From: Levilactobacillus mulengensis | Lineage (GTDB): Bacteria > Bacillota > Bacilli > Lactobacillales > Lactobacillaceae | Assembly: GCF_003946045.1 (NCBI RefSeq) | Contig: NZ_RHNW01000004.1 | Location: 1 to 64,000 of the forward strand | Length of the DNA: 64,000 nucleotides | Direction: 5' to 3' | Part shown: piece after piece, positions 1 through 64,000 of the stretch | Numbering within the stretch: the first letter of the stretch is position 1 | How the letters are laid out: every line of letters begins with the position of its first letter | The notes under the pieces: generated by a model | The model's database searches: none | The model's input: the letters and a program-made list of their open reading frames with translations, nothing else | What the model was told of the DNA's origin: nothing | Program-made: the position numbers and the translations under genes

Positions 1-101
1 GCATAAAATCTAATTTAAGTTGCTCCAGTTCAAGTATCCCAAGGGCTGAAGCCTATTTGAGTACTTTCAACCTTTAGTTTTTTAAGGATTCTGGGACGGT
101 T

Positions 102-1520
102 GTGGCCCAGGCCGATTCCAGATATGTATACAATATTTATTTGGAATCGGAGAATGACAGTACAAATAGTACCTTTGCTGGTGGTGGTGATACTAATCCT
201 GTGACGTTACCGGACAGTGATGTCAATGGTGTGTCCTATAATGATTTCTTTAAAACGCAATTTAAATATCAGTTCAACTCACCTTACACGATGTATGACG
301 TTATCAATACTTATTTTGATTATTCCAATAGGATTATTGACGAAAGTACGGCAATTGCTAAATTTTCCGACATGTATGCCAACCCTAAAAATGTTCCTGA
401 TGCAGAAGGGATTAATCAGAATATCGAACAACAGCTCGCAAGCTTTCCAAAGTCCTCTGTTGACATGGAGAAGACACGAGCAGAAGCTGGGGAAACTATG
501 GTGCCAGAACCTGCTGCGGATCCTAATTCAGCGGGATATGATTATAAGATACCGGATTTTAAGATCTATATCGTTGATAATGATTATCAAATGACAATTA
601 AATACGTCTTGCCAGATGGTACGGCGGCACATGCCGATGATGTGGTGACTGGCTATGCTGGAAAGACGCCAATCACGATTACCAGTCCATCCGTGGACGA
701 GTACGTTCCTGACCAGAAGGAAGTTAAGATTAATTTCGCCAAGGAAGGAAAATACGTTACGACCGTGCATTACGTTAAACCGGGTAGCCAAACGGGGTCA
801 ACGAATGCGACTGATCAATCTAGTTTAACAGCAAATGATACTGCAACTGTTAAAGTGGGACAATCCATTGATGCGGCTACATTTGATGCAAAGGCAACTG
901 ATCGTTCGGGAAATTCTATGCCGGTTACGGTAGATACTGGTAAAGCCAATCTTCAGAAACCAGGGACTTATTTAGTCGTTCTCAAAGCCGCAAATGGGAA
1001 AACGAAGACTGTTTCGTTAACCGTGATGGCAGATGAGGCGGCTGATGTCGCTGCGCCTAAGCGGTCAGTTATTTATGGGCTAAAGACGTTGTACCTGTAT
1101 CGAACGCCAACGTTTAACAAGAGTCAGCGGGTTGTAAAGTATTCTAAGACGACCAGAACGAATCGGCCAATGTTTGTCGTAACGGGCTACGCTTACTCTA
1201 AATCAGGTTCACTCCGCTACAAAGTTAAAGATGTAAATCATACTAGTAAAACTACTGGTAAGACAGGATACGTGACAGCCCGGAAAGATTTTGTTGGATC
1301 AGCTTATTATCAAAAGTCGGTCAAGCAGATTAAAGTTTTAAACAAAAAGGGTGTCAATTTATACCAGAATGTCAATTTAACTAAGCGGACGAAACATGTG
1401 AAGCAGAGCAAGGTATTGAAAATTGTTGGTTTAGAGCAGCATAATTTAGCGACACGTTTTGTCTTGAGTAATGGTCAATATTTGACTGCTAATAAGAAGA
1501 TTGTGATGGCAATCAAATAA
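102..1520 (+). pseudogene. DUF5776 surface protein with MucBP-like domain, 5' end lost
   Basis: The open frame encodes about 472 residues of a secreted lactobacillar surface protein. The first residues (VAQADS) look like the last residues of a signal peptide with its AxA cleavage site, but the hydrophobic core is missing. The frame is closed by TAG at 75-77, and the other two forward frames upstream are also closed and encode no signal peptide. Visible domains are a MucBP-like repeat (about residues 160-225, with YVLPDGT and VHYVKPG), a bacterial Ig-like domain (about 235-310) and a C-terminal pair of DUF5776 modules (about 322-472, with NRPMFVVTGYA, YKVKDVNH and GYVTA). GTG at 102 with a weak AAGGA upstream is the only candidate start, and the product would stay in the cytoplasm. 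I infer an inactivated or recombined gene. A frameshift with an intact start left of the window cannot be excluded. Confidence 0.6.
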
Positions 1521-1539
1521 GTAGCCAGTTATGCGTTTA

Positions 1540-1571
1540 AAGTGGTGGTCTCTGTGGCCATCATTTTTTTG
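1540..1571 (+). terminator. Intrinsic terminator after the first DUF5776 gene
   Basis: A TGGTGG/CCATCA stem is followed by a run of seven T, 20 bases past the stop. Confidence 0.6.
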
Positions 1572-1896
1572 TCGAATTTTTTAAGCCTTTAAGATTTGTC
1601 CTCTCATAAATTTGTGTCAAAGCTAGCGTAAAGTTTATTAGTTTAATTACCTTTTTAGCTAATTTAGCGTAATCAGCTATTTGGAACAGGCTATTGCTGG
1701 AATGCTGATAGCCCTATACGATTGTAGGCCTGTTAGGGGTTACGGCCCCTTGTCCATAGTCAACCATGTGGCTATTTTTGCGAACAATAAGCATCTTTGA
1801 TAGTTATTGAGAACATAGTATAAACGCTTTAAACACAGCGTTTTGGTTGATTTTATCATCTGATTAATATTTTTTAAAATATAAGCACAAAAATTG
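1572..1896. other. Intergenic region upstream of csc copy 1, no gene seen
   Basis: No supported ORF lies here. A short GGGG/CCCC hairpin lies near 1734-1752. The motif CCTATACGATTG recurs in the matching position upstream of csc copy 2 near 6570, which suggests that the duplicated unit included upstream DNA. Confidence 0.4.
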
Positions 1897-1925
1897 TTTA
1901 CAACGAAATCAATTGGCCTTATAAT
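1897..1925 (+). promoter_or_regulatory. Promoter of csc cluster copy 1
   Basis: TTTACA (1897-1902) and TATAAT (1920-1925) are separated by 17 bases. The same boxes with the same spacing precede copy 2 at 6747-6775. The leader to the WxL gene is about 165 bases and is largely conserved between copies, including TAATAGCTTTGTTACATAG directly after the -10. Confidence 0.8.
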
Positions 1926-2095
1926 AGCTTTGTTACATAGTTAGTGAATCGTAACACCTTTTCAGGGGCGTTGCGTTTATCCAACTGGTCGCAATGGTTG
2001 AGGTGCTTAGGCTTTTACCGAAATCAGCGAGGCCCATAAGCTTGTTGCATTGTTTTGGGAATTTATTAAAAGATAAATTAAGGGGTGCTTTATTT

Positions 2096-2884
2096 ATGAA
2101 GAAGACATTAAGTACAATCGTATTAGCCAGTGCATTATTGTTGGGGACTGTCGCACCAGTTGCTGCTCATGCCGATGCCGTCACTGGGACTTCAGGTACG
2201 ACCGACACGCATGCTACGTTCACGGCACCAACTAACAAGACCAACCCAGTTGATCCAAACAAGCCAGATACGGATGCTGGCGGTTCAGCCACCGATAATA
2301 ATGGTGCCACGAACAACGATGGTCCATTAAGCTTCTTATACGTAACCAAGAACATGGCTTTCCAGTCTGTTCAAGCTGTTACTTCTGCAACGCAACCTGA
2401 CATTGCTGTTGACAAGATCAGTACGGATACTTTCAGCAGCGCTACCGATGCGCAAGCCAACCCTAACTTTGTCACTGAAATCTCTGACACGCGTGCGACT
2501 AACGCCGGTTGGTCTGTCAGCGTCTCTAGCTCACCAATGACGGATAAAGATACGAACGTTTCTTTGAAGGGTGCCACGGTTGACTTCAACGGTGCTGGTG
2601 CTACGACCATCAAGAACTCTGGTGACGCCGCAGATGCTAGTGGTAACTCAGCTGGAATCTCAGCCAACACGGTTAGTGTGCCAACCACGACAGCTACCGC
2701 ACAAACTATTTACAATGCTGAAAAAGGCTCCGGTGCTGGGTCAACGTCATTCCAACTCGATCCAACGAACATTAAATTAGCCAATGTCGGTGGGAACACC
2801 GCTGCCGGGACTTACGATGGGACCTTAACTTGGGCCTTATCTGATACCCCAGTGGACGCGCCAGCTACGACGCCTGCTAACTAA
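2096..2884 (+). CDS. cscB: WxL domain surface protein (CscB-like), copy 1
   Basis: A secreted 262-residue protein with a C-terminal WxL domain, the module known to attach non-covalently to peptidoglycan in low-GC Gram-positives. The start is ATG 2096, eight bases after AAGGGG, because the signal peptide MKKTLSTIVLASALLLG...AHA begins there. The open frame extends upstream to 1994 but that part looks untranslated. The mature N-terminus is rich in Asp, Asn, Thr and Pro. The two WxL signature segments are visible as NAGWSVSVSSS and LTWALSDTP. It is followed by a terminator and then by the DUF916, LPQTSE and large WxL genes, the usual content of a csc cluster. The signal peptide is nearly identical to that of the copy-2 gene at 6956. 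Confidence 0.88.
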   Translation: MKKTLSTIVLASALLLGTVAPVAAHADAVTGTSGTTDTHATFTAPTNKTNPVDPNKPDTDAGGSATDNNGATNNDGPLSFLYVTKNMAFQSVQAVTSATQPDIAVDKISTDTFSSATDAQANPNFVTEISDTRATNAGWSVSVSSSPMTDKDTNVSLKGATVDFNGAGATTIKNSGDAADASGNSAGISANTVSVPTTTATAQTIYNAEKGSGAGSTSFQLDPTNIKLANVGGNTAAGTYDGTLTWALSDTPVDAPATTPAN

Positions 2885-2904
2885 AAAAATGTGTGATTTA
2901 CGAG

Positions 2905-2943
2905 AAAAGGTGTCCATTGGATAAAATGAACACCTTTTTTATT
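2905..2943 (+). terminator. Terminator between the WxL and DUF916 genes, copy 1
   Basis: AAAGGTGTCCAT pairs with ATGAACACCTTT around a short loop, followed by T-rich sequence. The equivalent hairpin is kept in copy 2 (7764-7799), so the first gene of each cluster is probably expressed more than the three behind it. Confidence 0.75.
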
Positions 2944-3008
2944 TACATATGGGGTATTATGAAATTGATGAGTTAAGTATTTAACTAGGGTAAATCAGGG
3001 GTGAAAGT

Positions 3009-4067
3009 ATGACAAAGTTCAAGAAGTTTCAACTAATTTTTCTCGCAATTTTTGGTGTATTCATGGGTGGCTTAGCAACGGTTAAGGCTAACGCTGCGGC
3101 GCAAAACGATATTGGCTATAGTGTGGCGGCTCAGTTGCCGAAGAACCAGATTGACAAGCGCAACTCATTTTTTGAATTGAAAATGAAGTCAGGGCAAACG
3201 CAAACGCTGCATACCAAAATTTTTAACGTGACGAATCAAGAGATCAAGGTGAAGTCCGCGATTCATACGGCTTGGACCAACTCGGGTGGGGCGATTGATT
3301 ATGTCAACCCAACTAAGACCTAAGATTCTTCATTGAAGTACAAGATGAGTGAGTTGACGAAGGTGCAAGGCCAGAAGACCGTCACGATTCCAGCTCATGG
3401 GTCTAAAGTGGTGACTGCTAAGGTCGCGTTGCCGCAAATGTCTGGGTTTAATGGCTTGGTTCTGGGTGCGTGGTACTTTGAACGGACCGACACCAAGGTG
3501 ACGGGTAACGTCAAAGGGGCCAATAACGTTCGGAACAAGTACGCTTACGTGGTCGGCATGGAATACGTCCTGGGCAAGGTTCCCAGTGGCAATCTGACCT
3601 TAGGCAAGGTGGGCGCTGGGCTCAGCAACTATCACCGCGGTGTGATTGCGAACCTGCGGAACCCAACGGCAACGATTGTGCCTAACTTGAAGATGAACAC
3701 CACCATTACCAATCGGGATGGTGGCAAAGTTGTGAAGCAACTGAAACAAACGAATGTTCAAATGGCACCGAACACGACATTTGGCTACCCCATGCTTTAT
3801 GGCAAGACACCTTTAAAGGCGGGATACTATCATCTGCACATGGTTGTGAAGAATACGGATCGAACCTGGGTATTTGACCGCGACTTCACGATTACCAAGG
3901 CCCAAGCCAACAAGTACAACCGCAGTTCCGTGGACAATCCCGGGATGAATATGTGGCTGCTGATTGGGATCGGTGCGTTAGTCATGCTGCTATTGATCCT
4001 CTTAATCTTGTTGATCATCTATCTGATTCGCCGCCGTCGTCGGGATGAAGAAGACACTGAGAAATAA
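3009..4067 (+). pseudogene. cscA: DUF916/DUF3324 WxL-interacting membrane protein (CscA-like), in-frame TAA
   Basis: This gene is homologous over its full length to the intact 351-residue protein at 7867-8922 but is interrupted by TAA at 3321-3323, with the same frame continuing from 3324 to 4067. In the paralogue the aligned codons read Lys-Ser-Tyr-Asp-Pro-Ser-Leu, and here they read Lys-Thr-stop-Asp-Ser-Ser-Leu. A Tyr codon has therefore become ochre, with no frameshift. Upstream are a signal peptide and the start of DUF916 (104 residues). Downstream are the rest of DUF916, DUF3324, a transmembrane helix and a cytoplasmic RRRRR tail. The 244 downstream residues are well preserved, so the mutation looks recent. 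Possible outcomes are inactivation compensated by copy 2, readthrough, or a sequencing error. Confidence 0.85.
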
Positions 4068-4098
4068 GCACGTTCGGCCCGAGAGGAGGGCGTGGGTG

Positions 4099-4560
4099 AT
4101 GAAAAAAATAATCATGAGCGTCATCTTGGCTGTCACACTGGTTGTGGGGGTTGGCGTTGGCACGCCCGCACTCGCCACGACGGTTGGCGGAACCGGTGGG
4201 ACGACCCAGATGGGGGTTCATATCATTGGGAACCCCCAGCAACAGCGGTTAGCTGACCTGGTGGATCAAATTCCCAGTGGGCAAACACCCACAACGGGCG
4301 CTGATGGCGATCGGCTAACCGGTTCTCAGTCAACCGCATCAAAGAAAACTGGATCCAAGACGGGGAACAAGCAGACTGTCCCAGGGGCCGTCGTCACGGC
4401 GGTTAAATCTGGCTCAGCTGACTTGGTCGCGGGTCGGTTGCCACAAACGAGCGAGTCACAACTATTTTTGGTGAGCTTGTTTGGCATGCTGCTATTAATG
4501 GTCGCCATGTTAGCCATGCTGGTTTACCAGCAAGCACGTCGGCTTAGGGAGAGGAATTAA
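4099..4560 (+). CDS. cscD: Small LPQTSE wall-anchored protein (CscD-like), copy 1
   Basis: A 153-residue secreted protein. The start is ATG 4099, nine bases after AGGAGG at 4084-4089, because a signal peptide (MKKIIMSVILAVTLVVG...ALA) begins there. The longer frame from 4045 would add a charged stretch in front. The mature part is short and low in complexity (Gly/Thr/Lys-rich). A sorting signal follows: LPQTSES, a hydrophobic helix and the basic tail RRLRERN. LPQTxE is the sortase A motif variant known from Lactiplantibacillus plantarum. It sits between the DUF916 gene and the large WxL gene, eight bases from the latter, and is probably translated from one mRNA with them. It has exactly the same length as the copy-2 protein at 8953. 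Confidence 0.82.
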   Translation: MKKIIMSVILAVTLVVGVGVGTPALATTVGGTGGTTQMGVHIIGNPQQQRLADLVDQIPSGQTPTTGADGDRLTGSQSTASKKTGSKTGNKQTVPGAVVTAVKSGSADLVAGRLPQTSESQLFLVSLFGMLLLMVAMLAMLVYQQARRLRERN

Positions 4561-4568
4561 GTTTCAGG

Positions 4569-6236
4569 ATGAAGGTTAAGAAGGTTTTAGAACAGCTGGT
4601 TTTGCTGCTCGCGTTTATGGGGCTTGCGACTGGCATGCAAGTGGCACGGGCAGATACTTTGACCCCAATAACCACAGACTCAGGCGTTTACGGCAGAAAT
4701 ACCGACTTTGTTTTGGCTAAAGGTGATAGTGTTCCCTTTGGGACGTCGTCTTACCCTAATATAGGTGATGTGTCTGCGGATGGTGTGGTTAATGGCCGAA
4801 TCACAAACAAGACAACCCAGTTTAAGATTATGTATGATGGGACGGCAACCACAACTAAAGGGAAGTATGGGACGTTCTATACCGACGTGATTGCCATGGT
4901 AGACGGCAAGCCGAAGTCGTTAGCAACTTCAACACCGACGCCCTGGACGATTACCAATTCTGGTCAGACGGCCACACCGCCAACGACAGGATTTATTTTC
5001 ACGAATACGGTTGCGACAACGATCAACGTCGATTTGTCACAGTTAGGGACGAAGATCCCTCTACCGATCTACATTGGCTTTTCGTACGTAGCACCCTCAA
5101 GCACGGAGTGGGTTCACTATGGGGACATGGCGCTGACCGCTGCCAGTGACGCTGTTTCTAAAATGGCGGATGTCACCATTAATAAAGGTGCCGACCTGCC
5201 TTCGGCTAGTACAACGATTACGGGTACCGGTGAGTCTGGTACAACGGTCACGCTGTCTGGGGAGTCTATTCCGGATAATAAATATACGACGACGGTTGAT
5301 GCCAACGGCAATTACAGTATCAGCCTCGGAGCAGCAACACTTAAGAGCTTAGGAAATATGTCAAGTGTGAAGGTGACCGAGAGTAATCAATTTGGTGATG
5401 CCAAATCAGCAACGGCCAACGTCAGTGACTCACTGCCACTGACGATTTCGCCAGCAACGTCGACTGTGAGCGTCACACCGGATGAGTGGACTGATCATAT
5501 TACGGGCAAGTCATCGGCGGACATTGCTGATTGGCTGGCTGAGCAAGCTGGGTTGACCGTCACCAAACAAGGTGACCCAACGGCATTAACGAAGACGAAG
5601 GACGGTCTGGTTTTTAATACCAGTACAACAGCGGACACACTGAGCTCAGTGATGGCTGGTGGTAACACGAGTGTGGCTATTAACGCCAAGGACTCAGCCG
5701 GTGATACGAGTACGAGTGATGCGACGACTAACGTGTTGCGGAGTGCTGGTCAGCTCCAGTTTGGGACGTATACGTCACTGGAATTTGGTAGTAAGAGTCG
5801 GCCGTTGCCAATTCCAAATCAATCGACCTTGATTGCGCCTAATGGCAGTTTGAACACGGATGGTTCGGATGCGGGCGCCTACAGTGTTCACATTTCTGAT
5901 ACGCGGGCGAAAGGTTCGCCTTGGTACTTGGCAGTGCAAGCAACGCCACTGACAGATGGTAGTGACCATACCTTGAGCTTGGTTTACGCAGACGGTGAGG
6001 GGCATAACCAGACCTTGGATGATAGTTTAGTCAAGATAATGTCTGGAACGCGGTCGAGTGATGATACCAATGTCGCTAGTGATTGGGAGCATTCTGGTCA
6101 ACAGTACCCAGGAAATGCTTCGGACGCGCCGGCAGGCATATACTTGCAGGCGCAGCCCAATATTTACGCGGGTGGTGGCCAGACAGCGAATTACTCTGGC
6201 AACATGACGTGGTGGTTGAACAACACGCCTTATTAG
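4569..6236 (+). CDS. cscC: Large WxL domain surface protein (CscC-like), copy 1
   Basis: A 555-residue secreted protein with signal peptide MKVKKVLEQLVLLLAFMG...ARA. After an N-terminal domain of unknown fold comes a bacterial Ig-like segment (about 195-285, with the pattern ITGTGESGTTVTL ... DANGNYSISL), then a second Ig-like or linker part. The C-terminal WxL domain shows SPWYLAVQATPL and MTWWLNNTPY. It is the last gene of copy 1 and is followed by a terminator. The product probably sits on peptidoglycan in complex with the DUF916 partner. The N-terminal domain differs clearly from the copy-2 paralogue while the Ig-like and WxL parts align, which suggests different ligands. No ligand can be inferred. 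Confidence 0.85.
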   Translation: MKVKKVLEQLVLLLAFMGLATGMQVARADTLTPITTDSGVYGRNTDFVLAKGDSVPFGTSSYPNIGDVSADGVVNGRITNKTTQFKIMYDGTATTTKGKYGTFYTDVIAMVDGKPKSLATSTPTPWTITNSGQTATPPTTGFIFTNTVATTINVDLSQLGTKIPLPIYIGFSYVAPSSTEWVHYGDMALTAASDAVSKMADVTINKGADLPSASTTITGTGESGTTVTLSGESIPDNKYTTTVDANGNYSISLGAATLKSLGNMSSVKVTESNQFGDAKSATANVSDSLPLTISPATSTVSVTPDEWTDHITGKSSADIADWLAEQAGLTVTKQGDPTALTKTKDGLVFNTSTTADTLSSVMAGGNTSVAINAKDSAGDTSTSDATTNVLRSAGQLQFGTYTSLEFGSKSRPLPIPNQSTLIAPNGSLNTDGSDAGAYSVHISDTRAKGSPWYLAVQATPLTDGSDHTLSLVYADGEGHNQTLDDSLVKIMSGTRSSDDTNVASDWEHSGQQYPGNASDAPAGIYLQAQPNIYAGGGQTANYSGNMTWWLNNTPY

Positions 6237-6256
6237 AGGGTTAATTAAATTTGATA

Positions 6257-6304
6257 AACGTCTCAACAAGGATTTATGGCTGACTTGTTGGGATGTTTTT
6301 TTGT
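6257..6304 (+). terminator. Terminator at the end of csc copy 1
   Basis: AACGTCTCAACAAG pairs with CTTGTTGGGATGTT, followed by a T run. Confidence 0.75.
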
Positions 6305-6746
6305 TAAGTTTACTATTGAACTGGGGGCTAGAACTGGCGGAAATCAGGTCGAGTCGATTTTGGTTGGAAAGCACACACGAGAATTGGACAGACTGTTAAG
6401 TGCAATCGTGGGCAGCCATCCCAGCTCGGATGACAAACAATAATTTCTGCTTGAAGCAGGATAATATCACCATAACGTCAATAGTCGTCGCCACATCCAC
6501 TGATTAGCCAGTGTGGCCGCGAACGGTTAGCATACGAGTTCGGCTCCTAAAAGCCAATGGCCCTATACGATTGATGACCTAACGGAATTTAGAAAGCGCT
6601 ATCCAGAATCGTTTAGATGGCTAGTTCGTATGAACGATAAACAGCTGCAATAGTCCCGTTAAATGGGCTATAAATGCCCGAAGAACGGTAGTTTACTTAA
6701 CTTTTATCAATTGATTAATATTTTTTAGATTTATGTCAGAAAATGG
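6305..6746. other. Intergenic region between csc copies, no gene seen
   Basis: No supported ORF lies here. It contains the recurrent CCTATACGATTG motif near 6570 and the AT-rich TGATTAATATTTTTTA box just upstream of the promoter, which also precedes copy 1 near 1861. Confidence 0.4.
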
Positions 6747-6775
6747 TTTACAACTGAACTATTTGGACTTATAAT
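6747..6775 (+). promoter_or_regulatory. Promoter of csc cluster copy 2
   Basis: TTTACA (6747-6752), a 17-base spacer and TATAAT (6770-6775), with the same layout and downstream sequence as copy 1. Confidence 0.8.
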
Positions 6776-6955
6776 AGCTTTGTTACATAGTTAGTGAAGC
6801 GTAACATCCTTCTAGGGGGAGTTGCTTTTCCACAACTGGTCTTAATGATTGAGGTGCTCATCTTCTTGCCAAAAGTCATGACGACCCATAAGATGTGTTG
6901 TCTGTCACAGTGTTTTGGGAATCCATAAAAGATAAATCTAAGGGGTGCTTTATTT

Positions 6956-7747
6956 ATGAAGAAGACATTAAGTACAATCGTATTAGCCAGTGCATTGTTG
7001 TTGGGGACAGTTGCACCAGTTGCTGCCAATGCGGACACAACTGCTCCAGATTCGACTGGGAATACTGCTACGCACGTTAAGATTGATGCGCCAGCTAACA
7101 TGACTAAGCCAGTTGATCCATCGAATCCAGAAAATCAATCTAACACGGATCCAGCTGATCCATCAGATCCTAATAATTCAAATAATAACGGTGCTTCTGT
7201 TAGTGGTCCGTTGACCTTCCTGTACGTCACGAAGGATATGACTTTTGACGAAACAACTTCATCAATTAGTGAAGCTCAAACCATTCCAGTTAAGAGCATT
7301 ACGGAAAGTACCTTTACCAAGGGTGGCGCACTCAACGATAACTTCGTCACTGAAGTTGGTGACTCTCGTGGGACGAACGCCGGCTGGTCAGTTCAAGTTA
7401 AGAGTTCTCAAATGACCAATGAAAATAGTGCCGTCTTAAAGGGTGCCACGGTTGACTTTGGTACTGGCGCTGCCGGAACTGAAAACACTGACACAATTGT
7501 TACCAACTCCGCCAAGGATACTGGCATTACTGCTAACAACGTTAGTCTGTCTACCGATGGTACTTCAAACCCAACTACCATCTACACCGCAGCTGCTGAC
7601 CATGGTGCCGGTGCCACCGCTTTCCAATTAGCGACTGACAAGATTTCCCTGGGCAACGTGGCGCCTAACGCCAAGTCCGGGACTTACAACGGGAACTTAA
7701 CTTGGAGTTTAACCAACACCCCAACTTCTTCAGATCCAATTAAATAA
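6956..7747 (+). CDS. cscB: WxL domain surface protein (CscB-like), copy 2
   Basis: A 263-residue secreted WxL protein, paralogue of the product at 2096. The signal peptide is identical over its first 20 residues and the ribosome-binding region (AAGGGGTGCTTTATTT) is identical too. The mature N-terminus is an Asn/Asp/Pro/Ser-rich linker (about 28-82). The WxL motifs are NAGWSVQVKSS and LTWSLTNTP. The coding sequence is followed by a hairpin terminator and then by an intact DUF916 gene. The first third of the two mature proteins differs more than the WxL domains, as expected for paralogues that diverge in the exposed part. Confidence 0.88.
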   Translation: MKKTLSTIVLASALLLGTVAPVAANADTTAPDSTGNTATHVKIDAPANMTKPVDPSNPENQSNTDPADPSDPNNSNNNGASVSGPLTFLYVTKDMTFDETTSSISEAQTIPVKSITESTFTKGGALNDNFVTEVGDSRGTNAGWSVQVKSSQMTNENSAVLKGATVDFGTGAAGTENTDTIVTNSAKDTGITANNVSLSTDGTSNPTTIYTAAADHGAGATAFQLATDKISLGNVAPNAKSGTYNGNLTWSLTNTPTSSDPIK

Positions 7748-7763
7748 TTGTTTGGTTGCGAGT

Positions 7764-7799
7764 GAAGGTGTCCATTGTTTAGAGATGAGCACCTTTTTC
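7764..7799 (+). terminator. Terminator between the WxL and DUF916 genes, copy 2
   Basis: GAAGGTGTCCAT and ATGAGCACCTTT form the stem, followed by T-rich sequence. It is the counterpart of 2905-2943. Confidence 0.7.
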
Positions 7800-7866
7800 G
7801 CCTACATATGTAGTATCATGAGATTGATACGACAAAGTCTAACTAGGGTAAGGCAGAGGTGTAAGG

Positions 7867-8922
7867 ATGTCAGGATTTAAGAAGCTTCAACTCATGGTAC
7901 TCGCGATTTTTAGTGTGGTGCTGGGGTTATCGGTCCCAGTGATTTCAAAGGCCGCTGTGGCCAATGATATTGGCTATAGCGTGGAAGCCAAGATTCCACA
8001 GAATCAAATTGATAAGAACAAGTCCTTCTTTGATCTGGCCATGAAGCCAGGCCAAACGGAGACGCTGCAAACCAGAATTTACAACGTGACGACTCAAAAT
8101 ATTCGCGTTAAGTCCCAGGTGAATACCGCCTGGACGGGGTCATCTGGTGCGATCAACTATATGAGCGCCGCCAAGAGTTATGACCCATCGTTACGTTACA
8201 AGATGAGCGATATTAGTCGGTTACAGGGCAAACAGGTTGTGACGGTTCCTGCTAAAGGGTCCAAGGTTGTGACGGTCAAGGTCAAGATGCCCAAGAGCAA
8301 TTTTAACGGGGCTATTCTCGGTGGCTGGTACTTTAAACGGGTCGATCGTAAGGTGACCGGTAGCGTTAAAGGGGCCAACAACATCACCAACAAGTATGCG
8401 TACGTGGTGGGGATGGCCTACACGGTGGGTAAGCTCCCGAACCCTGATTTGAAATTGGGCAAGGTTGGCGCTGGTATCAGTAATTACCACCGTGGCGTTA
8501 TCGCTAATCTGCGGAACCCAACGGCCATCATCGTGCCTAACCTGAAAATGACCACCACGATTACTAACCGTGATGGTGGTAAGACGGTGGGTCACTTCAC
8601 CAAGGAAAATGTTCAGATGGCCCCTAACACTGGCTTTAGCTATCCCATGCTTTATGGGAAGACTAAGTTGGCGGTTGGAAACTATCACTTGCACATGGTG
8701 GTGAAGAACACGGATCGGACCTGGGTGTTTGACCGTAACTTCACGATTACCCGCGCGCAAGCTAGTAAATATAACAAGGACTCGGTCGATGACCCGGGTG
8801 TGAACATCTGGCTCTTGATTGGCTTGGGTGCCTTGGCCATGTTAATTTTAATTTTACTGATTCTATTGATTATGTACCTGATTCGTCGCCGTCGTCGGGA
8901 TGATGAGGATAACAAGGAATAG
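7867..8922 (+). CDS. cscA: DUF916/DUF3324 WxL-interacting membrane protein (CscA-like), intact copy
   Basis: A 351-residue membrane-anchored protein. A signal peptide (1-30) is followed by DUF916 (about 35-155) and DUF3324 (about 165-310). A C-terminal transmembrane helix (about 316-341) is followed by a cytoplasmic RRRRRDDEDNKE tail. Known members of this family bind WxL proteins and peptidoglycan, so it probably docks the two WxL products of the cluster at the cell surface. Strongly conserved stretches shared with the broken copy 1 include ISNYHRGVIANLRNPTA and MVVKNTDRTWVFDR. If the copy-1 gene is dead, this protein may serve both clusters. The SD is AGAGGTGTAAGG just before ATG 7867. Confidence 0.88.
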   Translation: MSGFKKLQLMVLAIFSVVLGLSVPVISKAAVANDIGYSVEAKIPQNQIDKNKSFFDLAMKPGQTETLQTRIYNVTTQNIRVKSQVNTAWTGSSGAINYMSAAKSYDPSLRYKMSDISRLQGKQVVTVPAKGSKVVTVKVKMPKSNFNGAILGGWYFKRVDRKVTGSVKGANNITNKYAYVVGMAYTVGKLPNPDLKLGKVGAGISNYHRGVIANLRNPTAIIVPNLKMTTTITNRDGGKTVGHFTKENVQMAPNTGFSYPMLYGKTKLAVGNYHLHMVVKNTDRTWVFDRNFTITRAQASKYNKDSVDDPGVNIWLLIGLGALAMLILILLILLIMYLIRRRRRDDEDNKE

Positions 8923-8952
8923 GCTGCTGTGTACGAAAGGAGGGCGCTGGTC

Positions 8953-9414
8953 ATGAAAAGAATATTCATGCGACTGGTTCTCGTTTTGACAGTTTTAATT
9001 GGCCTTGGCGCGGGAACGCCAGCGCTCGCCACCACAGTTGGTGGTACGGGCGGCGATACCGGAACGGCTGTCACAATTCATGCTAATCCGAATGCGGCCA
9101 AGCTGGACGGCTCAGGAATGGGCGCCGGTGCCGATGAAGGTTCTGACACCATTTCGAATGGCCAAAAACCTTCTCTTAAGAATAAGACACAAGATGATCA
9201 GGTAGCCCCAGCGGCCAGTAAAAAGGCCTCGCCGGCCGCGGCGGTGGCTACGGTCGTGAAGGCTGGCTCAGCTGATTTGATTGCCGGTCGGTTACCGCAG
9301 ACCAGTGAATCGCGGATGTTTTTAACCAGTATTTTCGGGTTGTTATTGTTAATCGTCCTAATCTTGTCGGTCACAGTTTATCGGCAAGCACGCCTATTAC
9401 GGGAGAGGGAGTGA
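8953..9414 (+). CDS. cscD: Small LPQTSE wall-anchored protein (CscD-like), copy 2
   Basis: A 153-residue secreted protein. ATG 8953 is chosen because it follows AAAGGAGG (8936-8943) and starts the signal peptide MKRIFMRLVLVLTVLIG...ALA. The mature part begins TTVGGTGG as in copy 1, then becomes an Ala/Lys/Ser-rich linker. The sorting signal is LPQTSESR with a hydrophobic helix and the tail RQARLLRERE. It ends six bases before the large WxL gene. The role in csc clusters is unproven. It may be the covalently anchored partner of the WxL complex. Confidence 0.82.
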   Translation: MKRIFMRLVLVLTVLIGLGAGTPALATTVGGTGGDTGTAVTIHANPNAAKLDGSGMGAGADEGSDTISNGQKPSLKNKTQDDQVAPAASKKASPAAAVATVVKAGSADLIAGRLPQTSESRMFLTSIFGLLLLIVLILSVTVYRQARLLRERE

Positions 9415-9420
9415 GCTAAG

Positions 9421-11109
9421 ATGAAGTTGAAGAAAATTTTACTACAGCTTGGTTTGCTGCTGGCTTTTGTTGGTGTGGGGATGGCTGGTGTTAATACTGC
9501 TGAGGCCGCAGGGAGTAATCCGAGCGGTGTTGATGCTGATGCAACAAAGCTATCTGGTGCGTCTTTTGATAACAATCGAGATTCTCCAAATTATGTCAAC
9601 GATGTAATCCAGGATAGTTGGTATGGGATAAACAATTATCCAGAGATGCCATCTGGCGTTTATGCAAATGGCGTAGAAAATGGCCGTGTGACAACTAAAA
9701 CGACGAAATTTTTCCTTAAGTATACGCAATCGGGTAATGGAAGTAATCCAGAGATTAAAAATGGGTCGCTAATCAGTTTTTATCCGGATATCATGCACAC
9801 TGATAGCGTACATTCGACATCGTTAGTTAAAAATTCGGTTACTAGCTGGCCAATTTCAGGAAAAAAAGTCACAAGTATTCCAAGCGGCTGGACTGAGCTA
9901 GACGTTGACTTAACCAACTTAGGTAAGGGGCTGACGTTGCCAATCTATATTGGCTTCACAGCTAATTATGGCACGAATCTTTATAACCGGTATTATTGGG
10001 TAAGTTTGAAATCTGACCCAGATGCTGTAGCAGCGATGGGTGATTTAACGATTGACGGTGGCGGTACAGTATCCTCGAGTGCCTCAAAAATTACGGGTAC
10101 TGGTAAACCAGGATTAACGGTAAGTTTAAGCAGTGTTTCTGGTACGCATACGGCGACGGTTCAAGCTGACGGGAAGTATACGATTGATTTAGGTAGTGAT
10201 ACACTTAAATCTCTAAAGGCCGGGAATCAAATCACGGTTACTGAATATTCTGGCAACGAATTTGGTGATTATAAGGACGTAACTGCTAAGGTGGTTCCGA
10301 CAGTTCCGCTTTCTATGACAGCTACTACTCCGACAGTTGCCGTTGATCCTGATACTTTGTCTGCAAACATTACCGGTAAGTCGGACGCCGATATACTCAA
10401 ATGGTTGGCAAGTTCCAATGCAGCAGGGTTAACTACTATTAAAGAAGGATCTACGACACCTTTGAGCGATTCGGATGGATTGACTTATACAGCTGATAGT
10501 ACCGATTTAGCAACTAGTATAGCCACAGCGACTGCAACCAAGCCTTTGACCATCAATGTTAGCGCTAGTGACAGTGCTGGTGACAAGACGACAAGCACGA
10601 CACCTATCAGTGTATATGCAACGGATGGTGTTTTTAAGTTTAATTCACTGACAGATTTTGAGTTCGGTAGTTTGCCTGTTCCAGCACAAGAAACACTGTT
10701 TGCGCCAACTAAGGCACCGTCAATTTTACTTGACGATACACAGACGGTGGGTAGAGGTTGGACAGTGACGGCTAATGCTACCACAATGACAATGGCTGAT
10801 GGCGATAAGAGCCCATTGAATGGGAAGCTCGTATATGTTGATGCTGATGGTAACAAGCAAAATATGACGGGCACAGCTGTAGAGGTTGGCAGCGGCAAAC
10901 GTGAATCTGGTGCGACAACTGCTGATGTGGCCAAGGGCTGGGCAAGTGGCAATGCTATTCCTGGAAGTGCCTTTGATAAGGGGTCTGCAAGTGGAACAAC
11001 CCAGGGTATCTATCTGGATGCACAGCCCAACATTTATGCTGGTGAGCTTGAAACGGATAAGGGTTATACCGGATCAATTGCCTGGGTTTTGCGGAATACT
11101 CCTCAGTAA
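9421..11109 (+). CDS. cscC: Large WxL domain surface protein (CscC-like), copy 2
   Basis: A 562-residue secreted protein with signal peptide MKLKKILLQLGLLLAFVG...AEA. The N-terminal domain (about 30-205) is Tyr- and Asn-rich and unlike copy 1. An Ig-like segment follows (about 210-300, KITGTGKPGLTVSL ... QADGKYTIDL), then a second Ig-like or linker part. The WxL domain shows GRGWTVTANATTM and SIAWVLRNTPQ. It is the last gene of csc copy 2. I infer that it forms the ligand-facing part of a WxL/DUF916 surface complex. Confidence 0.85.
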   Translation: MKLKKILLQLGLLLAFVGVGMAGVNTAEAAGSNPSGVDADATKLSGASFDNNRDSPNYVNDVIQDSWYGINNYPEMPSGVYANGVENGRVTTKTTKFFLKYTQSGNGSNPEIKNGSLISFYPDIMHTDSVHSTSLVKNSVTSWPISGKKVTSIPSGWTELDVDLTNLGKGLTLPIYIGFTANYGTNLYNRYYWVSLKSDPDAVAAMGDLTIDGGGTVSSSASKITGTGKPGLTVSLSSVSGTHTATVQADGKYTIDLGSDTLKSLKAGNQITVTEYSGNEFGDYKDVTAKVVPTVPLSMTATTPTVAVDPDTLSANITGKSDADILKWLASSNAAGLTTIKEGSTTPLSDSDGLTYTADSTDLATSIATATATKPLTINVSASDSAGDKTTSTTPISVYATDGVFKFNSLTDFEFGSLPVPAQETLFAPTKAPSILLDDTQTVGRGWTVTANATTMTMADGDKSPLNGKLVYVDADGNKQNMTGTAVEVGSGKRESGATTADVAKGWASGNAIPGSAFDKGSASGTTQGIYLDAQPNIYAGELETDKGYTGSIAWVLRNTPQ

Positions 11110-11140
11110 TTATGCTATAAACTTCAAGCTAAATTAAGAT

Positions 11141-11178
11141 GAGTCGTGTTTTCCAATTGGAGAATGCGGCTCTTTTTG
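11141..11178 (+). terminator. Terminator at the end of csc copy 2
   Basis: GAGTCGTGTTTTCC pairs with GGAGAATGCGGCTC around AATT, followed by TTTTT. Confidence 0.8.
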
Positions 11179-11210
11179 AGTAAATCATAATTTCTCGAAA
11201 TAATTCAAAC

Positions 11211-11247
11211 GAAAAAATCACCCCAGTCCAGCCGGACCAGAGTGATT
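11211..11247 (-). terminator. Terminator of the CHRD-like/small-membrane-protein operon
   Basis: Read on the minus strand, AATCACTCTGGTCC pairs with GGACTGGGGTGATT and is followed by TTTTTT. Confidence 0.75.
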
Positions 11248-11259
11248 ATCTTAAATTCA

Positions 11260-11409
11260 TTATCGTTGCACCAGCCGCATCCCCGCATCAACCAGCATCC
11301 CCACCGCCATACCCCACATTGCCAGCATGTCCAAGTGAAACGCCACCAGCAACAGGATCACCGCGTAGTAGGCGGTCGCCACAATGGCCCCAGTTTGCTT
11401 ACCAGCCAT
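11260..11409 (-). CDS. 49-residue membrane peptide, translationally coupled
   Basis: The frame starts at ATG 11409-11407, which shares one base with the TAA of the upstream gene (TAATG), the usual layout for translational coupling. It encodes 49 residues: a short polar start (MAGKQTG), one or two hydrophobic helices (IVATAYYAVILLLVAF, then LAMWGMAVGMLV) and an amphipathic end (DAGMRLVQR). A terminator follows directly. Coupling, hydrophobic composition and position before the terminator support a real gene. I do not recognise the family. It may be an accessory membrane subunit working with the CHRD-like protein, but that is inference. Confidence 0.65.
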   Translation of the reverse strand: MAGKQTGAIVATAYYAVILLLVAFHLDMLAMWGMAVGMLVDAGMRLVQR

Positions 11410-11963
11410 TAGAGCGCCACAATCTTACCGACCGCAATCGGCAGGGTGACGTGCGTCGAGTAGTGGCCGACCGCACCGGCAACCGTGTCTGGCAGGACGA
11501 CATCGTCCGTGACACCGTGGATGTAGATGACCCGCTTGTCGAGCGCCAACTCGCTATCGTTAAACGTCGCCTTAAATTTTTCGTCCAGCTTAGCCAGCGG
11601 CACGACCTTGGTGTAGGCGAAGTAGCCGTTCGCGTCTGAAACGGGGTAGTCGTCGTTGGGGATGTCCATCTCGTGGGGCGCGTCGTTGAATGGTACCATG
11701 GTGGTCCCGGAAACCGCGCCCGTCTCGGGGAGGTCCACGAAGCCATCGTGGTTCACGTCCTGCGCGCTCGTGGCGATGTCAGCGGCCTTGCCATCCGGGA
11801 AGCCGTGGAAATGTTCCCAGTGCTGCAGGTTGGCCGGGGTGTCAAACATTTCAATATTAATAGTCAGCGTGTCCCCGTTGATGGTGAACAGCGCCGTCCC
11901 GTGGGCCGCGGTCCCGATGACCTGTTCATTGAGTGGCAGGATGTTTGCTTGATAGATTTTCAT
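11409..11963 (-). CDS. CHRD-like His-rich protein with an EF-hand-like loop, function unknown
   Basis: A 184-residue protein with no signal peptide. The start ATG 11963 (MKIYQANILPLNEQ) follows GAGGAGG at 11973-11979, and the longer frame upstream runs into the divergent promoter. Visible features are a beta-rich core, a histidine cluster HWEHFHGFPDG (about residues 45-55) reminiscent of CHRD-type HxHxG segments, and the calcium-loop-like DVNHDGFVDLPE (about 67-78). Further down are KRVIYIHGVTDD and GHYSTHV, which add more histidines. A metal-binding or redox role fits both these residues and its divergent arrangement with an FLP-type redox regulator, but no reaction can be assigned. The downstream 49-residue membrane peptide overlaps its stop codon. 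Confidence 0.7.
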   Translation of the reverse strand: MKIYQANILPLNEQVIGTAAHGTALFTINGDTLTINIEMFDTPANLQHWEHFHGFPDGKAADIATSAQDVNHDGFVDLPETGAVSGTTMVPFNDAPHEMDIPNDDYPVSDANGYFAYTKVVPLAKLDEKFKATFNDSELALDKRVIYIHGVTDDVVLPDTVAGAVGHYSTHVTLPIAVGKIVAL

Positions 11964-12021
11964 TTGAAATGGCCTCCTCGAAGTGATGGGTTTAGTATAT
12001 AATGGTTTTAGCAAATAGAAA

Positions 12022-12035
12022 TTGATAATTGTCAA
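12022..12035. promoter_or_regulatory. FNR/FLP-type operator between divergent genes
   Basis: TTGATAATTGTCAA is a dyad TTGA-N6-TCAA of the type bound by Crp/FNR-family proteins. It lies 27 bases before the regulator start and 59 bases before the divergent CHRD-like gene, so it could control both. Confidence 0.6.
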
Positions 12036-12061
12036 GAAAACGTCAAAAGGAGCGAAAAAAG

Positions 12062-12712
12062 ATGACCCATTCGCCAATTAAATGTGTGCGGAGTGCCCCC
12101 ATTTTCAAGGGGCTGGATGACGCCGCCATTGCGGAGCTTGCCAAGATTTCCGTGCACCAGCAGCTATTCAAGAAGGGCACGGTGCTCTACGACCCGACCA
12201 GTCAGCTGGACCGGATGATGATCGTCGATTCTGGGCGGGTCAAGGTGTATCAGCTCAACGAAAACGGCAAGGAGAAGGTGCTGTACATGCTGCGGGCCGG
12301 GACCATCGACAGTGAGGCCGCGCTGTTTGCCAAGCGCCAGCACTTCAACTACGCCGAGGCCGTAGAGGATACCCGCATCTGTTCGATTGGCCGCGCGGAC
12401 TTCCAGGATCTCCTGCGCCGGAACCCAGACGTGGCGTTTAACCTCCTGAATATTCTGGGTGACCGCTTGACCGAGCTGGAGTCGGTGAGCGCGCTAACGG
12501 GCAATCTGACGGCGAAGAACCGGGTGCTGGCCTACCTCCAGCAGATTGGTCAGGCGCAACAGGCCACGGCGTTCGATTTACCCGTGAAGAAAAAGGAACT
12601 CGCCAGTTTCCTCGGCATCACGCCAGAAACGTTGAGTCGCCAGCTGGGCCAGTTGGTGGCGGACGGGCTGTTGGAGATTGTTGGGAAGCGCGTGACTTTG
12701 TTAGTAGAGTGA
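12062..12712 (+). CDS. flp: Crp/Fnr-family regulator, FLP-type with two-cysteine switch
   Basis: A 216-residue transcription factor. ATG 12062 is chosen over an upstream in-frame ATG because AAAGGAG lies at 12046-12052 and the family N-terminus begins there. An N-terminal cyclic-nucleotide-type effector domain (about 12-125) is followed by the long dimer helix and a Crp-type helix-turn-helix (about 145-215, with LASFLGITPETLSRQL). It has exactly two cysteines, Cys8 and Cys107. This matches the spacing of the pair in the lactobacillar FLP protein, where a disulfide controls DNA binding. There is no FNR-style cysteine cluster for an iron-sulfur centre. The adjacent TTGA-N6-TCAA dyad suggests autoregulation and control of the divergent CHRD-like gene. 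Confidence 0.85.
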   Translation: MTHSPIKCVRSAPIFKGLDDAAIAELAKISVHQQLFKKGTVLYDPTSQLDRMMIVDSGRVKVYQLNENGKEKVLYMLRAGTIDSEAALFAKRQHFNYAEAVEDTRICSIGRADFQDLLRRNPDVAFNLLNILGDRLTELESVSALTGNLTAKNRVLAYLQQIGQAQQATAFDLPVKKKELASFLGITPETLSRQLGQLVADGLLEIVGKRVTLLVE

Positions 12713-12720
12713 AACTGATT

Positions 12721-12766
12721 GGGACCAGGTTTACCTGAGATATTTGGCTGGCCTGGTCCTTTTTGC
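12721..12766 (+). terminator. Terminator of the Crp/Fnr gene
   Basis: GGGACCAGG pairs with CCTGGTCC, followed by TTTTTGC. Confidence 0.75.
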
Positions 12767-12875
12767 GTTATACTGGGGATGATCATTCCGGGTATGCAAA
12801 GTCAGCGGTGATAATTATTTTTATAAAACGTCATCATGACTTGACCCAATCAATTTGGCATAGGAAGTGGGAGTC

Positions 12876-14045
12876 GTGAAGACTGGAATTAAGGGAATTC
12901 TGGTTAGTGTTTTAGTGGGAGTCGTTTTGTTGATAGTAGTGGGGAAAACAGTTGTCGCGCACGGTGACGTTGTCACGGGGGAGGATTCATCGGAGCAACC
13001 TCAAGAAACGACATCTGGTAGTCAGGTGGTCGTTGAGGATGCGACTGGCGGGTACGTCACGACCCCAGTGATTGATATAGGAAATACAAAATACGTGACT
13101 CATCTTTATAATGATGAAGATGAGTTGATTGATGGACGCGCCTTAGGGCAGGGAACGGATTGGTTCGTGAATTCAGAAAAACTGAATCTCATGGATGGTT
13201 CCCAAAGCTGGCGAGTTAGTACGCATGACTGGGTTAGGGATAGTGATGTTAGGTTCCATTTTTCTATGGATCCTAATCAGGCTGTACCCGATATGCAGAA
13301 GTTAACCATTAACTTTGTAGATACTGCGGGAAAGGCTTTACGGGCACCAGAGAACGTGACGGTAGCTTTCGATTTTACCGCTGAGTTGAAAAAGGCGGTC
13401 TTACCCATTGCTGGTTATGACTTAGCCCGAACGGATGCCACCAAGCCAGGTGAGTTCACGTACATTTACCAGAAGAAGGTGCCAGCGGAAAACGGCGGTG
13501 GTACAGCGGTCACCACGCCACCAACGACAGTTACACCCACACCATCGACCCCAGCGCCAACTGATCCGGTCAAAGTCGTGCCTAAGGGGCAGGCGGTGTC
13601 GGCGTTTAAGAAGATTGGTCTTTACCGCATGGTCAACTTTAATCGAAAAAACCGCCTGCACTGGTATCCCAAACGCCCACGGAATCAGTGGCCCCAGTTT
13701 GTGGTGACAGGGTATCGGCGGAATGCTGCTGGTGTCTTGCGGTATCGAGTCCGCGATGTGAATCACCAGTCTAAGACGGACGGCCTGACGGGTTACGTGA
13801 CGGCGAGTGATAGTGACGTGACCAACACCTATTTCAGAGTTAAACCACGACGCGTTCGTGTGCTGAATCCGTTAGGGGTTAACGCGTATCGCCTGGCTAA
13901 TCTGAGCGGTCGGCGCCTTCAGCATTTCAAACGGGGAACGGTACTGAGGGTAAAGGCCATTCGGCATTATCATTTGACGACGCGGTTGGTCTTGACCGAT
14001 GGGCGTTATGTGACGGCGAATAAAACGTTAGTTGTTAAAAAATAA
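12876..14045 (+). CDS. Secreted DUF5776 protein with MucBP-like domain
   Basis: A 389-residue secreted protein. GTG 12876 is preferred to GTG 12867 because AGGAAG is eight bases upstream and the frame then opens as MKTGIKGILVSVLVGVV, a normal signal peptide ending in VAHG. A MucBP-like unit follows (about 145-205, LTINFVDTAGK ... FTYIYQKK), then a Thr/Pro linker (TPTPSTPAPTDP). Two C-terminal DUF5776 modules follow (about 235-310 and 315-389) with QFVVTGYRR, YRVRDVNHQSKT, GYVTA and TRLVLTDGRYVTANK. The C-terminus is strongly basic and there is no sorting signal, so non-covalent wall retention through DUF5776 is the likely anchor. It is convergent with the next DUF5776 gene and shares a terminator with it. 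Confidence 0.78.
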   Translation: MKTGIKGILVSVLVGVVLLIVVGKTVVAHGDVVTGEDSSEQPQETTSGSQVVVEDATGGYVTTPVIDIGNTKYVTHLYNDEDELIDGRALGQGTDWFVNSEKLNLMDGSQSWRVSTHDWVRDSDVRFHFSMDPNQAVPDMQKLTINFVDTAGKALRAPENVTVAFDFTAELKKAVLPIAGYDLARTDATKPGEFTYIYQKKVPAENGGGTAVTTPPTTVTPTPSTPAPTDPVKVVPKGQAVSAFKKIGLYRMVNFNRKNRLHWYPKRPRNQWPQFVVTGYRRNAAGVLRYRVRDVNHQSKTDGLTGYVTASDSDVTNTYFRVKPRRVRVLNPLGVNAYRLANLSGRRLQHFKRGTVLRVKAIRHYHLTTRLVLTDGRYVTANKTLVVKK

Positions 14046-14052
14046 GTGTACT

Positions 14053-14098
14053 CAAAAACGAGATGATTGGTCTGAAGTGACCGGTCATCTCGTTTTTA
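14053..14098. terminator. Bidirectional terminator between convergent DUF5776 genes
   Basis: AAAAACGAGATGA and TCATCTCGTTTTT form a long stem with A and T runs on both sides. Confidence 0.85.
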
Positions 14099-14099
14099 A

Positions 14100-16142
14100 T
14101 TAATGGATGGTTTTGATGTAGTGGTGATTGGCCGTCACATACCCATGCGCCACGCGGTAACGCATAGTGCCATGAGCGCTGAAGTCCCAGCCCTTCACGG
14201 TGAGCGTAGTGCCCTTGCGGTAATGCTTCTGTCGGTGTTTAAAGTTCACGTCACGGTACCGATTGATAGCGGCCTTAGCCTTAAGCCTCTTTGGCATGGT
14301 GACTCGCCCATTCTTAACCAGTTTCTTGTTGGCGGTGATATAGTGGCCATTCGTGAGGACATACCGCGTAGTCAGGTTGTGTTTGACCAGCTTCTTCACT
14401 CGCAACGTTTGACCCTGGCGGTAGTGCGTTGCCTTGCCCGTCAGCGATTTGTTCCGGTAAGCATTCACGCCATTAGGATTGATGACGGTAATCTTCTTCG
14501 CCGCTTTGCGGTAATAAACCGGCGCCACATAAGCAGCCTGTGTTGTGATATAGCCTTCATCGCCAGCAGTCCTGGAGCGATGGTTAACGTCTTTGACCAA
14601 GTACCGTGGCCGTCCAGCGGTCGAATTGGCATAGCCGGTAACCTTAAACATGGGCCGGTTGATCCGTGGTTGCTTGCGGTACCAGTGTTGGCGGCCCTTC
14701 TTGGTGAAGTTGGTGCCATTGTAGAGGCCAATTTTCTTGGTGGCGTAGACCACGGTGCCCTTGGGACTGACGGTGTCAGTAGTGCTTTCTGAAGAGTCAC
14801 TGGTTGATGAATCGGTACTAGCATTTGAGCCGGGCCAGTTTAAAGGAATTTCATAGTTTTCTACGTAACCACGTTTCTGACTGTCTGCGCTGGTTCTGTT
14901 TTGTAGAAATAGGGCGCGAATTTTGACTGAACGTGTGCCAGAGGGGATGTTGTACATTTGGGTTTCTGCTGATAGTTTTGTACCATCAGTAGCTGGGATA
15001 GATTGTTCATCGAGTTCGGACTGGAAAGCACTTGTTTCATCAGAAGTCGCAATGGGGTGAAAGTCAGTCTTTTGATAGTCTAAGGAATTAAATCTGTTAG
15101 CGTGAGATATCGTAGGATTAGACGAATCGCCATTGGCCATGCCATTTATTAAATCATAAAACGTTGGTATCTTACTATCCTGCAAAGGAATTCTACCAAT
15201 AAGTAAGTCGTCCAAGCTCGCTTCATGGGCTGGCTCAGTCCCGTCTGAGTCATTCTTGTATGTGCGGTAAAAAAAATTTGGTCTTTTCGTGTATGAGAGA
15301 TAGACTTCGTCGTTTTCAAAGTCGGGCTGGGAAATCCTTGTTTCATCAGCTGTGGCTAGAACATAGGTCGGTATTTTTTCCATATCAATATTAATAGAAT
15401 TATCGACAACGTTTGCAGTCGACAAGCGCTGAGTTTTTGTGGGATGTTGTCCCCAGCCCACAAAGGCCCCGAGCTTATAAGTGCTAGCAGATGAAAAGTC
15501 GTAAATGCTGTTGAGCGGACTGAAATCTGAAATTTCATTTTCGGCAACGGATAATTCATTTACACCATGAAAAGTATATGTACTTTCGGGAAAAACCTCA
15601 TCAACAGTTGGCTGAGCGGCAATAGTAGAACATAGATTCTTGAAATCTTCGTCATTCAATTGATCATTAATAAGTCCTAGTGATTGAATATAATTCTTGC
15701 TTTGTCCGTTGCGATTGATGAGATCCAGTAAATCGCTTAGATGTTCAGATAGATGGGATTGATTAGCAATTACTATGCGGGAGTAGGTCCCTTTGAGATA
15801 CTTCAAATCTTGAAATTCTGTCATTTTGTCAGTGATATCAAGACGAGGGACTGAGTGGTCAGGATTGTATACTGATGAAGCCATTTTGTCAATTTCAGAC
15901 AGTGGTGAGGTCGACTGCAAATTAATTTCTTCGAATGTCGTCAGAACTGCCTTAAGTAACACGGGGTCATTCCCAAATGCCTCCCCAACGGTCATATTCG
16001 TTGTATCGGGAGTAGTTGATGTCTGAGTAGCTTCAGATACGTTGCTAGTACTTGCAAGAGCAGGTGAGGTGAAGGCTGTAAGTGTCATGAGACTTGCAAC
16101 AATTAAGGATAAACAGAGTGATTTATGCTGAATTAATAACAA
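14100..16142 (-). CDS. Secreted LRR-type protein with three DUF5776 modules
   Basis: A 680-residue secreted protein. TTG 16142 is proposed as start because GGAGG at 16150-16154 is seven bases upstream. The ATG further up (16169) lies before that SD. The signal peptide is MLLIQHKSLCLSLIVASLMTL and ends in ALA. The N-terminal half resembles degenerate internalin-type LRR proteins, with one clear repeat (GVNELSVAENEISDFSPL) near residue 195. A Ser/Thr linker (about 435-460) precedes three C-terminal DUF5776-type modules (about 462-680), with NRPMFKVTGYA, YLVKDVNHRS and GYITT. The last 180 residues are almost identical to those of the neighbour at 16320, while the N-terminal halves have diverged. 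I infer a surface adhesin or receptor and no enzymatic role. Confidence 0.78.
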   Translation of the reverse strand: MLLIQHKSLCLSLIVASLMTLTAFTSPALASTSNVSEATQTSTTPDTTNMTVGEAFGNDPVLLKAVLTTFEEINLQSTSPLSEIDKMASSVYNPDHSVPRLDITDKMTEFQDLKYLKGTYSRIVIANQSHLSEHLSDLLDLINRNGQSKNYIQSLGLINDQLNDEDFKNLCSTIAAQPTVDEVFPESTYTFHGVNELSVAENEISDFSPLNSIYDFSSASTYKLGAFVGWGQHPTKTQRLSTANVVDNSINIDMEKIPTYVLATADETRISQPDFENDEVYLSYTKRPNFFYRTYKNDSDGTEPAHEASLDDLLIGRIPLQDSKIPTFYDLINGMANGDSSNPTISHANRFNSLDYQKTDFHPIATSDETSAFQSELDEQSIPATDGTKLSAETQMYNIPSGTRSVKIRALFLQNRTSADSQKRGYVENYEIPLNWPGSNASTDSSTSDSSESTTDTVSPKGTVVYATKKIGLYNGTNFTKKGRQHWYRKQPRINRPMFKVTGYANSTAGRPRYLVKDVNHRSRTAGDEGYITTQAAYVAPVYYRKAAKKITVINPNGVNAYRNKSLTGKATHYRQGQTLRVKKLVKHNLTTRYVLTNGHYITANKKLVKNGRVTMPKRLKAKAAINRYRDVNFKHRQKHYRKGTTLTVKGWDFSAHGTMRYRVAHGYVTANHHYIKTIH

Positions 16143-16169
16143 AATAGCGCCTCCATGAACGATTTGCAT

Positions 16170-16319
16170 ACAATTTCAGTTTAACATAATTAGAACCTCT
16201 GAACGATTTTATTCGTTACTTATTCTCGGAGAGAAATAGTCGACTGGCTATAGTGTATCAATTGAAGCCAACAATGTTTTTTTGAGATTTAATGGGAGAT
16301 AAATTACCTCAGATCTTGG
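16170..16319. other. Short intergenic region, no gene seen
   Basis: It holds the upstream region of the minus-strand gene at 16142 and the end of the next one. I see no clear terminator. Confidence 0.3.
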
Positions 16320-18332
16320 CTAATGGATCGTTTTGATGAAGTGGCGGTTAGCAGTCACATACCCATGCGCCACGCGGTAACGTTTTGTCCCGTTGGCGCT
16401 GAAGTCCCAGCCCTTCACGGTGAGCGTGGTGCCTTTTCGGTAATGTTTCTGCCGACGAGTAAAGTTTACATCGCGATACCGATTGATAGCGGTCTTAGCC
16501 TTAAGCTTTTTCGGCATGGTCACTCGTCCATTTTGTACCAGTTTCTTGTTCGCCGTGATGTAACGGCCATTCGTGAGCACGTACCGCGTGGTCAGGTTGT
16601 GTTTGACCAGCTTCTTCACCCGCAGTGTTTGACCTTGGCGGTAGTGGGCAACTTTGCCCGTCAATCCGCGGTGGCGGTAGGCATTCACACCGCGCGGATT
16701 GATCACCGTCACGCGCTTGGCCGCTTGCCGGTAGTAAGTCGGCGTCACAAATTTACGGTTGGTCGTGATGTAGCCACTCTTACCCGCCGTTTTCGAGTGG
16801 TGGTTGACGTCCTTGACCAGGTACCGCGGCGTGCCGTGGACCGAGCGTGCGTAGCCGGTGACTTTGAACATCGGCCGATAGATGCGGGGCTAGCGATGAT
16901 ACCAGTGTTGGCGGGTGGCTCGTTTGAAATTTGTATCCGTGTACAGGCCAATCTTTCGGGTAGCGGTGACCACCGTTCCCGCGGGCACACCACCGTCGCC
17001 AGCGCCACCCGTGCTGAGGGAGGGCCGACTGGAACTCGTGGTGCCGCTGGAACCAGACTCACTGCTTGAACTATCGCTCGAACTGCTGGACGTCGAGGTG
17101 TCGGGCCAGGTCAGGGGGATGGTGTAATCCTGCGTGAAGCCGCGGAACGTCTCGCTGTACATGTAACGAAAGGCCGCGCGCACCTGAATGGACGGCGTAC
17201 CCGAGGGGATGTTGGTGATCTGCGGGTCGGCACGGAAACTATCGGTGGCCGAGTAGCCGTCCGCTGCCAGACTGCTGAGGCTGCTGGACTGTTCGGCCGG
17301 TGACAGCCACTGGCGGTAGGCCGAGGGCGTCGTGTTTTGATAATTGAGCACACCAAAATTAGCTAAGCCACTCACTGTTTTTGATCCTTCATCAATCGTC
17401 AGTTTGGGAGTCGGTTGGACCATGGGGATGTCGTCGTACTGCAGGACGGGCTGGCCCATCTCCTGAGCTGTCAGTGCGTTTGGCACAAATGTGTCCGTCG
17501 TTAGCGCGTGGAGCCCGTCTTCGTTTAGTTCGGGGTGCACGCGAAACGCGGCCATTTGAAACGCAAAATTGTCAAAAGGTTCCGACGGGGTGTGGTGGTA
17601 AAGCCGCAGCGGTAACAGGTCATCGGCCTTTAGCGTGAGCTGGTTGTGAACGACGCGTTGTGCTGGGAGTGGGTTTAAGTGGCGCGACTGCCCCCAAGCC
17701 ACCAACGTTCGGATGATCCGACCACCAGGGCGCGTGCTGTCGGCGAGGTCAGCTACGGGGGTTAGGTCGTCGATTTGATTTTCACTTAGGTTAAGGGTGT
17801 GGACGGGGAGGGTGTCACCGTCTGACGGGAGGGTCTTCAGGTGGTCGACGAGCACATCAAGGTCCGCGTCAGTCAGCTGGTCGCGATAGAGTAAGAACTC
17901 GCGGTTGGCTTCACCCGGCAACTGGTTGAGGGCCGCAATCACCTGTCGGAAGCCAGCCCCGGCTAGGTGCGTTTGGTTAGAAATTCGTAGGGACTGGGGG
18001 TAGGCGACGAGGTGCCGGAGGTCCTGATAGTCGCGGATACGAGGGTCACTGAGGATCAGTGGGATGTAAAGGCCGAAGCTTGCGGTCACACTCACGGGTG
18101 AGTCGGCCGTCACCTCGTTGCCATAGCGTTGAAGGGTGTGAAGAATGTCCGCCTGGAGGTAGGTGTCATGTTTGAAGGCCTCCCGGATGGTCAGGGTGTC
18201 AGCCGCGGAAATCTCACGGGTCTGCGTCGCACTGGAGGTCGATTGGGCGTGGACGGGTGGTAGCGCGACTGTGACGGTGCCGAGTAACCAGCCAGTGAGG
18301 CATAGGAGTAAGGGACGGAAGGAATTTGGCAT
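16320..18332 (-). pseudogene. Secreted LRR/DUF5776 protein interrupted by in-frame TAG
   Basis: One continuous reading frame of 671 codons is broken by TAG at 16892-16890. In the neighbour the aligned sequence is WYRKQPRINRPMFKV and here it is WYHR-stop-PRIYRPMFKV, so a Gln CAG became TAG with no frameshift. The upstream part (480 residues) has a signal peptide (MPNSFRPLLLCLTGWLLG...VHA). It also has an LRR-like N-terminal domain with one canonical repeat (VHTLNLSENQIDDLTPVADL), a Ser-rich linker and the start of the first DUF5776 module. The downstream 183 residues hold the remaining modules. The start ATG 18332 follows AAAGGCGG. The truncated product would lack nearly all wall-binding modules and might be released. 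Readthrough or a sequencing error remains possible. Confidence 0.85.
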
Positions 18333-18497
18333 AGGAAACGCCGCCTTTCTGATTAATTATGTAAACGCTTTATACACGTGATATCATATCATGACGGTCG
18401 GTGTTATCGATACCGTTAGGGTCTCAGTGAGGCGGATTATCGTTTTACCCTGACAGATAGTTAATAGACGGATTGATTAATATAAACATCCAATCAA

Positions 18498-18532
18498 CAA
18501 AAAAAGTCAGCTCACGGTGTGTGGGCTGACTT
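18498..18532 (-). terminator. Terminator of the DUF5776 gene at 18541
   Basis: On the minus strand AGTCAGCCCAC and GTGAGCTGACT form the stem, followed by TTTTTTTG. Confidence 0.75.
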
Positions 18533-18540
18533 GATCGGCA

Positions 18541-20286
18541 CTATTTGACTTGGATAACCAGTCGCTTGTTGGCTGAAACGTAGCGGCCATTGGGTAACTG
18601 GTACCGCGTAGTCAGGTTGTGGGTGACGAGCTTCTTCACCTTGATGACTTGATTCCTACGGTAGTGGACTTTCTTGCCGGTGAGGGCCTTGGTTTTATAG
18701 CTGTTGAGGCCACGGAGCACCTTGATTTTCTTCGTCTTAGTCTGGTAGTAGGCGTTACCGGCAAAGCTGTCGTTGGCTGTGATGTAGCCGATTTGACCGT
18801 ACGTTTTGGCGTTCGGCGTCACGTCCTTGACTTTGTAGCGGAGTACACCGTTCTTGGAACGGGCGTAACCGATGATCTTGAACATCGGCCGGTTTGTCCG
18901 AGTCGCCTGATTGTACCAGCAAACGCGAGCTTTACTGGTGAAGGTTGGGGATTTGTAGAGGCCAATTTTCTTGGTGGTGTAGACAATCTTGTTCTCGGGT
19001 TGAGTTTTGTCTGGCTGTGAGACAGTCGGGGTAGTGTCCTTAAATGAAGAGTCTGTGATTGGTGTAGTTGTAGCGGCATTTGAGGTCGAAGCCGGATGAA
19101 GCTTAACCGTGTAGTTTTGAATATACGATATTGTTGGATTGCCATCTTCTGAATCTGGATAGACTAACACACGGAGGTGCAGGACGGTGCTGTTGGCAGG
19201 CACGTTGGTGATGGTGAGACTGTTCGGGTCTGTCGGTGGTAGCACTGTATAATCTTTGTACGCTGGTGCTGTGTCTAGAAGGTTCTCAAAGTAGGCTAAT
19301 TGATTGGCAGGAGCAGGTTCGTAGTAATTCTTACTTTGAGCATCAATGGTATCGATTTGTTGGAAATCAAATGTCTTTCCTTGAGGGGTATTCAGTGTAT
19401 CTAGGTACGAAGTTGAGGGAAATTCCTTTCCAGAGATAAGTCTGCCAGTGCTGTCAAAATTACTAGGGTCGTCAAAGAAGTCAGAACCATTATTAACTTT
19501 GAAGGCAATTGTTCCACCGTGAAAAGTGATATCCTCAGATCCATTTGAGCTGGTGAATAGCGTTGTAAGTTCGCGGAATGTCGTAAATGGTATTTTGGCC
19601 GTAGTGCCAGTGAGTTGTGCAGTCAGTACGGGTGCTTCGGCTTCCAGCGAGCTTGGGGCGATTAAATCATAAATTGGCTTATTGTCTCCCGGTGACGCTT
19701 TATAGTCCATCCAGGGGGAAAAATCGCTGATGTTATTTTGGTAGAGACTGAGGGTTAAAAATGTTGTGTTCGTTTTAAACTGCTTAGCGGTATCTAAAAG
19801 CGCGGAAAGGTCAGAATTTGACAGGTCGTCTTGGTTTAAATTTAAAAATTCAATCGGCGAGTAGGCTGGATGGTTGGTTAATAGGGCAGAAATGAGGTTA
19901 GGGAGGTTGTCTTTGGTTTCAGGAGTACTGCCACTAAGGTTAGTTTGATGAGTTAAAGTTAGTCCGTTAAGCGTGCAGGCAATCTTAAGGAGTGGGGTGT
20001 AGTCCGTCAATGGCTGATCAATCGTAATTTGAGGTTTGTTTTCCTGAACCTGGGTCAGGGTCATGGTGGACTCGATTTTTGTTTTAGAGTTGGCGTTAAG
20101 CAAGGCTTTTTTGACGATTTGTTCATCGTTCGACCCATTATCGGGAAGGACTTGGTCAACAGTTTGGTTCATATCAATCGTCGTTACTGCGTGAACAGTA
20201 GCGGTGTTAGTCAGCAGGAGCCCAGTTAGCAAGACAATGAAACTAAGTACACTGAAACAAAGCGTTCTAAATAGGTTTCCTTTCAT
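18541..20286 (-). CDS. Secreted LRR-type DUF5776 protein
   Basis: A 581-residue secreted protein starting at ATG 20286, seven bases after AAGGAGG. Signal peptide about 1-33 (MKGNLFRTLCFSVLSFIVLLTGLLL...VHA). The N-terminal domain has LRR-like stretches (LNGLTLTHQTNLSG, IEFLNLNQDDLSNSDLSAL, LTLSLYQNNISDFSPW) spread over about residues 85-200. A beta-rich region and a Thr/Pro linker follow (about 405-435), then two DUF5776 modules (about 437-581) with NRPMFKIIGYARS, YKVKDVTPNAKT and GYITA. It is third in a run of three same-direction genes of this architecture, each with its own SD and upstream gap, so they are probably separate transcription units. Confidence 0.8.
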   Translation of the reverse strand: MKGNLFRTLCFSVLSFIVLLTGLLLTNTATVHAVTTIDMNQTVDQVLPDNGSNDEQIVKKALLNANSKTKIESTMTLTQVQENKPQITIDQPLTDYTPLLKIACTLNGLTLTHQTNLSGSTPETKDNLPNLISALLTNHPAYSPIEFLNLNQDDLSNSDLSALLDTAKQFKTNTTFLTLSLYQNNISDFSPWMDYKASPGDNKPIYDLIAPSSLEAEAPVLTAQLTGTTAKIPFTTFRELTTLFTSSNGSEDITFHGGTIAFKVNNGSDFFDDPSNFDSTGRLISGKEFPSTSYLDTLNTPQGKTFDFQQIDTIDAQSKNYYEPAPANQLAYFENLLDTAPAYKDYTVLPPTDPNSLTITNVPANSTVLHLRVLVYPDSEDGNPTISYIQNYTVKLHPASTSNAATTTPITDSSFKDTTPTVSQPDKTQPENKIVYTTKKIGLYKSPTFTSKARVCWYNQATRTNRPMFKIIGYARSKNGVLRYKVKDVTPNAKTYGQIGYITANDSFAGNAYYQTKTKKIKVLRGLNSYKTKALTGKKVHYRRNQVIKVKKLVTHNLTTRYQLPNGRYVSANKRLVIQVK

Positions 20287-20508
20287 CAGATTTCCCTCCT
20301 TATCAAGTGCGGCAATTCACAAACTAAGCATAACACCTAATCTATTGGATAGTAACTGATTGGCATTATGAAAAATCATCCACCATAAGGACTCGCGGTG
20401 GGCGATAGTGAAAGCTTGATATGATGGGGGGAACGGCTGAAACTAAAGCTAGTTGAGTGCGCCAAATTGTTCGATGAAATTACTTACCGAATAGCGTGGA
20501 CAACCAAA

Positions 20509-20538
20509 TTAAAAAGGGCCAGCCATCCGGCTACCCCT
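20509..20538 (-). terminator. Terminator overlapping the stop of the MFS-like gene
   Basis: Minus-strand GGGTAGCC/GGCTGGCCC stem followed by TTTTT. The stem includes the stop codon. Confidence 0.65.
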
Positions 20539-21859
20539 TAGGTTCGTGCAAAATATTTCCCAGTGAAATGCCCAACGAAGCCAGCGTTAACGGCCAGCTC
20601 ATGGCCAGGGTATACAGCCAGAAGTGACTGGCATCACTGGGTTTGAAGAATGACAGAATTGATAAGTGGGCGCTGGCACTCACGGCCACCAGTAGACCAA
20701 ACATGACCAGCTGGCACAACAGGCCGCCATACGTGGAGAACCGGTATTTGTGAACGATGGCCATATCGTGGTCGATCTCCGGTGCCCCGTACAACGTGGC
20801 GTTGATGGTCGGGTTGTCGTAACCGACGTACAGGGTAATCAGCAAAATCCCCACCACGTAGGCCCAGCGCCATGGAATCAGCAGGAGCACGTGTCCCGCC
20901 AGCAAACTCACCTGGCTGAGCCGTAGCGCCCGTTTGGTGGACCCCCGTCCCAGTTTATTAAAGAGTGTATAACCGGTCTCAAACCCGACGAGGTACAGCG
21001 CAAAGACCACGTACATCCCTGCGTGCCCAAAGTAAAAGTAGGCGAAGAACCCGCTAAATAACAGCACCAGGCTCATCAAGAAGCCCCGATTTAACAGGCG
21101 AATCTTGTAGTTGGGCAAAATGTGGCGGTCGCCGTACAGTTCGATGGCCAGAATCACCAGTGCCACGCCAATAATGGCGAGCACTAACCCATTTGGCAGG
21201 TTCAGCGCGGCCTTCCGCAGCGTCGTCAGTAAGGCAATGGCCGCAAAGCCAATCAGGGACAACGCCCAGCGCCAACCCTGTTGGAGGCCGTGGGGATGCG
21301 TCGGTCGGTTTTGGTAGAAGTCGTTGGTAAAGTTGTCCAGCAAGATACCGCCGGGCAGCGCGCCCAAGTAGAGCAGCGCCAGCACGCTAAAGGTCAGCGT
21401 GTAGCTCCACCCGGCCGCCAGATCGACGGCCAGCATCACACCGAGCCCCAGGAAGATGAGCCAGTACAGCCGCTTCATTTTAAATTCGCTCGACTGACTG
21501 AGGTGCAGCTTGAGGGTCAAAAAGTACGGCCAAATCGTGGCGGCGCTGTAGCCCCACAACAGGCTGCCGACAACGAGCCAGCCCACGGCGCTCGTCAGGG
21601 CAAAGATCAAGCTCCCCAGCGCGCCCAACACCAGGCTCACGATGAGGTAGGTGCTCGACCGCAGATTTAAACGCTTGGTATAAAAAATGCTGGCCGCCCG
21701 CGAAATGTAGAAGGCCACCAGGGCAATCAGATACGTCTCGCTCTGCGTTTCCTGGTACTTCAACAGCATTAAAATGTAGGGTAACATGAGGCCGATATTT
21801 GCTAGAAAGTTCAGGGTGCCGACGGAAAAGTCGATACCCGCTTGCCGTAACCGCTCCAC
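20531..21859 (-). CDS. MFS-like 12-helix membrane protein
   Basis: A 442-residue integral membrane protein with about 12 hydrophobic helices. GTG 21859 is chosen as start because AAGGAG lies eight bases upstream (near 21870) and the frame then opens as MERLRQAGIDFSVGTLNFLANIG. The longer frame up to 21979 is translated from a repeat element and is not credible. The helix pattern and length fit the major facilitator superfamily, but no sugar or drug signature is clear, so the substrate is unknown. It lies downstream of the tandem repeat array 21905-22662, which is therefore just in front of its ribosome-binding site. Confidence 0.65.
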   Translation of the reverse strand: MERLRQAGIDFSVGTLNFLANIGLMLPYILMLLKYQETQSETYLIALVAFYISRAASIFYTKRLNLRSSTYLIVSLVLGALGSLIFALTSAVGWLVVGSLLWGYSAATIWPYFLTLKLHLSQSSEFKMKRLYWLIFLGLGVMLAVDLAAGWSYTLTFSVLALLYLGALPGGILLDNFTNDFYQNRPTHPHGLQQGWRWALSLIGFAAIALLTTLRKAALNLPNGLVLAIIGVALVILAIELYGDRHILPNYKIRLLNRGFLMSLVLLFSGFFAYFYFGHAGMYVVFALYLVGFETGYTLFNKLGRGSTKRALRLSQVSLLAGHVLLLIPWRWAYVVGILLITLYVGYDNPTINATLYGAPEIDHDMAIVHKYRFSTYGGLLCQLVMFGLLVAVSASAHLSILSFFKPSDASHFWLYTLAMSWPLTLASLGISLGNILHEPKG

Positions 21860-21904
21860 CCAATCATCTCCTTGGTTTTCTGTGTGTTTGGATTTAACTT
21901 TGCC

Positions 21905-22662
21905 GCCTGCGTCAGCTAGGTGCTCTCGTCCCATGAGGCACGCTCGAAGCCAAAGGGCGGTCTTCGGCCTTGCGGTCAAGCCTTACTGAAACCCGTAAGT
22001 CTCGACCACAGCCCGTGGTGTAAGGCCGGCAAGAACCAGCCGACCTAACACCACCGACACGGGACTTCGCACCTAGCTGACTCCGGCTAAGAGTTGTGCA
22101 CCAACCCCAAGAAAAGCAAGGGATGATTGGTGTTTTGGCCGGATGTAGTTGTAGTTTGGTTTGACTTTAGCTAGGTGCTCTCGTCCCATGAGGCACGCCC
22201 GAAGCCTGAGAGGCGGTCTTCGGACTTGTGGTCAAGCCTTACCAAACCCGTAAGTCTTGACCACAGCCCGTGCTGTAAGGCCGAGGAAATCACTCGACCT
22301 AACAACCACCGACACGGGGTTCTGCCCTCCCCAGCTCCGGCTGAGAGTTGTGCACCAACCACAAGAAACTCAAGGGATGGTTGGTGTTTTGGTCGTGTGT
22401 GGTTGTAGGTTGACTTTAGCCAGGTGCTCTTGTCCCATGGGGCACGCCCGAAGCCTGAGAAGCGGTCTTCGGCCTTGCGGTCAAGCCTTACTGAAACCCG
22501 TAAGTCTCGACCACAGCCTGTGCTGTAAGGCCGGCAAGAACCGGCCGACCTAACACCACCGACACGGGACTTCGCACCTAGCTGACTCCGGCTAAGAGTT
22601 GTGCACCAACCGCAAAGAAACTCAAGGATGGTTGGTGTTTTGGCCGGATGTAGTTGTGTCGT
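21905..22662 (-). repeat. Tandem triplication of a structured intergenic element (type B core)
   Basis: Three direct copies start at about 21914, 22169 and 22418 (periods 255 and 249). Each contains the GAAGCC-N4-GCGGTCTTC hairpin, a TAAGGCC arm, ACCGACACGGG and a CACCAAC/GTTGGTG hairpin. Copy 1 has perfect outer arms GTCAGCTAGGTGC/GCACCTAGCTGAC. Copy 3 keeps them with one change, and copy 2 has lost the right arm. Long ORFs across the array on both strands are repeat translations, not genes. Confidence 0.8.
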
Positions 22663-22785
22663 TTGTTCAGACGGTATATCTAAATTCAGCATCGTAATCG
22701 TCAACACCTACGAATATTACTTTACATAGTATAACATTGATTTCCCACGAGGGTATCCGGGGAGCTAGGCCAATTTGCGGGCAAT

Positions 22786-22832
22786 AGAAAAGCGCCATCT
22801 ACCTCGGATAACCGAAGCAGGTGACGCTCAAA
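22786..22832 (-). terminator. Likely terminator on the minus strand
   Basis: Minus-strand AGCGTCACCT and GGTAGATGGCGCT flank TTCGG/CCGA, followed by TTTTC. It probably ends transcripts from the opuC operon after they pass the element at 22951-23144. Confidence 0.45.
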
Positions 22833-22950
22833 TTATCAAAATTTACCAACCGGCGTGACAGCCATCTAGCCAATCACACTGGCGAATGGAACCCGACCAC
22901 GGCTGCCGCCTAAGACTTCGCCAAACCAACATCGGATTGGTGTCGCAATC

Positions 22951-23144
22951 TGAGCCGGAGGAAGCCAGGACGGAGACGGCTGTGTCGGTGGTGTTAGACC
23001 GAGCGATTTTTGCTCGGCCTTACAGCACGGGACAACCTTTGAGACCTGCACGGTTCTCGCAGGGCTCAAAGTTGAGGTGGGAGCCCGCACCACAGGCGGA
23101 AACCGGCCCCACAGCAGGCGTAGTCCTGGAAGCCGCAGGCGGCC
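22951..23144 (+). repeat. Structured intergenic element, type B
   Basis: Outer arms CCAGGAC (22965-22971) and GTCCTGG (23123-23129) enclose CTGTGTCGGTGGTGTTAG, a CTTTGAG/CTCAAAG hairpin and the ACAGCAGGCG end. Flanked by CCGGAGG and CCGCAGG. It lies directly downstream of opuCD. Confidence 0.75.
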
Positions 23145-23181
23145 AGCGGTAACGCACTTGACCCAAATCCCTAAACAAATA

Positions 23182-23844
23182 TTATTGTTCAGAAGAAGTC
23201 TTAGGCGTCAGACGCTTTTCGATGAAGGAGAGGACCAGGTCCGTGATAATCGCCATCAAAGCCGTTGGCAGCGCCCCGGCCAGAATAATGGCCCCACCAT
23301 TCGTGGCGTTGGTCCCGCGGACGATGATGTCCCCGAGCCCACCGGAACCGATGAACGAGCCGATAACGGTGATCCCGATACCGATGACTAAGGCATTTCG
23401 AATCCCGGCGATGATCACCGATAGTGACAGGGGGATCCGGATGGTCATCATGACTTGTAGGCGGGTCATCCCCATGCCTTTCCCGGCGTCCAGCACGTCG
23501 GCGTCGACGCTCAGCATGCCGGTGTAGGTGTTTTTAATGATTGGCAGCAGGGAGTAGAGGAAGACGGTCACGATGACCGTGGTCTGCCCCAAGCCCAGGC
23601 CCAGCATCAAGATGGACAGCATCGCCAGTGACGGAATCGTTTGGATCACGTTGGCAATGCCAATGATGACGGGCGAGAGGCGCCGGTACTGGGAAATCCA
23701 AATGCCCAGCGGAATCCCGACGATGGCGCCCAGTAACACCCCGTAGATGGAAACGAGGAACGTTTGGTTAAATTGACTGAGGACGTACATCCCGTTGTGG
23801 CTAAAGTAGTAAACTAGCTGACTGAGTAAACCCATGTCTTTCAT
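23182..23844 (-). CDS. opuCD: Osmolyte ABC transporter permease (OpuCD-like)
   Basis: A 220-residue permease with about six membrane helices and the binding-protein-dependent inner-membrane signature around GKGMGMTRLQVMMTIRIPLS, which contacts the ATPase. This family pairs two short permeases with an OpuC-type lipoprotein for uptake of glycine betaine, carnitine or choline. The ATG at 23844 is two bases after the stop of the binding-protein gene, with GGGAGG upstream. It is the last gene of a four-gene operon. Confidence 0.9.
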   Translation of the reverse strand: MKDMGLLSQLVYYFSHNGMYVLSQFNQTFLVSIYGVLLGAIVGIPLGIWISQYRRLSPVIIGIANVIQTIPSLAMLSILMLGLGLGQTTVIVTVFLYSLLPIIKNTYTGMLSVDADVLDAGKGMGMTRLQVMMTIRIPLSLSVIIAGIRNALVIGIGITVIGSFIGSGGLGDIIVRGTNATNGGAIILAGALPTALMAIITDLVLSFIEKRLTPKTSSEQ

Positions 23845-23846
23845 AA

Positions 23847-24779
23847 CTAGTCGTTCCTCCCTTCAAAGTAGTGGTGTTCTTTCAAGAAATTGTTGGCAAC
23901 CGTCTGGGGTTCTTCCAGTTGGTCGTCGACTTGGTAGTTCAGCTGTTGCATGGTCTTCAGCGACACCTTGCCGACCAAGCGATTCAGAACGCCGCGCAGT
24001 TCCGGATGCTGTTTCAAGATGGCATCGGTGGCCACGGCGCTCCCATCATAGGGTGGGAAGAAGTTCTTGTCGTCCTTTAGCATTTTCAAATGATAGCTGG
24101 CGACCCGGCCGTCGGTGGAGTAGCCCAGAATGGCGTCCATCTTGTCGGCGGATAAGGCGTCGTAGAGCAACCCGGTCTGCATGGGCAGCACGGTACCAAA
24201 GCTATAGCCGTACATCTTCTGGAAGGCGGGGTACCCGTCGCCTTGACGGTTTTGCCAGATTTGGTCGATCCCGACTTTCATGGTTGGCGCCAGTTTCTTG
24301 AGGTCACTGACGGTCTTCAGGTGGTGTTTCTTAGCGAAGGCCGGCTTGACCATCCAGGCGTAGGTATCGGCGAAACCGTATGATTTGAAATAAGTCATCT
24401 GGTAACGTTGCTGAAATTCACGCGTGACGGTCGCTTTGACCTTGGCGGGGTCCCGCTCAAATTTTTCATTCAGAATGGTCGTCAGGTCGGTCCCGTTGAA
24501 GCGGATGGACGAGATGTCCGCCTGCTTGTTCTTCAGGGCGTTGAAGCTGACGTTGCCAGACCCCAGGTTGTTGATGATGGTGGGTTTTAAGTTGGTATAG
24601 TGATCAATCATACCTGCAATGACGTAGGCCATGATCTGCTGTTCCGTGGTGTTCTGTGACGCGATTCGTACGGTGTTATTGCCCGAGCCAGACAGTCCCG
24701 GCAGCGCGCACCCGCCCAAAGGCAGGAGGACGACCACAACTAGCAAGGCAGCGAGCCATTGACGTAAATGTTTTCGCAT
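23847..24779 (-). CDS. opuCC: Osmolyte ABC transporter substrate-binding lipoprotein (OpuCC-like)
   Basis: A 310-residue lipoprotein with a lipobox (LPLGGC, Cys about 28) after a hydrophobic signal. The mature part has the OpuAC-type periplasmic-binding fold, with NNTVRIASQNTTEQQIMAYV at the start, NLGSGNVSFNAL, GYSTDGRVASYHLKML and DQLEEPQTVANNFLKEHHYF. The likely ligand is a quaternary ammonium compound (glycine betaine, carnitine or choline). Which one cannot be told from sequence by eye. It lies between the two permease genes of the operon. Confidence 0.9.
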   Translation of the reverse strand: MRKHLRQWLAALLVVVVLLPLGGCALPGLSGSGNNTVRIASQNTTEQQIMAYVIAGMIDHYTNLKPTIINNLGSGNVSFNALKNKQADISSIRFNGTDLTTILNEKFERDPAKVKATVTREFQQRYQMTYFKSYGFADTYAWMVKPAFAKKHHLKTVSDLKKLAPTMKVGIDQIWQNRQGDGYPAFQKMYGYSFGTVLPMQTGLLYDALSADKMDAILGYSTDGRVASYHLKMLKDDKNFFPPYDGSAVATDAILKQHPELRGVLNRLVGKVSLKTMQQLNYQVDDQLEEPQTVANNFLKEHHYFEGRND

Positions 24780-24788
24780 AGCGGCCTC

Positions 24789-25415
24789 CTATCGTAATTG
24801 GCGTGGCGTGACGGCCGCTTCCACTTTACCCAACAAATAGTCGACGAGAAGCGCCAACAGGATAACGGGAATCGAGCCGCCAAGAATCAGGTCAGAGCGG
24901 TACAGGTTCAGTCCGTTGAAAATGAAATCTCCCAGACCACCGGCCCCGATGTAAGACGCCAGAGTGGCCCACGCAATCACGTAGGTCGCGGACAACCGGA
25001 TACCGGCCATGATGACCGGTGCGGCCAAGGGAATCTCAGCCTGAACCATCATTTGCCACCAGGTCATGCCCATGCCTTTGGCCGCGTCGCGCACGGTCGG
25101 GGAGACGCCTTGCATGCCCAAATAGGTGTTTCGCAAGATGGGCAGCAGGGAGTAGATGAACAGGGCCACGATGGCGGGCGTCGAGCCGATTCCGAAGAGG
25201 GGAATCATCATGGCTAACAGCGCCATGGCCGGAATCGTTTGGAGCACGCCGGCGAGGGTGATGACAAAGTTGGCGCCGTGTTTCATCCGCGTCAACAGGA
25301 TACCTAGTGGCACGGCCACGATGACCCCGAGGGCCAGGGCCGCGGCCGAAATGTACAGGTGTTGGCCGGTCTTGGCAATCAGTTGGGTCCCATAAGTTGC
25401 TAGAAAATGCATCAT
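24789..25415 (-). CDS. opuCB: Osmolyte ABC transporter permease (OpuCB-like)
   Basis: A 208-residue permease with about six helices and the EAA-type loop [22 protein letters not shown]. It overlaps the ATPase gene by four bases (ATGA), so the two are translationally coupled. It is paralogous to the permease at 23182, with which it probably forms the heterodimeric channel. Confidence 0.9.
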
Positions 25416-26620
25416 TGTGGGATTTCGCCCCCTTCATCGTGGGTCGCAGCGGCGTGAATGTCCGCGTTGATCGGTGAGGCTGGTTCTTCATTGGCTTCGG
25501 GTGCGCCACGCAGGGCATCGTAGACGATGTCGACCAGCGCCGTCCGGGTCACGATGCCGACCAGGTGTTTGTCCTTGTCGACAACGGGCACGTTTTTAAC
25601 CCCCTGTTTCAGAATCCGGTCGACGGTATCGCCAATCAGCGAGTCGGCCTTCACGAAGAAGACTTGGCGGTTGGTGAAATCACCCACGGCCGTGTGGGGG
25701 TCGGTGATCCGGTTGATGTCTTCCAGATCAACGTACCCCTGGAGCACGCCGGCGTCGTCGGTTACCAGCAGCGTATCAACTCGCCGGTCATGCATCAGGT
25801 CGATGGCGTCGTCGACGGTCTTGTCGGGCGTGATGGAAACGGGGTTCTTTAACATGATTTGACTAACGGATAAAATGTTGGGTTGGGCCCGGATCAAGCG
25901 TTCCTCACCGATTAGGTTGGTGACGAAGTCGTTGGCCGGGTGACGTAAGATGTTTTCGGGGGTGTCGACTTGGACCTGCTTGCCTTGGCTCATGATGACG
26001 ACCTTGGTGGCCAGGTGTAGCGCTTCGTCCATGTCGTGGGTCACGAAGATAAAGGTCTTGCCCAGGTCTTCTTGTAGATGCTTGACCAAATCCTGTAGCG
26101 ATTCTCGCGTGATGGGGTCCAACGCACCGAAGGGTTCATCCATTAAAATGATCTCTTGGTCGGCAGCCAGGGCCCGCACAACACCGATTCGTTGCTGCTG
26201 CCCACCGGAGAGTTCACCAGGGTAGCGTTGCAGCATGTCGTCGGGCAGTTGGGCCAGCTCAATCATCTTGTGGGCTTGTTCGGCCCGCTTTTCCTTGGAC
26301 CAGCCGAGGAGCTTGGGAACCATCTCGATGTTTTCCTGGATGGTCATGTGGGGCATCAGGCCAATGTTTTGGATAACATAGCCGATGGACCGCCGGAGCT
26401 TGACCGGGTCCATTTTAGAAATATCCTTGTCGTTGATCTTAATGGTCCCCGACGTTTGTTTCAGCATGCGGTTAATCATCCGCATGGTCGTGGTCTTCCC
26501 CGAGCCGGACGTCCCGATGAACGCGATAAATTCACCGCGGCCGACTTGCAAATTGAAGTCGTCGACGGCAATCTTGCCATTGGGATATTCCTTACGTAGA
26601 TGTTCCATTGAAAGTAGCAT
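25412..26620 (-). CDS. opuCA: Osmolyte ABC transporter ATPase with tandem CBS domains (OpuCA-like)
   Basis: A 402-residue ATPase. Walker [10 protein letters not shown] (36-44), signature [10 protein letters not shown] and Walker [13 protein letters not shown] are all intact. Two CBS domains follow (about 255-375). In this family they sense ionic strength or bind nucleotides and gate transport under osmotic stress. The start ATG 26620 follows AGGAGG. It is the first gene of the operon opuCA-CB-CC-CD. A type A element (26665-26852) sits only 45 bases upstream, so the promoter must overlap or lie beyond it. Confidence 0.92.
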
Positions 26621-26664
26621 AGATTAACCTCCTGTATGATGGTGTTGCGTATTAAATGGCACGT

Positions 26665-26852
26665 TGTCAGTGCCTCCGGGAGAATGAAAATAGGCCGTGA
26701 CGCGGTGGGCGCCCGCCTGGAGCCAAAGGGCGGTCTCCAGACTTACTTTGAGCCGCTAAGAAGCGCGTCTCAAAGATAGCAGTTACCTAAGCGGGAACCC
26801 GCTAAGGTAACTCCCACGGCTGAGCCTATTTTCATTCTCCCTGCGGCTGACA
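26665..26852 (+). repeat. Structured intergenic element, type A
   Basis: Outer arms GGGAGAATGAAAATAGGC (26678-26695) and its perfect complement (26824-26841), extended by TGTCAG/CTGACA. Inside are CTGGAGCC-AAAG-GGCGGTCTCCAG, CTTTGAG...CTCAAAG and AGTTACCTAAGCGGG/CCCGCTAAGGTAACT. Confidence 0.85.
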
Positions 26853-26973
26853 CTAGTTTAATGCGGCGACGAACGTGTCGGTGGTTAAACTAGTGTGACC
26901 GTGGTGCAGTTGTTCGTATGGGTAATATTGAACTGCAACGAGTAAGCCAGAGCTGTTGTTCTGCGGTCTAAAT

Positions 26974-27170
26974 CTGTGTTGGCCGCAGGGCGGGGGAAAA
27001 TGAGCTTAGCCGTGGGAGTTCCCTTGGTGGCTTTGCCACTTAGGGAACCGCTAGTTCGAGACTCGGTTTGTGAGGCTCAAACTAAGCACGGAGACCGCTC
27101 TCTGGCTCCGGGCGGGTGCCCACAGCGGACCGGTCTCATTTTCCCCCGCCCGGAGGCCTGGACGACACAG
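26974..27170 (-). repeat. Structured intergenic element, type A, inverted
   Basis: Outer arms GGGGGAAAATGAG (26992-27004) and CTCATTTTCCCCC (27135-27147), with CTGTGT/ACACAG further out. Inside are GTTCCCTTGGTGGC/GCCACTTAGGGAAC and GAGACCGCTCTCTGGCTCC. It is oriented opposite to the copy at 26665, so the pair forms a head-to-head arrangement in the opuC/27686 divergent interval. Confidence 0.8.
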
Positions 27171-27473
27171 TTTAGCCCGCGTACAAAAATAACGATCGGT
27201 GTGCCGGGAGCACACGTCAAGACGGGCAACCTGGAGACCGGTCGTATTCGGTTTTTTCGTTTCGCAGTTACATCTATTGTACATGAAAGAGTTACATTTA
27301 CCAAAAGATAACTATTCCTTCTGTTGATAATCTTCTAGTGTAAACGGATTCGGGATGCAACCGTATCGTTGCTGTGTCAGGCCTGTCGGGTATTTCGACA
27401 CATTAACATATTTATATGAGTTTTTGATAAGTAATTGCTTATTTATTTGCTCAGAATTTTTTGAAAATAGGGG
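27171..27473. other. Intergenic region, no gene seen
   Basis: AT-rich sequence between the second type A element and the promoter of the 27686 gene. No supported ORF lies here. Confidence 0.3.
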
Positions 27474-27504
27474 TTGCCTTCGACCTACTGTAACCCTATA
27501 TAAT
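27474..27504 (+). promoter_or_regulatory. Probable promoter of the 27686 gene
   Basis: TTGCCT (27474-27479) and TATAAT (27499-27504) with a 19-base spacer. The leader to the start codon is about 175 bases. Confidence 0.5.
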
Positions 27505-27530
27505 CATTTACATTGGGTTAGGGACACCGC

Positions 27531-27650
27531 GTGATTGGTTGATTAGAGGAGACCGATAACGGGCGCCGCTGTGGGATTTTAACCACGCCCAATCACTTGA
27601 AGACGCACATATTCGCTGGCCAGTTGATACGCTAAGAAATTGACCAGCGC
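27531..27650 (+). ncRNA. Candidate structured leader of the 27686 gene
   Basis: GTGATTGG (27531-27538) pairs with CCAATCAC (27589-27596) and encloses GGGCG/CGCCC and GTGG/CCAC. A second stem pairs CGCTGG with CCAGCG and extends through an imperfect CAGTT/AATTG. No poly-U tract follows, so it is not a simple terminator. I could not match it to a known riboswitch class. Confidence 0.35.
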
Positions 27651-27685
27651 CTCAACTGATACATGAATGAAAGGAAGTTACGACC

Positions 27686-28165
27686 TTGAAACGACTCTTA
27701 CTCGCTGGTGCCCTCGATGCTGCCAGTCAAAATTTTGTCCGTCAATTAAGCCAAAATAGTCAGTTAGACCTGACCGTTTACACCTCCAGTGCGGTGAGTT
27801 TGCCCGAATCTGTGACGGCGTTGACCGAAGAAGTGCTGGACGAGGGGGGCCTGAGCGCTGCCATGTTGGATCAGGACCTGGTCGTGGCCTTGGTGCCAAC
27901 GATTCGCTTGGCCAAAACGGCTAGCACGTTGGCAACGGCGGTCCAGGCCGCGGGCAACCCACAACTGATCATCAGTCGCACGGATGACATCGAAGAGTTG
28001 CCACTGGAGGAACGCCATGCCCGGCAAACACTAGCAGCGGCCGGTGTGGCGTTCGACATGGTCGACGGCTTCGGCGGCATCAACAGTTTACTCGGCGTTA
28101 GCACGACGTCGGCAACGGTTTTTGGGCCGGGTGAAGAGGTTCCCCTTGAACGTTTTGTCGGGTAA
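27686..28165 (+). CDS. Small NAD(P)-binding Rossmann protein (NmrA/SDR-like)
   Basis: A 159-residue protein starting at TTG 27686 with AAAGGAAG nine bases upstream. The first strand and loop (MKRLLLAGALDAASQNFVRQL) occupy the dinucleotide-binding position, although the usual GxxGxxG glycines are largely replaced. The short length and alternating beta/alpha pattern fit atypical NAD(P)-binding proteins of the NmrA type. The substrate is unknown. It has its own promoter and a long leader with inverted repeats. It is followed by a partial repeat element and a bidirectional terminator. Confidence 0.6.
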   Translation: MKRLLLAGALDAASQNFVRQLSQNSQLDLTVYTSSAVSLPESVTALTEEVLDEGGLSAAMLDQDLVVALVPTIRLAKTASTLATAVQAAGNPQLIISRTDDIEELPLEERHARQTLAAAGVAFDMVDGFGGINSLLGVSTTSATVFGPGEEVPLERFVG

Positions 28166-28195
28166 ACTGAACTGAAAATGGTGATGATGTTCGTT

Positions 28196-28325
28196 CCCGA
28201 CGGTGGCCTCAAGGTAGCCTGCTGTGGGGACCGGCTCCAGCCTGAGGGGGGCGGTCTTCCGCCTCGCTTTTGAGCCTGAAAAGCGGTCTCAAAAGTCGTC
28301 CCGTGGTCTAAACTGAGAAAATCGC
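28196..28325 (-). repeat. Structured intergenic element, type B, partial
   Basis: It retains CCTGCTGTGGGG, an AGCC-N4-GGGCGGTCTTCC hairpin and TTTTGAGCC-TGAA-AAGCGGTCTCAAAA. The run into GAGAAAATCGCTC is kept but the closing outer arm is missing. Confidence 0.65.
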
Positions 28326-28354
28326 TCAAAATTTGCTAAATTCTATTTCAATAC

Positions 28355-28401
28355 AAAAATGGACGATCCGGAAGTTTTCACTTCTAGGTCGTCCATTTTA
28401 A
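28355..28401. terminator. Bidirectional terminator between 27686 and the MFS gene
   Basis: AAAATGGACGA and TCGTCCATTTT flank an inner GGAAG/CTTC. A and T runs on both sides. Confidence 0.85.
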
Positions 28402-28412
28402 TTTGTCATCGC

Positions 28413-29642
28413 TTAAGCTGTTTTAACACGTGCCTTACGAATTTCTGGGACTAACCACCAGATTAACGCAAGGTTGACCAGCATCAACAGGGCCGTGGAG
28501 AAGAAGACCGCGTTGTAGTCGAAGACCCCGGCAATCCAGCCGCCGAAAAGCGAACCCATCATGTTGCCGATGGCTTGGAAGGATTGGTTCCAGCTGAAGA
28601 CGGTGGAGGTCAATTCGACCGGCGAGTTTTTCGTCAGGAGGGTTTGGATTTCTGGGAACAGGGCCCCGTCGGAAATCCCAATCATGAACCGTAAAATCCC
28701 GAGCATCCAGACGCTGGTGACGAATCCCTGTGGGAGGTACATGAGAAAGGCAAAGACGTAACCGAAAATCAAGACCTTACCAGAGCCGTGCTCATCCCCG
28801 TAACGCCCGAGACGTGGGGAAGCAAAGATGTTTGAAATCCCTGGTAAAGCCGCGATAATTCCGGCAACCACGGTGATTGGGCCGACGTTGTGCATTAACT
28901 CTTTCACGTACAAACTAATGATTGGTGAAATTGAAATGTTCCCGAATTGAACGATCATGGTTGAGGATAACAGAACCAGAATCAATTTGGGATTGGGGAA
29001 AGCGGCCAATGGATTGTGGCTCTTGGGCGCATCCGGTTGCTTGGTGACCGGCTTGAATTTTTCCTCAACCAGCACCCAACTCATGATGAACGTGAGGAAC
29101 AACAGGGCAGCCGTGATGAAGAAGGTCAGCCGAATCGAGAAGACCTGCGCCAGCACCCCGCCAATGACGGGGCCCAGTAGCATCCCGCTGGTTACCCCGG
29201 TCATCAGGGTGCTGAGTGAAGCCCCGCTGTGTTTCCGAGGTGTCTGCGAGGCGACCAAGGCCTGCGCGTTGGAAATAAATCCGGCGAAGACCCCTTGTAA
29301 GGCGCGTAAGGCCACTAACTGCCAAACACTGGTGGCAAATCCCATCAACGCCATGGCGCCGGCCGTCCCGAGTGAGGCCCGCATCAGCATTAATTTCCGA
29401 CCCTTGCGATCGGCGACCATGCCCCAAAGTGGGGAAGCAATCGCGCTCACGAAGAAGTCCGCGGCGTAAACCAAGCCACTATACATGGTCACCTGTGATT
29501 TGGTGTAGTCGCCTAAACTACTGATATATAACGATAAAAATGGCATGATTTCACTAAAAGCCATGCCGGCAACGAACGTACAGAACCAGAGAACCCGCAA
29601 ATTACGCCGCCATGGGCCGGATTCCCTTTCAGACTCGTCCAA
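28413..29642 (-). CDS. MFS multidrug efflux transporter (DHA1 type)
   Basis: A 409-residue protein with about 12 helices. Motif A is visible as GMVADRKGRKLMLMR between helices 2 and 3, and the antiporter motif C region as GVTSGMLLGPVIGG in helix 5. Both are typical of drug/H+ antiporters. The likely start is TTG 29642 with GGGAG ten bases upstream. It is a single-gene unit that ends in a terminator shared with the 27686 gene. The specific drug substrate cannot be inferred. Confidence 0.82.
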   Translation of the reverse strand: MDESERESGPWRRNLRVLWFCTFVAGMAFSEIMPFLSLYISSLGDYTKSQVTMYSGLVYAADFFVSAIASPLWGMVADRKGRKLMLMRASLGTAGAMALMGFATSVWQLVALRALQGVFAGFISNAQALVASQTPRKHSGASLSTLMTGVTSGMLLGPVIGGVLAQVFSIRLTFFITAALLFLTFIMSWVLVEEKFKPVTKQPDAPKSHNPLAAFPNPKLILVLLSSTMIVQFGNISISPIISLYVKELMHNVGPITVVAGIIAALPGISNIFASPRLGRYGDEHGSGKVLIFGYVFAFLMYLPQGFVTSVWMLGILRFMIGISDGALFPEIQTLLTKNSPVELTSTVFSWNQSFQAIGNMMGSLFGGWIAGVFDYNAVFFSTALLMLVNLALIWWLVPEIRKARVKTA

Positions 29643-29995
29643 AATAGTTCAACTCCCTATTGATTGAATTGATTGGTGAGATTACCCAAAGTAACGCAAA
29701 CCAATCGTGAATTATCCGTAATGGTAACTCTACTAAGATACGCCCATAGCGCCGGAACGTCAACGTTAGCGACTTGATTGTATGCGCTCGCAATTGGTTT
29801 GAAATAAAGGGTTGCGCCAATTGAAAAGTTTCGATGTGGGTCAGTTGATGTGGTTGAAAGAAAACCGGTCCTGGTTCACGCGAAGGAAAAACACGTGACT
29901 GGGGACCGGTTGGGGTTATAAGAAAATAGGATGAAGATATTAATAAGCTAGAAAAGGGTAGTGGGTTAGCACGGCAGCGCGGGGTTAAACCAGTA
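29643..29995. other. Intergenic upstream region of the MFS gene, no gene seen
   Basis: A 63-codon minus-strand frame (29629-29820) overlaps the MFS start, has no family features, and is not counted as a gene. Confidence 0.3.
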
Positions 29996-30181
29996 TGAGC
30001 CGTGAGGGGAACGCAAATAAACCCAGCCGCGGGAATTTGCTTAGTGGCGATCTTGGCCGCTTAGCAAATTGGTATCTTTGAGACGGGGCTGTCGGCTCAA
30101 AGTAAGTCTGAAGACCGCTCTTTGGCTTCAGACGTCCGCCCACCGCGTTCCGGTTTATTTGCGTTCCCCGGTAAGGCGCTG
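29996..30181 (-). repeat. Structured intergenic element, type A, inverted
   Basis: Perfect 18-bp outer arms GGGGAACGCAAATAAACC (30006-30023) and GGTTTATTTGCGTTCCCC (30152-30169). Inside are AATTTGCTTAGTGGC/GCCGCTTAGCAAATT, CTTTGAG/CTCAAAG and GAAGACCGCTCTTTGGCTTC. Ends are GCCGTGAG and CGGTAAGGC. Confidence 0.85.
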
Positions 30182-30192
30182 TTCAGACTAGT

Positions 30193-31140
30193 TTAAGCTC
30201 CGTAGTTGCCGTCCGCGATGGTTTCGAGGAGGCGGCGGGACGGGATAAAGAACGCGGCCCCCGTAATTGGCGTACTAAAGTCTAGCAGCCGGTCGCTCTG
30301 GGTAAACATGTTGGTCAACATCCGTTGGGTCACGGTAAAGTGACGGGCATAGCCGATGAAGTAAGTGCCGACGATGCCTTGGCCGGGCAGTGCGTAGGGG
30401 ACGTTCATCCGCACAATTTTGTGTTCGATGCCGCCCTCGTTGTCTTGAGAGGCAATGTTGTGGGCGTTAGGAAGTTTTTCATCGTCCTCGAGTTCACGGT
30501 CGCTAAATTTGTGCCGACCGATGGATTTTTCTTGGCCCTCGGTCTTCAGGGCGTTCCAGGCGTCCATGTTATGCTCGTATTTCTGGGCGAAGGCGTAGGA
30601 CCCGTTAATAAATTCGGGGTCTTCGTCACCAATCAACGCGTACTGGGTGGCGTCCGGGCCGGCTGGGTTCTCGGTGCCATCGATGAAGCCAATGATGGCG
30701 CGGCCTTCGAAGTAGCGGAAGCCCGGCGTCTCATCTACGACAGTCGTCCAGTCGCGTAGAAATTTGCGAGCCTGGTCCATGACTTCGTAGACCACCGCCG
30801 TGTCCTTGGCGCGGACGTGCATGAACAGGTCGCCCGGGGTAGCGGGTGCCGTGTACTTGGGACCTCTGACCTCCTGAAAGTCGACGAGTTCCTTAGGCAC
30901 GTTGGCGTTGGGGAAGAGGTCTTTCCAAGCGTTGGCACCAAAACCAAAGGCCACGCGGAGATTGGCATCGGGATAACGAATGTCCATGCTCCGTTCGATA
31001 GCGGCCAGCCGGTCGGCAAATTCGGCGATGGCTTCGCGGTCAGCCTCGAGGTGATCACGGTCGATGACGTAGGTGGTGAACATAATATTGTCACCGGCAT
31101 CACGGTAAACATCTTGGGCATCAGCTGGGTTGATTGGCAT
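30193..31140 (-). CDS. DyP-type haem peroxidase
   Basis: A 315-residue dye-decolourising peroxidase family protein. The second ATG (31140) is chosen because AAAGGAGG is nine bases upstream, whereas the first (31149) abuts that SD. The GFIDGTENP motif (151-159) with the catalytic Asp154 is present, and IEHKIVRMNVPY near residue 240 supplies a plausible proximal His and the nearby Arg. There is no signal peptide or Tat motif and no encapsulin or EfeUO gene beside it, so it is probably a cytosolic peroxide-detoxifying enzyme or a deferrochelatase-like enzyme. Haem would have to be acquired, since lactobacilli generally do not make it. A 20-bp palindrome lies upstream of its promoter. Confidence 0.9.
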   Translation of the reverse strand: MPINPADAQDVYRDAGDNIMFTTYVIDRDHLEADREAIAEFADRLAAIERSMDIRYPDANLRVAFGFGANAWKDLFPNANVPKELVDFQEVRGPKYTAPATPGDLFMHVRAKDTAVVYEVMDQARKFLRDWTTVVDETPGFRYFEGRAIIGFIDGTENPAGPDATQYALIGDEDPEFINGSYAFAQKYEHNMDAWNALKTEGQEKSIGRHKFSDRELEDDEKLPNAHNIASQDNEGGIEHKIVRMNVPYALPGQGIVGTYFIGYARHFTVTQRMLTNMFTQSDRLLDFSTPITGAAFFIPSRRLLETIADGNYGA

Positions 31141-31183
31141 AATAAGCATCCTCCTTTAAGGTCGTGAAAACGATATCAAATTC

Positions 31184-31189
31184 AGTATA
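31184..31189 (-). promoter_or_regulatory. Probable -10 box of the DyP gene
   Basis: Minus-strand TATACT, 44 bases before the start codon. The -35 region is weak, which would fit an activated promoter. Confidence 0.4.
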
Positions 31190-31217
31190 GCACGGGTCTC
31201 GCCGGGACTCACCTATT

Positions 31218-31237
31218 AAGTTATCAAATGATAACTT
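31218..31237. promoter_or_regulatory. Palindromic operator candidate upstream of the DyP gene
   Basis: AAGTTATCAAATGATAACTT has perfect 8-bp arms around AAAT and lies just upstream of the -35 position. The geometry fits an activator or repressor dimer. The regulator is unknown. Confidence 0.5.
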
Positions 31238-31243
31238 GCCGGC

Positions 31244-31289
31244 AAATAAAAAACGCCCGGACGTTAGGCTAGCTAACATTCGGACGCCA
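31244..31289 (-). terminator. Terminator of patB
   Basis: Minus-strand GGCGTCCGAATGTTAG pairs imperfectly with CTAACGTCCGGGCG, followed by TTTTTT. Confidence 0.75.
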
Positions 31290-31292
31290 GAA

Positions 31293-32459
31293 TTAGTTTT
31301 GTTCAAAGGTGTGAATGCCTTGGGCCAAACGGTTTAAGCCGTCTTGCAGGCGTTCGGCGGGACAAGCCACGTTGATCCGCACAAAGTCGTGACCATCGCC
31401 ACCATAAACGGCACCGGCTGTAATGAATAGCCCGGTCGTTTGGCGAATGACATCGCATAAGGCTTGGGTGTCATGAGTCACGTCGCGGCAGTCAATCCAG
31501 ACCAGGTAAGTGGCATGGCCCTTGATGACGTGCAGGTCCGGCAGGTTCTTTTCAATGAAGGCCGTGAGCGTTTGCTTGCTCGCGGTAATCGTTGCGTTTA
31601 ACTCGTGAACCCATTTGGCGCCTTGCGTGTAGGCGGCAATAGTGCCAGGAATGGCAAAGGCGTTGGGTTCAGCCAGCTCTTCACTGTTGATGCCGCGGTC
31701 AACGCTGTCTCGTAAGAATTTATTCGGAATGATCAGTGTTGCGGCATGCAGGGCAGCCACGTTAAAGGTCTTGCTGGGGGAAACGGCGGTGATGCTGTTG
31801 TTGGCAGCGGCATCGCTCACGGAGGCAAACGGGTAGTAGCCGTGACCGGCATCCGTAATGTCACCGTGAATTTCGTCGGAGAAGACCGTGACGTGGTTGG
31901 CCAGGGCGAGGTCGGCTAAGCGCCGCAACTCGTCTGGTTGCCAAACCTTACCCACGGGATTGTGGGGGTTGCAGAGAATTATCAGGGTGGTCAACGGATC
32001 GGCCAGCTTGGTTTCGAGGTCAGCCCAATCCACCTCGTAGGTGCCATCGTGGAAGTGGAGGTCGTTGGACAAAACGTGCCGGCCATTGTTGACGATGGAA
32101 TTATAGAAGATATTGTAGACGGGTGCCTGAACCAACACGTTGTCACCTAGATGGCTCACGCGCCGAACGGCAGAGGAGATGGCGGGGACAACACCGGTCA
32201 CGAAGCGCATCCAATCGGTATTGGGTGCCCAGTTGTGTTCGGTGGCGTACCAGTGTTGAACGGCTTCAAAGTAAGCGTCGGGGACTTCTTCGTAACCGAA
32301 GATGCCAGCGTCCGCCTTGTTTTTAATAGCAGCGACAATCGCCGGTGCCGTCCGGAAGTCCATGTCCGCCACCCACATGGGGAGCTCATTATCCTTAACG
32401 TCCCACTTGACGGAGTTCGTGTGCCGTCGGTCAATCATTTCTGAAAAATCATAACTCAT
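31293..32459 (-). CDS. patB: PatB/MalY-type PLP aminotransferase, cystathionine beta-lyase
   Basis: A 388-residue class I/II fold PLP enzyme. Asn174 (ILCNPHNPVG), Asp195 (FSDEIHGD) and Lys230 (SPSKTFNVAALHA) are the PLP-binding set. MWVADMDF near residue 28 is the hallmark N-terminal segment of PatB/MalY proteins. These cleave cystathionine or cysteine conjugates to a thiol, pyruvate and ammonia. In lactobacilli they contribute to sulfur amino acid and thiol flavour metabolism. Its start overlaps the DUF3737 gene by four bases, so the two are coupled. Confidence 0.88.
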   Translation of the reverse strand: MSYDFSEMIDRRHTNSVKWDVKDNELPMWVADMDFRTAPAIVAAIKNKADAGIFGYEEVPDAYFEAVQHWYATEHNWAPNTDWMRFVTGVVPAISSAVRRVSHLGDNVLVQAPVYNIFYNSIVNNGRHVLSNDLHFHDGTYEVDWADLETKLADPLTTLIILCNPHNPVGKVWQPDELRRLADLALANHVTVFSDEIHGDITDAGHGYYPFASVSDAAANNSITAVSPSKTFNVAALHAATLIIPNKFLRDSVDRGINSEELAEPNAFAIPGTIAAYTQGAKWVHELNATITASKQTLTAFIEKNLPDLHVIKGHATYLVWIDCRDVTHDTQALCDVIRQTTGLFITAGAVYGGDGHDFVRINVACPAERLQDGLNRLAQGIHTFEQN

Positions 32460-33316
32460 TGATTCAAGGCCTCCTTGGTCGTGGTAATGGTCGTTTTCTG
32501 CGGGTCAATGGCGGGATCATCAAAGATGACTTGACCAATGGCCGGTGCTGTAATTTTACCATTAACGGGGTTCTTCACGCTATCGATGGCCGTGTTGATC
32601 GTGGCGTCGATGTCCGTGCAGTACTCAAATGAGAGGTCGGTGTTGATCAAGGAACAGTTCTTCAGCGTCAGGTGATCCACGTAACAGAGTCCCTGGTCAC
32701 TTTCGAGCCAACAGTTGACGAAGGTAATGTTCTTGGTGTTCCAGGCCAGGTATTCGCCGATGATGGTGGAGTCATACACGGTCACGTTATCACAATTCCA
32801 GAAGGCATCGTGGGTAATGAACGTGGAGTTGTGGACCTCGACATTTTTACTGCCGTCGAAGGCATAGTTCCCGGTGATCTTGAGGTTATGGGCAACGACA
32901 TTCTCGCTGTTCATGCCAAAGTAATCACCGGTCGCCGTGACGTTATCGAGCTGAACATCTTGGCACCACCAGAGGGTCTCCCCAGCGTCGGCGAAAGTCA
33001 CGTCATCTAGCTTGAGGTTGCTGGCATGACGGAACGTCTTGGTGGCCCGAACGAGGCTGTGACGCATGGTCAGGTCGTCTGTGTACCAAATACCCGCGTG
33101 GGCGTCCGGTTGCCAGGTGGTGTGATCCAGTTGCGCGTGGTGCGTGTACCACAATGGGTATTTCCACTTAAAAATGGTGTGGTCAATGGCCACGTTTTGG
33201 CTGTGTTTTAAGGGCGATTCGCCATCAACGAAGGTGCTATTTGTAATATGGAGGTCGTGGCCTTGAAAAAGGGCCCGTTCTCCCGTTAAGGTTTGTTGAT
33301 TAATTTCTGTTGTCAA
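32456..33316 (-). CDS. DUF3737 family right-handed beta-helix protein
   Basis: A 286-residue soluble protein made of short, regularly spaced strands with N, T and D at the turns (for example VAHNLKITGNYAF, VEVHNSTFITHDAF, VTVYDSTIIGEYL). This is typical of a parallel beta-helix and of DUF3737. The start is TTG 33316 with AAGGAG upstream. There is no signal peptide. Its function is unknown. The four-base overlap with patB suggests a shared process, which may be no more than co-regulation. Confidence 0.8.
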   Translation of the reverse strand: MTTEINQQTLTGERALFQGHDLHITNSTFVDGESPLKHSQNVAIDHTIFKWKYPLWYTHHAQLDHTTWQPDAHAGIWYTDDLTMRHSLVRATKTFRHASNLKLDDVTFADAGETLWWCQDVQLDNVTATGDYFGMNSENVVAHNLKITGNYAFDGSKNVEVHNSTFITHDAFWNCDNVTVYDSTIIGEYLAWNTKNITFVNCWLESDQGLCYVDHLTLKNCSLINTDLSFEYCTDIDATINTAIDSVKNPVNGKITAPAIGQVIFDDPAIDPQKTTITTTKEALNQ

Positions 33317-33438
33317 TTGTTGTTTCGACTCCTTTTTGAACCGATGAGGGACTAGAATTCGGGGTCAGTCTGCGACCCTATGAAGATTATTCTAGTACCT
33401 TCGAGTGGCCTTAAGGCAAGTGATTTCAACAAAAAAGT

Positions 33439-35505
33439 TTAAATCCGCCGGCGATACCAGTAGAATCGGTCGATGACTAAGAGTCCGCTCAGCCACATGG
33501 CCCCAAAGAGAAGCCAGAATTTTCCGTTAGAGAGCACGGGCGCGACGCTTTGTTGAGTCACGGCGAAGCGCAAGTACTGGTCAGGATGGGCGCTGAGTGC
33601 TTCCGGCAGGAGTCGATACGTGGCTGGAGCCGTGGTCAGTGTGATATCTTTAGGGCTACGATTGGTGACGGTCAGGCGGTATCGACCTGCGGGTTGAAGC
33701 GGCAGTGTTTGGTCAAGGCGAAGGCTGCGGCCACGGGACTGCCAGACCGTCTTGTCTGAGGCGGTCGTTAAGGTTAATCGTCCAGTCAATCGCTCGCCAT
33801 TGTTGACCGTGATCTGGTCAAAGGGGAGCGACGCCGTGAAGGGCTGGGTCAGGGAATGATTTGATTTGAGTGTTAGCTGGTGATCTTGGAAGTAGCGCCC
33901 CTCGTTTTGACTGATAACGCTGACCGGATCACTGTTGGACCGGACCATCAGATTGGTGTTCTGCCAGGCGGCGAAGCCCAGCAGTGTGGTGAAGGCCAGG
34001 GCCATGCCCAAAGGCAGCCACCGCGACCGCTGCGAGTAGCGCAAGATGTTGAGTGGTTGGCGATATCCGGCTGCCGTACCCGCAGTCAATAGGAAGAGAA
34101 CTGGTAGGGCGTAACGTTCTTCCGTTTCCCAGAAAATGACGTGGAAACAGATGAGGCCCATGAAGAAGAGGCCGCCTAGCAGATAGGCCGAGGTCAGGTG
34201 GTAACGGCGAATCTGTTGGATGCCCCAGCCTAGATTAACCAAAATTAGCGCTAGATAGCTGACCTGACACCAGTTAGCGAGAAACCAGTCGCTGGTGGCA
34301 CGGTGCTGGCGATACCAGTTAGGCGCGCGGTCAAAGGCGGGATTGATCTGAAAACTGTCGAAGGTCCCGCTGGATAAAAATAGCCGGGCCTTGCGGAATA
34401 GGTGCTGGAGAACGCCTTGCCAACCCAGGTCGTGAAGCCGAGTCTTGAGCGTTTGGTTAGCCAATTTTTGTTTGGATGCTTTGGTCGGTTGTTGGCGAAT
34501 GGCATTGACGTCTGCCCGCTTATATTGGCCGTAGGTATGGGGATTCCAACTCATCGCTACCCAACTTGTTGCGGGTAGTGATTGATTGACATCAACGGTA
34601 TAGCCGTTCGCCTTTTGCCATTTGGTGGTGAGACCACCGCCGACAACTAGCGTGGCTAAGAGGACGAGGGTCAACAGGCAGCGCGTAAAGCTGGGGTGCG
34701 GGGATTGGTTGGGTCGTAACCAGATGGCTACGAGGACCGCAATCACCAGCACAATAAAGTTGGCCTTTAATAGATAGGCCGCAACCAGTAAGCAGCTTAA
34801 CAGAATGCTCCGCCAGGTAATCTGTTCCCAGCTATTTGCGCGTTGTAGGTGGCGAAAGGCCGCGAAGGCTAGGAGCCCCAGTGGGAGGACGTAGGTATCG
34901 CTGTAAGTGTTTAGCGCGTAGGCATAGAGCGGTACCGTGGTCATAATGAGGACCAAGAATAAGTTGGCGCGTGCTGGATTGTGGCGTCGTAACTGCTGCC
35001 AAATGGCTAGGAGGCCGACATCCAGCCAGGCAAATTGGACGATGTTTAGCCAGACGCCAGAATAACTCCCGGTTAGGAGGTGGCCCACCCGCATGATGCC
35101 GCTGAGCAGGAGCGTAAAGGTCACGTTATTTGGGTAGACATAGAAGTAAGTTGACCAGTCTTGATGGCCGTTCAAGAGATTTAGGGCCTGTTGATGGACA
35201 AAGTACAGGTCGGCACGGGGAGCCGCCACCCAGGTGGTCGCGACCCACAGCTGAATCGCTAAGAAGGCCAGCCAGAGGCCCCCACTCAGCCACTTACCCG
35301 TTCGCGGCTTAATACGATGTAGGTAGCGAAAAAGCAGACCGACACCACCCAAGTACAGGGCGCTAGCCATCAGTAAAGCTAGTGGCTTGAGCCAGTCGTG
35401 GTCTACTCGAATCGTGACGGGCCAGAGGGCCAATAGAAAAGTTAATAAAAGGAGGCAGCTGATCAGGCCACCTAAAGTTACGGTGAGATAATGACGGATT
35501 TTCAT
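33439..35505 (-). CDS. Multi-pass GT-C-type glycosyltransferase-like membrane protein
   Basis: A 688-residue protein with about 11-13 helices. An Asp-containing first extracytoplasmic loop (WVAAPRADLYFVHQQAL) resembles the catalytic position of GT39/GT-C enzymes. A soluble C-terminal extracytoplasmic beta domain (about 515-660) and a final helix with RRRI follow. It overlaps the GtrB-like gene by four bases (ATGA). The inferred job is to transfer the sugar carried on undecaprenyl phosphate, made by that partner, to a wall polymer such as teichoic acid or to a surface protein. The acceptor is not visible from sequence. Confidence 0.72.
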   Translation of the reverse strand: MKIRHYLTVTLGGLISCLLLLTFLLALWPVTIRVDHDWLKPLALLMASALYLGGVGLLFRYLHRIKPRTGKWLSGGLWLAFLAIQLWVATTWVAAPRADLYFVHQQALNLLNGHQDWSTYFYVYPNNVTFTLLLSGIMRVGHLLTGSYSGVWLNIVQFAWLDVGLLAIWQQLRRHNPARANLFLVLIMTTVPLYAYALNTYSDTYVLPLGLLAFAAFRHLQRANSWEQITWRSILLSCLLVAAYLLKANFIVLVIAVLVAIWLRPNQSPHPSFTRCLLTLVLLATLVVGGGLTTKWQKANGYTVDVNQSLPATSWVAMSWNPHTYGQYKRADVNAIRQQPTKASKQKLANQTLKTRLHDLGWQGVLQHLFRKARLFLSSGTFDSFQINPAFDRAPNWYRQHRATSDWFLANWCQVSYLALILVNLGWGIQQIRRYHLTSAYLLGGLFFMGLICFHVIFWETEERYALPVLFLLTAGTAAGYRQPLNILRYSQRSRWLPLGMALAFTTLLGFAAWQNTNLMVRSNSDPVSVISQNEGRYFQDHQLTLKSNHSLTQPFTASLPFDQITVNNGERLTGRLTLTTASDKTVWQSRGRSLRLDQTLPLQPAGRYRLTVTNRSPKDITLTTAPATYRLLPEALSAHPDQYLRFAVTQQSVAPVLSNGKFWLLFGAMWLSGLLVIDRFYWYRRRI

Positions 35506-36554
35506 GAGCGTTCTCCTGATTTAGTTCTGAATTGACTTAAGTGTAACGTAACGGCCGCAGAATTGCTCGGTTCCCGGTAAGCCGCGGTGAAACTTGGGGT
35601 ATAGGTGTCCGTTTGAATGATGAAACGTGGGCGGTGCTTGACCTCCGTGAAGGTCCGCCCCACGTATTCACCAATAATGCTGATGGCTACTAGCTGAAAG
35701 CCACCTAGGAACCAAAGTGAAGCCATAATGGAGCTCCAACCCGTGACGACGGTTCCCCGGAAATGCTGGACGAGGATCCAGAGAATCATGAGGAGGGCAC
35801 CCCCACAGATGGTTAGTCCAGCGACTAGCAACGCGCGAATTGGTGCGATTGAGAAGGACAGAATGCCATCTAAGGCGAAGCGCAACATTTTTCGCAGCGG
35901 GTACTTGGAGACGCCCGCCTGGCGGGGTTGCCGCTTGTAGTAGAGCTTAGTGGCTGGAAAGCCTAGCTGAGGAATGATGCCGCGAATGAACGGTCGGGTC
36001 TCGTGGCAGCGCATGAGGGCAGTTAGAACAGGATGCGTTAGTAGGCGAAAATCAGAGTGATTGGGAATCAGGTTGACGCCGAGTTTACCCATGACCCAGT
36101 AAAAGCCGTTAGCGGTCGTTCGCTTGAACCAGGAATCCGTGGACCGATCATTACGAACGCCGTAAACCACGTCGTATCCGGCACGGGCCTGAGTTACCAT
36201 GGCGGGGATGAGCGTGGGGTCATCCTGGAGGTCGGCATCGATGGTGATCACGTAGTCAGCGTGCCGGGCGGCGGTTGCCATTCCGGCCATGAGGGCGGCC
36301 TCTTGCCCGTAGTTGCGACTGAGTTTCAGACCGGTAAAATGCGGATTTTGATGACGTAATTGTTCAATCAGTCGCCAGGTCCGGTCCTGACTGCCGTCGT
36401 CGACAAATAAGATGCGGCTGTCTGCGGTCACCAGGCGGTCGTGAATCAACTGGGTCAAGATATCTGCGAGAATGGGTGCCGTGGTTGGTAAAACGGGTTC
36501 TTCGTTATAACACGGGACCACTATAGCCAGTCGTGGCAGTTGCTTCAATGTCAT
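35502..36554 (-). CDS. GtrB/CsbB-type bactoprenol glycosyltransferase
   Basis: A 350-residue GT2 enzyme with VVPCYNEE, the nucleotide-binding FVDDGSQD and the metal-binding DADLQDDP. It has the RQAGVSKYPLRKMLRFALDG segment typical of polyisoprenyl-phosphate glycosyltransferases. Two C-terminal membrane helices follow (about 230-255 and 265-290). It would load a hexose or N-acetylhexosamine onto undecaprenyl phosphate at the inner face of the membrane. The downstream coupled GT-C gene would use that donor outside. The small GtrA-type flippase of three-component systems is absent here. Confidence 0.88.
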   Translation of the reverse strand: MTLKQLPRLAIVVPCYNEEPVLPTTAPILADILTQLIHDRLVTADSRILFVDDGSQDRTWRLIEQLRHQNPHFTGLKLSRNYGQEAALMAGMATAARHADYVITIDADLQDDPTLIPAMVTQARAGYDVVYGVRNDRSTDSWFKRTTANGFYWVMGKLGVNLIPNHSDFRLLTHPVLTALMRCHETRPFIRGIIPQLGFPATKLYYKRQPRQAGVSKYPLRKMLRFALDGILSFSIAPIRALLVAGLTICGGALLMILWILVQHFRGTVVTGWSSIMASLWFLGGFQLVAISIIGEYVGRTFTEVKHRPRFIIQTDTYTPSFTAAYREPSNSAAVTLHLSQFRTKSGERS

Positions 36555-36733
36555 TTTAAATCGTCTCCCCCGAAAAAACTAAGCATGTAATCCCCTACGT
36601 GTCCCAATGATAAGCTAAGCACAGTGTTTTGGGGTGTCAGGGACTTAGAATTGGGCGATTTTTAAGGGTGATTAACTTTGCGTGTTACATTTGATTAGCG
36701 GTTGATAAAATCACAAAATGGAGGTTTTCCAAG

Positions 36734-37468
36734 ATGGGTAAATTAGATGGCAAGGTTGCAATCATTACGGGTGCCGCTCAGGGAATGGGAGCCGCACACG
36801 CGAAGCTATTTGTTCGTGAAGGCGCCAAGGTCGTGATCACCGACATCAAAGAAGCTGAAGGTGAAGCGCTGGCTAAGTCACTCGGCGAGAATACACTCTT
36901 CATCAAGCACAACGTGGCGAGCGCTGCCGACTGGGATAACGTGGTTGCTCAGACCAAAGCTAAGTTTGGCCGCATTGATATCTTAGTAAATAACGCTGGT
37001 ATTACTTTTGCCAAGCGCCTGCAGGATATCAGCGAAGATGACTACCTGAAGATTTTCCAGATCAACCAATTGGGAACCTTCTTGGGCTTGAAGGCGGTTG
37101 CCAAGGAAATGGTGGCACAACATTCTGGTTCGATTGTGAATATTTCATCACTGAATGGGTTAGTTGGTGGGGCCGTGGGCTACACGGACACAAAGTTTGC
37201 CGTCCGGGGGATGACCAAGGCGGCCGCCCTGGAACTGGCCCCATCCGGTGTCCGGGTCAATTCCGTCCATCCAGGAGTGATTGAAACGCCAATGATTTCT
37301 CAACCTGGAACGGAAGAGGCCGTTAAGCAATTTGCCAAGGCCATTCCGTTACGTCGAATCGCTAAGCCAGAAGAGGTCTCTAAGTTAGTGCTGTTTGTGG
37401 CTTCGGACGATGCTAGTTATGCAACGGGCTCCGAGTTCGTCGTCGATGGCGGGATGTCTGCACAATAA
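36734..37468 (+). CDS. Short-chain dehydrogenase/reductase
   Basis: A 244-residue classical SDR. TGAAQGMG (12-19) binds the cofactor, Asp after strand 2 (VITDIKEAEG) favours NADH, NNAG is intact, and the catalytic set is Ser (NISSLNG) with YTDTK. The length and GGMSAQ end resemble secondary-alcohol dehydrogenases of lactobacilli, but other oxo-acid or sugar substrates are possible. The SD is GGAGG before ATG 36734. It is a single-gene unit convergent with purH. Confidence 0.82.
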   Translation: MGKLDGKVAIITGAAQGMGAAHAKLFVREGAKVVITDIKEAEGEALAKSLGENTLFIKHNVASAADWDNVVAQTKAKFGRIDILVNNAGITFAKRLQDISEDDYLKIFQINQLGTFLGLKAVAKEMVAQHSGSIVNISSLNGLVGGAVGYTDTKFAVRGMTKAAALELAPSGVRVNSVHPGVIETPMISQPGTEEAVKQFAKAIPLRRIAKPEEVSKLVLFVASDDASYATGSEFVVDGGMSAQ

Positions 37469-37492
37469 TTAAAATTCAAATATTCTGGTCAC

Positions 37493-37536
37493 AAAAGGCC
37501 GTCGCATAACCTTTAATTGGGTCGCGACGGCCTTTT
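37493..37536. terminator. Bidirectional terminator between the SDR gene and purH
   Basis: AAAAGGCCGTCGC and GCGACGGCCTTTT are perfectly complementary. Confidence 0.9.
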
Positions 37537-37550
37537 CTTGTGGCGTCAAT

Positions 37551-39080
37551 TTAGTGGCGGAAGTGGCGGTTACCCGTGAAGACTAGGGCGATACCGAGCT
37601 TATCTGCCATGGCAATGGAGTCTTGGTCACGGATACTGCCACCGGGTTCGGCGATGACTTTGATCCCGTGTTGCGCGGCGTATTCGACGCAGTCTTCCAT
37701 GGGGAAGAAGGCATCGGAAACCAAAACGGCTTGGTCGTAGTTTGGCTTCACTTCGGCTTTACCGACCGCAATCTTTACCGCATCGATCCGGTTCATTTGG
37801 CCGGGACCGACGCCTAAGGTTTGGTCAGCCGTGTTGATTAGGATGGCGTTACTCTTGACGAACTTGATGGCCTTGAGGCCAAAGGTAACGGCAGCCAATT
37901 GATCAGCGGTTGGTTGTGCGTGGCTGACGACTTGAAATTTGGCTGGGTCATCGTAGACGTTGTCGCGTTCTTGACGTAAAAGTCCACCACGGACACTGAC
38001 CAGCTCATCTTCTTCTGGATCTTTGGCCGTGCTGAAATCAACCGTTAACAAGCGCAAATTTTTCTTCTTAGCCAGCACGTCGTAGGCATCGTCGTCAAAG
38101 GCTGGCGCGATGATGATTTCCAGGAAGAGCTTGTGCATCTTGGTTGCCGTCGCCAGGTCGACGGGCCGGTTTAAGACAATAATGCCCCCAAAAATAGACA
38201 TTGAATCTGCTTCGTAGCACTTATCCCAGGCTGTTGAAAGGTCGACGGCTGAGCCAATACCACAGGGATTCATGTGTTTTAAGGCCACAACGGTCGGGTC
38301 GTCAAACTCGCGAATCAAGCCCAAGGCAGCGTCGGCGTCCTTGATGTTGTTGAAGGACAGTGGTTTCCCATGTAACTGAACGGCGGCTGCGATGGAGAAA
38401 GGAACCGGTTCACAATTTTGGTAGAAGGTGGCAGTTTGCTGTGGATTTTCCCCGTAACGGAGGGCCTGCTTGCGCTCGTAAGTCAGGGTCAACGTATCAG
38501 GCTTGGCCTCATCCGTTAAGTAATTGGCAATTAAGGCGTCGTAGTGCGCGGTGTGATGGAACACTTTGGCTGCTAAGTGCTTACGTAAGCGAAGGTCAAC
38601 GTGTTCTTCGGCCAGGGCGTGACCGACTTGATCGTAGTCGGCGGGGTCACAAATGACCAACACATCCGCATAGTTCTTGGCGGCAGCCCGAATCAAAGAA
38701 GGCCCCCCAATGTCAATTTGTTCGACGGCTGCGGCCAAAGCCACGCCTGGTTGCGCAATGGTTGCGGCGAAGGGGTAGAGGTTCACACAGACCAAGTCGA
38801 TGGGCGTGATGTCATGATCAAGCAATGTTTGTTGGTGTTCGGGGTTATCCCGCTTGGCCAAAATACCGCCGAATACCAAGGGATTCAGGGTCTTAACGCG
38901 GCCGTCCAACATTTCTGGAAAATGGGTGACGTCTTCAATGGGTAGAACGGGAATACCGGCCTGAGCGAGGACGGACTGGGTGCCACCAGTTGAGACAATT
39001 TCAAAGTCATGAGCAATCAGCGTTTGCGCAAATTCAACTAATCCAGTTTTATCAGAAACACTTAACAAAGCACGGCGCAT
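37551..39080 (-). CDS. purH: PurH, AICAR transformylase/IMP cyclohydrolase
   Basis: A 509-residue bifunctional enzyme for the last two steps of IMP synthesis, using 10-formyl-tetrahydrofolate. The N-terminal IMP cyclohydrolase domain shows [13 protein letters not shown] and [14 protein letters not shown]. The C-terminal transformylase shows [15 protein letters not shown] and [13 protein letters not shown], so both halves look complete. The start ATG 39080 follows AGGAGG. It stands alone, with no pur neighbours, its own strong promoter and its own terminator. In lactobacilli without a full pathway such a lone gene could recycle AICAR. Whether the rest of pur exists elsewhere cannot be seen here. 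Confidence 0.95.
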
Positions 39081-39115
39081 AAGGGGCCTCCTAATAGTTT
39101 TTTTGAAGTAACCCC

Positions 39116-39144
39116 ATCATACGTGATTTAATCTGAACAATCAA
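39116..39144 (-). promoter_or_regulatory. Promoter of purH
   Basis: On the minus strand, TTGATT (39144-39139), a 17-base spacer and TATGAT (39121-39116). The leader is only about 30 bases, so there is no room for an upstream riboswitch. Confidence 0.75.
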
Positions 39145-39265
39145 CAAGAATAAATTATAAATATTCGTATATTAGTCTATACAAAATTTAGAAAGGACAG
39201 TTAACAAATATAATTTCATTAATAACGGAACAATGCTTGCTTTAACTAGCAAAATTATTTTTATC

Positions 39266-39369
39266 TCGTGATTCGCCCGCCTGGTAGTTGCGCGAGACTA
39301 CACAAAGCGAGAGATTTCTACGCTTTGCCAGGTCAAAGAGCGAACCGTTATCCGCCCGGATTATCACGA
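39266..39369. ncRNA. Candidate branched structured element between purH and the lysozyme gene
   Basis: TCGTGAT (39266-39272) pairs with ATCACGA (39363-39369). Inside, CCTGG (39281-39285) pairs with CCAGG (39328-39332) and encloses two hairpins, GTAGT/ACTAC and CAAAGCG/CGCTTTG. It lies outside the purH transcript and upstream of a likely lysozyme -10 box. It could be a small RNA or a DNA structure. I do not recognise it, and it is not a copy of the type A/B elements. Confidence 0.4.
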
Positions 39370-39379
39370 CTATCGTTGG

Positions 39380-39408
39380 TTTAGCGGCATTTCTGTAATA
39401 AATATAAT
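39380..39408 (+). promoter_or_regulatory. Possible promoter of the lysozyme operon
   Basis: TTTAGC (39380-39385), 17 bases, TATAAT (39403-39408). The leader is about 155 bases and contains a CGCAAC/GTTGTG hairpin. Confidence 0.45.
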
Positions 39409-39570
39409 CGTAAAATCTGGTAACTGAACTGCAATCACCCTGTTACGGCATGCACATTTTAATCGGTTATGGTGGAAAAGACGTGTGAAACGAGGAGGTG
39501 GCGCAACGCTAAAAGTAACCCATGTTGTGCGAACAGAAACTTAATTTTTAGATAGGGAAGTGTCAACAAT

Positions 39571-40938
39571 ATGTCGAGCAAACATTCATGGACCAAGCGA
39601 CTGACGCAAGCCATTGTTGCGGCGAGTGCCTTGGCCGGTATCGCTGTGGCAGGCGGTCAGACCGTTGCCCAGGCGAGCACCTTAGCCATTCCAGATATTT
39701 CTGAATGGCAAGGGAAATTAACATCGAGTCAGGTTGCCAATTTGAAGAGTCAGGTCTCCTTTGTCATCAACCGGCGGCAGTACGGCTCTTCGTACAAAGA
39801 CCTGTACGCCACCAATAACACCGCGCTTTACGTGAAGTACGGGATCCCGTTTGGCGAGTACGACTACGCGCGGTTTACTAGTGCGGCGAGTGCCAGACAG
39901 GAAGCGAAGGATTTTTATAACCGGTCGAATAAAAACGCGAAATTTTATGTTTTGGACTTTGAAGAAAATGACGTGACGTCCGGGACCACGAACGCCGCCG
40001 TTAAGGCCTGGTACGAGGAAATGAGTGCGCTGACCAATAAAAAACTCGTTTTCTATTCTTACCAGTCATTTGCCACCAGTTATGCCAACACCGCTCGTCA
40101 AAATTTTGACGCCCAATGGATTGCGAACTACTCCACGACGCCAACGATTTCCTACGCGTTGTGGCAGTACACGGATCACAATTATTTATCTGCACTGGGC
40201 GAATACACCGACAACAGTCGGGCCGTAACGACCGTGCACCCGATTTCGTGGTGGACCAATGGGATTGCGACGTCGCTGGCCAACACCGCCACGACTACGA
40301 ATTATGCTTACAGTAGCTATAAGAAGGGTCAACACATTTACCTACATAATGGGGCGACCAAGTACGCTGACGGCACAGCCATTGCGGCCTCAGACCGGCA
40401 GAAGTTCTATGCGATTTCTGAGGTGAAGAGCGTGACAACTGACAAATCCAAGCAGGAACTCTACATTGATTCCCTGGGTAAATGGGTCTTGTCGCAGGAT
40501 GCCACGGGCTACTGGGTCGGGCAACACGGTTCGTTTAAGCTGAATCACAAACTGAATATTTATTCTGATTCAAGTTTAAAAACCAAAACTGGCGGGTATT
40601 ACGTGGCCGGTGATACGGTGGCCGGACAGGTCGTCAAGGCGCCAAGTGGCAAGTCATATCGCATCAAGACGAAGCTGGGATATTTGTCTGCCAACACAGA
40701 ATATTCGGATCACGCTTACTATGAATCGCTGGGATCGAGCACGAGCGTGAAAACGAAGAAGAAAGTTTATGAATACACCAAGTCTTCCTTTAAGAAGGCC
40801 AACCGGTCGACTGCCGTTAAGAAGGGGACCACGCTGAAAGTCACTGGTATCAAGAAACGGTCGACGGGGTCGCGTTATCTAGTCCTGAGTAATGGCAAAT
40901 ATGTGACGGCCCAAACGGCTTACGTCACCCAAAAATAA
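39571..40938 (+). CDS. Secreted GH25 lysozyme with C-terminal DUF5776-like repeats
   Basis: A 455-residue secreted muramidase. Signal peptide about 1-35 (ALAGIAVAGGQTVAQA). The GH25 barrel (about 38-235) has the N-terminal IPDISEWQG, FGEYDYARF and the catalytic YVLDFEEND acidic pair, then LWQYTDH near the end of the domain. The C-terminal 200 residues are Lys/Thr/Tyr-rich repeats ending VLSNGKYVTAQTAYV, like the last DUF5776 modules of the 12-20 kb proteins, and probably hold the enzyme in the wall. It would cleave the MurNAc-GlcNAc bond for wall turnover. A secreted protein gene follows 20 bases later. Confidence 0.85.
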   Translation: MSSKHSWTKRLTQAIVAASALAGIAVAGGQTVAQASTLAIPDISEWQGKLTSSQVANLKSQVSFVINRRQYGSSYKDLYATNNTALYVKYGIPFGEYDYARFTSAASARQEAKDFYNRSNKNAKFYVLDFEENDVTSGTTNAAVKAWYEEMSALTNKKLVFYSYQSFATSYANTARQNFDAQWIANYSTTPTISYALWQYTDHNYLSALGEYTDNSRAVTTVHPISWWTNGIATSLANTATTTNYAYSSYKKGQHIYLHNGATKYADGTAIAASDRQKFYAISEVKSVTTDKSKQELYIDSLGKWVLSQDATGYWVGQHGSFKLNHKLNIYSDSSLKTKTGGYYVAGDTVAGQVVKAPSGKSYRIKTKLGYLSANTEYSDHAYYESLGSSTSVKTKKKVYEYTKSSFKKANRSTAVKKGTTLKVTGIKKRSTGSRYLVLSNGKYVTAQTAYVTQK

Positions 40939-40958
40939 ATGAAAGAAGTTGAATAGAT

Positions 40959-41603
40959 ATGCAACGAAAGACGAAAATAATTACGACCGTCACGGCCACC
41001 CTCGCACTACTAGCGTTGGGATCAGGCACGGCCTTACAAATTCACGCCGCCAATGACGTCAGTTCCGTGAGCCAAACGACAGCGCCAACCACAGCGACGG
41101 CGGCTGGCACCAAGCTGAAGGCCAATAGTGCCAGCGGAACGAAGCAAAACTATCAGGTCGACTATTCTGCCAGTGACAGCCAGTCCGCAACCTATAAGAA
41201 AACGACGTATGGGAGCACCAACACGGCTGCCAAACAGGTCGATTACGTGGGCGGCAACACGTCGGGGACAACTGTTAAATTGAACAAGCAGACAACGGCC
41301 GTCGTGCAGGGGACTATGGGCCATACCTACGTTCACTGGAATAAGGGCGATTGGTCGGTCACGGCTGTCACCAGCAATGCCGATGAGAGTGGAACGCCAA
41401 CGCAATTTGCCAAGCAGGTCAACCGGCAGATCACCAAGTCCAGTCTGCCAACCAGCGCAGACACGGGCGCCGTGACCGTCTACAGTCAAACTGATGATGA
41501 CGAGGCCAACGAGGTGACTTGGCGGGACGGTAAGCAGGTGTACAACGTGACCGGTACCACCGCCGACGCCACCGTCAAAGTCGCCCAAAACGCGGACAAC
41601 TAG
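40959..41603 (+). CDS. Secreted Thr/Ser-rich protein of unknown function
   Basis: A 214-residue protein with a signal peptide (MQRKTKIITTVTATLALLALG...HAA). The mature N-terminus is low-complexity Thr/Ala/Ser (about 32-90). A small folded region follows (about 95-214) with VVQGTMGHTYVHWNKGDWSVTAV and EVTWRDGKQVYNVTG. I do not recognise the family. It is 20 bases behind the lysozyme gene and ahead of a terminator, so the two are probably co-transcribed and may act together at the wall. Confidence 0.7.
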   Translation: MQRKTKIITTVTATLALLALGSGTALQIHAANDVSSVSQTTAPTTATAAGTKLKANSASGTKQNYQVDYSASDSQSATYKKTTYGSTNTAAKQVDYVGGNTSGTTVKLNKQTTAVVQGTMGHTYVHWNKGDWSVTAVTSNADESGTPTQFAKQVNRQITKSSLPTSADTGAVTVYSQTDDDEANEVTWRDGKQVYNVTGTTADATVKVAQNADN

Positions 41604-41731
41604 GGTCGCTGGTTGTGCGTTGTACGTGCCTTACCGGGTGACACAAGCGTCATCAGTAGCTGTGTGTTGCCTGTTGGGCGACTGGACTGTGGCTAATGGT
41701 TAATTAGTCTACAGTATTCAAGTGTTTGATA

Positions 41732-41779
41732 AGTGGTAGTTATCGCTGATGTTAAATTAGTGATAACCACCACTTTTGT
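41732..41779 (+). terminator. Terminator of the lysozyme operon
   Basis: AAGTGGTAGTTAT pairs with ATAACCACCACTT, followed by TTGTTG. Confidence 0.7.
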
Positions 41780-41819
41780 TGTGGGGCAATCTTTAAGTTG
41801 AAGGCCGGATGATAAGCAT

Positions 41820-42094
41820 TTTACTGGAAAGCTATCATAAAAATAATTTTCCGCTAGGTTAGCGATAGCCGGAGCTGGTTAGACCTACCCCCTGTGTCGG
41901 TGGTGTTAGGCCGGTGGTTTTCCCGGCCTTACAGCACGGGACGAGCTTGGAAACTCGCGAACTTTAGCGAGGTTTCAAGTCGAGCTGGTGGACCGATTTT
42001 CAGGCCACCAGCGGTCCCCATAGGGGGTGGGTCTGACCAGCGGAGGCGGCAAGCGCCAGGACCCAAGGAAAATTATTTCCGCTTTCCAGTAAAA
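41820..42094 (+). repeat. Type B element nested in a 275-bp composite palindrome
   Basis: Outermost arms TTTTACTGGAAAGC (41820-41833) and GCTTTCCAGTAAAA (42081-42094) are perfect. The next arms, AATAATTTTCC (41843-41853) and GGAAAATTATT (42067-42077), are also perfect. Inside is a complete type B element with CTGTGTCGGTGGTGTTAG, TTGAAACC-like arms and GGTCTGACCAG, starting near 41870. The AI-2E transporter gene starts 65 bases later. Confidence 0.85.
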
Positions 42095-42159
42095 AGAGCT
42101 AGTCACTTGGGTGCACGAGCCTTAAACTAGAGCTATGCACATTTACGGGAGGGGTCGCA

Positions 42160-43329
42160 TTGAAAAATTTGCGTCAACCAGAATCGGGATTCTCCTGGTT
42201 CTACCAACGATTTTTAAATAATCACATTACAATTCTGCTATTAAACATTTTTCTATTACTTTTGGTGCTCAACGAACTGATGCAAAACGCCTGGATTCTC
42301 GCGCCGGTTTGGAAGTTTATTGGGATTACCATGCCAGCCATCGTGGTCGCGGGCATTCTGTTCTACGTGCTGGATCCGTTCGTCCACTTCATGGAACGGC
42401 GACTCCACCTGCGCACGGGCCTGGCGATTGCCGTGGCCATGCTCCTGACGGCGGGCATCATTGTGTTGATTTTCCTCAATCTGATTCCGTTTCTAACCAA
42501 GCAGACCAGCGGCATCATTGGCGCGCTCCCCCAGTTTGCCAATGATATGCTCCACAACATTAATCACCTGAACCAGGAGCATCACTGGGTGTCCAACAGT
42601 AATTTGGCGGACATTAACGAGCGCGTGTCGACCTACTTTTCTAAACGGGGGCTGAACCTGTTGACCGGGACGCTGAGTTCGCTGGGCAACGTGGTGACGA
42701 CCGTGAGCGACTGGGTCATCACGATTATCACGGCGCCGCTGGTCTTGTTCTTCATGTTGAAGGACGGGTCGCGTTTTCCCCATTACATCAGTCAGGTCGT
42801 GCCGACCGCTTACCGGAGCCGGTTCATCACGATGCTCGATCAGATGAACGTCAAAGTGAGTTCCTACGTGCGTGGTCAACTGACGGTCGCGTTGTGCGTG
42901 ATGATTATTTTCACGACCGGGTATTCCATTATTGGGTTGCGTTACGCCTTACTGATTGGGCTACTGGCCGGTCCCCTAAACCTGATTCCGTACTTCGGGT
43001 CGGCCATCGCGCTGGTGCCTGCCCTGATTATCGGGGTCGTGACTAGTCCGTCCATGTTGTTGGGGGTAGTCATCGTTTACCTGATCGAATGGGTCCTGGA
43101 AACGCAGGTCCTGTCGCCACTGATCATGGGGAACAGCCTCGCGATGCACCCGATTACGATTGTCTTCGTTCTGCTGGCCGGGGGTAAAATGTTTGGCCTC
43201 CTGGGCGTCATCTTCGGGGTGCCAGGTTTTGCGGTCCTGAAAGTCCTGGCCACCACCACGTTCCAGTGGTATCAAGAATACTCGGCGCTTTATCCGGATG
43301 TGTTACCGCCGGACGAGCTCGAGCCTTAA
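42160..43329 (+). CDS. AI-2E family transporter-like membrane protein
   Basis: A 389-residue protein with about eight helices. The start is TTG 42160 with GGGAGGGG upstream. The fold fits the AI-2E transporter family (PF01594). The polar segment after helix 3 (about 110-180) and the conserved C-terminal PLIMGNSLAMHPITIVFVLLAGG block are diagnostic. Members export autoinducer-2 or act as Na+/H+-type antiporters, and sequence alone does not decide. It is a single-gene unit with its own terminator. Confidence 0.85.
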   Translation: MKNLRQPESGFSWFYQRFLNNHITILLLNIFLLLLVLNELMQNAWILAPVWKFIGITMPAIVVAGILFYVLDPFVHFMERRLHLRTGLAIAVAMLLTAGIIVLIFLNLIPFLTKQTSGIIGALPQFANDMLHNINHLNQEHHWVSNSNLADINERVSTYFSKRGLNLLTGTLSSLGNVVTTVSDWVITIITAPLVLFFMLKDGSRFPHYISQVVPTAYRSRFITMLDQMNVKVSSYVRGQLTVALCVMIIFTTGYSIIGLRYALLIGLLAGPLNLIPYFGSAIALVPALIIGVVTSPSMLLGVVIVYLIEWVLETQVLSPLIMGNSLAMHPITIVFVLLAGGKMFGLLGVIFGVPGFAVLKVLATTTFQWYQEYSALYPDVLPPDELEP

Positions 43330-43367
43330 CGCTTTATTAACACAGTTATCATGAGAGAAAGTTTAAC

Positions 43368-43404
43368 GAAACGGCGGTGCCTCAAGGGGTTCCGCCGTTT
43401 TTTG
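43368..43404 (+). terminator. Terminator of the AI-2E-family gene
   Basis: AACGGCGG and CCGCCGTT flank a 14-base loop, followed by TTTTT. Confidence 0.85.
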
Positions 43405-43510
43405 CGTTCCCGTGATTTGGCAAATGAAAATTAGTCGTGCCGGAATTTAAGTTTCCGCAAAGCCGGCTTTGGCATACTCGAAAGCATGACAAGAAATGGA
43501 GGCGACCTGA

Positions 43511-44953
43511 ATGAACTTTTTCAAACGGGCCTGGTTAAATGTGTGGGCGAAGAAGGGCCGGTCAGTCCTACTGATTCTGGTCTCGTCCGCCATTCTGATG
43601 TTTGTGTTAGCGGGCTTGCTGATTCGCAGCGCCGCGGTTAAGGCGACCGACCAAGCAAAGGCCGACGTGGGTGCGACCGTGACGTTGTCGGCGAACCGGC
43701 AGGCGGCGTTTAAGAAGATGCAGAGCAGTAGCAGTTCCACCAGCAAGAGCAGTCGGCCGAAGATGACGCTGACACCGGTGAAGCTGAGCGATGCGACCAA
43801 GATTTCTCAGCTCAGCAACGTCAAGAGCACCAACGTGACCAGCAGTACCACCGTTAACGCCAAATCCTACGACGTGGTTTCGACCAGCACGGGGATGGGT
43901 AGCAGTAACGGCGGCGGTCCCGGCGGCATGAAGTCTAGTGCCAGCACCGGGGATACGCAAATTGACGGGGTCACGGCCACGAGTCTGACGACGGCATTTA
44001 GCAACAGTCAAAGCAAGATCACCAAGGGTCGCGGCATCACCGCAGCCGACAAGAATACCCACAACGTGGTCATCGAAAAGGACCTGGCGAGCCAGAATGA
44101 CCTGACCGTCGGCGATACGATTACCGTCAAGGAGACCGCGGGTGACAAGGCTAAGGTCAAACTGAAGATTGTCGGGATTTACAAGGCCAGTTCGACCAGC
44201 ACCAGTACTAGTCCAATGAGTGCCGACCCGGCCAACACGATGTACACCTCGTACACCATGGCCAACACCTTTAAGGGCAGTAAGTACGCGAATACCGCGG
44301 ATTCCGTGACCTTCAACGTCAGCAATCCCGCCAAGGTCAGCAGCGTGAAGCAGGCCGGCAGACAGCTGATCAACACTAGTAAATATGCGCTGAGCACGGA
44401 CGATGCCAGTTACCAAACGGTGAAGGCGTCGATGGCAAACGTGAAGAGCTTTGCCAATAAAATCGTCTGGCTGGTCGCCATTGCTGGCACGATTATCCTG
44501 GCGTTAATCGTCATCTTGATGATTCGCGAACGTCGCTTTGAAATTGGCGTCCTGCTCTCCTTAGGGGAAGCACGGTGGAAAATCATGGCGCAGTTCTTTA
44601 CCGAGATGCTGATGGTCATTGTGGTCGCCGTGGCGATTGCTGGGGCCGGTGGTAAATTTGTCGGCGACCAGCTGGGTTCGCAACTTGTCTCGCAAAGTAC
44701 GACGACCCAGATCACCGCGACCAGTTCAACCGGGCAACCCGGTGGTAGTGGGATGCACGGTGGTACGGGTGGACCTGGTTCAACCGGGACAACCACGAGT
44801 GCCAAGGCGGTCGATACCAATTTGGACATTAGCGTGAGTGCTGTTGACCTGGCGGAACTCGGTGGCTTTGGCTTAGCCATCACGTTCCTGTCGATCATGA
44901 TTGCCTCCGGTGGCATCCTGCGACTGGAGCCGAAGAAAGTCTTAATTTCCTAA
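43511..44953 (+). CDS. ABC transporter permease, FtsX/MacB type
   Basis: A 480-residue permease. Helix 1 (about 17-38) is followed by a large extracytoplasmic MacB-type domain (about 40-315). Three C-terminal helices follow (about 320-345, 365-390 and 450-472), with the FtsX hallmark IRERRFEIGVLLSLGEARWKIMAQFFTEM. The extracytoplasmic parts carry Ser/Thr/Lys-rich stretches and two Gly-rich loops (GGGPGGM; GGSGMHGGTGGPGSTG), the second between the last helices. It forms an exporter with the ATPase 12 bases downstream. The substrate is unknown, and a peptide, lipid or drug is possible. Confidence 0.85.
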   Translation: MNFFKRAWLNVWAKKGRSVLLILVSSAILMFVLAGLLIRSAAVKATDQAKADVGATVTLSANRQAAFKKMQSSSSSTSKSSRPKMTLTPVKLSDATKISQLSNVKSTNVTSSTTVNAKSYDVVSTSTGMGSSNGGGPGGMKSSASTGDTQIDGVTATSLTTAFSNSQSKITKGRGITAADKNTHNVVIEKDLASQNDLTVGDTITVKETAGDKAKVKLKIVGIYKASSTSTSTSPMSADPANTMYTSYTMANTFKGSKYANTADSVTFNVSNPAKVSSVKQAGRQLINTSKYALSTDDASYQTVKASMANVKSFANKIVWLVAIAGTIILALIVILMIRERRFEIGVLLSLGEARWKIMAQFFTEMLMVIVVAVAIAGAGGKFVGDQLGSQLVSQSTTTQITATSSTGQPGGSGMHGGTGGPGSTGTTTSAKAVDTNLDISVSAVDLAELGGFGLAITFLSIMIASGGILRLEPKKVLIS

Positions 44954-44965
44954 GGAGGAACGCGC

Positions 44966-45625
44966 ATGCTGAAAACAGAAGGCCTGGGGTATTGGTACCA
45001 GGATAAAAGTGACCCATTATTTCAAGATATTAATCTGACGTTTGAGGTGGGCCAGTCCTACGCAATTCTGGGCCATTCCGGGACCGGGAAGACCACGTTT
45101 CTGTCGTTGATTGCGGGTCTGGATAAGCCCAAAGCGGGCGACATTTTGCTGGATGACCGTTCACTGAAAAAGATTGGGCTAACGACCTATCGGCGGCACG
45201 ATGTGTCCATCGTGTTCCAAGCGTATAACCTGTTTACCTATATGTCGCCATTGAACAATTTGTTAACGGCCATGGCGATTACGGGCGCGGAACATGCGGG
45301 TGATAAACATTTTGCCCTACGGACGCTAAACGACCTGGGCATCAACGAGGACCTGGCGACTCGTAACGTTCAACACTTGTCCGGGGGCCAACAACAGCGT
45401 GTGGCGATTGCGCGGACGATGGCTTGTGATGCCCAGTTAGTGGTCGCCGACGAACCGACCGGAAACCTCGATGAGGACAACACCAAAGAGGTCATCGCGC
45501 AGTTTCAAAAGATTGCCCACGACCGGCAGAAATGCGTGATCATCGTGACGCATGAGCCGGACGTGGCGGCGCAGTGCGACCACCAGTACCGCCTCGAAAA
45601 CAAGCAATTTACCCAGCTCGCCTAA
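44966..45625 (+). CDS. ABC transporter ATPase, MacB/LolD-like
   Basis: A 219-residue ATPase. Walker A GHSGTGKTT (36-44), signature [15 protein letters not shown] and Walker B LVVADEPTGNLDED with the H-loop VIIVTHEPD are intact. The GNLD form is usual in partners of FtsX-type permeases. The SD is AAGGAGG. It completes a two-gene operon with the permease upstream. No two-component system lies beside it, so it is not an obvious BceAB-type detoxification module. Confidence 0.9.
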   Translation: MLKTEGLGYWYQDKSDPLFQDINLTFEVGQSYAILGHSGTGKTTFLSLIAGLDKPKAGDILLDDRSLKKIGLTTYRRHDVSIVFQAYNLFTYMSPLNNLLTAMAITGAEHAGDKHFALRTLNDLGINEDLATRNVQHLSGGQQQRVAIARTMACDAQLVVADEPTGNLDEDNTKEVIAQFQKIAHDRQKCVIIVTHEPDVAAQCDHQYRLENKQFTQLA

Positions 45626-45636
45626 GTAGGCGAATC

Positions 45637-45837
45637 GCGGTGTGGTACCTCCGGCGGCCTAGATAGCTCCGCCTGTGGGGGTGACCTCTGAAGCCTGAGA
45701 AGCGGTCTTCAGAGGCGGTTGGAAGCCGTGAAAGCGCCACGTCTTCCAACCGACCTGTAGCGTAAGCCGGCAAAAGACGCCAACTAACGCTACCGACACA
45801 GGTCCGCGCCATCTAGCCGCCTCCGGTACCACACCGC
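45637..45837 (-). repeat. Structured intergenic element, type B, inverted
   Basis: Perfect outer arms GCGGTGTGGTACC (45637-45649) and GGTACCACACCGC (45825-45837). Inner arms GGCCTAGAT/ATCTAGCC, then GAAGCC-TGAG-AAGCGGTCTTC, GGTTGGAAG/CTTCCAACC and CCGACACAGG. It lies between the ABC operon and its likely terminator. Confidence 0.85.
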
Positions 45838-45947
45838 TGCTTAGACAGTAGACAGGTTGGGTGAGGTGTCGCGCAATGGTTATGTGAAAGAGCCATTGGA
45901 ACTAACTAGTTTGCTTCATAAGTAGAGAACTAATTTCCCGCGGAAGA

Positions 45948-45992
45948 GGATACCACCGTCTAGCCATTTGGCTGGATTGCGGTATTTTTTTG
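45948..45992 (+). terminator. Terminator after the ABC operon and repeat
   Basis: ATACCACCGTCTAGCCA and TGGCTGGATTGCGGTAT form the stem, followed by seven T. Confidence 0.8.
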
Positions 45993-46178
45993 TGGCCCCG
46001 TTAGTTATTTGTCGATTGTTAGCCAATTCAAGTCGTTAAACCTGTACTTTTATAAATTACGTGTTAGAATGATCACGGATAATGAACTGTGCTGGTGGCC
46101 CTCGTGGCCATTTTTCAGTTGCTGATGGTTGGGGTTAACCGGCACGTATAACTAATTCTAGTAAAGAAGGTCTTCAGT

Positions 46179-47573
46179 GTGACAGTTTTTAGTGCTTATT
46201 CTGATGAAGAAATTTCGACCTATCTCCAAGACCAAGTCAAGGATGGGACAATCTACACGGATGAAAAGACGTTAAAGAAACAGTCATTCAATCCCAACGC
46301 TTCTGGCGGTGAGACCGGCTTGGCACGGGCGTTCGTTGAGGCCGCCAGTGTCGAGGATATTCAAGGTGTTTTGCGGACAGCGCGGAAATTTCATATTGCC
46401 GTCGTTCCCCAAACAACCTTTAGCAGTACCGTGATTGGTTCCGACGGTATCGATGGCGCCATTATTATTTCGATGCGGAAAATGAATCAAATTTTGGAAA
46501 TCAATAAAGAAGATTCCGTGGCCGTTGTTCAACCCGGTGTCGTCAACGGTGACTTGGATCAAGCTGCCCGGAAGCAAGGCTTGTTCTACGCGCCAGATCC
46601 TGGTTCTAAGCCATTTTCATCCATTGGTGGGAACGTCTCGACCAACGCCGGTGGGATGAGCACCGTCCGCTTCGGTGCCACCAAGGACAACGTCTTGGGC
46701 TTGAAGGCCGTACTGGCTGACGGTCGGGTGATCAAGCTTGGCGGCCGGACGTTGAAGCAGGCGTTCGGTTACGATCTGACGCAACTCTTCGTGGGTTCCG
46801 AAGGTACGTTGGGCATTATCTTTGAAATTACGGTGAAATTGATGCCAATTCCTCTAGGCAAGTCCGTCATGGGCGTGGCCTTCTTCAAGGATATGAGTGC
46901 GTTGGCCGCCGGCGTCACAGCGGTGCGGATGTCAGGCGTTTACCCGACCATGTTGGAAGCGCTGGATGGCAACACGGTCAAGGCGTTGGACCGTTATGAA
47001 GGCACTCACTACGGCGACAACAGTGGGTCCATGCTGATTTTCCGGTTGGACGGGAGCAGTGACGAAAGCGTGGGCGTTTTGAACGACCTGCTAGCGAAGC
47101 ACGACGCCCAAAACGTTCAGGTCACTACGGATCCAGACGAGCAAAAGGCGCTGGAAAAGCTGCGTCAGGATATGTTACCAGCCGTCTTCTCCGGGAACAA
47201 CCATTTGATGGAAGACATGGCACTGCCATTGTCAAAATTAGCACCAATGATGGACTTCCTGCAGGATCTGGGCAAGGAACTGGGTATTAAGATTTACACC
47301 GTTGGCCATGCTGGTGATGGGAACGTGCACCCAACTTACACGTGGTCCGAAGACGAGGATGAGGTTCCAGAAGTCATCATCGAAGCCTTACGGAAAACGT
47401 TCTGGAAGACGCTGGAACTGGGTGGAACAATCACTGGGGAACACGCCGTGGGCATGATGAAGAACCAGTGGAACAACCCTGAATTGGGTGAAACCGTGGA
47501 TCTGTTACAACACCAAATCAAGACGCTGTTCGACCCCATGAACCTGTTGAATCCTAAGCGGAAGATTGATTAA
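46179..47573 (+). CDS. FAD-linked oxidase, GlcD/D-lactate dehydrogenase type
   Basis: A 464-residue flavoprotein starting at GTG 46179 with AAAGAAGG upstream. The PCMH-type FAD-binding domain (about 40-220) shows IAVVPQTTFSST, PDPGSKPFSSIGGNVSTNAGG and VGSEGTLGII. The C-terminal FAD-oxidase cap shows VGHAGDGNVHP and GEHAVGMMKNQW. This family oxidises D-lactate, glycolate or other 2-hydroxy acids. In lactobacilli D-lactate is the best guess. It stands alone between repeat elements and has its own terminator. Confidence 0.85.
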   Translation: MTVFSAYSDEEISTYLQDQVKDGTIYTDEKTLKKQSFNPNASGGETGLARAFVEAASVEDIQGVLRTARKFHIAVVPQTTFSSTVIGSDGIDGAIIISMRKMNQILEINKEDSVAVVQPGVVNGDLDQAARKQGLFYAPDPGSKPFSSIGGNVSTNAGGMSTVRFGATKDNVLGLKAVLADGRVIKLGGRTLKQAFGYDLTQLFVGSEGTLGIIFEITVKLMPIPLGKSVMGVAFFKDMSALAAGVTAVRMSGVYPTMLEALDGNTVKALDRYEGTHYGDNSGSMLIFRLDGSSDESVGVLNDLLAKHDAQNVQVTTDPDEQKALEKLRQDMLPAVFSGNNHLMEDMALPLSKLAPMMDFLQDLGKELGIKIYTVGHAGDGNVHPTYTWSEDEDEVPEVIIEALRKTFWKTLELGGTITGEHAVGMMKNQWNNPELGETVDLLQHQIKTLFDPMNLLNPKRKID

Positions 47574-47594
47574 ACCTGAAAATTAAGTCGTCAA

Positions 47595-47640
47595 TGAGCA
47601 GCTTTGCCATCAGCTATTCTGATGGTGAGGCTGCTTTTGG
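47595..47640 (+). terminator. Terminator of the FAD oxidase gene
   Basis: AGCAGC and GCTGCT enclose CCATCAG/CTGATGG, followed by TTTT. Confidence 0.8.
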
Positions 47641-47744
47641 TTTTAGACAGGCGGAACGAACTGCATAAATATGCAGAGAAATGACCTGCCGTGAGGCTGG
47701 AACCGAAAGCGTAGCCAGGAATCGTGGAGGAGGTCAGTTAATAG

Positions 47745-48020
47745 CGGGCTGAATCAGTGTCAGCCGCAGGTGGGTGAAAATGAAGCGACTGTGTTAGTGA
47801 CCAGAGGCGGACCAAAGTGCCCAGCTGTGTCGGTGGTCTTGGCTGAGGTGGTTTCACTCAGCCTAGCCCACGGGACGACCTTTAAGACCGGTTTTGGGGC
47901 TTAAAGTCGAGGTGGAAGCCCGTTCTTCGGCTGGAACCGACCCCCTAGCAGGGCACTTTGAGTCCGCCGGCGGGAACGACGATTGGCCACTCATTTTCAT
48001 CCACCCGGAGGCGTTAACAA
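47745..48020 (+). repeat. Type B element inside type A-like outer arms
   Basis: Outer arms GGTGGGTGAAAATGA (47769-47783) and TCATTTTCATCCACC (47991-48005) match in 14 of 15 positions. Inside is a type B core with its own arms GCGGACCAAAGTGCCC/GGGCACTTTGAGTCCGC, CTGTGTCGGTGGT and TTTAAG/CTTAAA. This is a hybrid that links the two types. Flanks are GCCGCAGG and CCGGAGG. Confidence 0.8.
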
Positions 48021-48070
48021 ACGTTCAACCCGCAAAAATTAACGACTGAGCATAAAGTTTGCTAAATCAG

Positions 48071-48099
48071 CCGACAAATTAGATAATTATTGTTACAAT
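48071..48099 (+). promoter_or_regulatory. Promoter of the GH13 gene
   Basis: CCGACA (48071-48076), 17 bases, TACAAT (48094-48099). Confidence 0.55.
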
Positions 48100-48134
48100 T
48101 GGAGGCGAATACAATCCCCGGAATACAACAATTA

Positions 48135-48144
48135 CAACCGGTTG
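48135..48144. promoter_or_regulatory. LacI/CcpA-like palindrome in the GH13 leader
   Basis: CAACCGGTTG is a perfect 10-bp palindrome with the central CG typical of LacI-family operators. It sits between the -10 box and the SD. The surrounding 14 bases match the cre consensus in about 11 positions. The same 10-mer recurs at 62922-62931. Confidence 0.45.
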
Positions 48145-48171
48145 CAGTTTAGCAACGAAAGGAAGACAGCA

Positions 48172-49809
48172 ATGGCTGACGCACAGTGGTGGCAACACGC
48201 GGTCGGGTATGAAATTTACCCGAAGAGTTTCTTTGATACGAACCATGACGGTGTGGGCGACTTGCCCGGCATCCAAGCGAAAATCTCTTACTTACAATCC
48301 CTCGGCATCGACTTCGTTTGGTTGTCGGCTTTTTACCCCTCCAGTCAGGTGGACAGCGGGTATGACGTGATCGATTACCGCGACGTGGACCCGCAATATG
48401 GAACCATTGACGATTTCATGCAGTTGGTCGCGGCGTTCCACGCAGCCGATATCAAAGTGGTCATCGACCTGGCGTTGAATCACACCTCTAACCAACATCC
48501 GTGGTTCCAAGCGGCACTGGCTGATGCCGCCAGTCCCTACCACGATTATTATGTGTGGCGGTCGGCCACGGCGGACCAAGTGCCCAACAACTGGGAATCC
48601 ATTTTTGGTGGGTCGGCGTGGACCTATGTGCCAGAAATGGGTGCAGCCTACCTGCACACCTTTGCGGAAGCCCAGCCAGATTTGAACTGGGAAAACCCAG
48701 CCGTTCGTCAGGCGATGGTGGAAACGATTCAGTGGTGGGCTGACCGTGGCGTGGATGGGTTCCGGCTCGATGGCGTGACGCACCTCAAGAAGCGGCAGGA
48801 CTTTGCGAACGTTGCCCATCCCCGGACGGATTACTACCAGGACGTGACCGGAACGGATGCGTTTCTGGCTGATTTGAAGCCCGTGTTGCAACGCAATCAG
48901 CTCTTTGTGATTGGCGAAGCGGGGACCATTGACCAACAAACTGCCCAGCGTTGGCTGGACCCGGAACGGGGATTCTTTAACCTCCTATTGGAATTTGACC
49001 ACGTTCATTTTTGGGAAAGAGCCGAACCCAAACTCCCGGTTGCCGCATTGCGGGCCACGCTTTCCAAATGGCAACTGGGCTTAGAAAAAATCGGCTGGAA
49101 CGCCTTGTTCATTGAAAATCATGATTTGCCTCGTGCCGTTTCGTACTATGGGAACGCTAGTGACTATCGCCGGCGTTCCGCGAAGGCTTTAGGGTTGTGG
49201 TACTTGTTGATGAAGGGGACGCCGTTTGTCTACCAAGGGCAAGAATTGGGGCTACCAAACGCCAATTTCACCCAGATCAGCGAATACCGCGACCTGGATA
49301 GCCGGCTGTATTACCAGCAACAGCGGGCGGCTGGCGTGCCGGAAGCGCAGGTTCTTAGTCAATTAGGCATGAAGAGTCGGGACAATGCCCGGACCCCCAT
49401 GCCGTGGACCCATCAGCAGTTTGGCGGCTTCTCGGACCAGCAGCCTTGGATCAGCATGACGCCTGGAACAGAGCAGATCAATGTGGAACGGGAAAGTCAC
49501 GATCCGCACTCGGTCTTAACGTTTTACCAGCAGCTCATTCGCCTGAAAAAATCCGTTCCAGCCTTGGAACGTGGGCGCTATGAGTTGATTGACACCCGGG
49601 ATGACCAACTGTATGTTTACCGGCGGACGTTAAATGGGGACAACTGGCTGGTCGTTGTGAACATGAGTAATCAGGTTGCGACAACGCAAGAATTTGATTT
49701 AAATACAAGTGAGTTAATTTTTACCAATACGGAAGTCGATGCAGACTCTGACGACCCACAGATTCAACCGTGGGAAGCCCGACTGTATCATTTGCGGAAA
49801 CTAGAATGA
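48172..49809 (+). CDS. GH13 alpha-glucosidase (oligo-1,6-glucosidase type)
   Basis: A 545-residue cytosolic glycoside hydrolase. ATG 48172 is chosen because AAAGGAAG is six bases upstream and the family starts WWQHAVGYEIYPKSF. The catalytic triad is visible: Asp200 (GFRLDGV), Glu249 (VIGEAG) and Asp318 (ENHDLPR). Length and the NHDGVGDLPGI calcium-type loop fit oligo-1,6-glucosidase, trehalose-6-phosphate hydrolase or related alpha-glucosidases of subfamilies 29/31. No transporter or sugar regulator is adjacent, so the natural sugar is not revealed by context. The CAACCGGTTG operator upstream suggests carbohydrate control. Confidence 0.88.
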   Translation: MADAQWWQHAVGYEIYPKSFFDTNHDGVGDLPGIQAKISYLQSLGIDFVWLSAFYPSSQVDSGYDVIDYRDVDPQYGTIDDFMQLVAAFHAADIKVVIDLALNHTSNQHPWFQAALADAASPYHDYYVWRSATADQVPNNWESIFGGSAWTYVPEMGAAYLHTFAEAQPDLNWENPAVRQAMVETIQWWADRGVDGFRLDGVTHLKKRQDFANVAHPRTDYYQDVTGTDAFLADLKPVLQRNQLFVIGEAGTIDQQTAQRWLDPERGFFNLLLEFDHVHFWERAEPKLPVAALRATLSKWQLGLEKIGWNALFIENHDLPRAVSYYGNASDYRRRSAKALGLWYLLMKGTPFVYQGQELGLPNANFTQISEYRDLDSRLYYQQQRAAGVPEAQVLSQLGMKSRDNARTPMPWTHQQFGGFSDQQPWISMTPGTEQINVERESHDPHSVLTFYQQLIRLKKSVPALERGRYELIDTRDDQLYVYRRTLNGDNWLVVVNMSNQVATTQEFDLNTSELIFTNTEVDADSDDPQIQPWEARLYHLRKLE

Positions 49810-49814
49810 AATGG

Positions 49815-49850
49815 CGGGAGCCGAGAAACGAATCTTCGGTTCCTTTTTTA
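49815..49850 (+). terminator. Terminator of the GH13 gene
   Basis: GGGAGCCGA pairs with TCGGTTCC, followed by TTTTTT. Confidence 0.8.
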
Positions 49851-50017
49851 TACCGTAAACTTTTTTAATAAATTGTGGTCGAATGCTTGCAATTCGGTAA
49901 GTTGTTCTTTATTATTAAATATATAGATATTTCTATGGGGTCAACCATTTTGCGTATTGCTAGTCGTGTTAACTATATCACCGGTTAGCAAAGTGAAGAT
50001 AAGGATATGATAATACT

Positions 50018-50485
50018 ATGAAGAGTAAGGTCGTTCATGCGGAGAGTTTCTTTGAATCTTTCATGGAGCTGAAGCGAGAACTAGAGAAAGCAGCAACCCG
50101 ATTCCAACGAACCATGGGGATTTCAGTGGATCAATATGCGATTCTGCACCATATTTTAGAGAATCCAGGGAAGCTGACGTCGGCAACGGTTGCCGATAGC
50201 CGAGGTATTTCTCGGGCCGCGGTTTCTCGCGGAATTTCGCAATTGATTCGGCGCGGCTATGTCGTGCAAAGTTATCAAAGTTCAGACCGCCGGGTACGGC
50301 AACTTTCTTTAACTGCTAGTGGGGAGCAATTAGAAATTACTTGTCACGAAGCACTTAAGGTGGCAGCCGATACCATGAGCCAAGTCGACTTAGATGACAG
50401 TGGCAGCCAATTTACCGTGGGGCAATTAACCAAGATGTTGGGTGCGCTGACAGCTAAGGAAGACGCCGATGAATCAGAAAAATAA
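50018..50485 (+). CDS. MarR-family transcriptional regulator
   Basis: A 155-residue winged-helix protein: N-terminal dimer helices, the DNA-binding helices (SATVADSRGISRAAVSRGISQLIRR split across about 65-90) and the wing QSSDRRVRQLSLT. It stands alone with a terminator 20 bases after the stop and no obvious target beside it. Ligand and regulon are unknown. Confidence 0.85.
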   Translation: MKSKVVHAESFFESFMELKRELEKAATRFQRTMGISVDQYAILHHILENPGKLTSATVADSRGISRAAVSRGISQLIRRGYVVQSYQSSDRRVRQLSLTASGEQLEITCHEALKVAADTMSQVDLDDSGSQFTVGQLTKMLGALTAKEDADESEK

Positions 50486-50504
50486 CCCCAAAATATGTTA
50501 ATAG

Positions 50505-50540
50505 AAGGGATTAGTCGAACGCGACTAATCCCTTTTCTTA
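50505..50540 (+). terminator. Terminator of the MarR gene
   Basis: AAGGGATTAGTCG/CGACTAATCCCTT stem followed by TTCTT. Confidence 0.9.
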
Positions 50541-50684
50541 TCCACTCGACCAAATGTGTGCGAATAAAGTCGGATACCGAAAACGTTCACAATATTTGGA
50601 TATTTCGGTCTCGCCAATTTTTAGCAAAATTTGTTAGGGGACGTGGTACACTTAAGTTAACGACGGCAGAGAAGAGGAATTCCC

Positions 50685-51602
50685 ATGATTGTTGAGCGAA
50701 AGATTGGGACGGGGGAGCAGAACCTCGTCTGGGTGATGGCCATGATCGAAGACGATTCTGACAAGGATTCGTTGCAGGTAACGTATGGTCTGACCGATGA
50801 AATTTTAACCTACGTGACCGACGTGAACGAACGCTCTCACTATGACCGTGACGAATACTTGAATACCCAATTGTTTGTTTTGCACGTGCCAGTGGTAGTC
50901 GACCAGGTGTCCCAACGGTATATTACCCGACCCGTGACGTTTTTGTTAAAGGGTAATCAAGTTTTTTCTATCACAACGAAGCGCACGCAATGGGTAAATC
51001 AGACCCTGAGTGAGCGAATGAAGTTGGACCAAATTTCAGATACCAATGAGTTCATGCTGATTGGCCTGTTCATTTTGTTCGACCAATTCATTCCACCCAT
51101 TCGTAAGATTAACGCGGAACAAAACCGGCTGGATAAGCAGCTGAATCAGGCACCGGACAACAAGGATTTGATTGCGCTGTCCAACCTGCAACAGAGCCTG
51201 GCCTATTTCGTCAGTGCCACGCGCAACAACGCCATGATGGTGGTCAACCTGAACAGTACGCCGTTTGGCAAGCAGCTGTCGGACAAGAACAACGAACACC
51301 TGATGGATGCCGTCATTGAAGCCCGACAAACGTCTGAAATGACGGCCATTGAGGCGGACGTTGTCGATCGGATTTCAAATACCTTTAACAACGTGCTGAA
51401 CAATAACCTGAACGATACGATGAAATTCTTAACGATTTGGTCGTTGGTTTTGACGATTCCCACGATTATCACCGGATTCTATGGGATGAACGTGAAATTG
51501 CCATTCGCTAACGATGCCATTTCTTGGATTTTTACGGTGCTGATGATGGTCGGCATCATGGGCGTGGTGGCTCTCATGCTCCGTCACCGGCATTTCTGGT
51601 AA
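50685..51602 (+). CDS. corA: CorA-family divalent cation transporter
   Basis: A 305-residue protein. A soluble N-terminal domain and long helices (about 1-240) precede two C-terminal membrane helices (about 243-265 and 275-297). The YGMN signature sits after helix 1 (GFYGMNVKLP). The family forms pentameric Mg2+ (or Co2+/Ni2+/Zn2+) channels. The SD is GAGGAA before ATG 50685. No terminator is obvious after it. Two repeat elements follow at once. Confidence 0.9.
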   Translation: MIVERKIGTGEQNLVWVMAMIEDDSDKDSLQVTYGLTDEILTYVTDVNERSHYDRDEYLNTQLFVLHVPVVVDQVSQRYITRPVTFLLKGNQVFSITTKRTQWVNQTLSERMKLDQISDTNEFMLIGLFILFDQFIPPIRKINAEQNRLDKQLNQAPDNKDLIALSNLQQSLAYFVSATRNNAMMVVNLNSTPFGKQLSDKNNEHLMDAVIEARQTSEMTAIEADVVDRISNTFNNVLNNNLNDTMKFLTIWSLVLTIPTIITGFYGMNVKLPFANDAISWIFTVLMMVGIMGVVALMLRHRHFW

Positions 51603-51624
51603 AATTGTCTGGTACGTGGACTGG

Positions 51625-51815
51625 TCCGTTCCCGGCGGCGAGCTCAAGGTGCCCTGCTGTGGGGTCGGTTCCAGCCGAAGGACGGGCTTCCACCTCAACT
51701 TTGAGCCAAAGGGCGGTCTCAAAGGTTGCCCCATGCTCTAAACTGAGAAAATCGCTCAGTTAAGACCATCGACACAGCTGGTCACCTTGGCTCGCCTCTG
51801 GTCACTTCCACAACT
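51625..51815 (-). repeat. Structured intergenic element, type B, inverted
   Basis: Arms GGCGAGCTCAAGGTG (51637-51651) and CACCTTGGCTCGCC (51783-51796), with a one-base bulge. Contains CCTGCTGTGGGGTCGG, CTTTGAGCC-AAAG-GGCGGTCTCAAAG, AACTGAG/CTCAGTT and CGACACAG. It starts 23 bases after corA. Confidence 0.8.
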
Positions 51816-51899
51816 GGCTCATTTCTCCAGTCCTGCGGCTGACGCAGGTTTATCCCACTTGTGAGCGACAACTTGATATTAGTTGGCCGATGCGTGGGT

Positions 51900-52045
51900 C
51901 TGTTCGTTCCCGCCGGCGGATTCAAAACGCCCTGCTGTGGGGGCGGTTTCAACCGAAGGGCGGGCTTTCACCTCACCTTTGAGCCTGAGGAACGGTCTCA
52001 AAGGTTGCCCCGTGGGCATTTTGATCCGCCTCCGGTCACTAACGT
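51900..52045 (-). repeat. Structured intergenic element, type B, inverted, short form
   Basis: Arms GGCGGATTCAAAACGCCC (51915-51932) and GGGCATTTTGATCCGCC (52014-52030). The TTTGAGCC-TGAG-GAACGGTCTCAAA hairpin is kept, but the third hairpin and the CGACACAG segment are absent, so this is a deletion derivative of its neighbour at 51625. Confidence 0.75.
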
Positions 52046-52252
52046 TGGCCACGCGGTACAATTTCCACAGCCCTGCAGCTGACACGGGTCTGACCTTATA
52101 TCAGTGGCAATCAGTTCTGTGTTCATTTGATTAGCTGGCACCGCAACGTAAGCGTATAAATATACAGTAATTTTGGGCTTGGAAGTTTGTTCCAGGCCTT
52201 TTTCTACGGGGTCATCTTTTAATGAAAAATCGTGTTCCAGTCAACTTTACCC

Positions 52253-52281
52253 TTGAAATTTTTAAAATAACACGCTAGAAT
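52253..52281 (+). promoter_or_regulatory. Promoter of the MarR-MFS operon
   Basis: TTGAAA (52253-52258), 17 bases, TAGAAT (52276-52281). Confidence 0.75.
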
Positions 52282-52298
52282 TGTTAGCTGACTAACAA
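52281..52298. promoter_or_regulatory. MarR-type operator over the transcription start
   Basis: TTGTTAG and CTAACAA arms around CTGA. It begins at the last base of the -10 box, where a bound repressor would block initiation. This implies autoregulation by the first gene. Confidence 0.75.
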
Positions 52299-52313
52299 AA
52301 GGAGCGATGAACT

Positions 52314-52745
52314 GTGACTGAACGACGATTAGGGGCCTGGCTGCGTGATGCCGAGCACCAGATGAACCTAGAAATGAATGACTTTGCGCGGTCCTATGGC
52401 GTAACTGGGATGCAATTATCTGTGATTGATTTCTTAAGTCGGCAACAAACGTCCGACGTGTTTCAAGTTGATTTGGAACGTGAATTTCACGTGCAACGGT
52501 CCACGGCGTCCTTATTAGTGAAACGCATGGTGGAACGGGACTTGGTGACGCGCGTCGTGGCGGCCAGTGATAGCCGCAAGCGTCAACTACAATTAACCGC
52601 AAAGGGCCAACGCCTGGTCCCGATTGTCCATGAACACCTGGAACAACAAGATGCCAAGATGGTGGCTGACCTGACGCCCGCCGAAGCCGCGGCGTTCCGG
52701 CGCGCGTTAGCGAATGTGAGCCACTGGCAAACAACGAAGGAGTAG
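52314..52745 (+). CDS. MarR-family repressor of the adjacent efflux pump
   Basis: A 143-residue winged-helix regulator. The start is GTG 52314 with AAAGGAG nine bases upstream. DNA-binding helix (VQRSTASLLVKRMVERDLV) and wing (ASDSRKRQLQLT) are intact. It is followed three bases later by an MFS drug transporter. A palindromic operator overlaps its promoter. The usual logic is repression relieved by a substrate of the pump. Confidence 0.88.
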   Translation: MTERRLGAWLRDAEHQMNLEMNDFARSYGVTGMQLSVIDFLSRQQTSDVFQVDLEREFHVQRSTASLLVKRMVERDLVTRVVAASDSRKRQLQLTAKGQRLVPIVHEHLEQQDAKMVADLTPAEAAAFRRALANVSHWQTTKE

Positions 52746-52748
52746 ATT

Positions 52749-54137
52749 ATGAGCAAAGAAAAAATTGACCCACGGGTCGTGGGTGCGGTACTGGCGACCG
52801 GCCTGATGTCTTTGAGTGGGGTCATCGTTGAAACGGCGATGAACATTACGTTCCCCACGTTGATGAAACAATTTAACGTGACCACTGGAACGGTGCAGTG
52901 GATGACCACCTTGTACCTCTTGATTGTGGCCTGCATTGTGCCAATCTCGTCGTATTTGAAACGCCGCTTCAAGTTGAAACAGTTATTTATTGTGGCCAAC
53001 CTGCTCTTTATTACGGGGCTCGTCATCGATGCCTGCGCGGGGAGCTTTACCTGGTTGTTATTGGGCCGGGCCATTCAAGGGTTTGGCACAGGGATTGCCT
53101 TACCGTTGATGTTTAACATTATCTTGGAACAGGTACCGCTCAGTCGAATCGGTATGATGACTGGCGTGGGAACACTGGTCACCGCGATTGGACCAGCGAT
53201 TGGCCCCACGTATGGCGGTATCCTAGTCACCAGTCTGAATTGGCGGTATATTTTCTGGATTCTCTTGCCGTTCCTGATTGTGTCATTTTTCGTGGGGATC
53301 AGGACCATTAAGCAAGTGTCCACCACGCACTCGGAACGCTTTGATTTTCTGAGTATGTTGGGGGTTGTGGTGACGTTTGGCGGCTTGATCTTCGGCTTCA
53401 GTTCGCTGAGTAGCCAGCCGTTCTTGAGCTGGTCCGTTGGCGGTGCCATTCTGTTAGGGATTTTAGGCCTGGTCTACTTTGTCCAACGGACGCGCCACAG
53501 TGCGCACCCATTAATCCACCTTCAGGCGGTTGCCAATTCCGCGTTTGCTTGGCACTTGTTGGCATTTTTCCTGATTCAGATTACGGCGCTGGGACTCTCC
53601 TTCGTCCTGCCAAATTACCTTCAGTTGGTCGATCAACAATCCGCCTTTGTGGCTGGGCTAGTGGTCTTGCCGGGTGCCGTGATTGGGGCGGCGTTTTCGC
53701 CAATTGGGGGAAACATTTTGGACCGGTTCGGGGCTAAGCGGCCAATCCTACTGGGTCTGGGATTAGTCGTCATCATGTTAGTGGTGATGACTGGAACGGC
53801 TCATGGGTTATCCGCTTGGGCCATTCTTGGCCTCTACGTGGGCTACATGGTCGGCATCGGATCGGCCTTTGGGAACATTATGACGGACGGCTTGAAACAG
53901 TTGCCGGCTGAACTGAAAGCAGACGGGAACGCCTTGATGAACGCGATGCAACAATTTGCTGGTGCCATGGGAACGGCGATTGTTTCAGCCGTGATTGCGG
54001 CCAGTCAAGCCGGGAACGTTGGTAGCACGGCGGTTAAGACGGCTACCGGGTCACAATTGGCGCTGTTGATTCTGGTAAGCGCCGGAACAGGGGCATTCCT
54101 CAGTATGGTGGTTGCCTTCAAGAAGAATCAAAGCTAG
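52749..54137 (+). CDS. MFS drug efflux transporter, DHA2 (14-helix) type
   Basis: A 462-residue protein with about 14 helices. The N-terminal ETAMNITFPTLMKQFN and WMTTLYLL, and motif C GPAIGPTYGG in helix 5, are typical of DHA2 H+/drug antiporters. The SD (AAGGAG) lies within the end of the MarR gene, giving a tight two-gene operon. The substrate is unknown. Confidence 0.87.
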   Translation: MSKEKIDPRVVGAVLATGLMSLSGVIVETAMNITFPTLMKQFNVTTGTVQWMTTLYLLIVACIVPISSYLKRRFKLKQLFIVANLLFITGLVIDACAGSFTWLLLGRAIQGFGTGIALPLMFNIILEQVPLSRIGMMTGVGTLVTAIGPAIGPTYGGILVTSLNWRYIFWILLPFLIVSFFVGIRTIKQVSTTHSERFDFLSMLGVVVTFGGLIFGFSSLSSQPFLSWSVGGAILLGILGLVYFVQRTRHSAHPLIHLQAVANSAFAWHLLAFFLIQITALGLSFVLPNYLQLVDQQSAFVAGLVVLPGAVIGAAFSPIGGNILDRFGAKRPILLGLGLVVIMLVVMTGTAHGLSAWAILGLYVGYMVGIGSAFGNIMTDGLKQLPAELKADGNALMNAMQQFAGAMGTAIVSAVIAASQAGNVGSTAVKTATGSQLALLILVSAGTGAFLSMVVAFKKNQS

Positions 54138-54291
54138 CCACTTTACGAAAAATTAAGGGTCGCTAGAGACTCACGTTGGTAGCGCTACTTTCCTAACTAT
54201 GGGAGGTGGCGTTATGTTTATTTAAGCTACCAGGTGCTACAATTCACTTCCAATAAAGCCCAAGCTGGCTGCGGAAAGTGAGGCGATTGGC

Positions 54292-54714
54292 ATGAAATTT
54301 GATTGGCGATATGCATTTCATTCCTTCTGGTTTCTGATGACCCTAATGGTGTTCCTGAGCTTAACGACAGCGGTTGATAACTTCCACGGCGTTCGGATTG
54401 CGTTAGGGGTTATTTTAGGATTCTTGATCGTAGATGCGCTCTTAACGTGGCAGTACCCTTACTTTAATCGGTTAGGGCGCCAGGGCGTGACGGCGTTGAT
54501 TAATTTAGGATTATTCGCAATTATTGCGGCGTTCACGCTAGCCTTTAAGCAAGAATGGTCGGCAAATATCTGGGGGTTCATCAGTTTCTGGCTCGCGGGT
54601 TTCGGTGGCATCATCGATGGTTATTTGGCCCAGCCAACCAAGATTCTAGCGGATCAAACGCGGGGCGACCTACGCAAGAAGGCAGAAATTTTGAAGAATT
54701 CTTCGCGACTGTAG
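54292..54714 (+). CDS. Small membrane protein of unknown function
   Basis: A 140-residue protein with four predicted helices (about 12-30, 33-52, 65-85, 90-110) and a polar C-terminal tail. I do not recognise the family. The SD is GTGAGG before ATG 54292 and a strong terminator follows. It is convergent with the short gene at 55134. Confidence 0.6.
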   Translation: MKFDWRYAFHSFWFLMTLMVFLSLTTAVDNFHGVRIALGVILGFLIVDALLTWQYPYFNRLGRQGVTALINLGLFAIIAAFTLAFKQEWSANIWGFISFWLAGFGGIIDGYLAQPTKILADQTRGDLRKKAEILKNSSRL

Positions 54715-54737
54715 AAAAAAGTGAATTGAATTGATTA

Positions 54738-54765
54738 GAAGACGGCTGTGAGGCCGTCTTTTTGC
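54738..54765 (+). terminator. Terminator after the small membrane protein gene
   Basis: AGACGGC and GCCGTCT enclose TGTGAG, followed by TTTTT. Confidence 0.85.
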
Positions 54766-54916
54766 GTTCCAAATAGAATAGTGAAATTTTCTGGAACACA
54801 GAAAAGCCTCAACTGCTAAATGGCGGCTGAGGCTGAGTTAGCATATTTAGTTTTAAACTGGAACAGAGTTGGCGATGCGATAGCACTGAGCGTGTTGAAA
54901 CTTGATTACATCTGTG

Positions 54917-55104
54917 TAAGCCGTGAGGGTGGCGAAAATAATCTCAGCCGTGGGAATGTCCTTACCGGTGATTTGTGCCGGTTAGTACATTGGCGTCTTT
55001 GAGACTCGGTCTAGGAGGCTCAAAGCGAGTTCGAAGACCGCTCTATGGCTTCGGACGTCCGCCCCAGCGTTCCGGATTATTTTCGTCACCCGGTAAGGCG
55101 CTGA
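54917..55104 (-). repeat. Structured intergenic element, type A, inverted
   Basis: Outer arms GGGTGGCGAAAATAATC (54927-54943) and GATTATTTTCGTCACCC (55075-55091) match in 16 of 17 positions. Inside are AATGTCCTTACCGG/CCGGTTAGTACATT, CTTTGAG/CTCAAAG and GAAGACCGCTCTATGGCTTC. Ends are GCCGTGAG and CGGTAAGGC. It lies between convergent genes. Confidence 0.85.
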
Positions 55105-55133
55105 CAAAGCACCATTTATAGAGTTTCACCAGT

Positions 55134-55382
55134 TTACTCAGCGGCGTAAGTCCAATCGTACGACAGCAGCTGGTGGAACCGCTCGCCAACCGGCACCCAA
55201 AGCTTGGCCTTGGCGATATTGGTAATGGATTCCCAGAACAGCGGGTCCTGACGCTCTTGGTCGCTTAAGTTAATGTTGACATAACTTCCAGCTTCCGTTT
55301 TAGCAATCACGAAGGGGTAGAACACCTTCGTAATTTGCGCGGGCGTAATGGTTTTAATTTGCGGGTTGTCATCAATCAGCAT
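55134..55382 (-). CDS. Small conserved-looking cytosolic protein of unknown function
   Basis: An 82-residue protein starting at ATG 55382 (MLIDDNPQIKTITPAQITKVFYP), seven bases after AAAGGAAG. It has no membrane helix and no signal peptide. The aromatic and charged composition suggests a small folded domain. I do not recognise the family. It lies just upstream of the histidine kinase terminus, in the same direction, with about 70 bases between. Confidence 0.55.
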   Translation of the reverse strand: MLIDDNPQIKTITPAQITKVFYPFVIAKTEAGSYVNINLSDQERQDPLFWESITNIAKAKLWVPVGERFHQLLSYDWTYAAE

Positions 55383-55472
55383 ATGAACGCTTCCTTTCAC
55401 TTGTTGAAATCAGTATACCAAGCAAAGGTTACGGCAACCACCATGTTTGATTAAGGATTGTCTGAGAATTTC

Positions 55473-56843
55473 TTAGTTTTTCGTAGCGGGTGCCGGTTGA
55501 AGGGTGACGGTGAACCGCGCACCATGGGGGTCGTTGTCCGTGACGGCAATATGGCCTTCGTTGAGCTGAACCAGCCGGGAAACGATGGACAGGCCGAGGC
55601 CGCTCCCTGCAATCTTGGTGGAACGAGAGGCGTCAACGCGGTAGAAACGTTCAAAAATGTGTTCGCGTTCCGCTTCTGGAATGCCAGCACCCTGGTCGGC
55701 CACGGTCAAGGTAACGGCGTCCTTGGTCTGGGCGACGGTCACGTTGATCGGCTGATCTTCAGGTGAATATTTATGCGCGTTATCCAGTAGCGCCGTCAAA
55801 ATTTGGTGGAGCATGTCCGTGTCGGCAAGCGCCATGACGGGCGTCTCAGGACTAACAAAGGTCACGGGTTGACTGACCAGGGGCTGATAGTGGTCAACGA
55901 CGGCCTGTCCCAGCTTGCTTAAATTCAGTGGCTGCAGGCTGACGTCGGCCCGGTCGGCACGCGACAGGTGGAGTAAGTTTTCAATTAAGTGTTGCATCCG
56001 CAGGGATTCCTGGTCGATGAAGCCGAGTGATTCGGGGATGACCTCTGGGTGCTGGTCGCCGCGACGTTCGATCAATTTAAGGTTACCGCGAATCGTGGCG
56101 ATAGGGGTGCGCAGTTCGTGCGAGGCGTCGGAAATGAATTGGCGTTCGCGTTTCAGGCGGCCGTTCTGGGCGGCCAGTAACTGGTTAAAATCACGTGCCA
56201 ACTGGGCGACTTCTACGGGTTCCTCGGGTTGCGGCAATTCGGCCTGGGTATTTTCCGGGCTGGCCGCGGCTTGTTGGGCCGCATTTGCGAGGGCCAGCGT
56301 CGGGGCGCTCAGACTCTTGGCCAGTCGCCGCACGTAGAGCAGACCAATCAGGAGACTCAGGCCGATGGCGATGATCAGAACAGCAATGAGAACGTGTAAA
56401 TTGCCAACCAGGACGTGCATACCAATATAGAGATAGTAAGTTCGCGTGCCAGTTCGCAGCGTTTCTGAGAAGTATAGCCCGCGTTTTTTAATGTAGACCA
56501 AGTGCGTAAAGGGGACCGAGACGGTGCTGGCGCTGGCAAGCTGACTCGTGTGCGGTAAGAGCGAGGTGGTCGTACCGTCTGCCTGTTTAATCAGAACAAA
56601 CGTGTTGTGAGAGTTCAGGCCACTGCCCTGGTTGACCGCGAGCCAGTCCTTAAAATTGCTGACCTGCGTAGTTTGCAGACTGGTGCTGAGTTTCTCCGCC
56701 TGGTCCTGCGCCCGCAGAAGTTGGTCGACCGTTAACGTGACGCTGACGGTGAGCACGATGATGAGGCCAATTGTCAGCAGCAGGCTGGTGATTGAGTGGC
56801 GAATGATATCTGTGTAAGTTCGTGGGGCGCGTTTAGTGCTCAT
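55473..56843 (-). CDS. Sensor histidine kinase
   Basis: A 456-residue kinase. ATG 56843 is preferred because GAAGGAAG is nine bases upstream. TM1 (about 17-39), an extracytoplasmic sensor domain (40-147), TM2 (about 148-171) and a HAMP linker precede the HisKA box with His242 (SDASHELRTP). The N box (LLDNAHKYSP), G1 (DQGAGIPEAE) and G2 (GSGLGLSI) are intact. It overlaps the response regulator gene by 11 bases. The signal is unknown. The small secreted protein divergent from the pair may belong to its response. Confidence 0.92.
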   Translation of the reverse strand: MSTKRAPRTYTDIIRHSITSLLLTIGLIIVLTVSVTLTVDQLLRAQDQAEKLSTSLQTTQVSNFKDWLAVNQGSGLNSHNTFVLIKQADGTTTSLLPHTSQLASASTVSVPFTHLVYIKKRGLYFSETLRTGTRTYYLYIGMHVLVGNLHVLIAVLIIAIGLSLLIGLLYVRRLAKSLSAPTLALANAAQQAAASPENTQAELPQPEEPVEVAQLARDFNQLLAAQNGRLKRERQFISDASHELRTPIATIRGNLKLIERRGDQHPEVIPESLGFIDQESLRMQHLIENLLHLSRADRADVSLQPLNLSKLGQAVVDHYQPLVSQPVTFVSPETPVMALADTDMLHQILTALLDNAHKYSPEDQPINVTVAQTKDAVTLTVADQGAGIPEAEREHIFERFYRVDASRSTKIAGSGLGLSIVSRLVQLNEGHIAVTDNDPHGARFTVTLQPAPATKN

Positions 56844-57534
56844 CGGCGTCATCTTCCTTCAAACTGTAGCCGACACCCCGAATCGTGTGGAACAGGTTGG
56901 GGGCACCGGCGACGTCAATTTTGTTCCGGAGGTAGCCGATGTACACGTCGACCACGTTCTGTTGGCCGAGAAAGTCCACGCCCCAGACGTTGTCGAGCAG
57001 TTCGTCACGGGTGAAGACTTGACCGGGATGTTGTAGGAGAAAGAGGAGTAGATCGTACTCACGTTGGGTCAACTGAATGGTTTTGCCGGCGCGGTCGACT
57101 TGGCGCGTCTTGGTGACCAGCGTCAGGTCGCCTAAGGTATAGGTCTGGTCCAGGCCGCTTTGATGGGCCGTGCGGCGTTGGATAACCCGGATGCGGGCGA
57201 GGAGTTCTTCAATTTCAAAGGGTTTCGTGATGTAATCGTCGGCCCCGTTGTCCAGGCCGGTGACCTTGTCGCCCAGGTAATCGCGGGCGGTCATCATGAT
57301 GACGGGGAGTTCATCGTGTTTGCGAATCCGTCGTAGGACCTCCATGCCGTCCATCTTGGGCAGCATCCAGTCCAACAGAACCAGTAGTAGGTTATCTTTT
57401 TCGCGCTGGTAAGTTTCCCAGGCGGCTTCGCCATCGGCGGCGGTCAGAACGTTAAAATCTTCAAAGGTGAGTTCCTTAGCCACGTAACTGGCCAGGCCCT
57501 CTTCGTCTTCAACGAGTAAAATGGTATTTTTCAT
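56833..57534 (-). CDS. OmpR-family response regulator
   Basis: A 233-residue regulator. ATG 57534 (MKNTILLVEDEEG) is chosen because AAAGGAG lies upstream and the receiver starts there. The frame upstream to 57681 is repeat sequence. Acidic pocket Glu9-Asp10-Glu11, phosphoacceptor Asp55 (LVLLDWMLP), Lys in YITKPF and a C-terminal winged helix (about 135-230, with VFTRDELLDNVWG and VDVYIGYLRNKID). It forms a two-component system with the overlapping kinase gene. A type A element lies about 90 bases upstream. Confidence 0.93.
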   Translation of the reverse strand: MKNTILLVEDEEGLASYVAKELTFEDFNVLTAADGEAAWETYQREKDNLLLVLLDWMLPKMDGMEVLRRIRKHDELPVIMMTARDYLGDKVTGLDNGADDYITKPFEIEELLARIRVIQRRTAHQSGLDQTYTLGDLTLVTKTRQVDRAGKTIQLTQREYDLLLFLLQHPGQVFTRDELLDNVWGVDFLGQQNVVDVYIGYLRNKIDVAGAPNLFHTIRGVGYSLKEDDADEH

Positions 57535-57624
57535 TTTGTAGTGGACTCCTTTACTATCGCAGTGAGTTACGATTAGTGTAGCATGTAAACGCATTTGTTG
57601 CTGGGTAAATGGCGTGCTTGTTTG

Positions 57625-57810
57625 CGCCTTACCGGGTGACGAAAATAGGTCGGCACGCGGTGGGCGGACGCCTGAAGCCAAGGGGCGGTCTTCAGCCTTA
57701 CTTTGAGTCTCGAAAGGCGAGTCTCAAAGATACCAATTCGCTAAACGGTAAAAATCACCGTTTAGCGAATTCCCACGGCTGAACCTATTTTGCCGCCCAC
57801 ACGGCTTACA
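57625..57810 (+). repeat. Structured intergenic element, type A
   Basis: Arms AAAATAGGT (57642-57650) and ACCTATTTT (57783-57791). Inside are GAAGCC-AAGG-GGCGGTCTTC, CTTTGAG/CTCAAAG and a perfect 15-bp hairpin AATTCGCTAAACGGT/ACCGTTTAGCGAATT. The left end is GCCTTACCGGG, the right end ACGGCTTAC. It sits between the divergent response regulator and secreted-protein genes. Confidence 0.85.
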
Positions 57811-58014
57811 GGGATTTAACCAACAAAAACGGATTTGCTAGCTAATCTTTGTAGAAATACTGTTTGTACTTAAATAGATGGTCAATCGAAAATAACCGAA
57901 ACCTAAGAAATTCACAGATTAACCTTAGCGTGCCTTCAAGATTTAGCGGGTAAATGCATGGTATAACTAACACATGCTTAATAACGAACGAAAATCAATG
58001 GAGGAGTGGTTGTA

Positions 58015-58314
58015 ATGACTAAAGTAAAAGCAATGATGATGAAAGTAATGTTGGGGGCGATGACGGTAGCAACACTGCTGGGAACGTCTGCTGGTGCTTC
58101 AGCTGCGACAACGGCAACTGCCACGGCGACCGCTCCGCGTATTGAACGGACGACGATTCAATTTAACTCCCGGCCTGACACGACGGTTCAAGTGGTGAAG
58201 ATTAAGTTGCACAAACCAACGACGACCAAGCAAATTTCCAATCAGGTCCAGACGGCCGTTGATGCTAGTGCGCTCAACCTCGACCGGCAACACACAGATA
58301 GTCAGCTGAAATAA
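58015..58314 (+). CDS. Small secreted Ala/Thr-rich protein
   Basis: A 99-residue protein with SD GGAGGAG. The signal peptide is MTKVKAMMMKVMLGAMTVATLLG followed by a cleavable SAGASAA-type end. The mature part (about 66 residues) begins with an Ala/Thr repeat and continues as a polar, basic segment (TTVQVVKIKLHKPTTTKQISN). I do not recognise the family. It is divergent from the two-component system, so it may be one of its targets. That is inference from position only. Confidence 0.65.
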   Translation: MTKVKAMMMKVMLGAMTVATLLGTSAGASAATTATATATAPRIERTTIQFNSRPDTTVQVVKIKLHKPTTTKQISNQVQTAVDASALNLDRQHTDSQLK

Positions 58315-58390
58315 GCATACCGGCCGCAACTTAAAGTTAGCCAAAAAGACCAGTAGCGGCGGGACCGTTGCTGATTTTTTGGCTAGCAAT

Positions 58391-58438
58391 AAAAAAAGAC
58401 TAGTCCTAACACTCATTAACAGCTAGGGCTAGTCTTTA
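58391..58438. terminator. Bidirectional terminator
   Basis: AAAGACTAGTCCTAA and TAGGGCTAGTCTTT form the stem, with an A run before and T-rich sequence after. It serves the secreted-protein gene and the convergent NmrA-like gene. Confidence 0.75.
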
Positions 58439-58457
58439 GATGAACTTGTTTTGCCTC

Positions 58458-59099
58458 TTACTTAATCGCGTCAGCAACAGCCACATCACCGTTAACAATG
58501 GCAATGATCTGCTTAGGTTGGGGATGCTTGACGACGGCCACAACAGCAGCGGCCACGTCGCTGCGCGTGATCTTAGAAGAATCGGCGTTAGCGGGATCCA
58601 CGGAAATCTTTCCGGTTGGGTCATCGTTCGTTAATATCCCGGGACGGACAATTGTGTAATCCAGGTTAGTCCGGTGCTGGAGCCATTGGTCGGCGTAGTA
58701 TTTAGCCACGTAGTAGGGACGAATCCCAGACTTTTCCCAGAAGCTGCGGTCGTCGGTGCCCAGGGCACTCACGATGATGAACCGCTTGATGCCGGCCTTT
58801 TCCGTTGCAATCATCGACTTGATGGCCCCATCTAAATCAATATTCAGGGTCATGTCGTCCCCGGTACTGCCGCCAGAGCCAGCGGAGAAGACGACGGTGT
58901 CGACCCCGTTCATGGCGGGCACCATGGCATCTGCCGTCCCCATCAGGTCAAACATGCGGGCTTGGCCGCCCAGTTTGGTGATAGTTTCAGCCTGTTCCGC
59001 GTTCCGAATGGCCCCGTAGACGGTTTCCCCGGTTGCGGCGAGTTGTTGAACAATGTGCTGGCCAACTTGGCCGTGAGCACCAATAATTAAGGTTGTCAT
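58458..59099 (-). CDS. NmrA/SDR-type NAD(P)-binding protein
   Basis: A 213-residue atypical SDR. GAHGQVGQHI (7-16) binds the dinucleotide. Arg33 in AIRNAEQ suggests NADP. FSAGSGGSTGDD, IIVSALGTDD and YYVAKYYADQWL (YxxxK) follow, then VRPGIL. Members are often stress-induced oxidoreductases or redox sensors. The SD is AGGAGG before ATG 59099. It is a single gene. Confidence 0.82.
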   Translation of the reverse strand: MTTLIIGAHGQVGQHIVQQLAATGETVYGAIRNAEQAETITKLGGQARMFDLMGTADAMVPAMNGVDTVVFSAGSGGSTGDDMTLNIDLDGAIKSMIATEKAGIKRFIIVSALGTDDRSFWEKSGIRPYYVAKYYADQWLQHRTNLDYTIVRPGILTNDDPTGKISVDPANADSSKITRSDVAAAVVAVVKHPQPKQIIAIVNGDVAVADAIK

Positions 59100-59522
59100 G
59101 AAAATTCCTCCTATACGCAGGTTAATTTACTAACTTCCACTGTAACGGTTTTGGGGGCTAATTTCAGCTATTGTGACTCAGAATGGCGTTGGCAACGGGT
59201 GACAACCCGGGTGGAAATGGGGGAAATAACCCAAATGCTTTGACGATTTTTACGGGATAATTACCCGTGAAGACTGGTCTCACAACGATTCAATTGTGCA
59301 CGGTTGATTTGTGAAATAGATTACGATAGTTCCGAGCTGGTTTTTCACCTGATAAGCCGTATAATAGAGACAAATATCCCTGACGAGTTAGGTCACCTGC
59401 TGGTTCCAAATGGGGGGAGCAGTGAGTGTTAACTAAAATGTAACCGTTTTAGTTGGCCTGAACATTGTTAACTGACTGTACTTAGGGAGAACTTATTTAA
59501 ATAGAAAAGGGGTCGTTTAATT
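59100..59522. other. Intergenic region with the ndh promoter
   Basis: TATAAT at 59360-59365 is the best -10 box for ndh (weak -35), giving a leader of about 150 bases. The leader contains a CTGCT/AGCAG stem and an AACTAAAA/TTTTAGTT hairpin. A Rex-like half site (TTGTGAAA) lies at about 59309 upstream of the promoter. No gene is seen. Confidence 0.45.
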
Positions 59523-60734
59523 ATGGCAACGATTTTAGTTCTAGGTGGCGGGTACGCCGGTATGCGGGCCATCAAGTTCTTACAACGTGAGGTTCCCAGT
59601 GAAGACAAGATTGTTTTAGTGGATAAGACGGGGACTCATACCGAGAAAACCAATTTACATGAGGTGGCGGCCGGGACCATTGCGCCGGACCGGATTACTT
59701 ACGAGATCAACGATGTGATTGGCAGCCGGGTCGAATTTATTCGCGATACGGTCACTAACGTGGATGTCGATCAGAAACAAGTCACGTTGACGGAACACGA
59801 ACCATTGACCTACGATTACCTGGTCTTGGCGCTAGGGTTCCAGTCCGAAACGTTCGGCTTAAAGGGCGCCGCGGAAAATGCCTTACCAATGGATGACTTG
59901 GAAACGTCTGAAGCCGTTTACCAACACATCGAGGCCAAGGCCAAGCATTATGCTGAAACGCAGGACCCAAACGACTTATCAATCGCCGTTTGTGGGGCCG
60001 GGTTTACCGGGATCGAATTGCTGGGTGAACTGAGCCAGTCCCTGCCAAAGCTCCAGACGCGCTACAACACGCCAGCCTTTAAGGTGACCTGTCTAGAAAT
60101 GGGCAAGAGCATTTTGCCAATGTTTGACAAGTCCCTGGCCGACTACGCGCTGGCCTTCATGGACAAACACAACATTGAAATGAAACTGGGCGCCGCCATT
60201 ACCGAAATCAAGCCGGGCGCAGTGGTTTACCAGGATAAGAATACGGACGATGAAACGCCACACGAAGTCGCTGCCAACACGATTGTTTGGACCGTGGGGG
60301 TCAGTGGTTCGCAAGTCATTGCCGACTCTGGCTTTGAACAACGGCGGAACCGGGTCGTGGTGAAGGATGATTTGACCTTGGACGGCCACCCCGAAGTTTA
60401 CATCATTGGGGATGTCTCCGCGGTCATGGATCCAGCCAGCAACCGGCCTTACCCAACGACGGCGCAAATTGCTTTGGCCTGCGGGTCACACGCGGCCAAG
60501 AACATTGGATTAGCGCTGCGGGGTCATGAAACGCGGCCATTCGTCTACAAGTCTAGTGGGACCGTGGCCTCACTGAGCGACCGCGATGGAATCGGTGAAA
60601 TCTTCAGCAGTAACAAGAAGATTCACGGCTACATCGCCTCAGCTATGAAGAAGATCATTACCGACCGTTCCTTAATGGAAAGTGCCCACTTGAGTACCAC
60701 CTTAGCTAAGGGCCGATTCGATCTTTACCACTAA
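59523..60734 (+). CDS. ndh: Type II NADH dehydrogenase (NDH-2)
   Basis: A 403-residue flavoprotein. GGGYAGMRA (8-16) binds FAD, GAGFTGIELLGEL (about 158-170) binds NADH, and IIGDVSA (about 297-303) with PTTAQIA completes the FAD and quinone-site region. The C-terminal amphipathic end fits peripheral membrane attachment. It would oxidise NADH and reduce menaquinone or another quinone without proton pumping. In lactobacilli this supports facultative respiration when haem and quinone are supplied. The SD is AAAAGGGG before ATG 59523. Confidence 0.9.
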   Translation: MATILVLGGGYAGMRAIKFLQREVPSEDKIVLVDKTGTHTEKTNLHEVAAGTIAPDRITYEINDVIGSRVEFIRDTVTNVDVDQKQVTLTEHEPLTYDYLVLALGFQSETFGLKGAAENALPMDDLETSEAVYQHIEAKAKHYAETQDPNDLSIAVCGAGFTGIELLGELSQSLPKLQTRYNTPAFKVTCLEMGKSILPMFDKSLADYALAFMDKHNIEMKLGAAITEIKPGAVVYQDKNTDDETPHEVAANTIVWTVGVSGSQVIADSGFEQRRNRVVVKDDLTLDGHPEVYIIGDVSAVMDPASNRPYPTTAQIALACGSHAAKNIGLALRGHETRPFVYKSSGTVASLSDRDGIGEIFSSNKKIHGYIASAMKKIITDRSLMESAHLSTTLAKGRFDLYH

Positions 60735-60754
60735 ACCGTTACATGGTCGTTGTC

Positions 60755-60938
60755 CGGGGGCCTTACCGGGCAGTGAAAATAGGCCGTGACGCTGTGGGCG
60801 GCCGCCGGAAGCCATAGAGCGGTCTTCCAGCTTAGGTTGAGCCGAAAAGCGCGTCTCAAAGATACCAGTTGTCTAAGCGGTAAACCGCTAAGACAACTCC
60901 CACGGCTGAGCCTATTTTCACTGCCCTCACGGCTAACA
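60755..60938 (+). repeat. Structured intergenic element, type A
   Basis: Perfect 17-bp outer arms GGGCAGTGAAAATAGGC (60769-60785) and its complement (60910-60926). Inside are GGAAGCC-ATAG-AGCGGTCTTCC, TTGAG/CTCAA and AGTTGTCTAAGCGGT/ACCGCTAAGACAACT. Ends are GCCTTACCGGG and CCCTCACGGC. It starts about 20 bases after ndh. Confidence 0.9.
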
Positions 60939-61105
60939 TGGATGAGATCAGTCACGATTTGTGGGCTAATTAAAGAGCTTATCAGAGGTGTAGATATTTC
61001 CTGGAAATCAGGTGATGTCTACGCCTTTTTGTGTTGCGCTGGGGTGATGCAAGTGGACAGAGAGGACGTTTGTCTCAGTCTCTGATGGCATGGACGGATA
61101 ATTTT

Positions 61106-61283
61106 AGCCGGAGGAGGCCAGGACGGAGCCAGCTGTGTCGGCGGTGTTGGTCGGGGTTCCCGGCCTACAGCGCGGGGCGAGCTTTGAGACACGGGCCTTG
61201 TGGCTCAAAGTCGAGGTGGAAGCCCGTCCCTCAGGCTGGAACCGACCCCATAGCAGGCGGAGCTCCTGGCAGCCGCAGGCGAC
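61106..61283 (+). repeat. Structured intergenic element, type B
   Basis: Arms GCCAGGA (61117-61123) and TCCTGGC (61264-61270). Inside are CTGTGTCGGCGGTGTTGG, GGTCGGG/CCCGGCC, CTTTGAG...CTCAAAG and GGCTGGAACCGACCCCATAG. Ends are CCGGAGG and CCGCAGG. Confidence 0.8.
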
Positions 61284-61402
61284 ATTATTCGTCAATCTAA
61301 TCAGAGAAATATGACAAATTGGTAACAGATTGGCCTAGACGAGGGGGCAAGTTAGCCGACGCGCTTTTTTAATGGTAAAATTAAGCAAAAAGGGGAATGA
61401 CG

Positions 61403-61927
61403 ATGCTACAAAAACGCTTGGAGACGCCCTTGGGACCGGTTACGTTGATGTCGGATGGCCTGTCCTTGACCGGGTTATGGTTTACGGACCAAAAGTATTA
61501 TGGTAGTACATTACCTAAACTGACTTTGGTAGCGGAACGCCCCATCTTTGCGAAGGTTGAGACGTGGCTGGCTGATTATTTCGCTGGGAAACAACCACCC
61601 GTTAATTTCCCGGTTCGGCCGCAAGGAACGCCTTTCCGGCAGGCCGTCTGGCAACAGTTACAACGGATTCCTTATGGTCAGGTGCGCACGTACGGTGAAC
61701 TAGCTGCCGACGTGGGCGAGCAGTTGGGCCATTTCGTTGGCGCCCAAGCGATTGGCGGCGCAGTAGGGCACAATCCAATCAGTCTGGTCGTGCCCTGCCA
61801 CCGGGTCGTCGCAGGTGATGGCGATTTGACCGGATACGCTGGTGGGTTACCACGGAAACAGGCCTTGCTTCGACTAGAAGGGTCGTTAAAATCAAACGAA
61901 ATTAAGGTGAATTTCGAAGAAAACTGA
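61403..61927 (+). CDS. ogt: Methylated-DNA--protein-cysteine methyltransferase
   Basis: A 174-residue DNA repair protein that transfers O6-alkyl groups from guanine to itself. The second ATG (61403) is chosen because AAAGGGG lies eight bases upstream, while the first (61397) is too close to it. Active-site Cys132 in VVPCHRVV, the GTPFRQAVWQ helix and TYGELA recognition region, and YAGGLPRKQALL are all present. It is a single gene. Confidence 0.93.
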   Translation: MLQKRLETPLGPVTLMSDGLSLTGLWFTDQKYYGSTLPKLTLVAERPIFAKVETWLADYFAGKQPPVNFPVRPQGTPFRQAVWQQLQRIPYGQVRTYGELAADVGEQLGHFVGAQAIGGAVGHNPISLVVPCHRVVAGDGDLTGYAGGLPRKQALLRLEGSLKSNEIKVNFEEN

Positions 61928-62214
61928 CCATTTTTTCCGAAATCTACGGAATTATTACCTATTGCGCGCAAATCTATCGCACAATAGGCCCCCAGTTATG
62001 CTATAATCAATCGTGTTCAAATACTGAAGAGTACGATTATTAATAGACATAATCGGTTGATAAAATTGCGCGAAAGGGGTTTCTTCTCACCGAAGAACGC
62101 GTATAATTTTAATCAGCTTAGGACGTTAGTTAAAGTTACTGACTGCCGGGGGGATAAGTCAGTGACGATTAATACTTAAACTTAAATGGTGTGTAAATGA
62201 TTGGAGGTATCACG

Positions 62215-62781
62215 ATGGCTGCATCGGAAACTAAGGAGCGCATTGCGGAGGCCTTGGCTTCGTTGTTGAACCACAACACGTTCGATAAGATTACGGTCCG
62301 TGAAATTGCGGACGAAGCGGAAGTTCACCGGAAGACGTTTTATTACTATTTCGCAGACAAGTATGAGCTATTAGCTTTTGTCTACGAGCACTTCATTGTG
62401 GAAGCGCCACGTCGCGAACAACCAATGACGTTGACCCTAGAGAACTGGCGACCAGCAGTAATTCAATTACTGGAACGGATCGCAGACCATTCAAAGATTT
62501 TCCTAAACGCTTATCCGTATGACGATGGTGTTTGGCGGCAATCCACGAATGAATTTGTGGCGTCACGACTGTCAATTTTGCTCCACGCAATGCCTGAGTA
62601 CCGTTACTTAAAAGAAGATGTCATTGACACTTCAGCGGAATTTATCGCTGCCGGGGCGTTAGGCATCATCAACAAATGGGCCAATGATAACTTCACGGCA
62701 AGTCCGCGAACGGTTTTGGACCAAATTACGACGGCTAACCGGCTGTTCAACGGGATTTTGGATCGTTGGAAGTTGAGTTAA
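62215..62781 (+). CDS. TetR-family transcriptional regulator
   Basis: A 188-residue regulator. ATG 62215 follows GGAGG by ten bases. The N-terminal helix-turn-helix (ITVREIADEAEVHRKTFYYYFADKYEL split over about 27-58) is typical. The C-terminal domain resembles the DhaS-like TetR_C_8 group. Its neighbour downstream is an aldehyde dehydrogenase gene, which could be a target, but a terminator and about 300 bases lie between. Confidence 0.88.
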   Translation: MAASETKERIAEALASLLNHNTFDKITVREIADEAEVHRKTFYYYFADKYELLAFVYEHFIVEAPRREQPMTLTLENWRPAVIQLLERIADHSKIFLNAYPYDDGVWRQSTNEFVASRLSILLHAMPEYRYLKEDVIDTSAEFIAAGALGIINKWANDNFTASPRTVLDQITTANRLFNGILDRWKLS

Positions 62782-62802
62782 CGCCTATATAAGCGTCACC
62801 GC

Positions 62803-62833
62803 GGGTCACTGTCAGTCAGTGACTCTTTTTTTG
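62803..62833 (+). terminator. Terminator of the TetR gene
   Basis: GGTCACTG and CAGTGACTC flank TCAGT, followed by eight T. Confidence 0.8.
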
Positions 62834-62921
62834 ACGAAAAAATTACCGACTAATTGTCAAACCAAACGATTGGTTGCGGGCCAAAATGGATAAAAACTTA
62901 CTAGACCAATTACGGAAAATG

Positions 62922-62931
62922 CAACCGGTTG
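62922..62931. promoter_or_regulatory. Second copy of the CAACCGGTTG palindrome
   Basis: Identical to the palindrome in the GH13 leader, here about 148 bases before the aldehyde dehydrogenase gene. Shared control is possible. Confidence 0.3.
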
Positions 62932-63078
62932 AAAGCGGTTTAGCCTGCCCGTTTCACTAATAATTTGCTTGAAACGTCACAAACAAAGCACTGGTATTGC
63001 GCTATTTTAAAAGGTATAGTAACTCTCGTAAGGGGTTACATTGTGAATTCAGGATGACCCCATAAGGAGGAAATTAGA

Positions 63079-64000
63079 ATGGCCTACCAAACTACCAATC
63101 CCTATACCAATGAAGTTGTTAAAACTTATGAGAACGCAACACCAGAATACGTTGAAGAAAGTTTAGCCAAAGCACAAAAGTTGTACAAAGAGTGGCGGAA
63201 TGACCCCGTGTTCACGCGGACCCCAGTTTTGCACAAGCTGGCCCAAATCTTCCGGGACGAAACGGATAGTCTTGCCAAAGTCTTGACGACTGAAATGGGA
63301 AAGCTCTACACCGAAGCCAAGGGTGAAGTGATTCTCTGTGCCATGATTGCCGACTACTATGCCGACCATGCCGGCGAGTTCTTGGCACCACGGAAGATTG
63401 ACTCGATTGCCGGTGAAGCCCAATTGGAGAATCATCCCCTCGGTGTGTTGCTAGCCGTTGAACCCTGGAACTTCCCTTACTACCAAATGATGCGAATCTT
63501 CGCCCCCAATTTTGCGGCCGGTGATCCCATCGTTTACAAGCACGCTGCGATTACCCCAGCTTCAGCGTTAGCCTTTGAAGACGCCGTTCGCCGCGCTGGC
63601 GCACCAGAAGGCGCTTTAACCAACCTCTTCCTGTCCTACGACCAAGTTTCTGACGTGGTCGCTGACAAGCGGATTCAAGGAGTGGCTTTGACCGGGTCCG
63701 AACGGGGCGGTACTGCCGTTGCCGAGGTGGCCGGCAAGTACCTTAAGAAGAATACCATGGAGTTAGGTGGGGTCGATGCCTTTATCGTGGCCCACGACGC
63801 CAACATGGCTGACGTGAAGGCTATCGCACCACGGGCACGGTTATACAACGCCGGACAGGTCTGCACCTCATCCAAGCGGTTTATCGTTACGGCAAACCAC
63901 TACGATGAATTCCTGGAATCCTTAAAGGCCGCGTTCTCATCCATTAAAATGGGGGACCCCATGGATCCTGAGACGACGCTAGCGCCAATGAACTCCAAGA
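63079..64000 (+). CDS. gabD: Succinate-semialdehyde-type aldehyde dehydrogenase, 3' end beyond window
   Basis: The first 307 residues of an NAD(P)-dependent aldehyde dehydrogenase. The start is ATG 63079 with AAGGAGG upstream. The EPWNFPYYQ and LTGSERGG cofactor motifs, the catalytic general base Glu228 (MELGGVDAF) and nucleophile Cys262 (NAGQVCTSSKRF) are present, 34 residues apart as in the family. The overall sequence resembles succinate-semialdehyde dehydrogenases of lactobacilli, but other aldehydes are possible. The gene continues past position 64000. Confidence 0.85.
   Translation, partial: MAYQTTNPYTNEVVKTYENATPEYVEESLAKAQKLYKEWRNDPVFTRTPVLHKLAQIFRDETDSLAKVLTTEMGKLYTEAKGEVILCAMIADYYADHAGEFLAPRKIDSIAGEAQLENHPLGVLLAVEPWNFPYYQMMRIFAPNFAAGDPIVYKHAAITPASALAFEDAVRRAGAPEGALTNLFLSYDQVSDVVADKRIQGVALTGSERGGTAVAEVAGKYLKKNTMELGGVDAFIVAHDANMADVKAIAPRARLYNAGQVCTSSKRFIVTANHYDEFLESLKAAFSSIKMGDPMDPETTLAPMNSK

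What the first reader, a model, noticed from the sequence alone, without database searches (positions are those of the whole stretch)
21905..61283. Undescribed family of multi-hairpin intergenic elements, at least 17 copies in about 40 kb
Seen: elements at 21905-22662 (three), 22951, 26665, 26974, 28196, 29996, 41820, 45637, 47745, 51625, 51900, 54917, 57625, 60755 and 61106. Each has an outer inverted repeat, up to three inner hairpins, and ends of the form CCGGAGG or CCTTACCGGG with CCGCAGG or CACGGC. A hairpin with AGCC-N4-RGCGGTCT in its loop recurs in both types. They occur in both orientations and only between genes. I know of no named repeat (REP, BIME, ERIC, RUP, IRU) with this layout, but I could not search. 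They may be non-autonomous mobile elements, structural RNAs made as 3' or 5' extensions, or sites for a nucleoid or recombination protein.
Basis: partly seen in the sequence, partly recalled or inferred. Interest (0 to 1): 0.85.

Follow-up and report, generated by a model that had tools for sequence, protein, structure and literature searches.

The report
Folded-end mobile repeats in lactobacilli
Between the genes of this lactobacillus lie hundreds of copies of a short, intricately folding DNA repeat that turn out to be the paired inner ends of a small jumping element without a transposase of its own, and its fold has been kept by matching changes on both sides of its stems, which elements of this kind are not known to need.

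Summary
A covariance model finds all 17 window elements (E <= 2.1e-11), 125 copies in a 596-kb sample of the genome (about 650 by extrapolation), and relatives in 104 of 397 Lactobacillaceae genomes, 11 of 40 genera. Rfam has no match. The fold is a four-way junction; 26 of 36 pairs show two-sided compensatory change.

What it is: close neighbours in opposite directions are nearly always divergent (-+ 60, +- 1), and 3' ends face the nearer gene (100 of 116 own, 89 of 98 in relatives). A pair with its spacer is one insertion: clean empty sites for 5 of 17 pairs examined. In a congener, G003, the whole unit is about 620 bp, has 14-bp terminal inverted repeats and, in 5 of 9 units with both ends, an 8-bp target duplication (4 exact; shifted control 0). 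So it is a MITE-like non-autonomous transposon with structured subterminal domains.

Not found: the transposase, and unit ends in the window's own genome. Whether the fold acts as RNA or DNA is open; the strand test was inconclusive.

The parts
21927..22065 (-). element core, subtype C, tandem copy 1
   Evidence: R1 103.7 bits, E 6.3e-31; strand = H1-H2-H3 reading direction
22182..22320 (-). element core, subtype C, tandem copy 2
   Evidence: R1 105.6 bits
22431..22570 (-). element core, subtype C, tandem copy 3; left member of a divergent pair with 22977
   Evidence: R1 112.5 bits; pair list
22977..23118 (+). element core, subtype A, right member of the pair
   Evidence: R1 141.3 bits
26647..27184 (.). 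inserted unit: element(-), spacer, element(+); 538 nt where relative G033 has 28 nt
26699..26822 (-). element core, subtype B
   Evidence: R1 55.4 bits, E 1.1e-15
27007..27129 (+). element core, subtype B
   Evidence: R1 41.7 bits, E 2.1e-11
28218..28324 (-). element core, truncated (no hairpin 1)
   Evidence: R1 63.2 bits; terminator hairpin 28356-28399 on its 5' side
30024..30149 (+). element core, subtype B
   Evidence: R1 52.7 bits; core deleted in G012
41889..42027 (+). element core, subtype C-like, with outer arms 41819-41852 and 42067-42094
   Evidence: R1 129.9 bits; arms; fold z -12.9
45669..45804 (-). element core with perfect-like outer arms 45637-45658 / 45816-45837
   Evidence: R1 102.7 bits; arms
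47822..47952 (+). element core, subtype A', inside an outer stem that holds a subtype B core at the same site in G012 and G021
   Evidence: R1 127.7 bits
51653..51780 (-). element core, subtype A'
   Evidence: R1 129.5 bits
51931..52081 (-). element core, subtype A', hairpin 1 missing
   Evidence: R1 65.3 bits; alignment
54945..55071 (+). element core, subtype B
   Evidence: R1 50.4 bits
57654..57781 (-). element core, subtype B
   Evidence: R1 61.9 bits; mostly deleted in G012
60736..61306 (.). inserted unit: element(-), spacer with its own terminator, element(+); 571 nt absent in G020, about 600 nt absent in G033 and G003
60788..60908 (-). element core, subtype B
   Evidence: R1 44.3 bits
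61130..61257 (+). element core, subtype A
   Evidence: R1 131.9 bits

Best explanation
The elements are the structured subterminal domains of a MITE-like, non-autonomous DNA transposon of Lactobacillaceae. A full unit of roughly 0.4-0.75 kb runs: short terminal inverted repeat, element read leftwards, spacer, element read rightwards, short terminal inverted repeat. The elements' 3' ends point outwards and their 5' ends face the spacer. A transposase acting in trans is expected to recognise the ends, insert the unit into AT-rich intergenic DNA and duplicate 8 bp of target. Units then decay by internal deletion and exchange cores with other copies, which leaves single elements that still point outwards. 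The four-way-junction fold of each element is kept by compensatory change. Shown: family, fold, orientation rule, empty sites, and (in the congener G003) terminal repeats and 8-bp duplications. Inferred: that the window's own units use the same mechanism, the kind of transposase, and any role of the fold. My guess for that role is that the fold is used when the strand is single, either by the mobility machinery or in transcripts leaving the unit.
For: Orientation: close neighbours (under 700 bp) are -+ 60, -- 15, ++ 7, +- 1 (own sample alone 21, 11, 6, 0), and 3' ends face the nearer gene in 100 of 116 own copies and 89 of 98 in four relatives, also in divergent regions without an expected terminator (16 of 20). 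Insertion as one unit: of 17 -+ pairs examined, 5 (four loci) have a relative with a clean empty site of 32 nt or less; two G003 pairs are absent in five relatives each. Ends: five G003 copies align pairwise over 592-632 nt at 85-89%. Nine G003 units have both terminal repeats within 3 mismatches; 5 carry an 8-bp duplication (TTAAATAA, TTAAACAA, TAAAATAA, TGAGTTGA exact; CTGTCTTA/CTATCTTA one mismatch), 0 of 9 at a position shifted by 20 nt. Of these five units, three hold two elements and two hold one, so single elements can be real units. No stop-free run over 114 codons in five 650-nt windows. Internal-deletion forms share the same ends. Fold: 26 of 36 pairs with two-sided change on a MAFFT alignment; on a wider, model-fitted alignment 96.7% of cells paired against 76.0% shuffled and at most 50.9% slid. 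Copy number differs sharply among congeners: G022 none, G016 and G031 two each, while most reach the cap.
Against: Terminal repeats and target duplications were found only in G003; the 14-mer end is present exactly in 6 of 35 genus genomes and not in the window's own genome, and no duplication could be read at the window's two empty-site loci. 4 of the 9 G003 units show no duplication within one mismatch. No transposase with these ends was found: in G003 no +/- pair of ends lies 0.8-6 kb apart (ends within 2 mismatches only). Comparison with sister species at 91-94% identity gave deletions and core exchanges but no fresh insertion. A deeply conserved multi-branched fold is not expected of an ordinary MITE.
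Confidence: 0.78

Rival explanations
1. REP/REPIN-like elements moved as single-stranded hairpins by a Y1 tyrosine transposase (RAYT or TIRYT type).
For: Opposite-direction neighbours, intergenic position and conserved mismatches in the palindrome resemble REPs (passages of PMC3733652); several 5' feet read GTAG, GTCAG or GTTAG.
Against: Y1 transposase (PF01797) does not track the elements: G012, rich in elements, has none; G022, without elements, has one; 12 of 35 genus genomes have none. The five own Y1 genes are copies of one IS605-type element. An 8-bp target duplication is not made by Y1 transposases (recalled).
Confidence: 0.07
2. Structural RNA or transcript-boundary device: the elements are kept because the folded RNA protects each gene from transcripts entering from the intergenic side, and mobility is incidental or past.
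For: Strong two-sided covariation; at shared loci in sister species 33 of 52 changed pairs stay paired, 21 of them by double change; the H1-H2-H3 strand folds better in all four subtype alignments; any transcript leaving a unit reads the last element in that direction (follows).
Against: Strand test inconclusive: on pairs common to both strands' structures G-U against A-C is 14:6, 14:12, 13:6, 5:12 in subtypes A, A', B, C and 20:17 on A1; only the model-fitted A2 gives 74:27. Double changes cluster in a few loci and could be core copying between elements. Density per kb is alike in tandem, convergent and divergent gaps. No expression data.
Confidence: 0.1
3. Orientation-specific insertion next to transcription terminators, each element by itself.
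For: A predicted terminator lies only on the 5' side of 71 of 116 copies, only on the 3' side of 10, on both sides of 21, none found for 14.
Against: The rule also holds in divergent gaps (16 of 20); the spacer's terminator at 60788-61130 is absent together with the pair in G020, G033 and G003, whose own terminator lies outside the block; distances from terminator to core are spread from 31 to 861 nt.
Confidence: 0.04
4. Spread by a reverse transcriptase (retro-element or group II intron relative).
For: Structured, RNA-like repeat.
Against: No RVT_1 (PF00078) match in the own genome.
Confidence: 0.01

Closest known systems
MITEs (Correia elements, Chunjie, QMITEs and others)
   Same: Short, no transposase gene, terminal inverted repeats, target duplication, many intergenic copies, internal-deletion derivatives (passages of PMC10969869; own).
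   Different: Two inverted copies of a roughly 140-nt four-way-junction domain inside the ends, with compensatory change in most pairs; no parent transposon found.
BOX, RUP and SPRITE repeats of Streptococcus pneumoniae
   Same: Intergenic, modular, predicted to fold as RNA, thought to be non-autonomous mobile elements, clustered (passages of PMC3049150).
   Different: Different sequence and layout; BOX is a boxA-boxB(n)-boxC array, here the unit is an inverted pair of the same domain. Copy number here about 650 by extrapolation.
REP / REPIN (GTAG and CGTC palindromes with RAYTs)
   Same: High copy, neighbours in opposite orientation, palindromes with conserved mismatches (passages of PMC3733652).
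   Different: Units are 20-40 bp there; no co-occurring Y1 transposase here; an 8-bp target duplication here.
bcr repeats of the Bacillus cereus group
   Same: Repeated intergenic elements with predicted RNA structure (search listing only; details recalled).
   Different: Other genus and sequence; not compared by sequence here.

Membership tests
MITE | Short, without a transposase gene | tested here: met
   G003 units 390-749 nt; longest stop-free run 114 codons in five 650-nt windows; no domain search was run on these frames.
MITE | Terminal inverted repeats | tested here: met
   CTAAAGGTTGCAAG at both ends: 0 mismatches in two units, 1-2 in three further ones with duplications. Met in G003 only; not established in the window's genome (exact 14-mer absent).
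MITE | Target site duplication | tested here: met
   8 bp in 5 of 9 G003 units with both ends, control 0 of 9. Ten further loci matched on the minus strand were not turned round in the script and so were not tested.
MITE | Empty sites in relatives | tested here: met
   5 of 17 pairs (four loci) with 32 nt or less left.
MITE | Parent transposon with the same ends | tested here: inconclusive
   None in G003 within 0.8-6 kb spacing at up to 2 mismatches; not searched in other genomes or as degenerate ends.
REP/RAYT | Co-occurring Y1 tyrosine transposase | tested here: not met
REP/RAYT | 20-40-bp palindrome with GTAG tag at one end | tested here: not met
   Core about 125-142 nt; 5' feet vary: GTAG in some relatives, GTCAG/GTTAG/GAGCC in others.
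Rfam families (4227) | Score at or above gathering threshold | tested here: not met
   0 matches in the window; 5 sub-threshold chance hits in 21850-30250.
RT-mobilised element | Reverse transcriptase in the genome | tested here: not met
   PF00078: 0 in G000.
BOX | boxA-boxB-boxC array | not tested
   No BOX sequence was compared; only passages on BOX were read.
ISfinder / MITE collections | Sequence match to an entry | not testable with these tools
   No such library is on hand. No match in phage or plasmid records by blastn (subtype A query only).

The most novel reading that the evidence does not exclude
The paired four-way-junction domains are selected functional structures, not by-products: a small transposon that carries at each end an outward-reading RNA (or single-stranded DNA) device which insulates the neighbouring gene from transcription running out of the element, or which is itself the form recognised for movement. 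That would be a MITE whose success rests on nucleic-acid structure.
Probability: 0.2. Interest if true: 0.85.

Novelty: new variant of a known kind. Interest (0 to 1): 0.6.

Why it matters
At about 650 extrapolated copies this family would make up roughly 4% of the genome (taking 200 nt each) and sits at the borders of a large share of its genes, in 11 genera of food and gut bacteria, yet no Rfam model covers it and six literature searches found no description. It shapes intergenic regions, supplies terminators, and confuses annotation and assembly. The strict divergent order gives a simple way to recognise units, and the conserved fold poses a testable question: why does a DNA transposon without genes preserve a four-way junction by compensatory change?

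Tried and rejected
Strand argument: I first took G-U over A-C counts (68:6, 41:14, 31:6, 26:12 in the H1-H2-H3 direction; 171:49 on A2) as proof of an RNA strand. The opposite strand's own best structure shows a similar excess of its own wobble in three of four groups (58:15, 53:16, 14:7; 6:13 for B), and on pairs common to both strands the counts are 14:6, 14:12, 13:6, 5:12, 20:17 (A1) and 74:27 (A2, fitted to the model).

Other ideas dropped: single elements inserting beside terminators; REP/RAYT; retro-mobility; plasmid or phage carriage (one query each); replication-strand bias (B-like copies lag 32, lead 15; others 42:36), too weak to use. Locus-specific arms beyond the element pair better than mismatched arms out to about 75 nt from the core (p 7e-6 at 45-75 nt, 0.006 at 60-90, 0.06 at 75-105, none further); I read this as outer unit ends and did not resolve it. 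Ortholog test: 33 changed pairs kept and 19 broken in 16 comparisons, which share rows and include tandem copies that are not one-to-one. The orientation counts in relatives include orthologous loci counted apart (for example L169 and L268 are one place; L046 is from the window's own genome).

Papers: search listings; passages only of PMC2267715, PMC3049150, PMC3733652, PMC10969869. No paper was read whole. 'Not described' rests.
Full report
OBSERVATION. The window is G000:C31:1-64000 of a 3.11-Mb genome in 36 contigs. Rfam gives nothing at gathering scores over the window and only unrelated weak hits in 21850-30250.

ANATOMY. Each core (about 125-142 nt) is the inner part of an outer stem P1 plus three hairpins. 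RNAalifold on the 51-copy MAFFT alignment gives 36 pairs, 26 with two-sided kept changes. On 148 distinct matches from many genomes 32 of 36 pairs have two-sided change, 96.7% of cells are paired, shuffles give 76.0% and slid partners at most 50.9%; that alignment is fitted to the model. Subtypes A, A', B and C differ in outer stem and hairpins.

ABUNDANCE AND RANGE. In one search, 33 of 34 other genus members, 4 of 24 genomes of other genera in the family and 0 of 39 genomes of other families in the order match. In a wider draw 104 of 397 family genomes in 11 of 40 genera match at E <= 1e-6 (few candidates were scored per genome). Named records with the pattern are mostly Levilactobacillus, with Secundilactobacillus, Furfurilactobacillus and Lactiplantibacillus (a capped list that also holds unrelated chance hits); R1 confirms the elements in the records of these four genera that I scanned. 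By equal contig lengths G012 is L. wangkuiensis, G021 L. lanxiensis and G020 L. cerevisiae (inference).

ORIENTATION. Copies sit in tandem, convergent and divergent gaps (72, 21, 20 of 125; 8 at stretch ends, 4 overlapping ORF calls), in proportion to gap space, and in tandem gaps 33 run with and 39 against the genes. Yet neighbours within 700 bp are -+ 21, -- 11, ++ 6, +- 0 in the own sample and -+ 39, -- 4, ++ 1, +- 1 in other loci. The 3' end faces the nearer gene in 100 of 116 own copies with a gene on both sides, in 16 of 20 in divergent gaps, and in 89 of 98 copies in G012, G020, G033 and G003. Where it faces a gene end, the stop codon mostly follows the core by 40-80 nt. A predicted terminator lies only on the 5' side in 71 of 116 and only on the 3' side in 10.

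UNIT. For 17 -+ pairs I compared syntenic stretches. Five (four loci) have relatives with 32 nt or less in place of 538-665 nt: G003 447498-447923 (absent in G000, G012, G021, G020, G033), G003 475720-476104 (absent in G000, G012, G021, G020, G027), G000 60788-61257 (absent in G020, G033, G003; G027 has 270 nt), and the 26699 pair of G000 and its G020 counterpart (absent in G033). The remaining pairs had longer DNA in the relatives or no anchors. At 60788 the spacer's terminator is missing together with the pair, while another terminator remains outside. So pair plus spacer behaves as one insertion.

ENDS. In G003 a 96-nt tail beyond the element recurs 34 times in whole or part. Five dispersed copies align pairwise over 592-632 nt at 85-89%, from CTAAAGGTTGCAAG to CTTGCAACCTTTAG. 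The 15-mer ACTAAAGGTTGCAAG occurs 58 times within 2 mismatches, against 7 for the reversed control. Of the loci tested, nine have a partner end within 3 mismatches and five of these carry an 8-bp duplication, four exact; at a position shifted by 20 nt, none of nine. Ten of the 27 loci in that script lay on the minus strand and were not turned, so they were not tested. Units with duplications hold two elements (L337, L344, L349) or one (L351, L353), and single-element units are internal-deletion or recombined forms with the same ends. The exact 14-mer end occurs in 6 of 35 genus genomes and not in G000, so ends differ between species or have decayed.

DYNAMICS. Between G000 and its sisters (91-94% identity) I saw deletions inside elements, a tandem array of 3, 2 and 1 copies at 21905, and sites where the outer stem is kept but the core is of another subtype (47745, 70935, 83808). 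At 47745 both G012 and G021 have B, so A' is the newer state in the window. No fresh insertion was seen in these comparisons.

MECHANISM. Best reading: a MITE-like transposon whose ends point outwards, moved in trans by an enzyme that duplicates 8 bp. The orientation rule then needs no further cause. The enzyme was not found: no reverse transcriptase, Y1 transposases do not track the elements, and no longer unit with the same ends appears in G003. What the fold does is open. The H1-H2-H3 strand gives lower alignment energies in all four groups, but the wobble test on shared pairs is inconclusive, so RNA, single-stranded DNA or a cruciform are all possible.

NOVELTY. MITEs and structured intergenic repeats are known kinds; this family, with paired four-way-junction domains and family-wide covariation, is in neither Rfam nor the papers that six searches returned. 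I rate it a new variant of a known kind.

Noticed in passing
G000 outside the window: C1:109602, C34:97085, C1:42643, C3:73244, C23:35650: Five copies of one IS605-type element with a Y1 transposase; one locus shows a 440-aa frame beside it that looks like TnpB (not searched against a family).
   Followed up: partly
window 28166-28391: Three relatives (G012, G021, G020) have about 2.9 kb here; in G012 it holds a TetR-like and a 643-aa flavin-oxidoreductase-like frame (by eye). The window has 225 nt with a truncated element, which suggests gene loss at the element.
   Followed up: partly
window 11506-11736: 229 nt present in G000 and G012 but missing in G021, with 14 nt shared at the junction, inside an ORF: a likely in-frame repeat loss.
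   Followed up: no
G033 stretch near its counterpart of window 29996; L087:6058-6228; L315 after 1595: A second, different hairpin repeat (motif around TTGCTAACC...GGTTAGCA with GCGGAACTGGTGGC-like flanks) recurs in intergenic regions of this genus; not characterised.
   Followed up: no
L236:4654-6104 (G003): The only +- neighbour pair within 700 bp lies between two -+ units in G003.
   Followed up: no
window 27190-27260: Conserved hairpin-rich stretch upstream of the 25412-26620 gene, shared with G033 and G020, that looks like a leader with an attenuator on the minus strand; Rfam gave no match.
   Followed up: no
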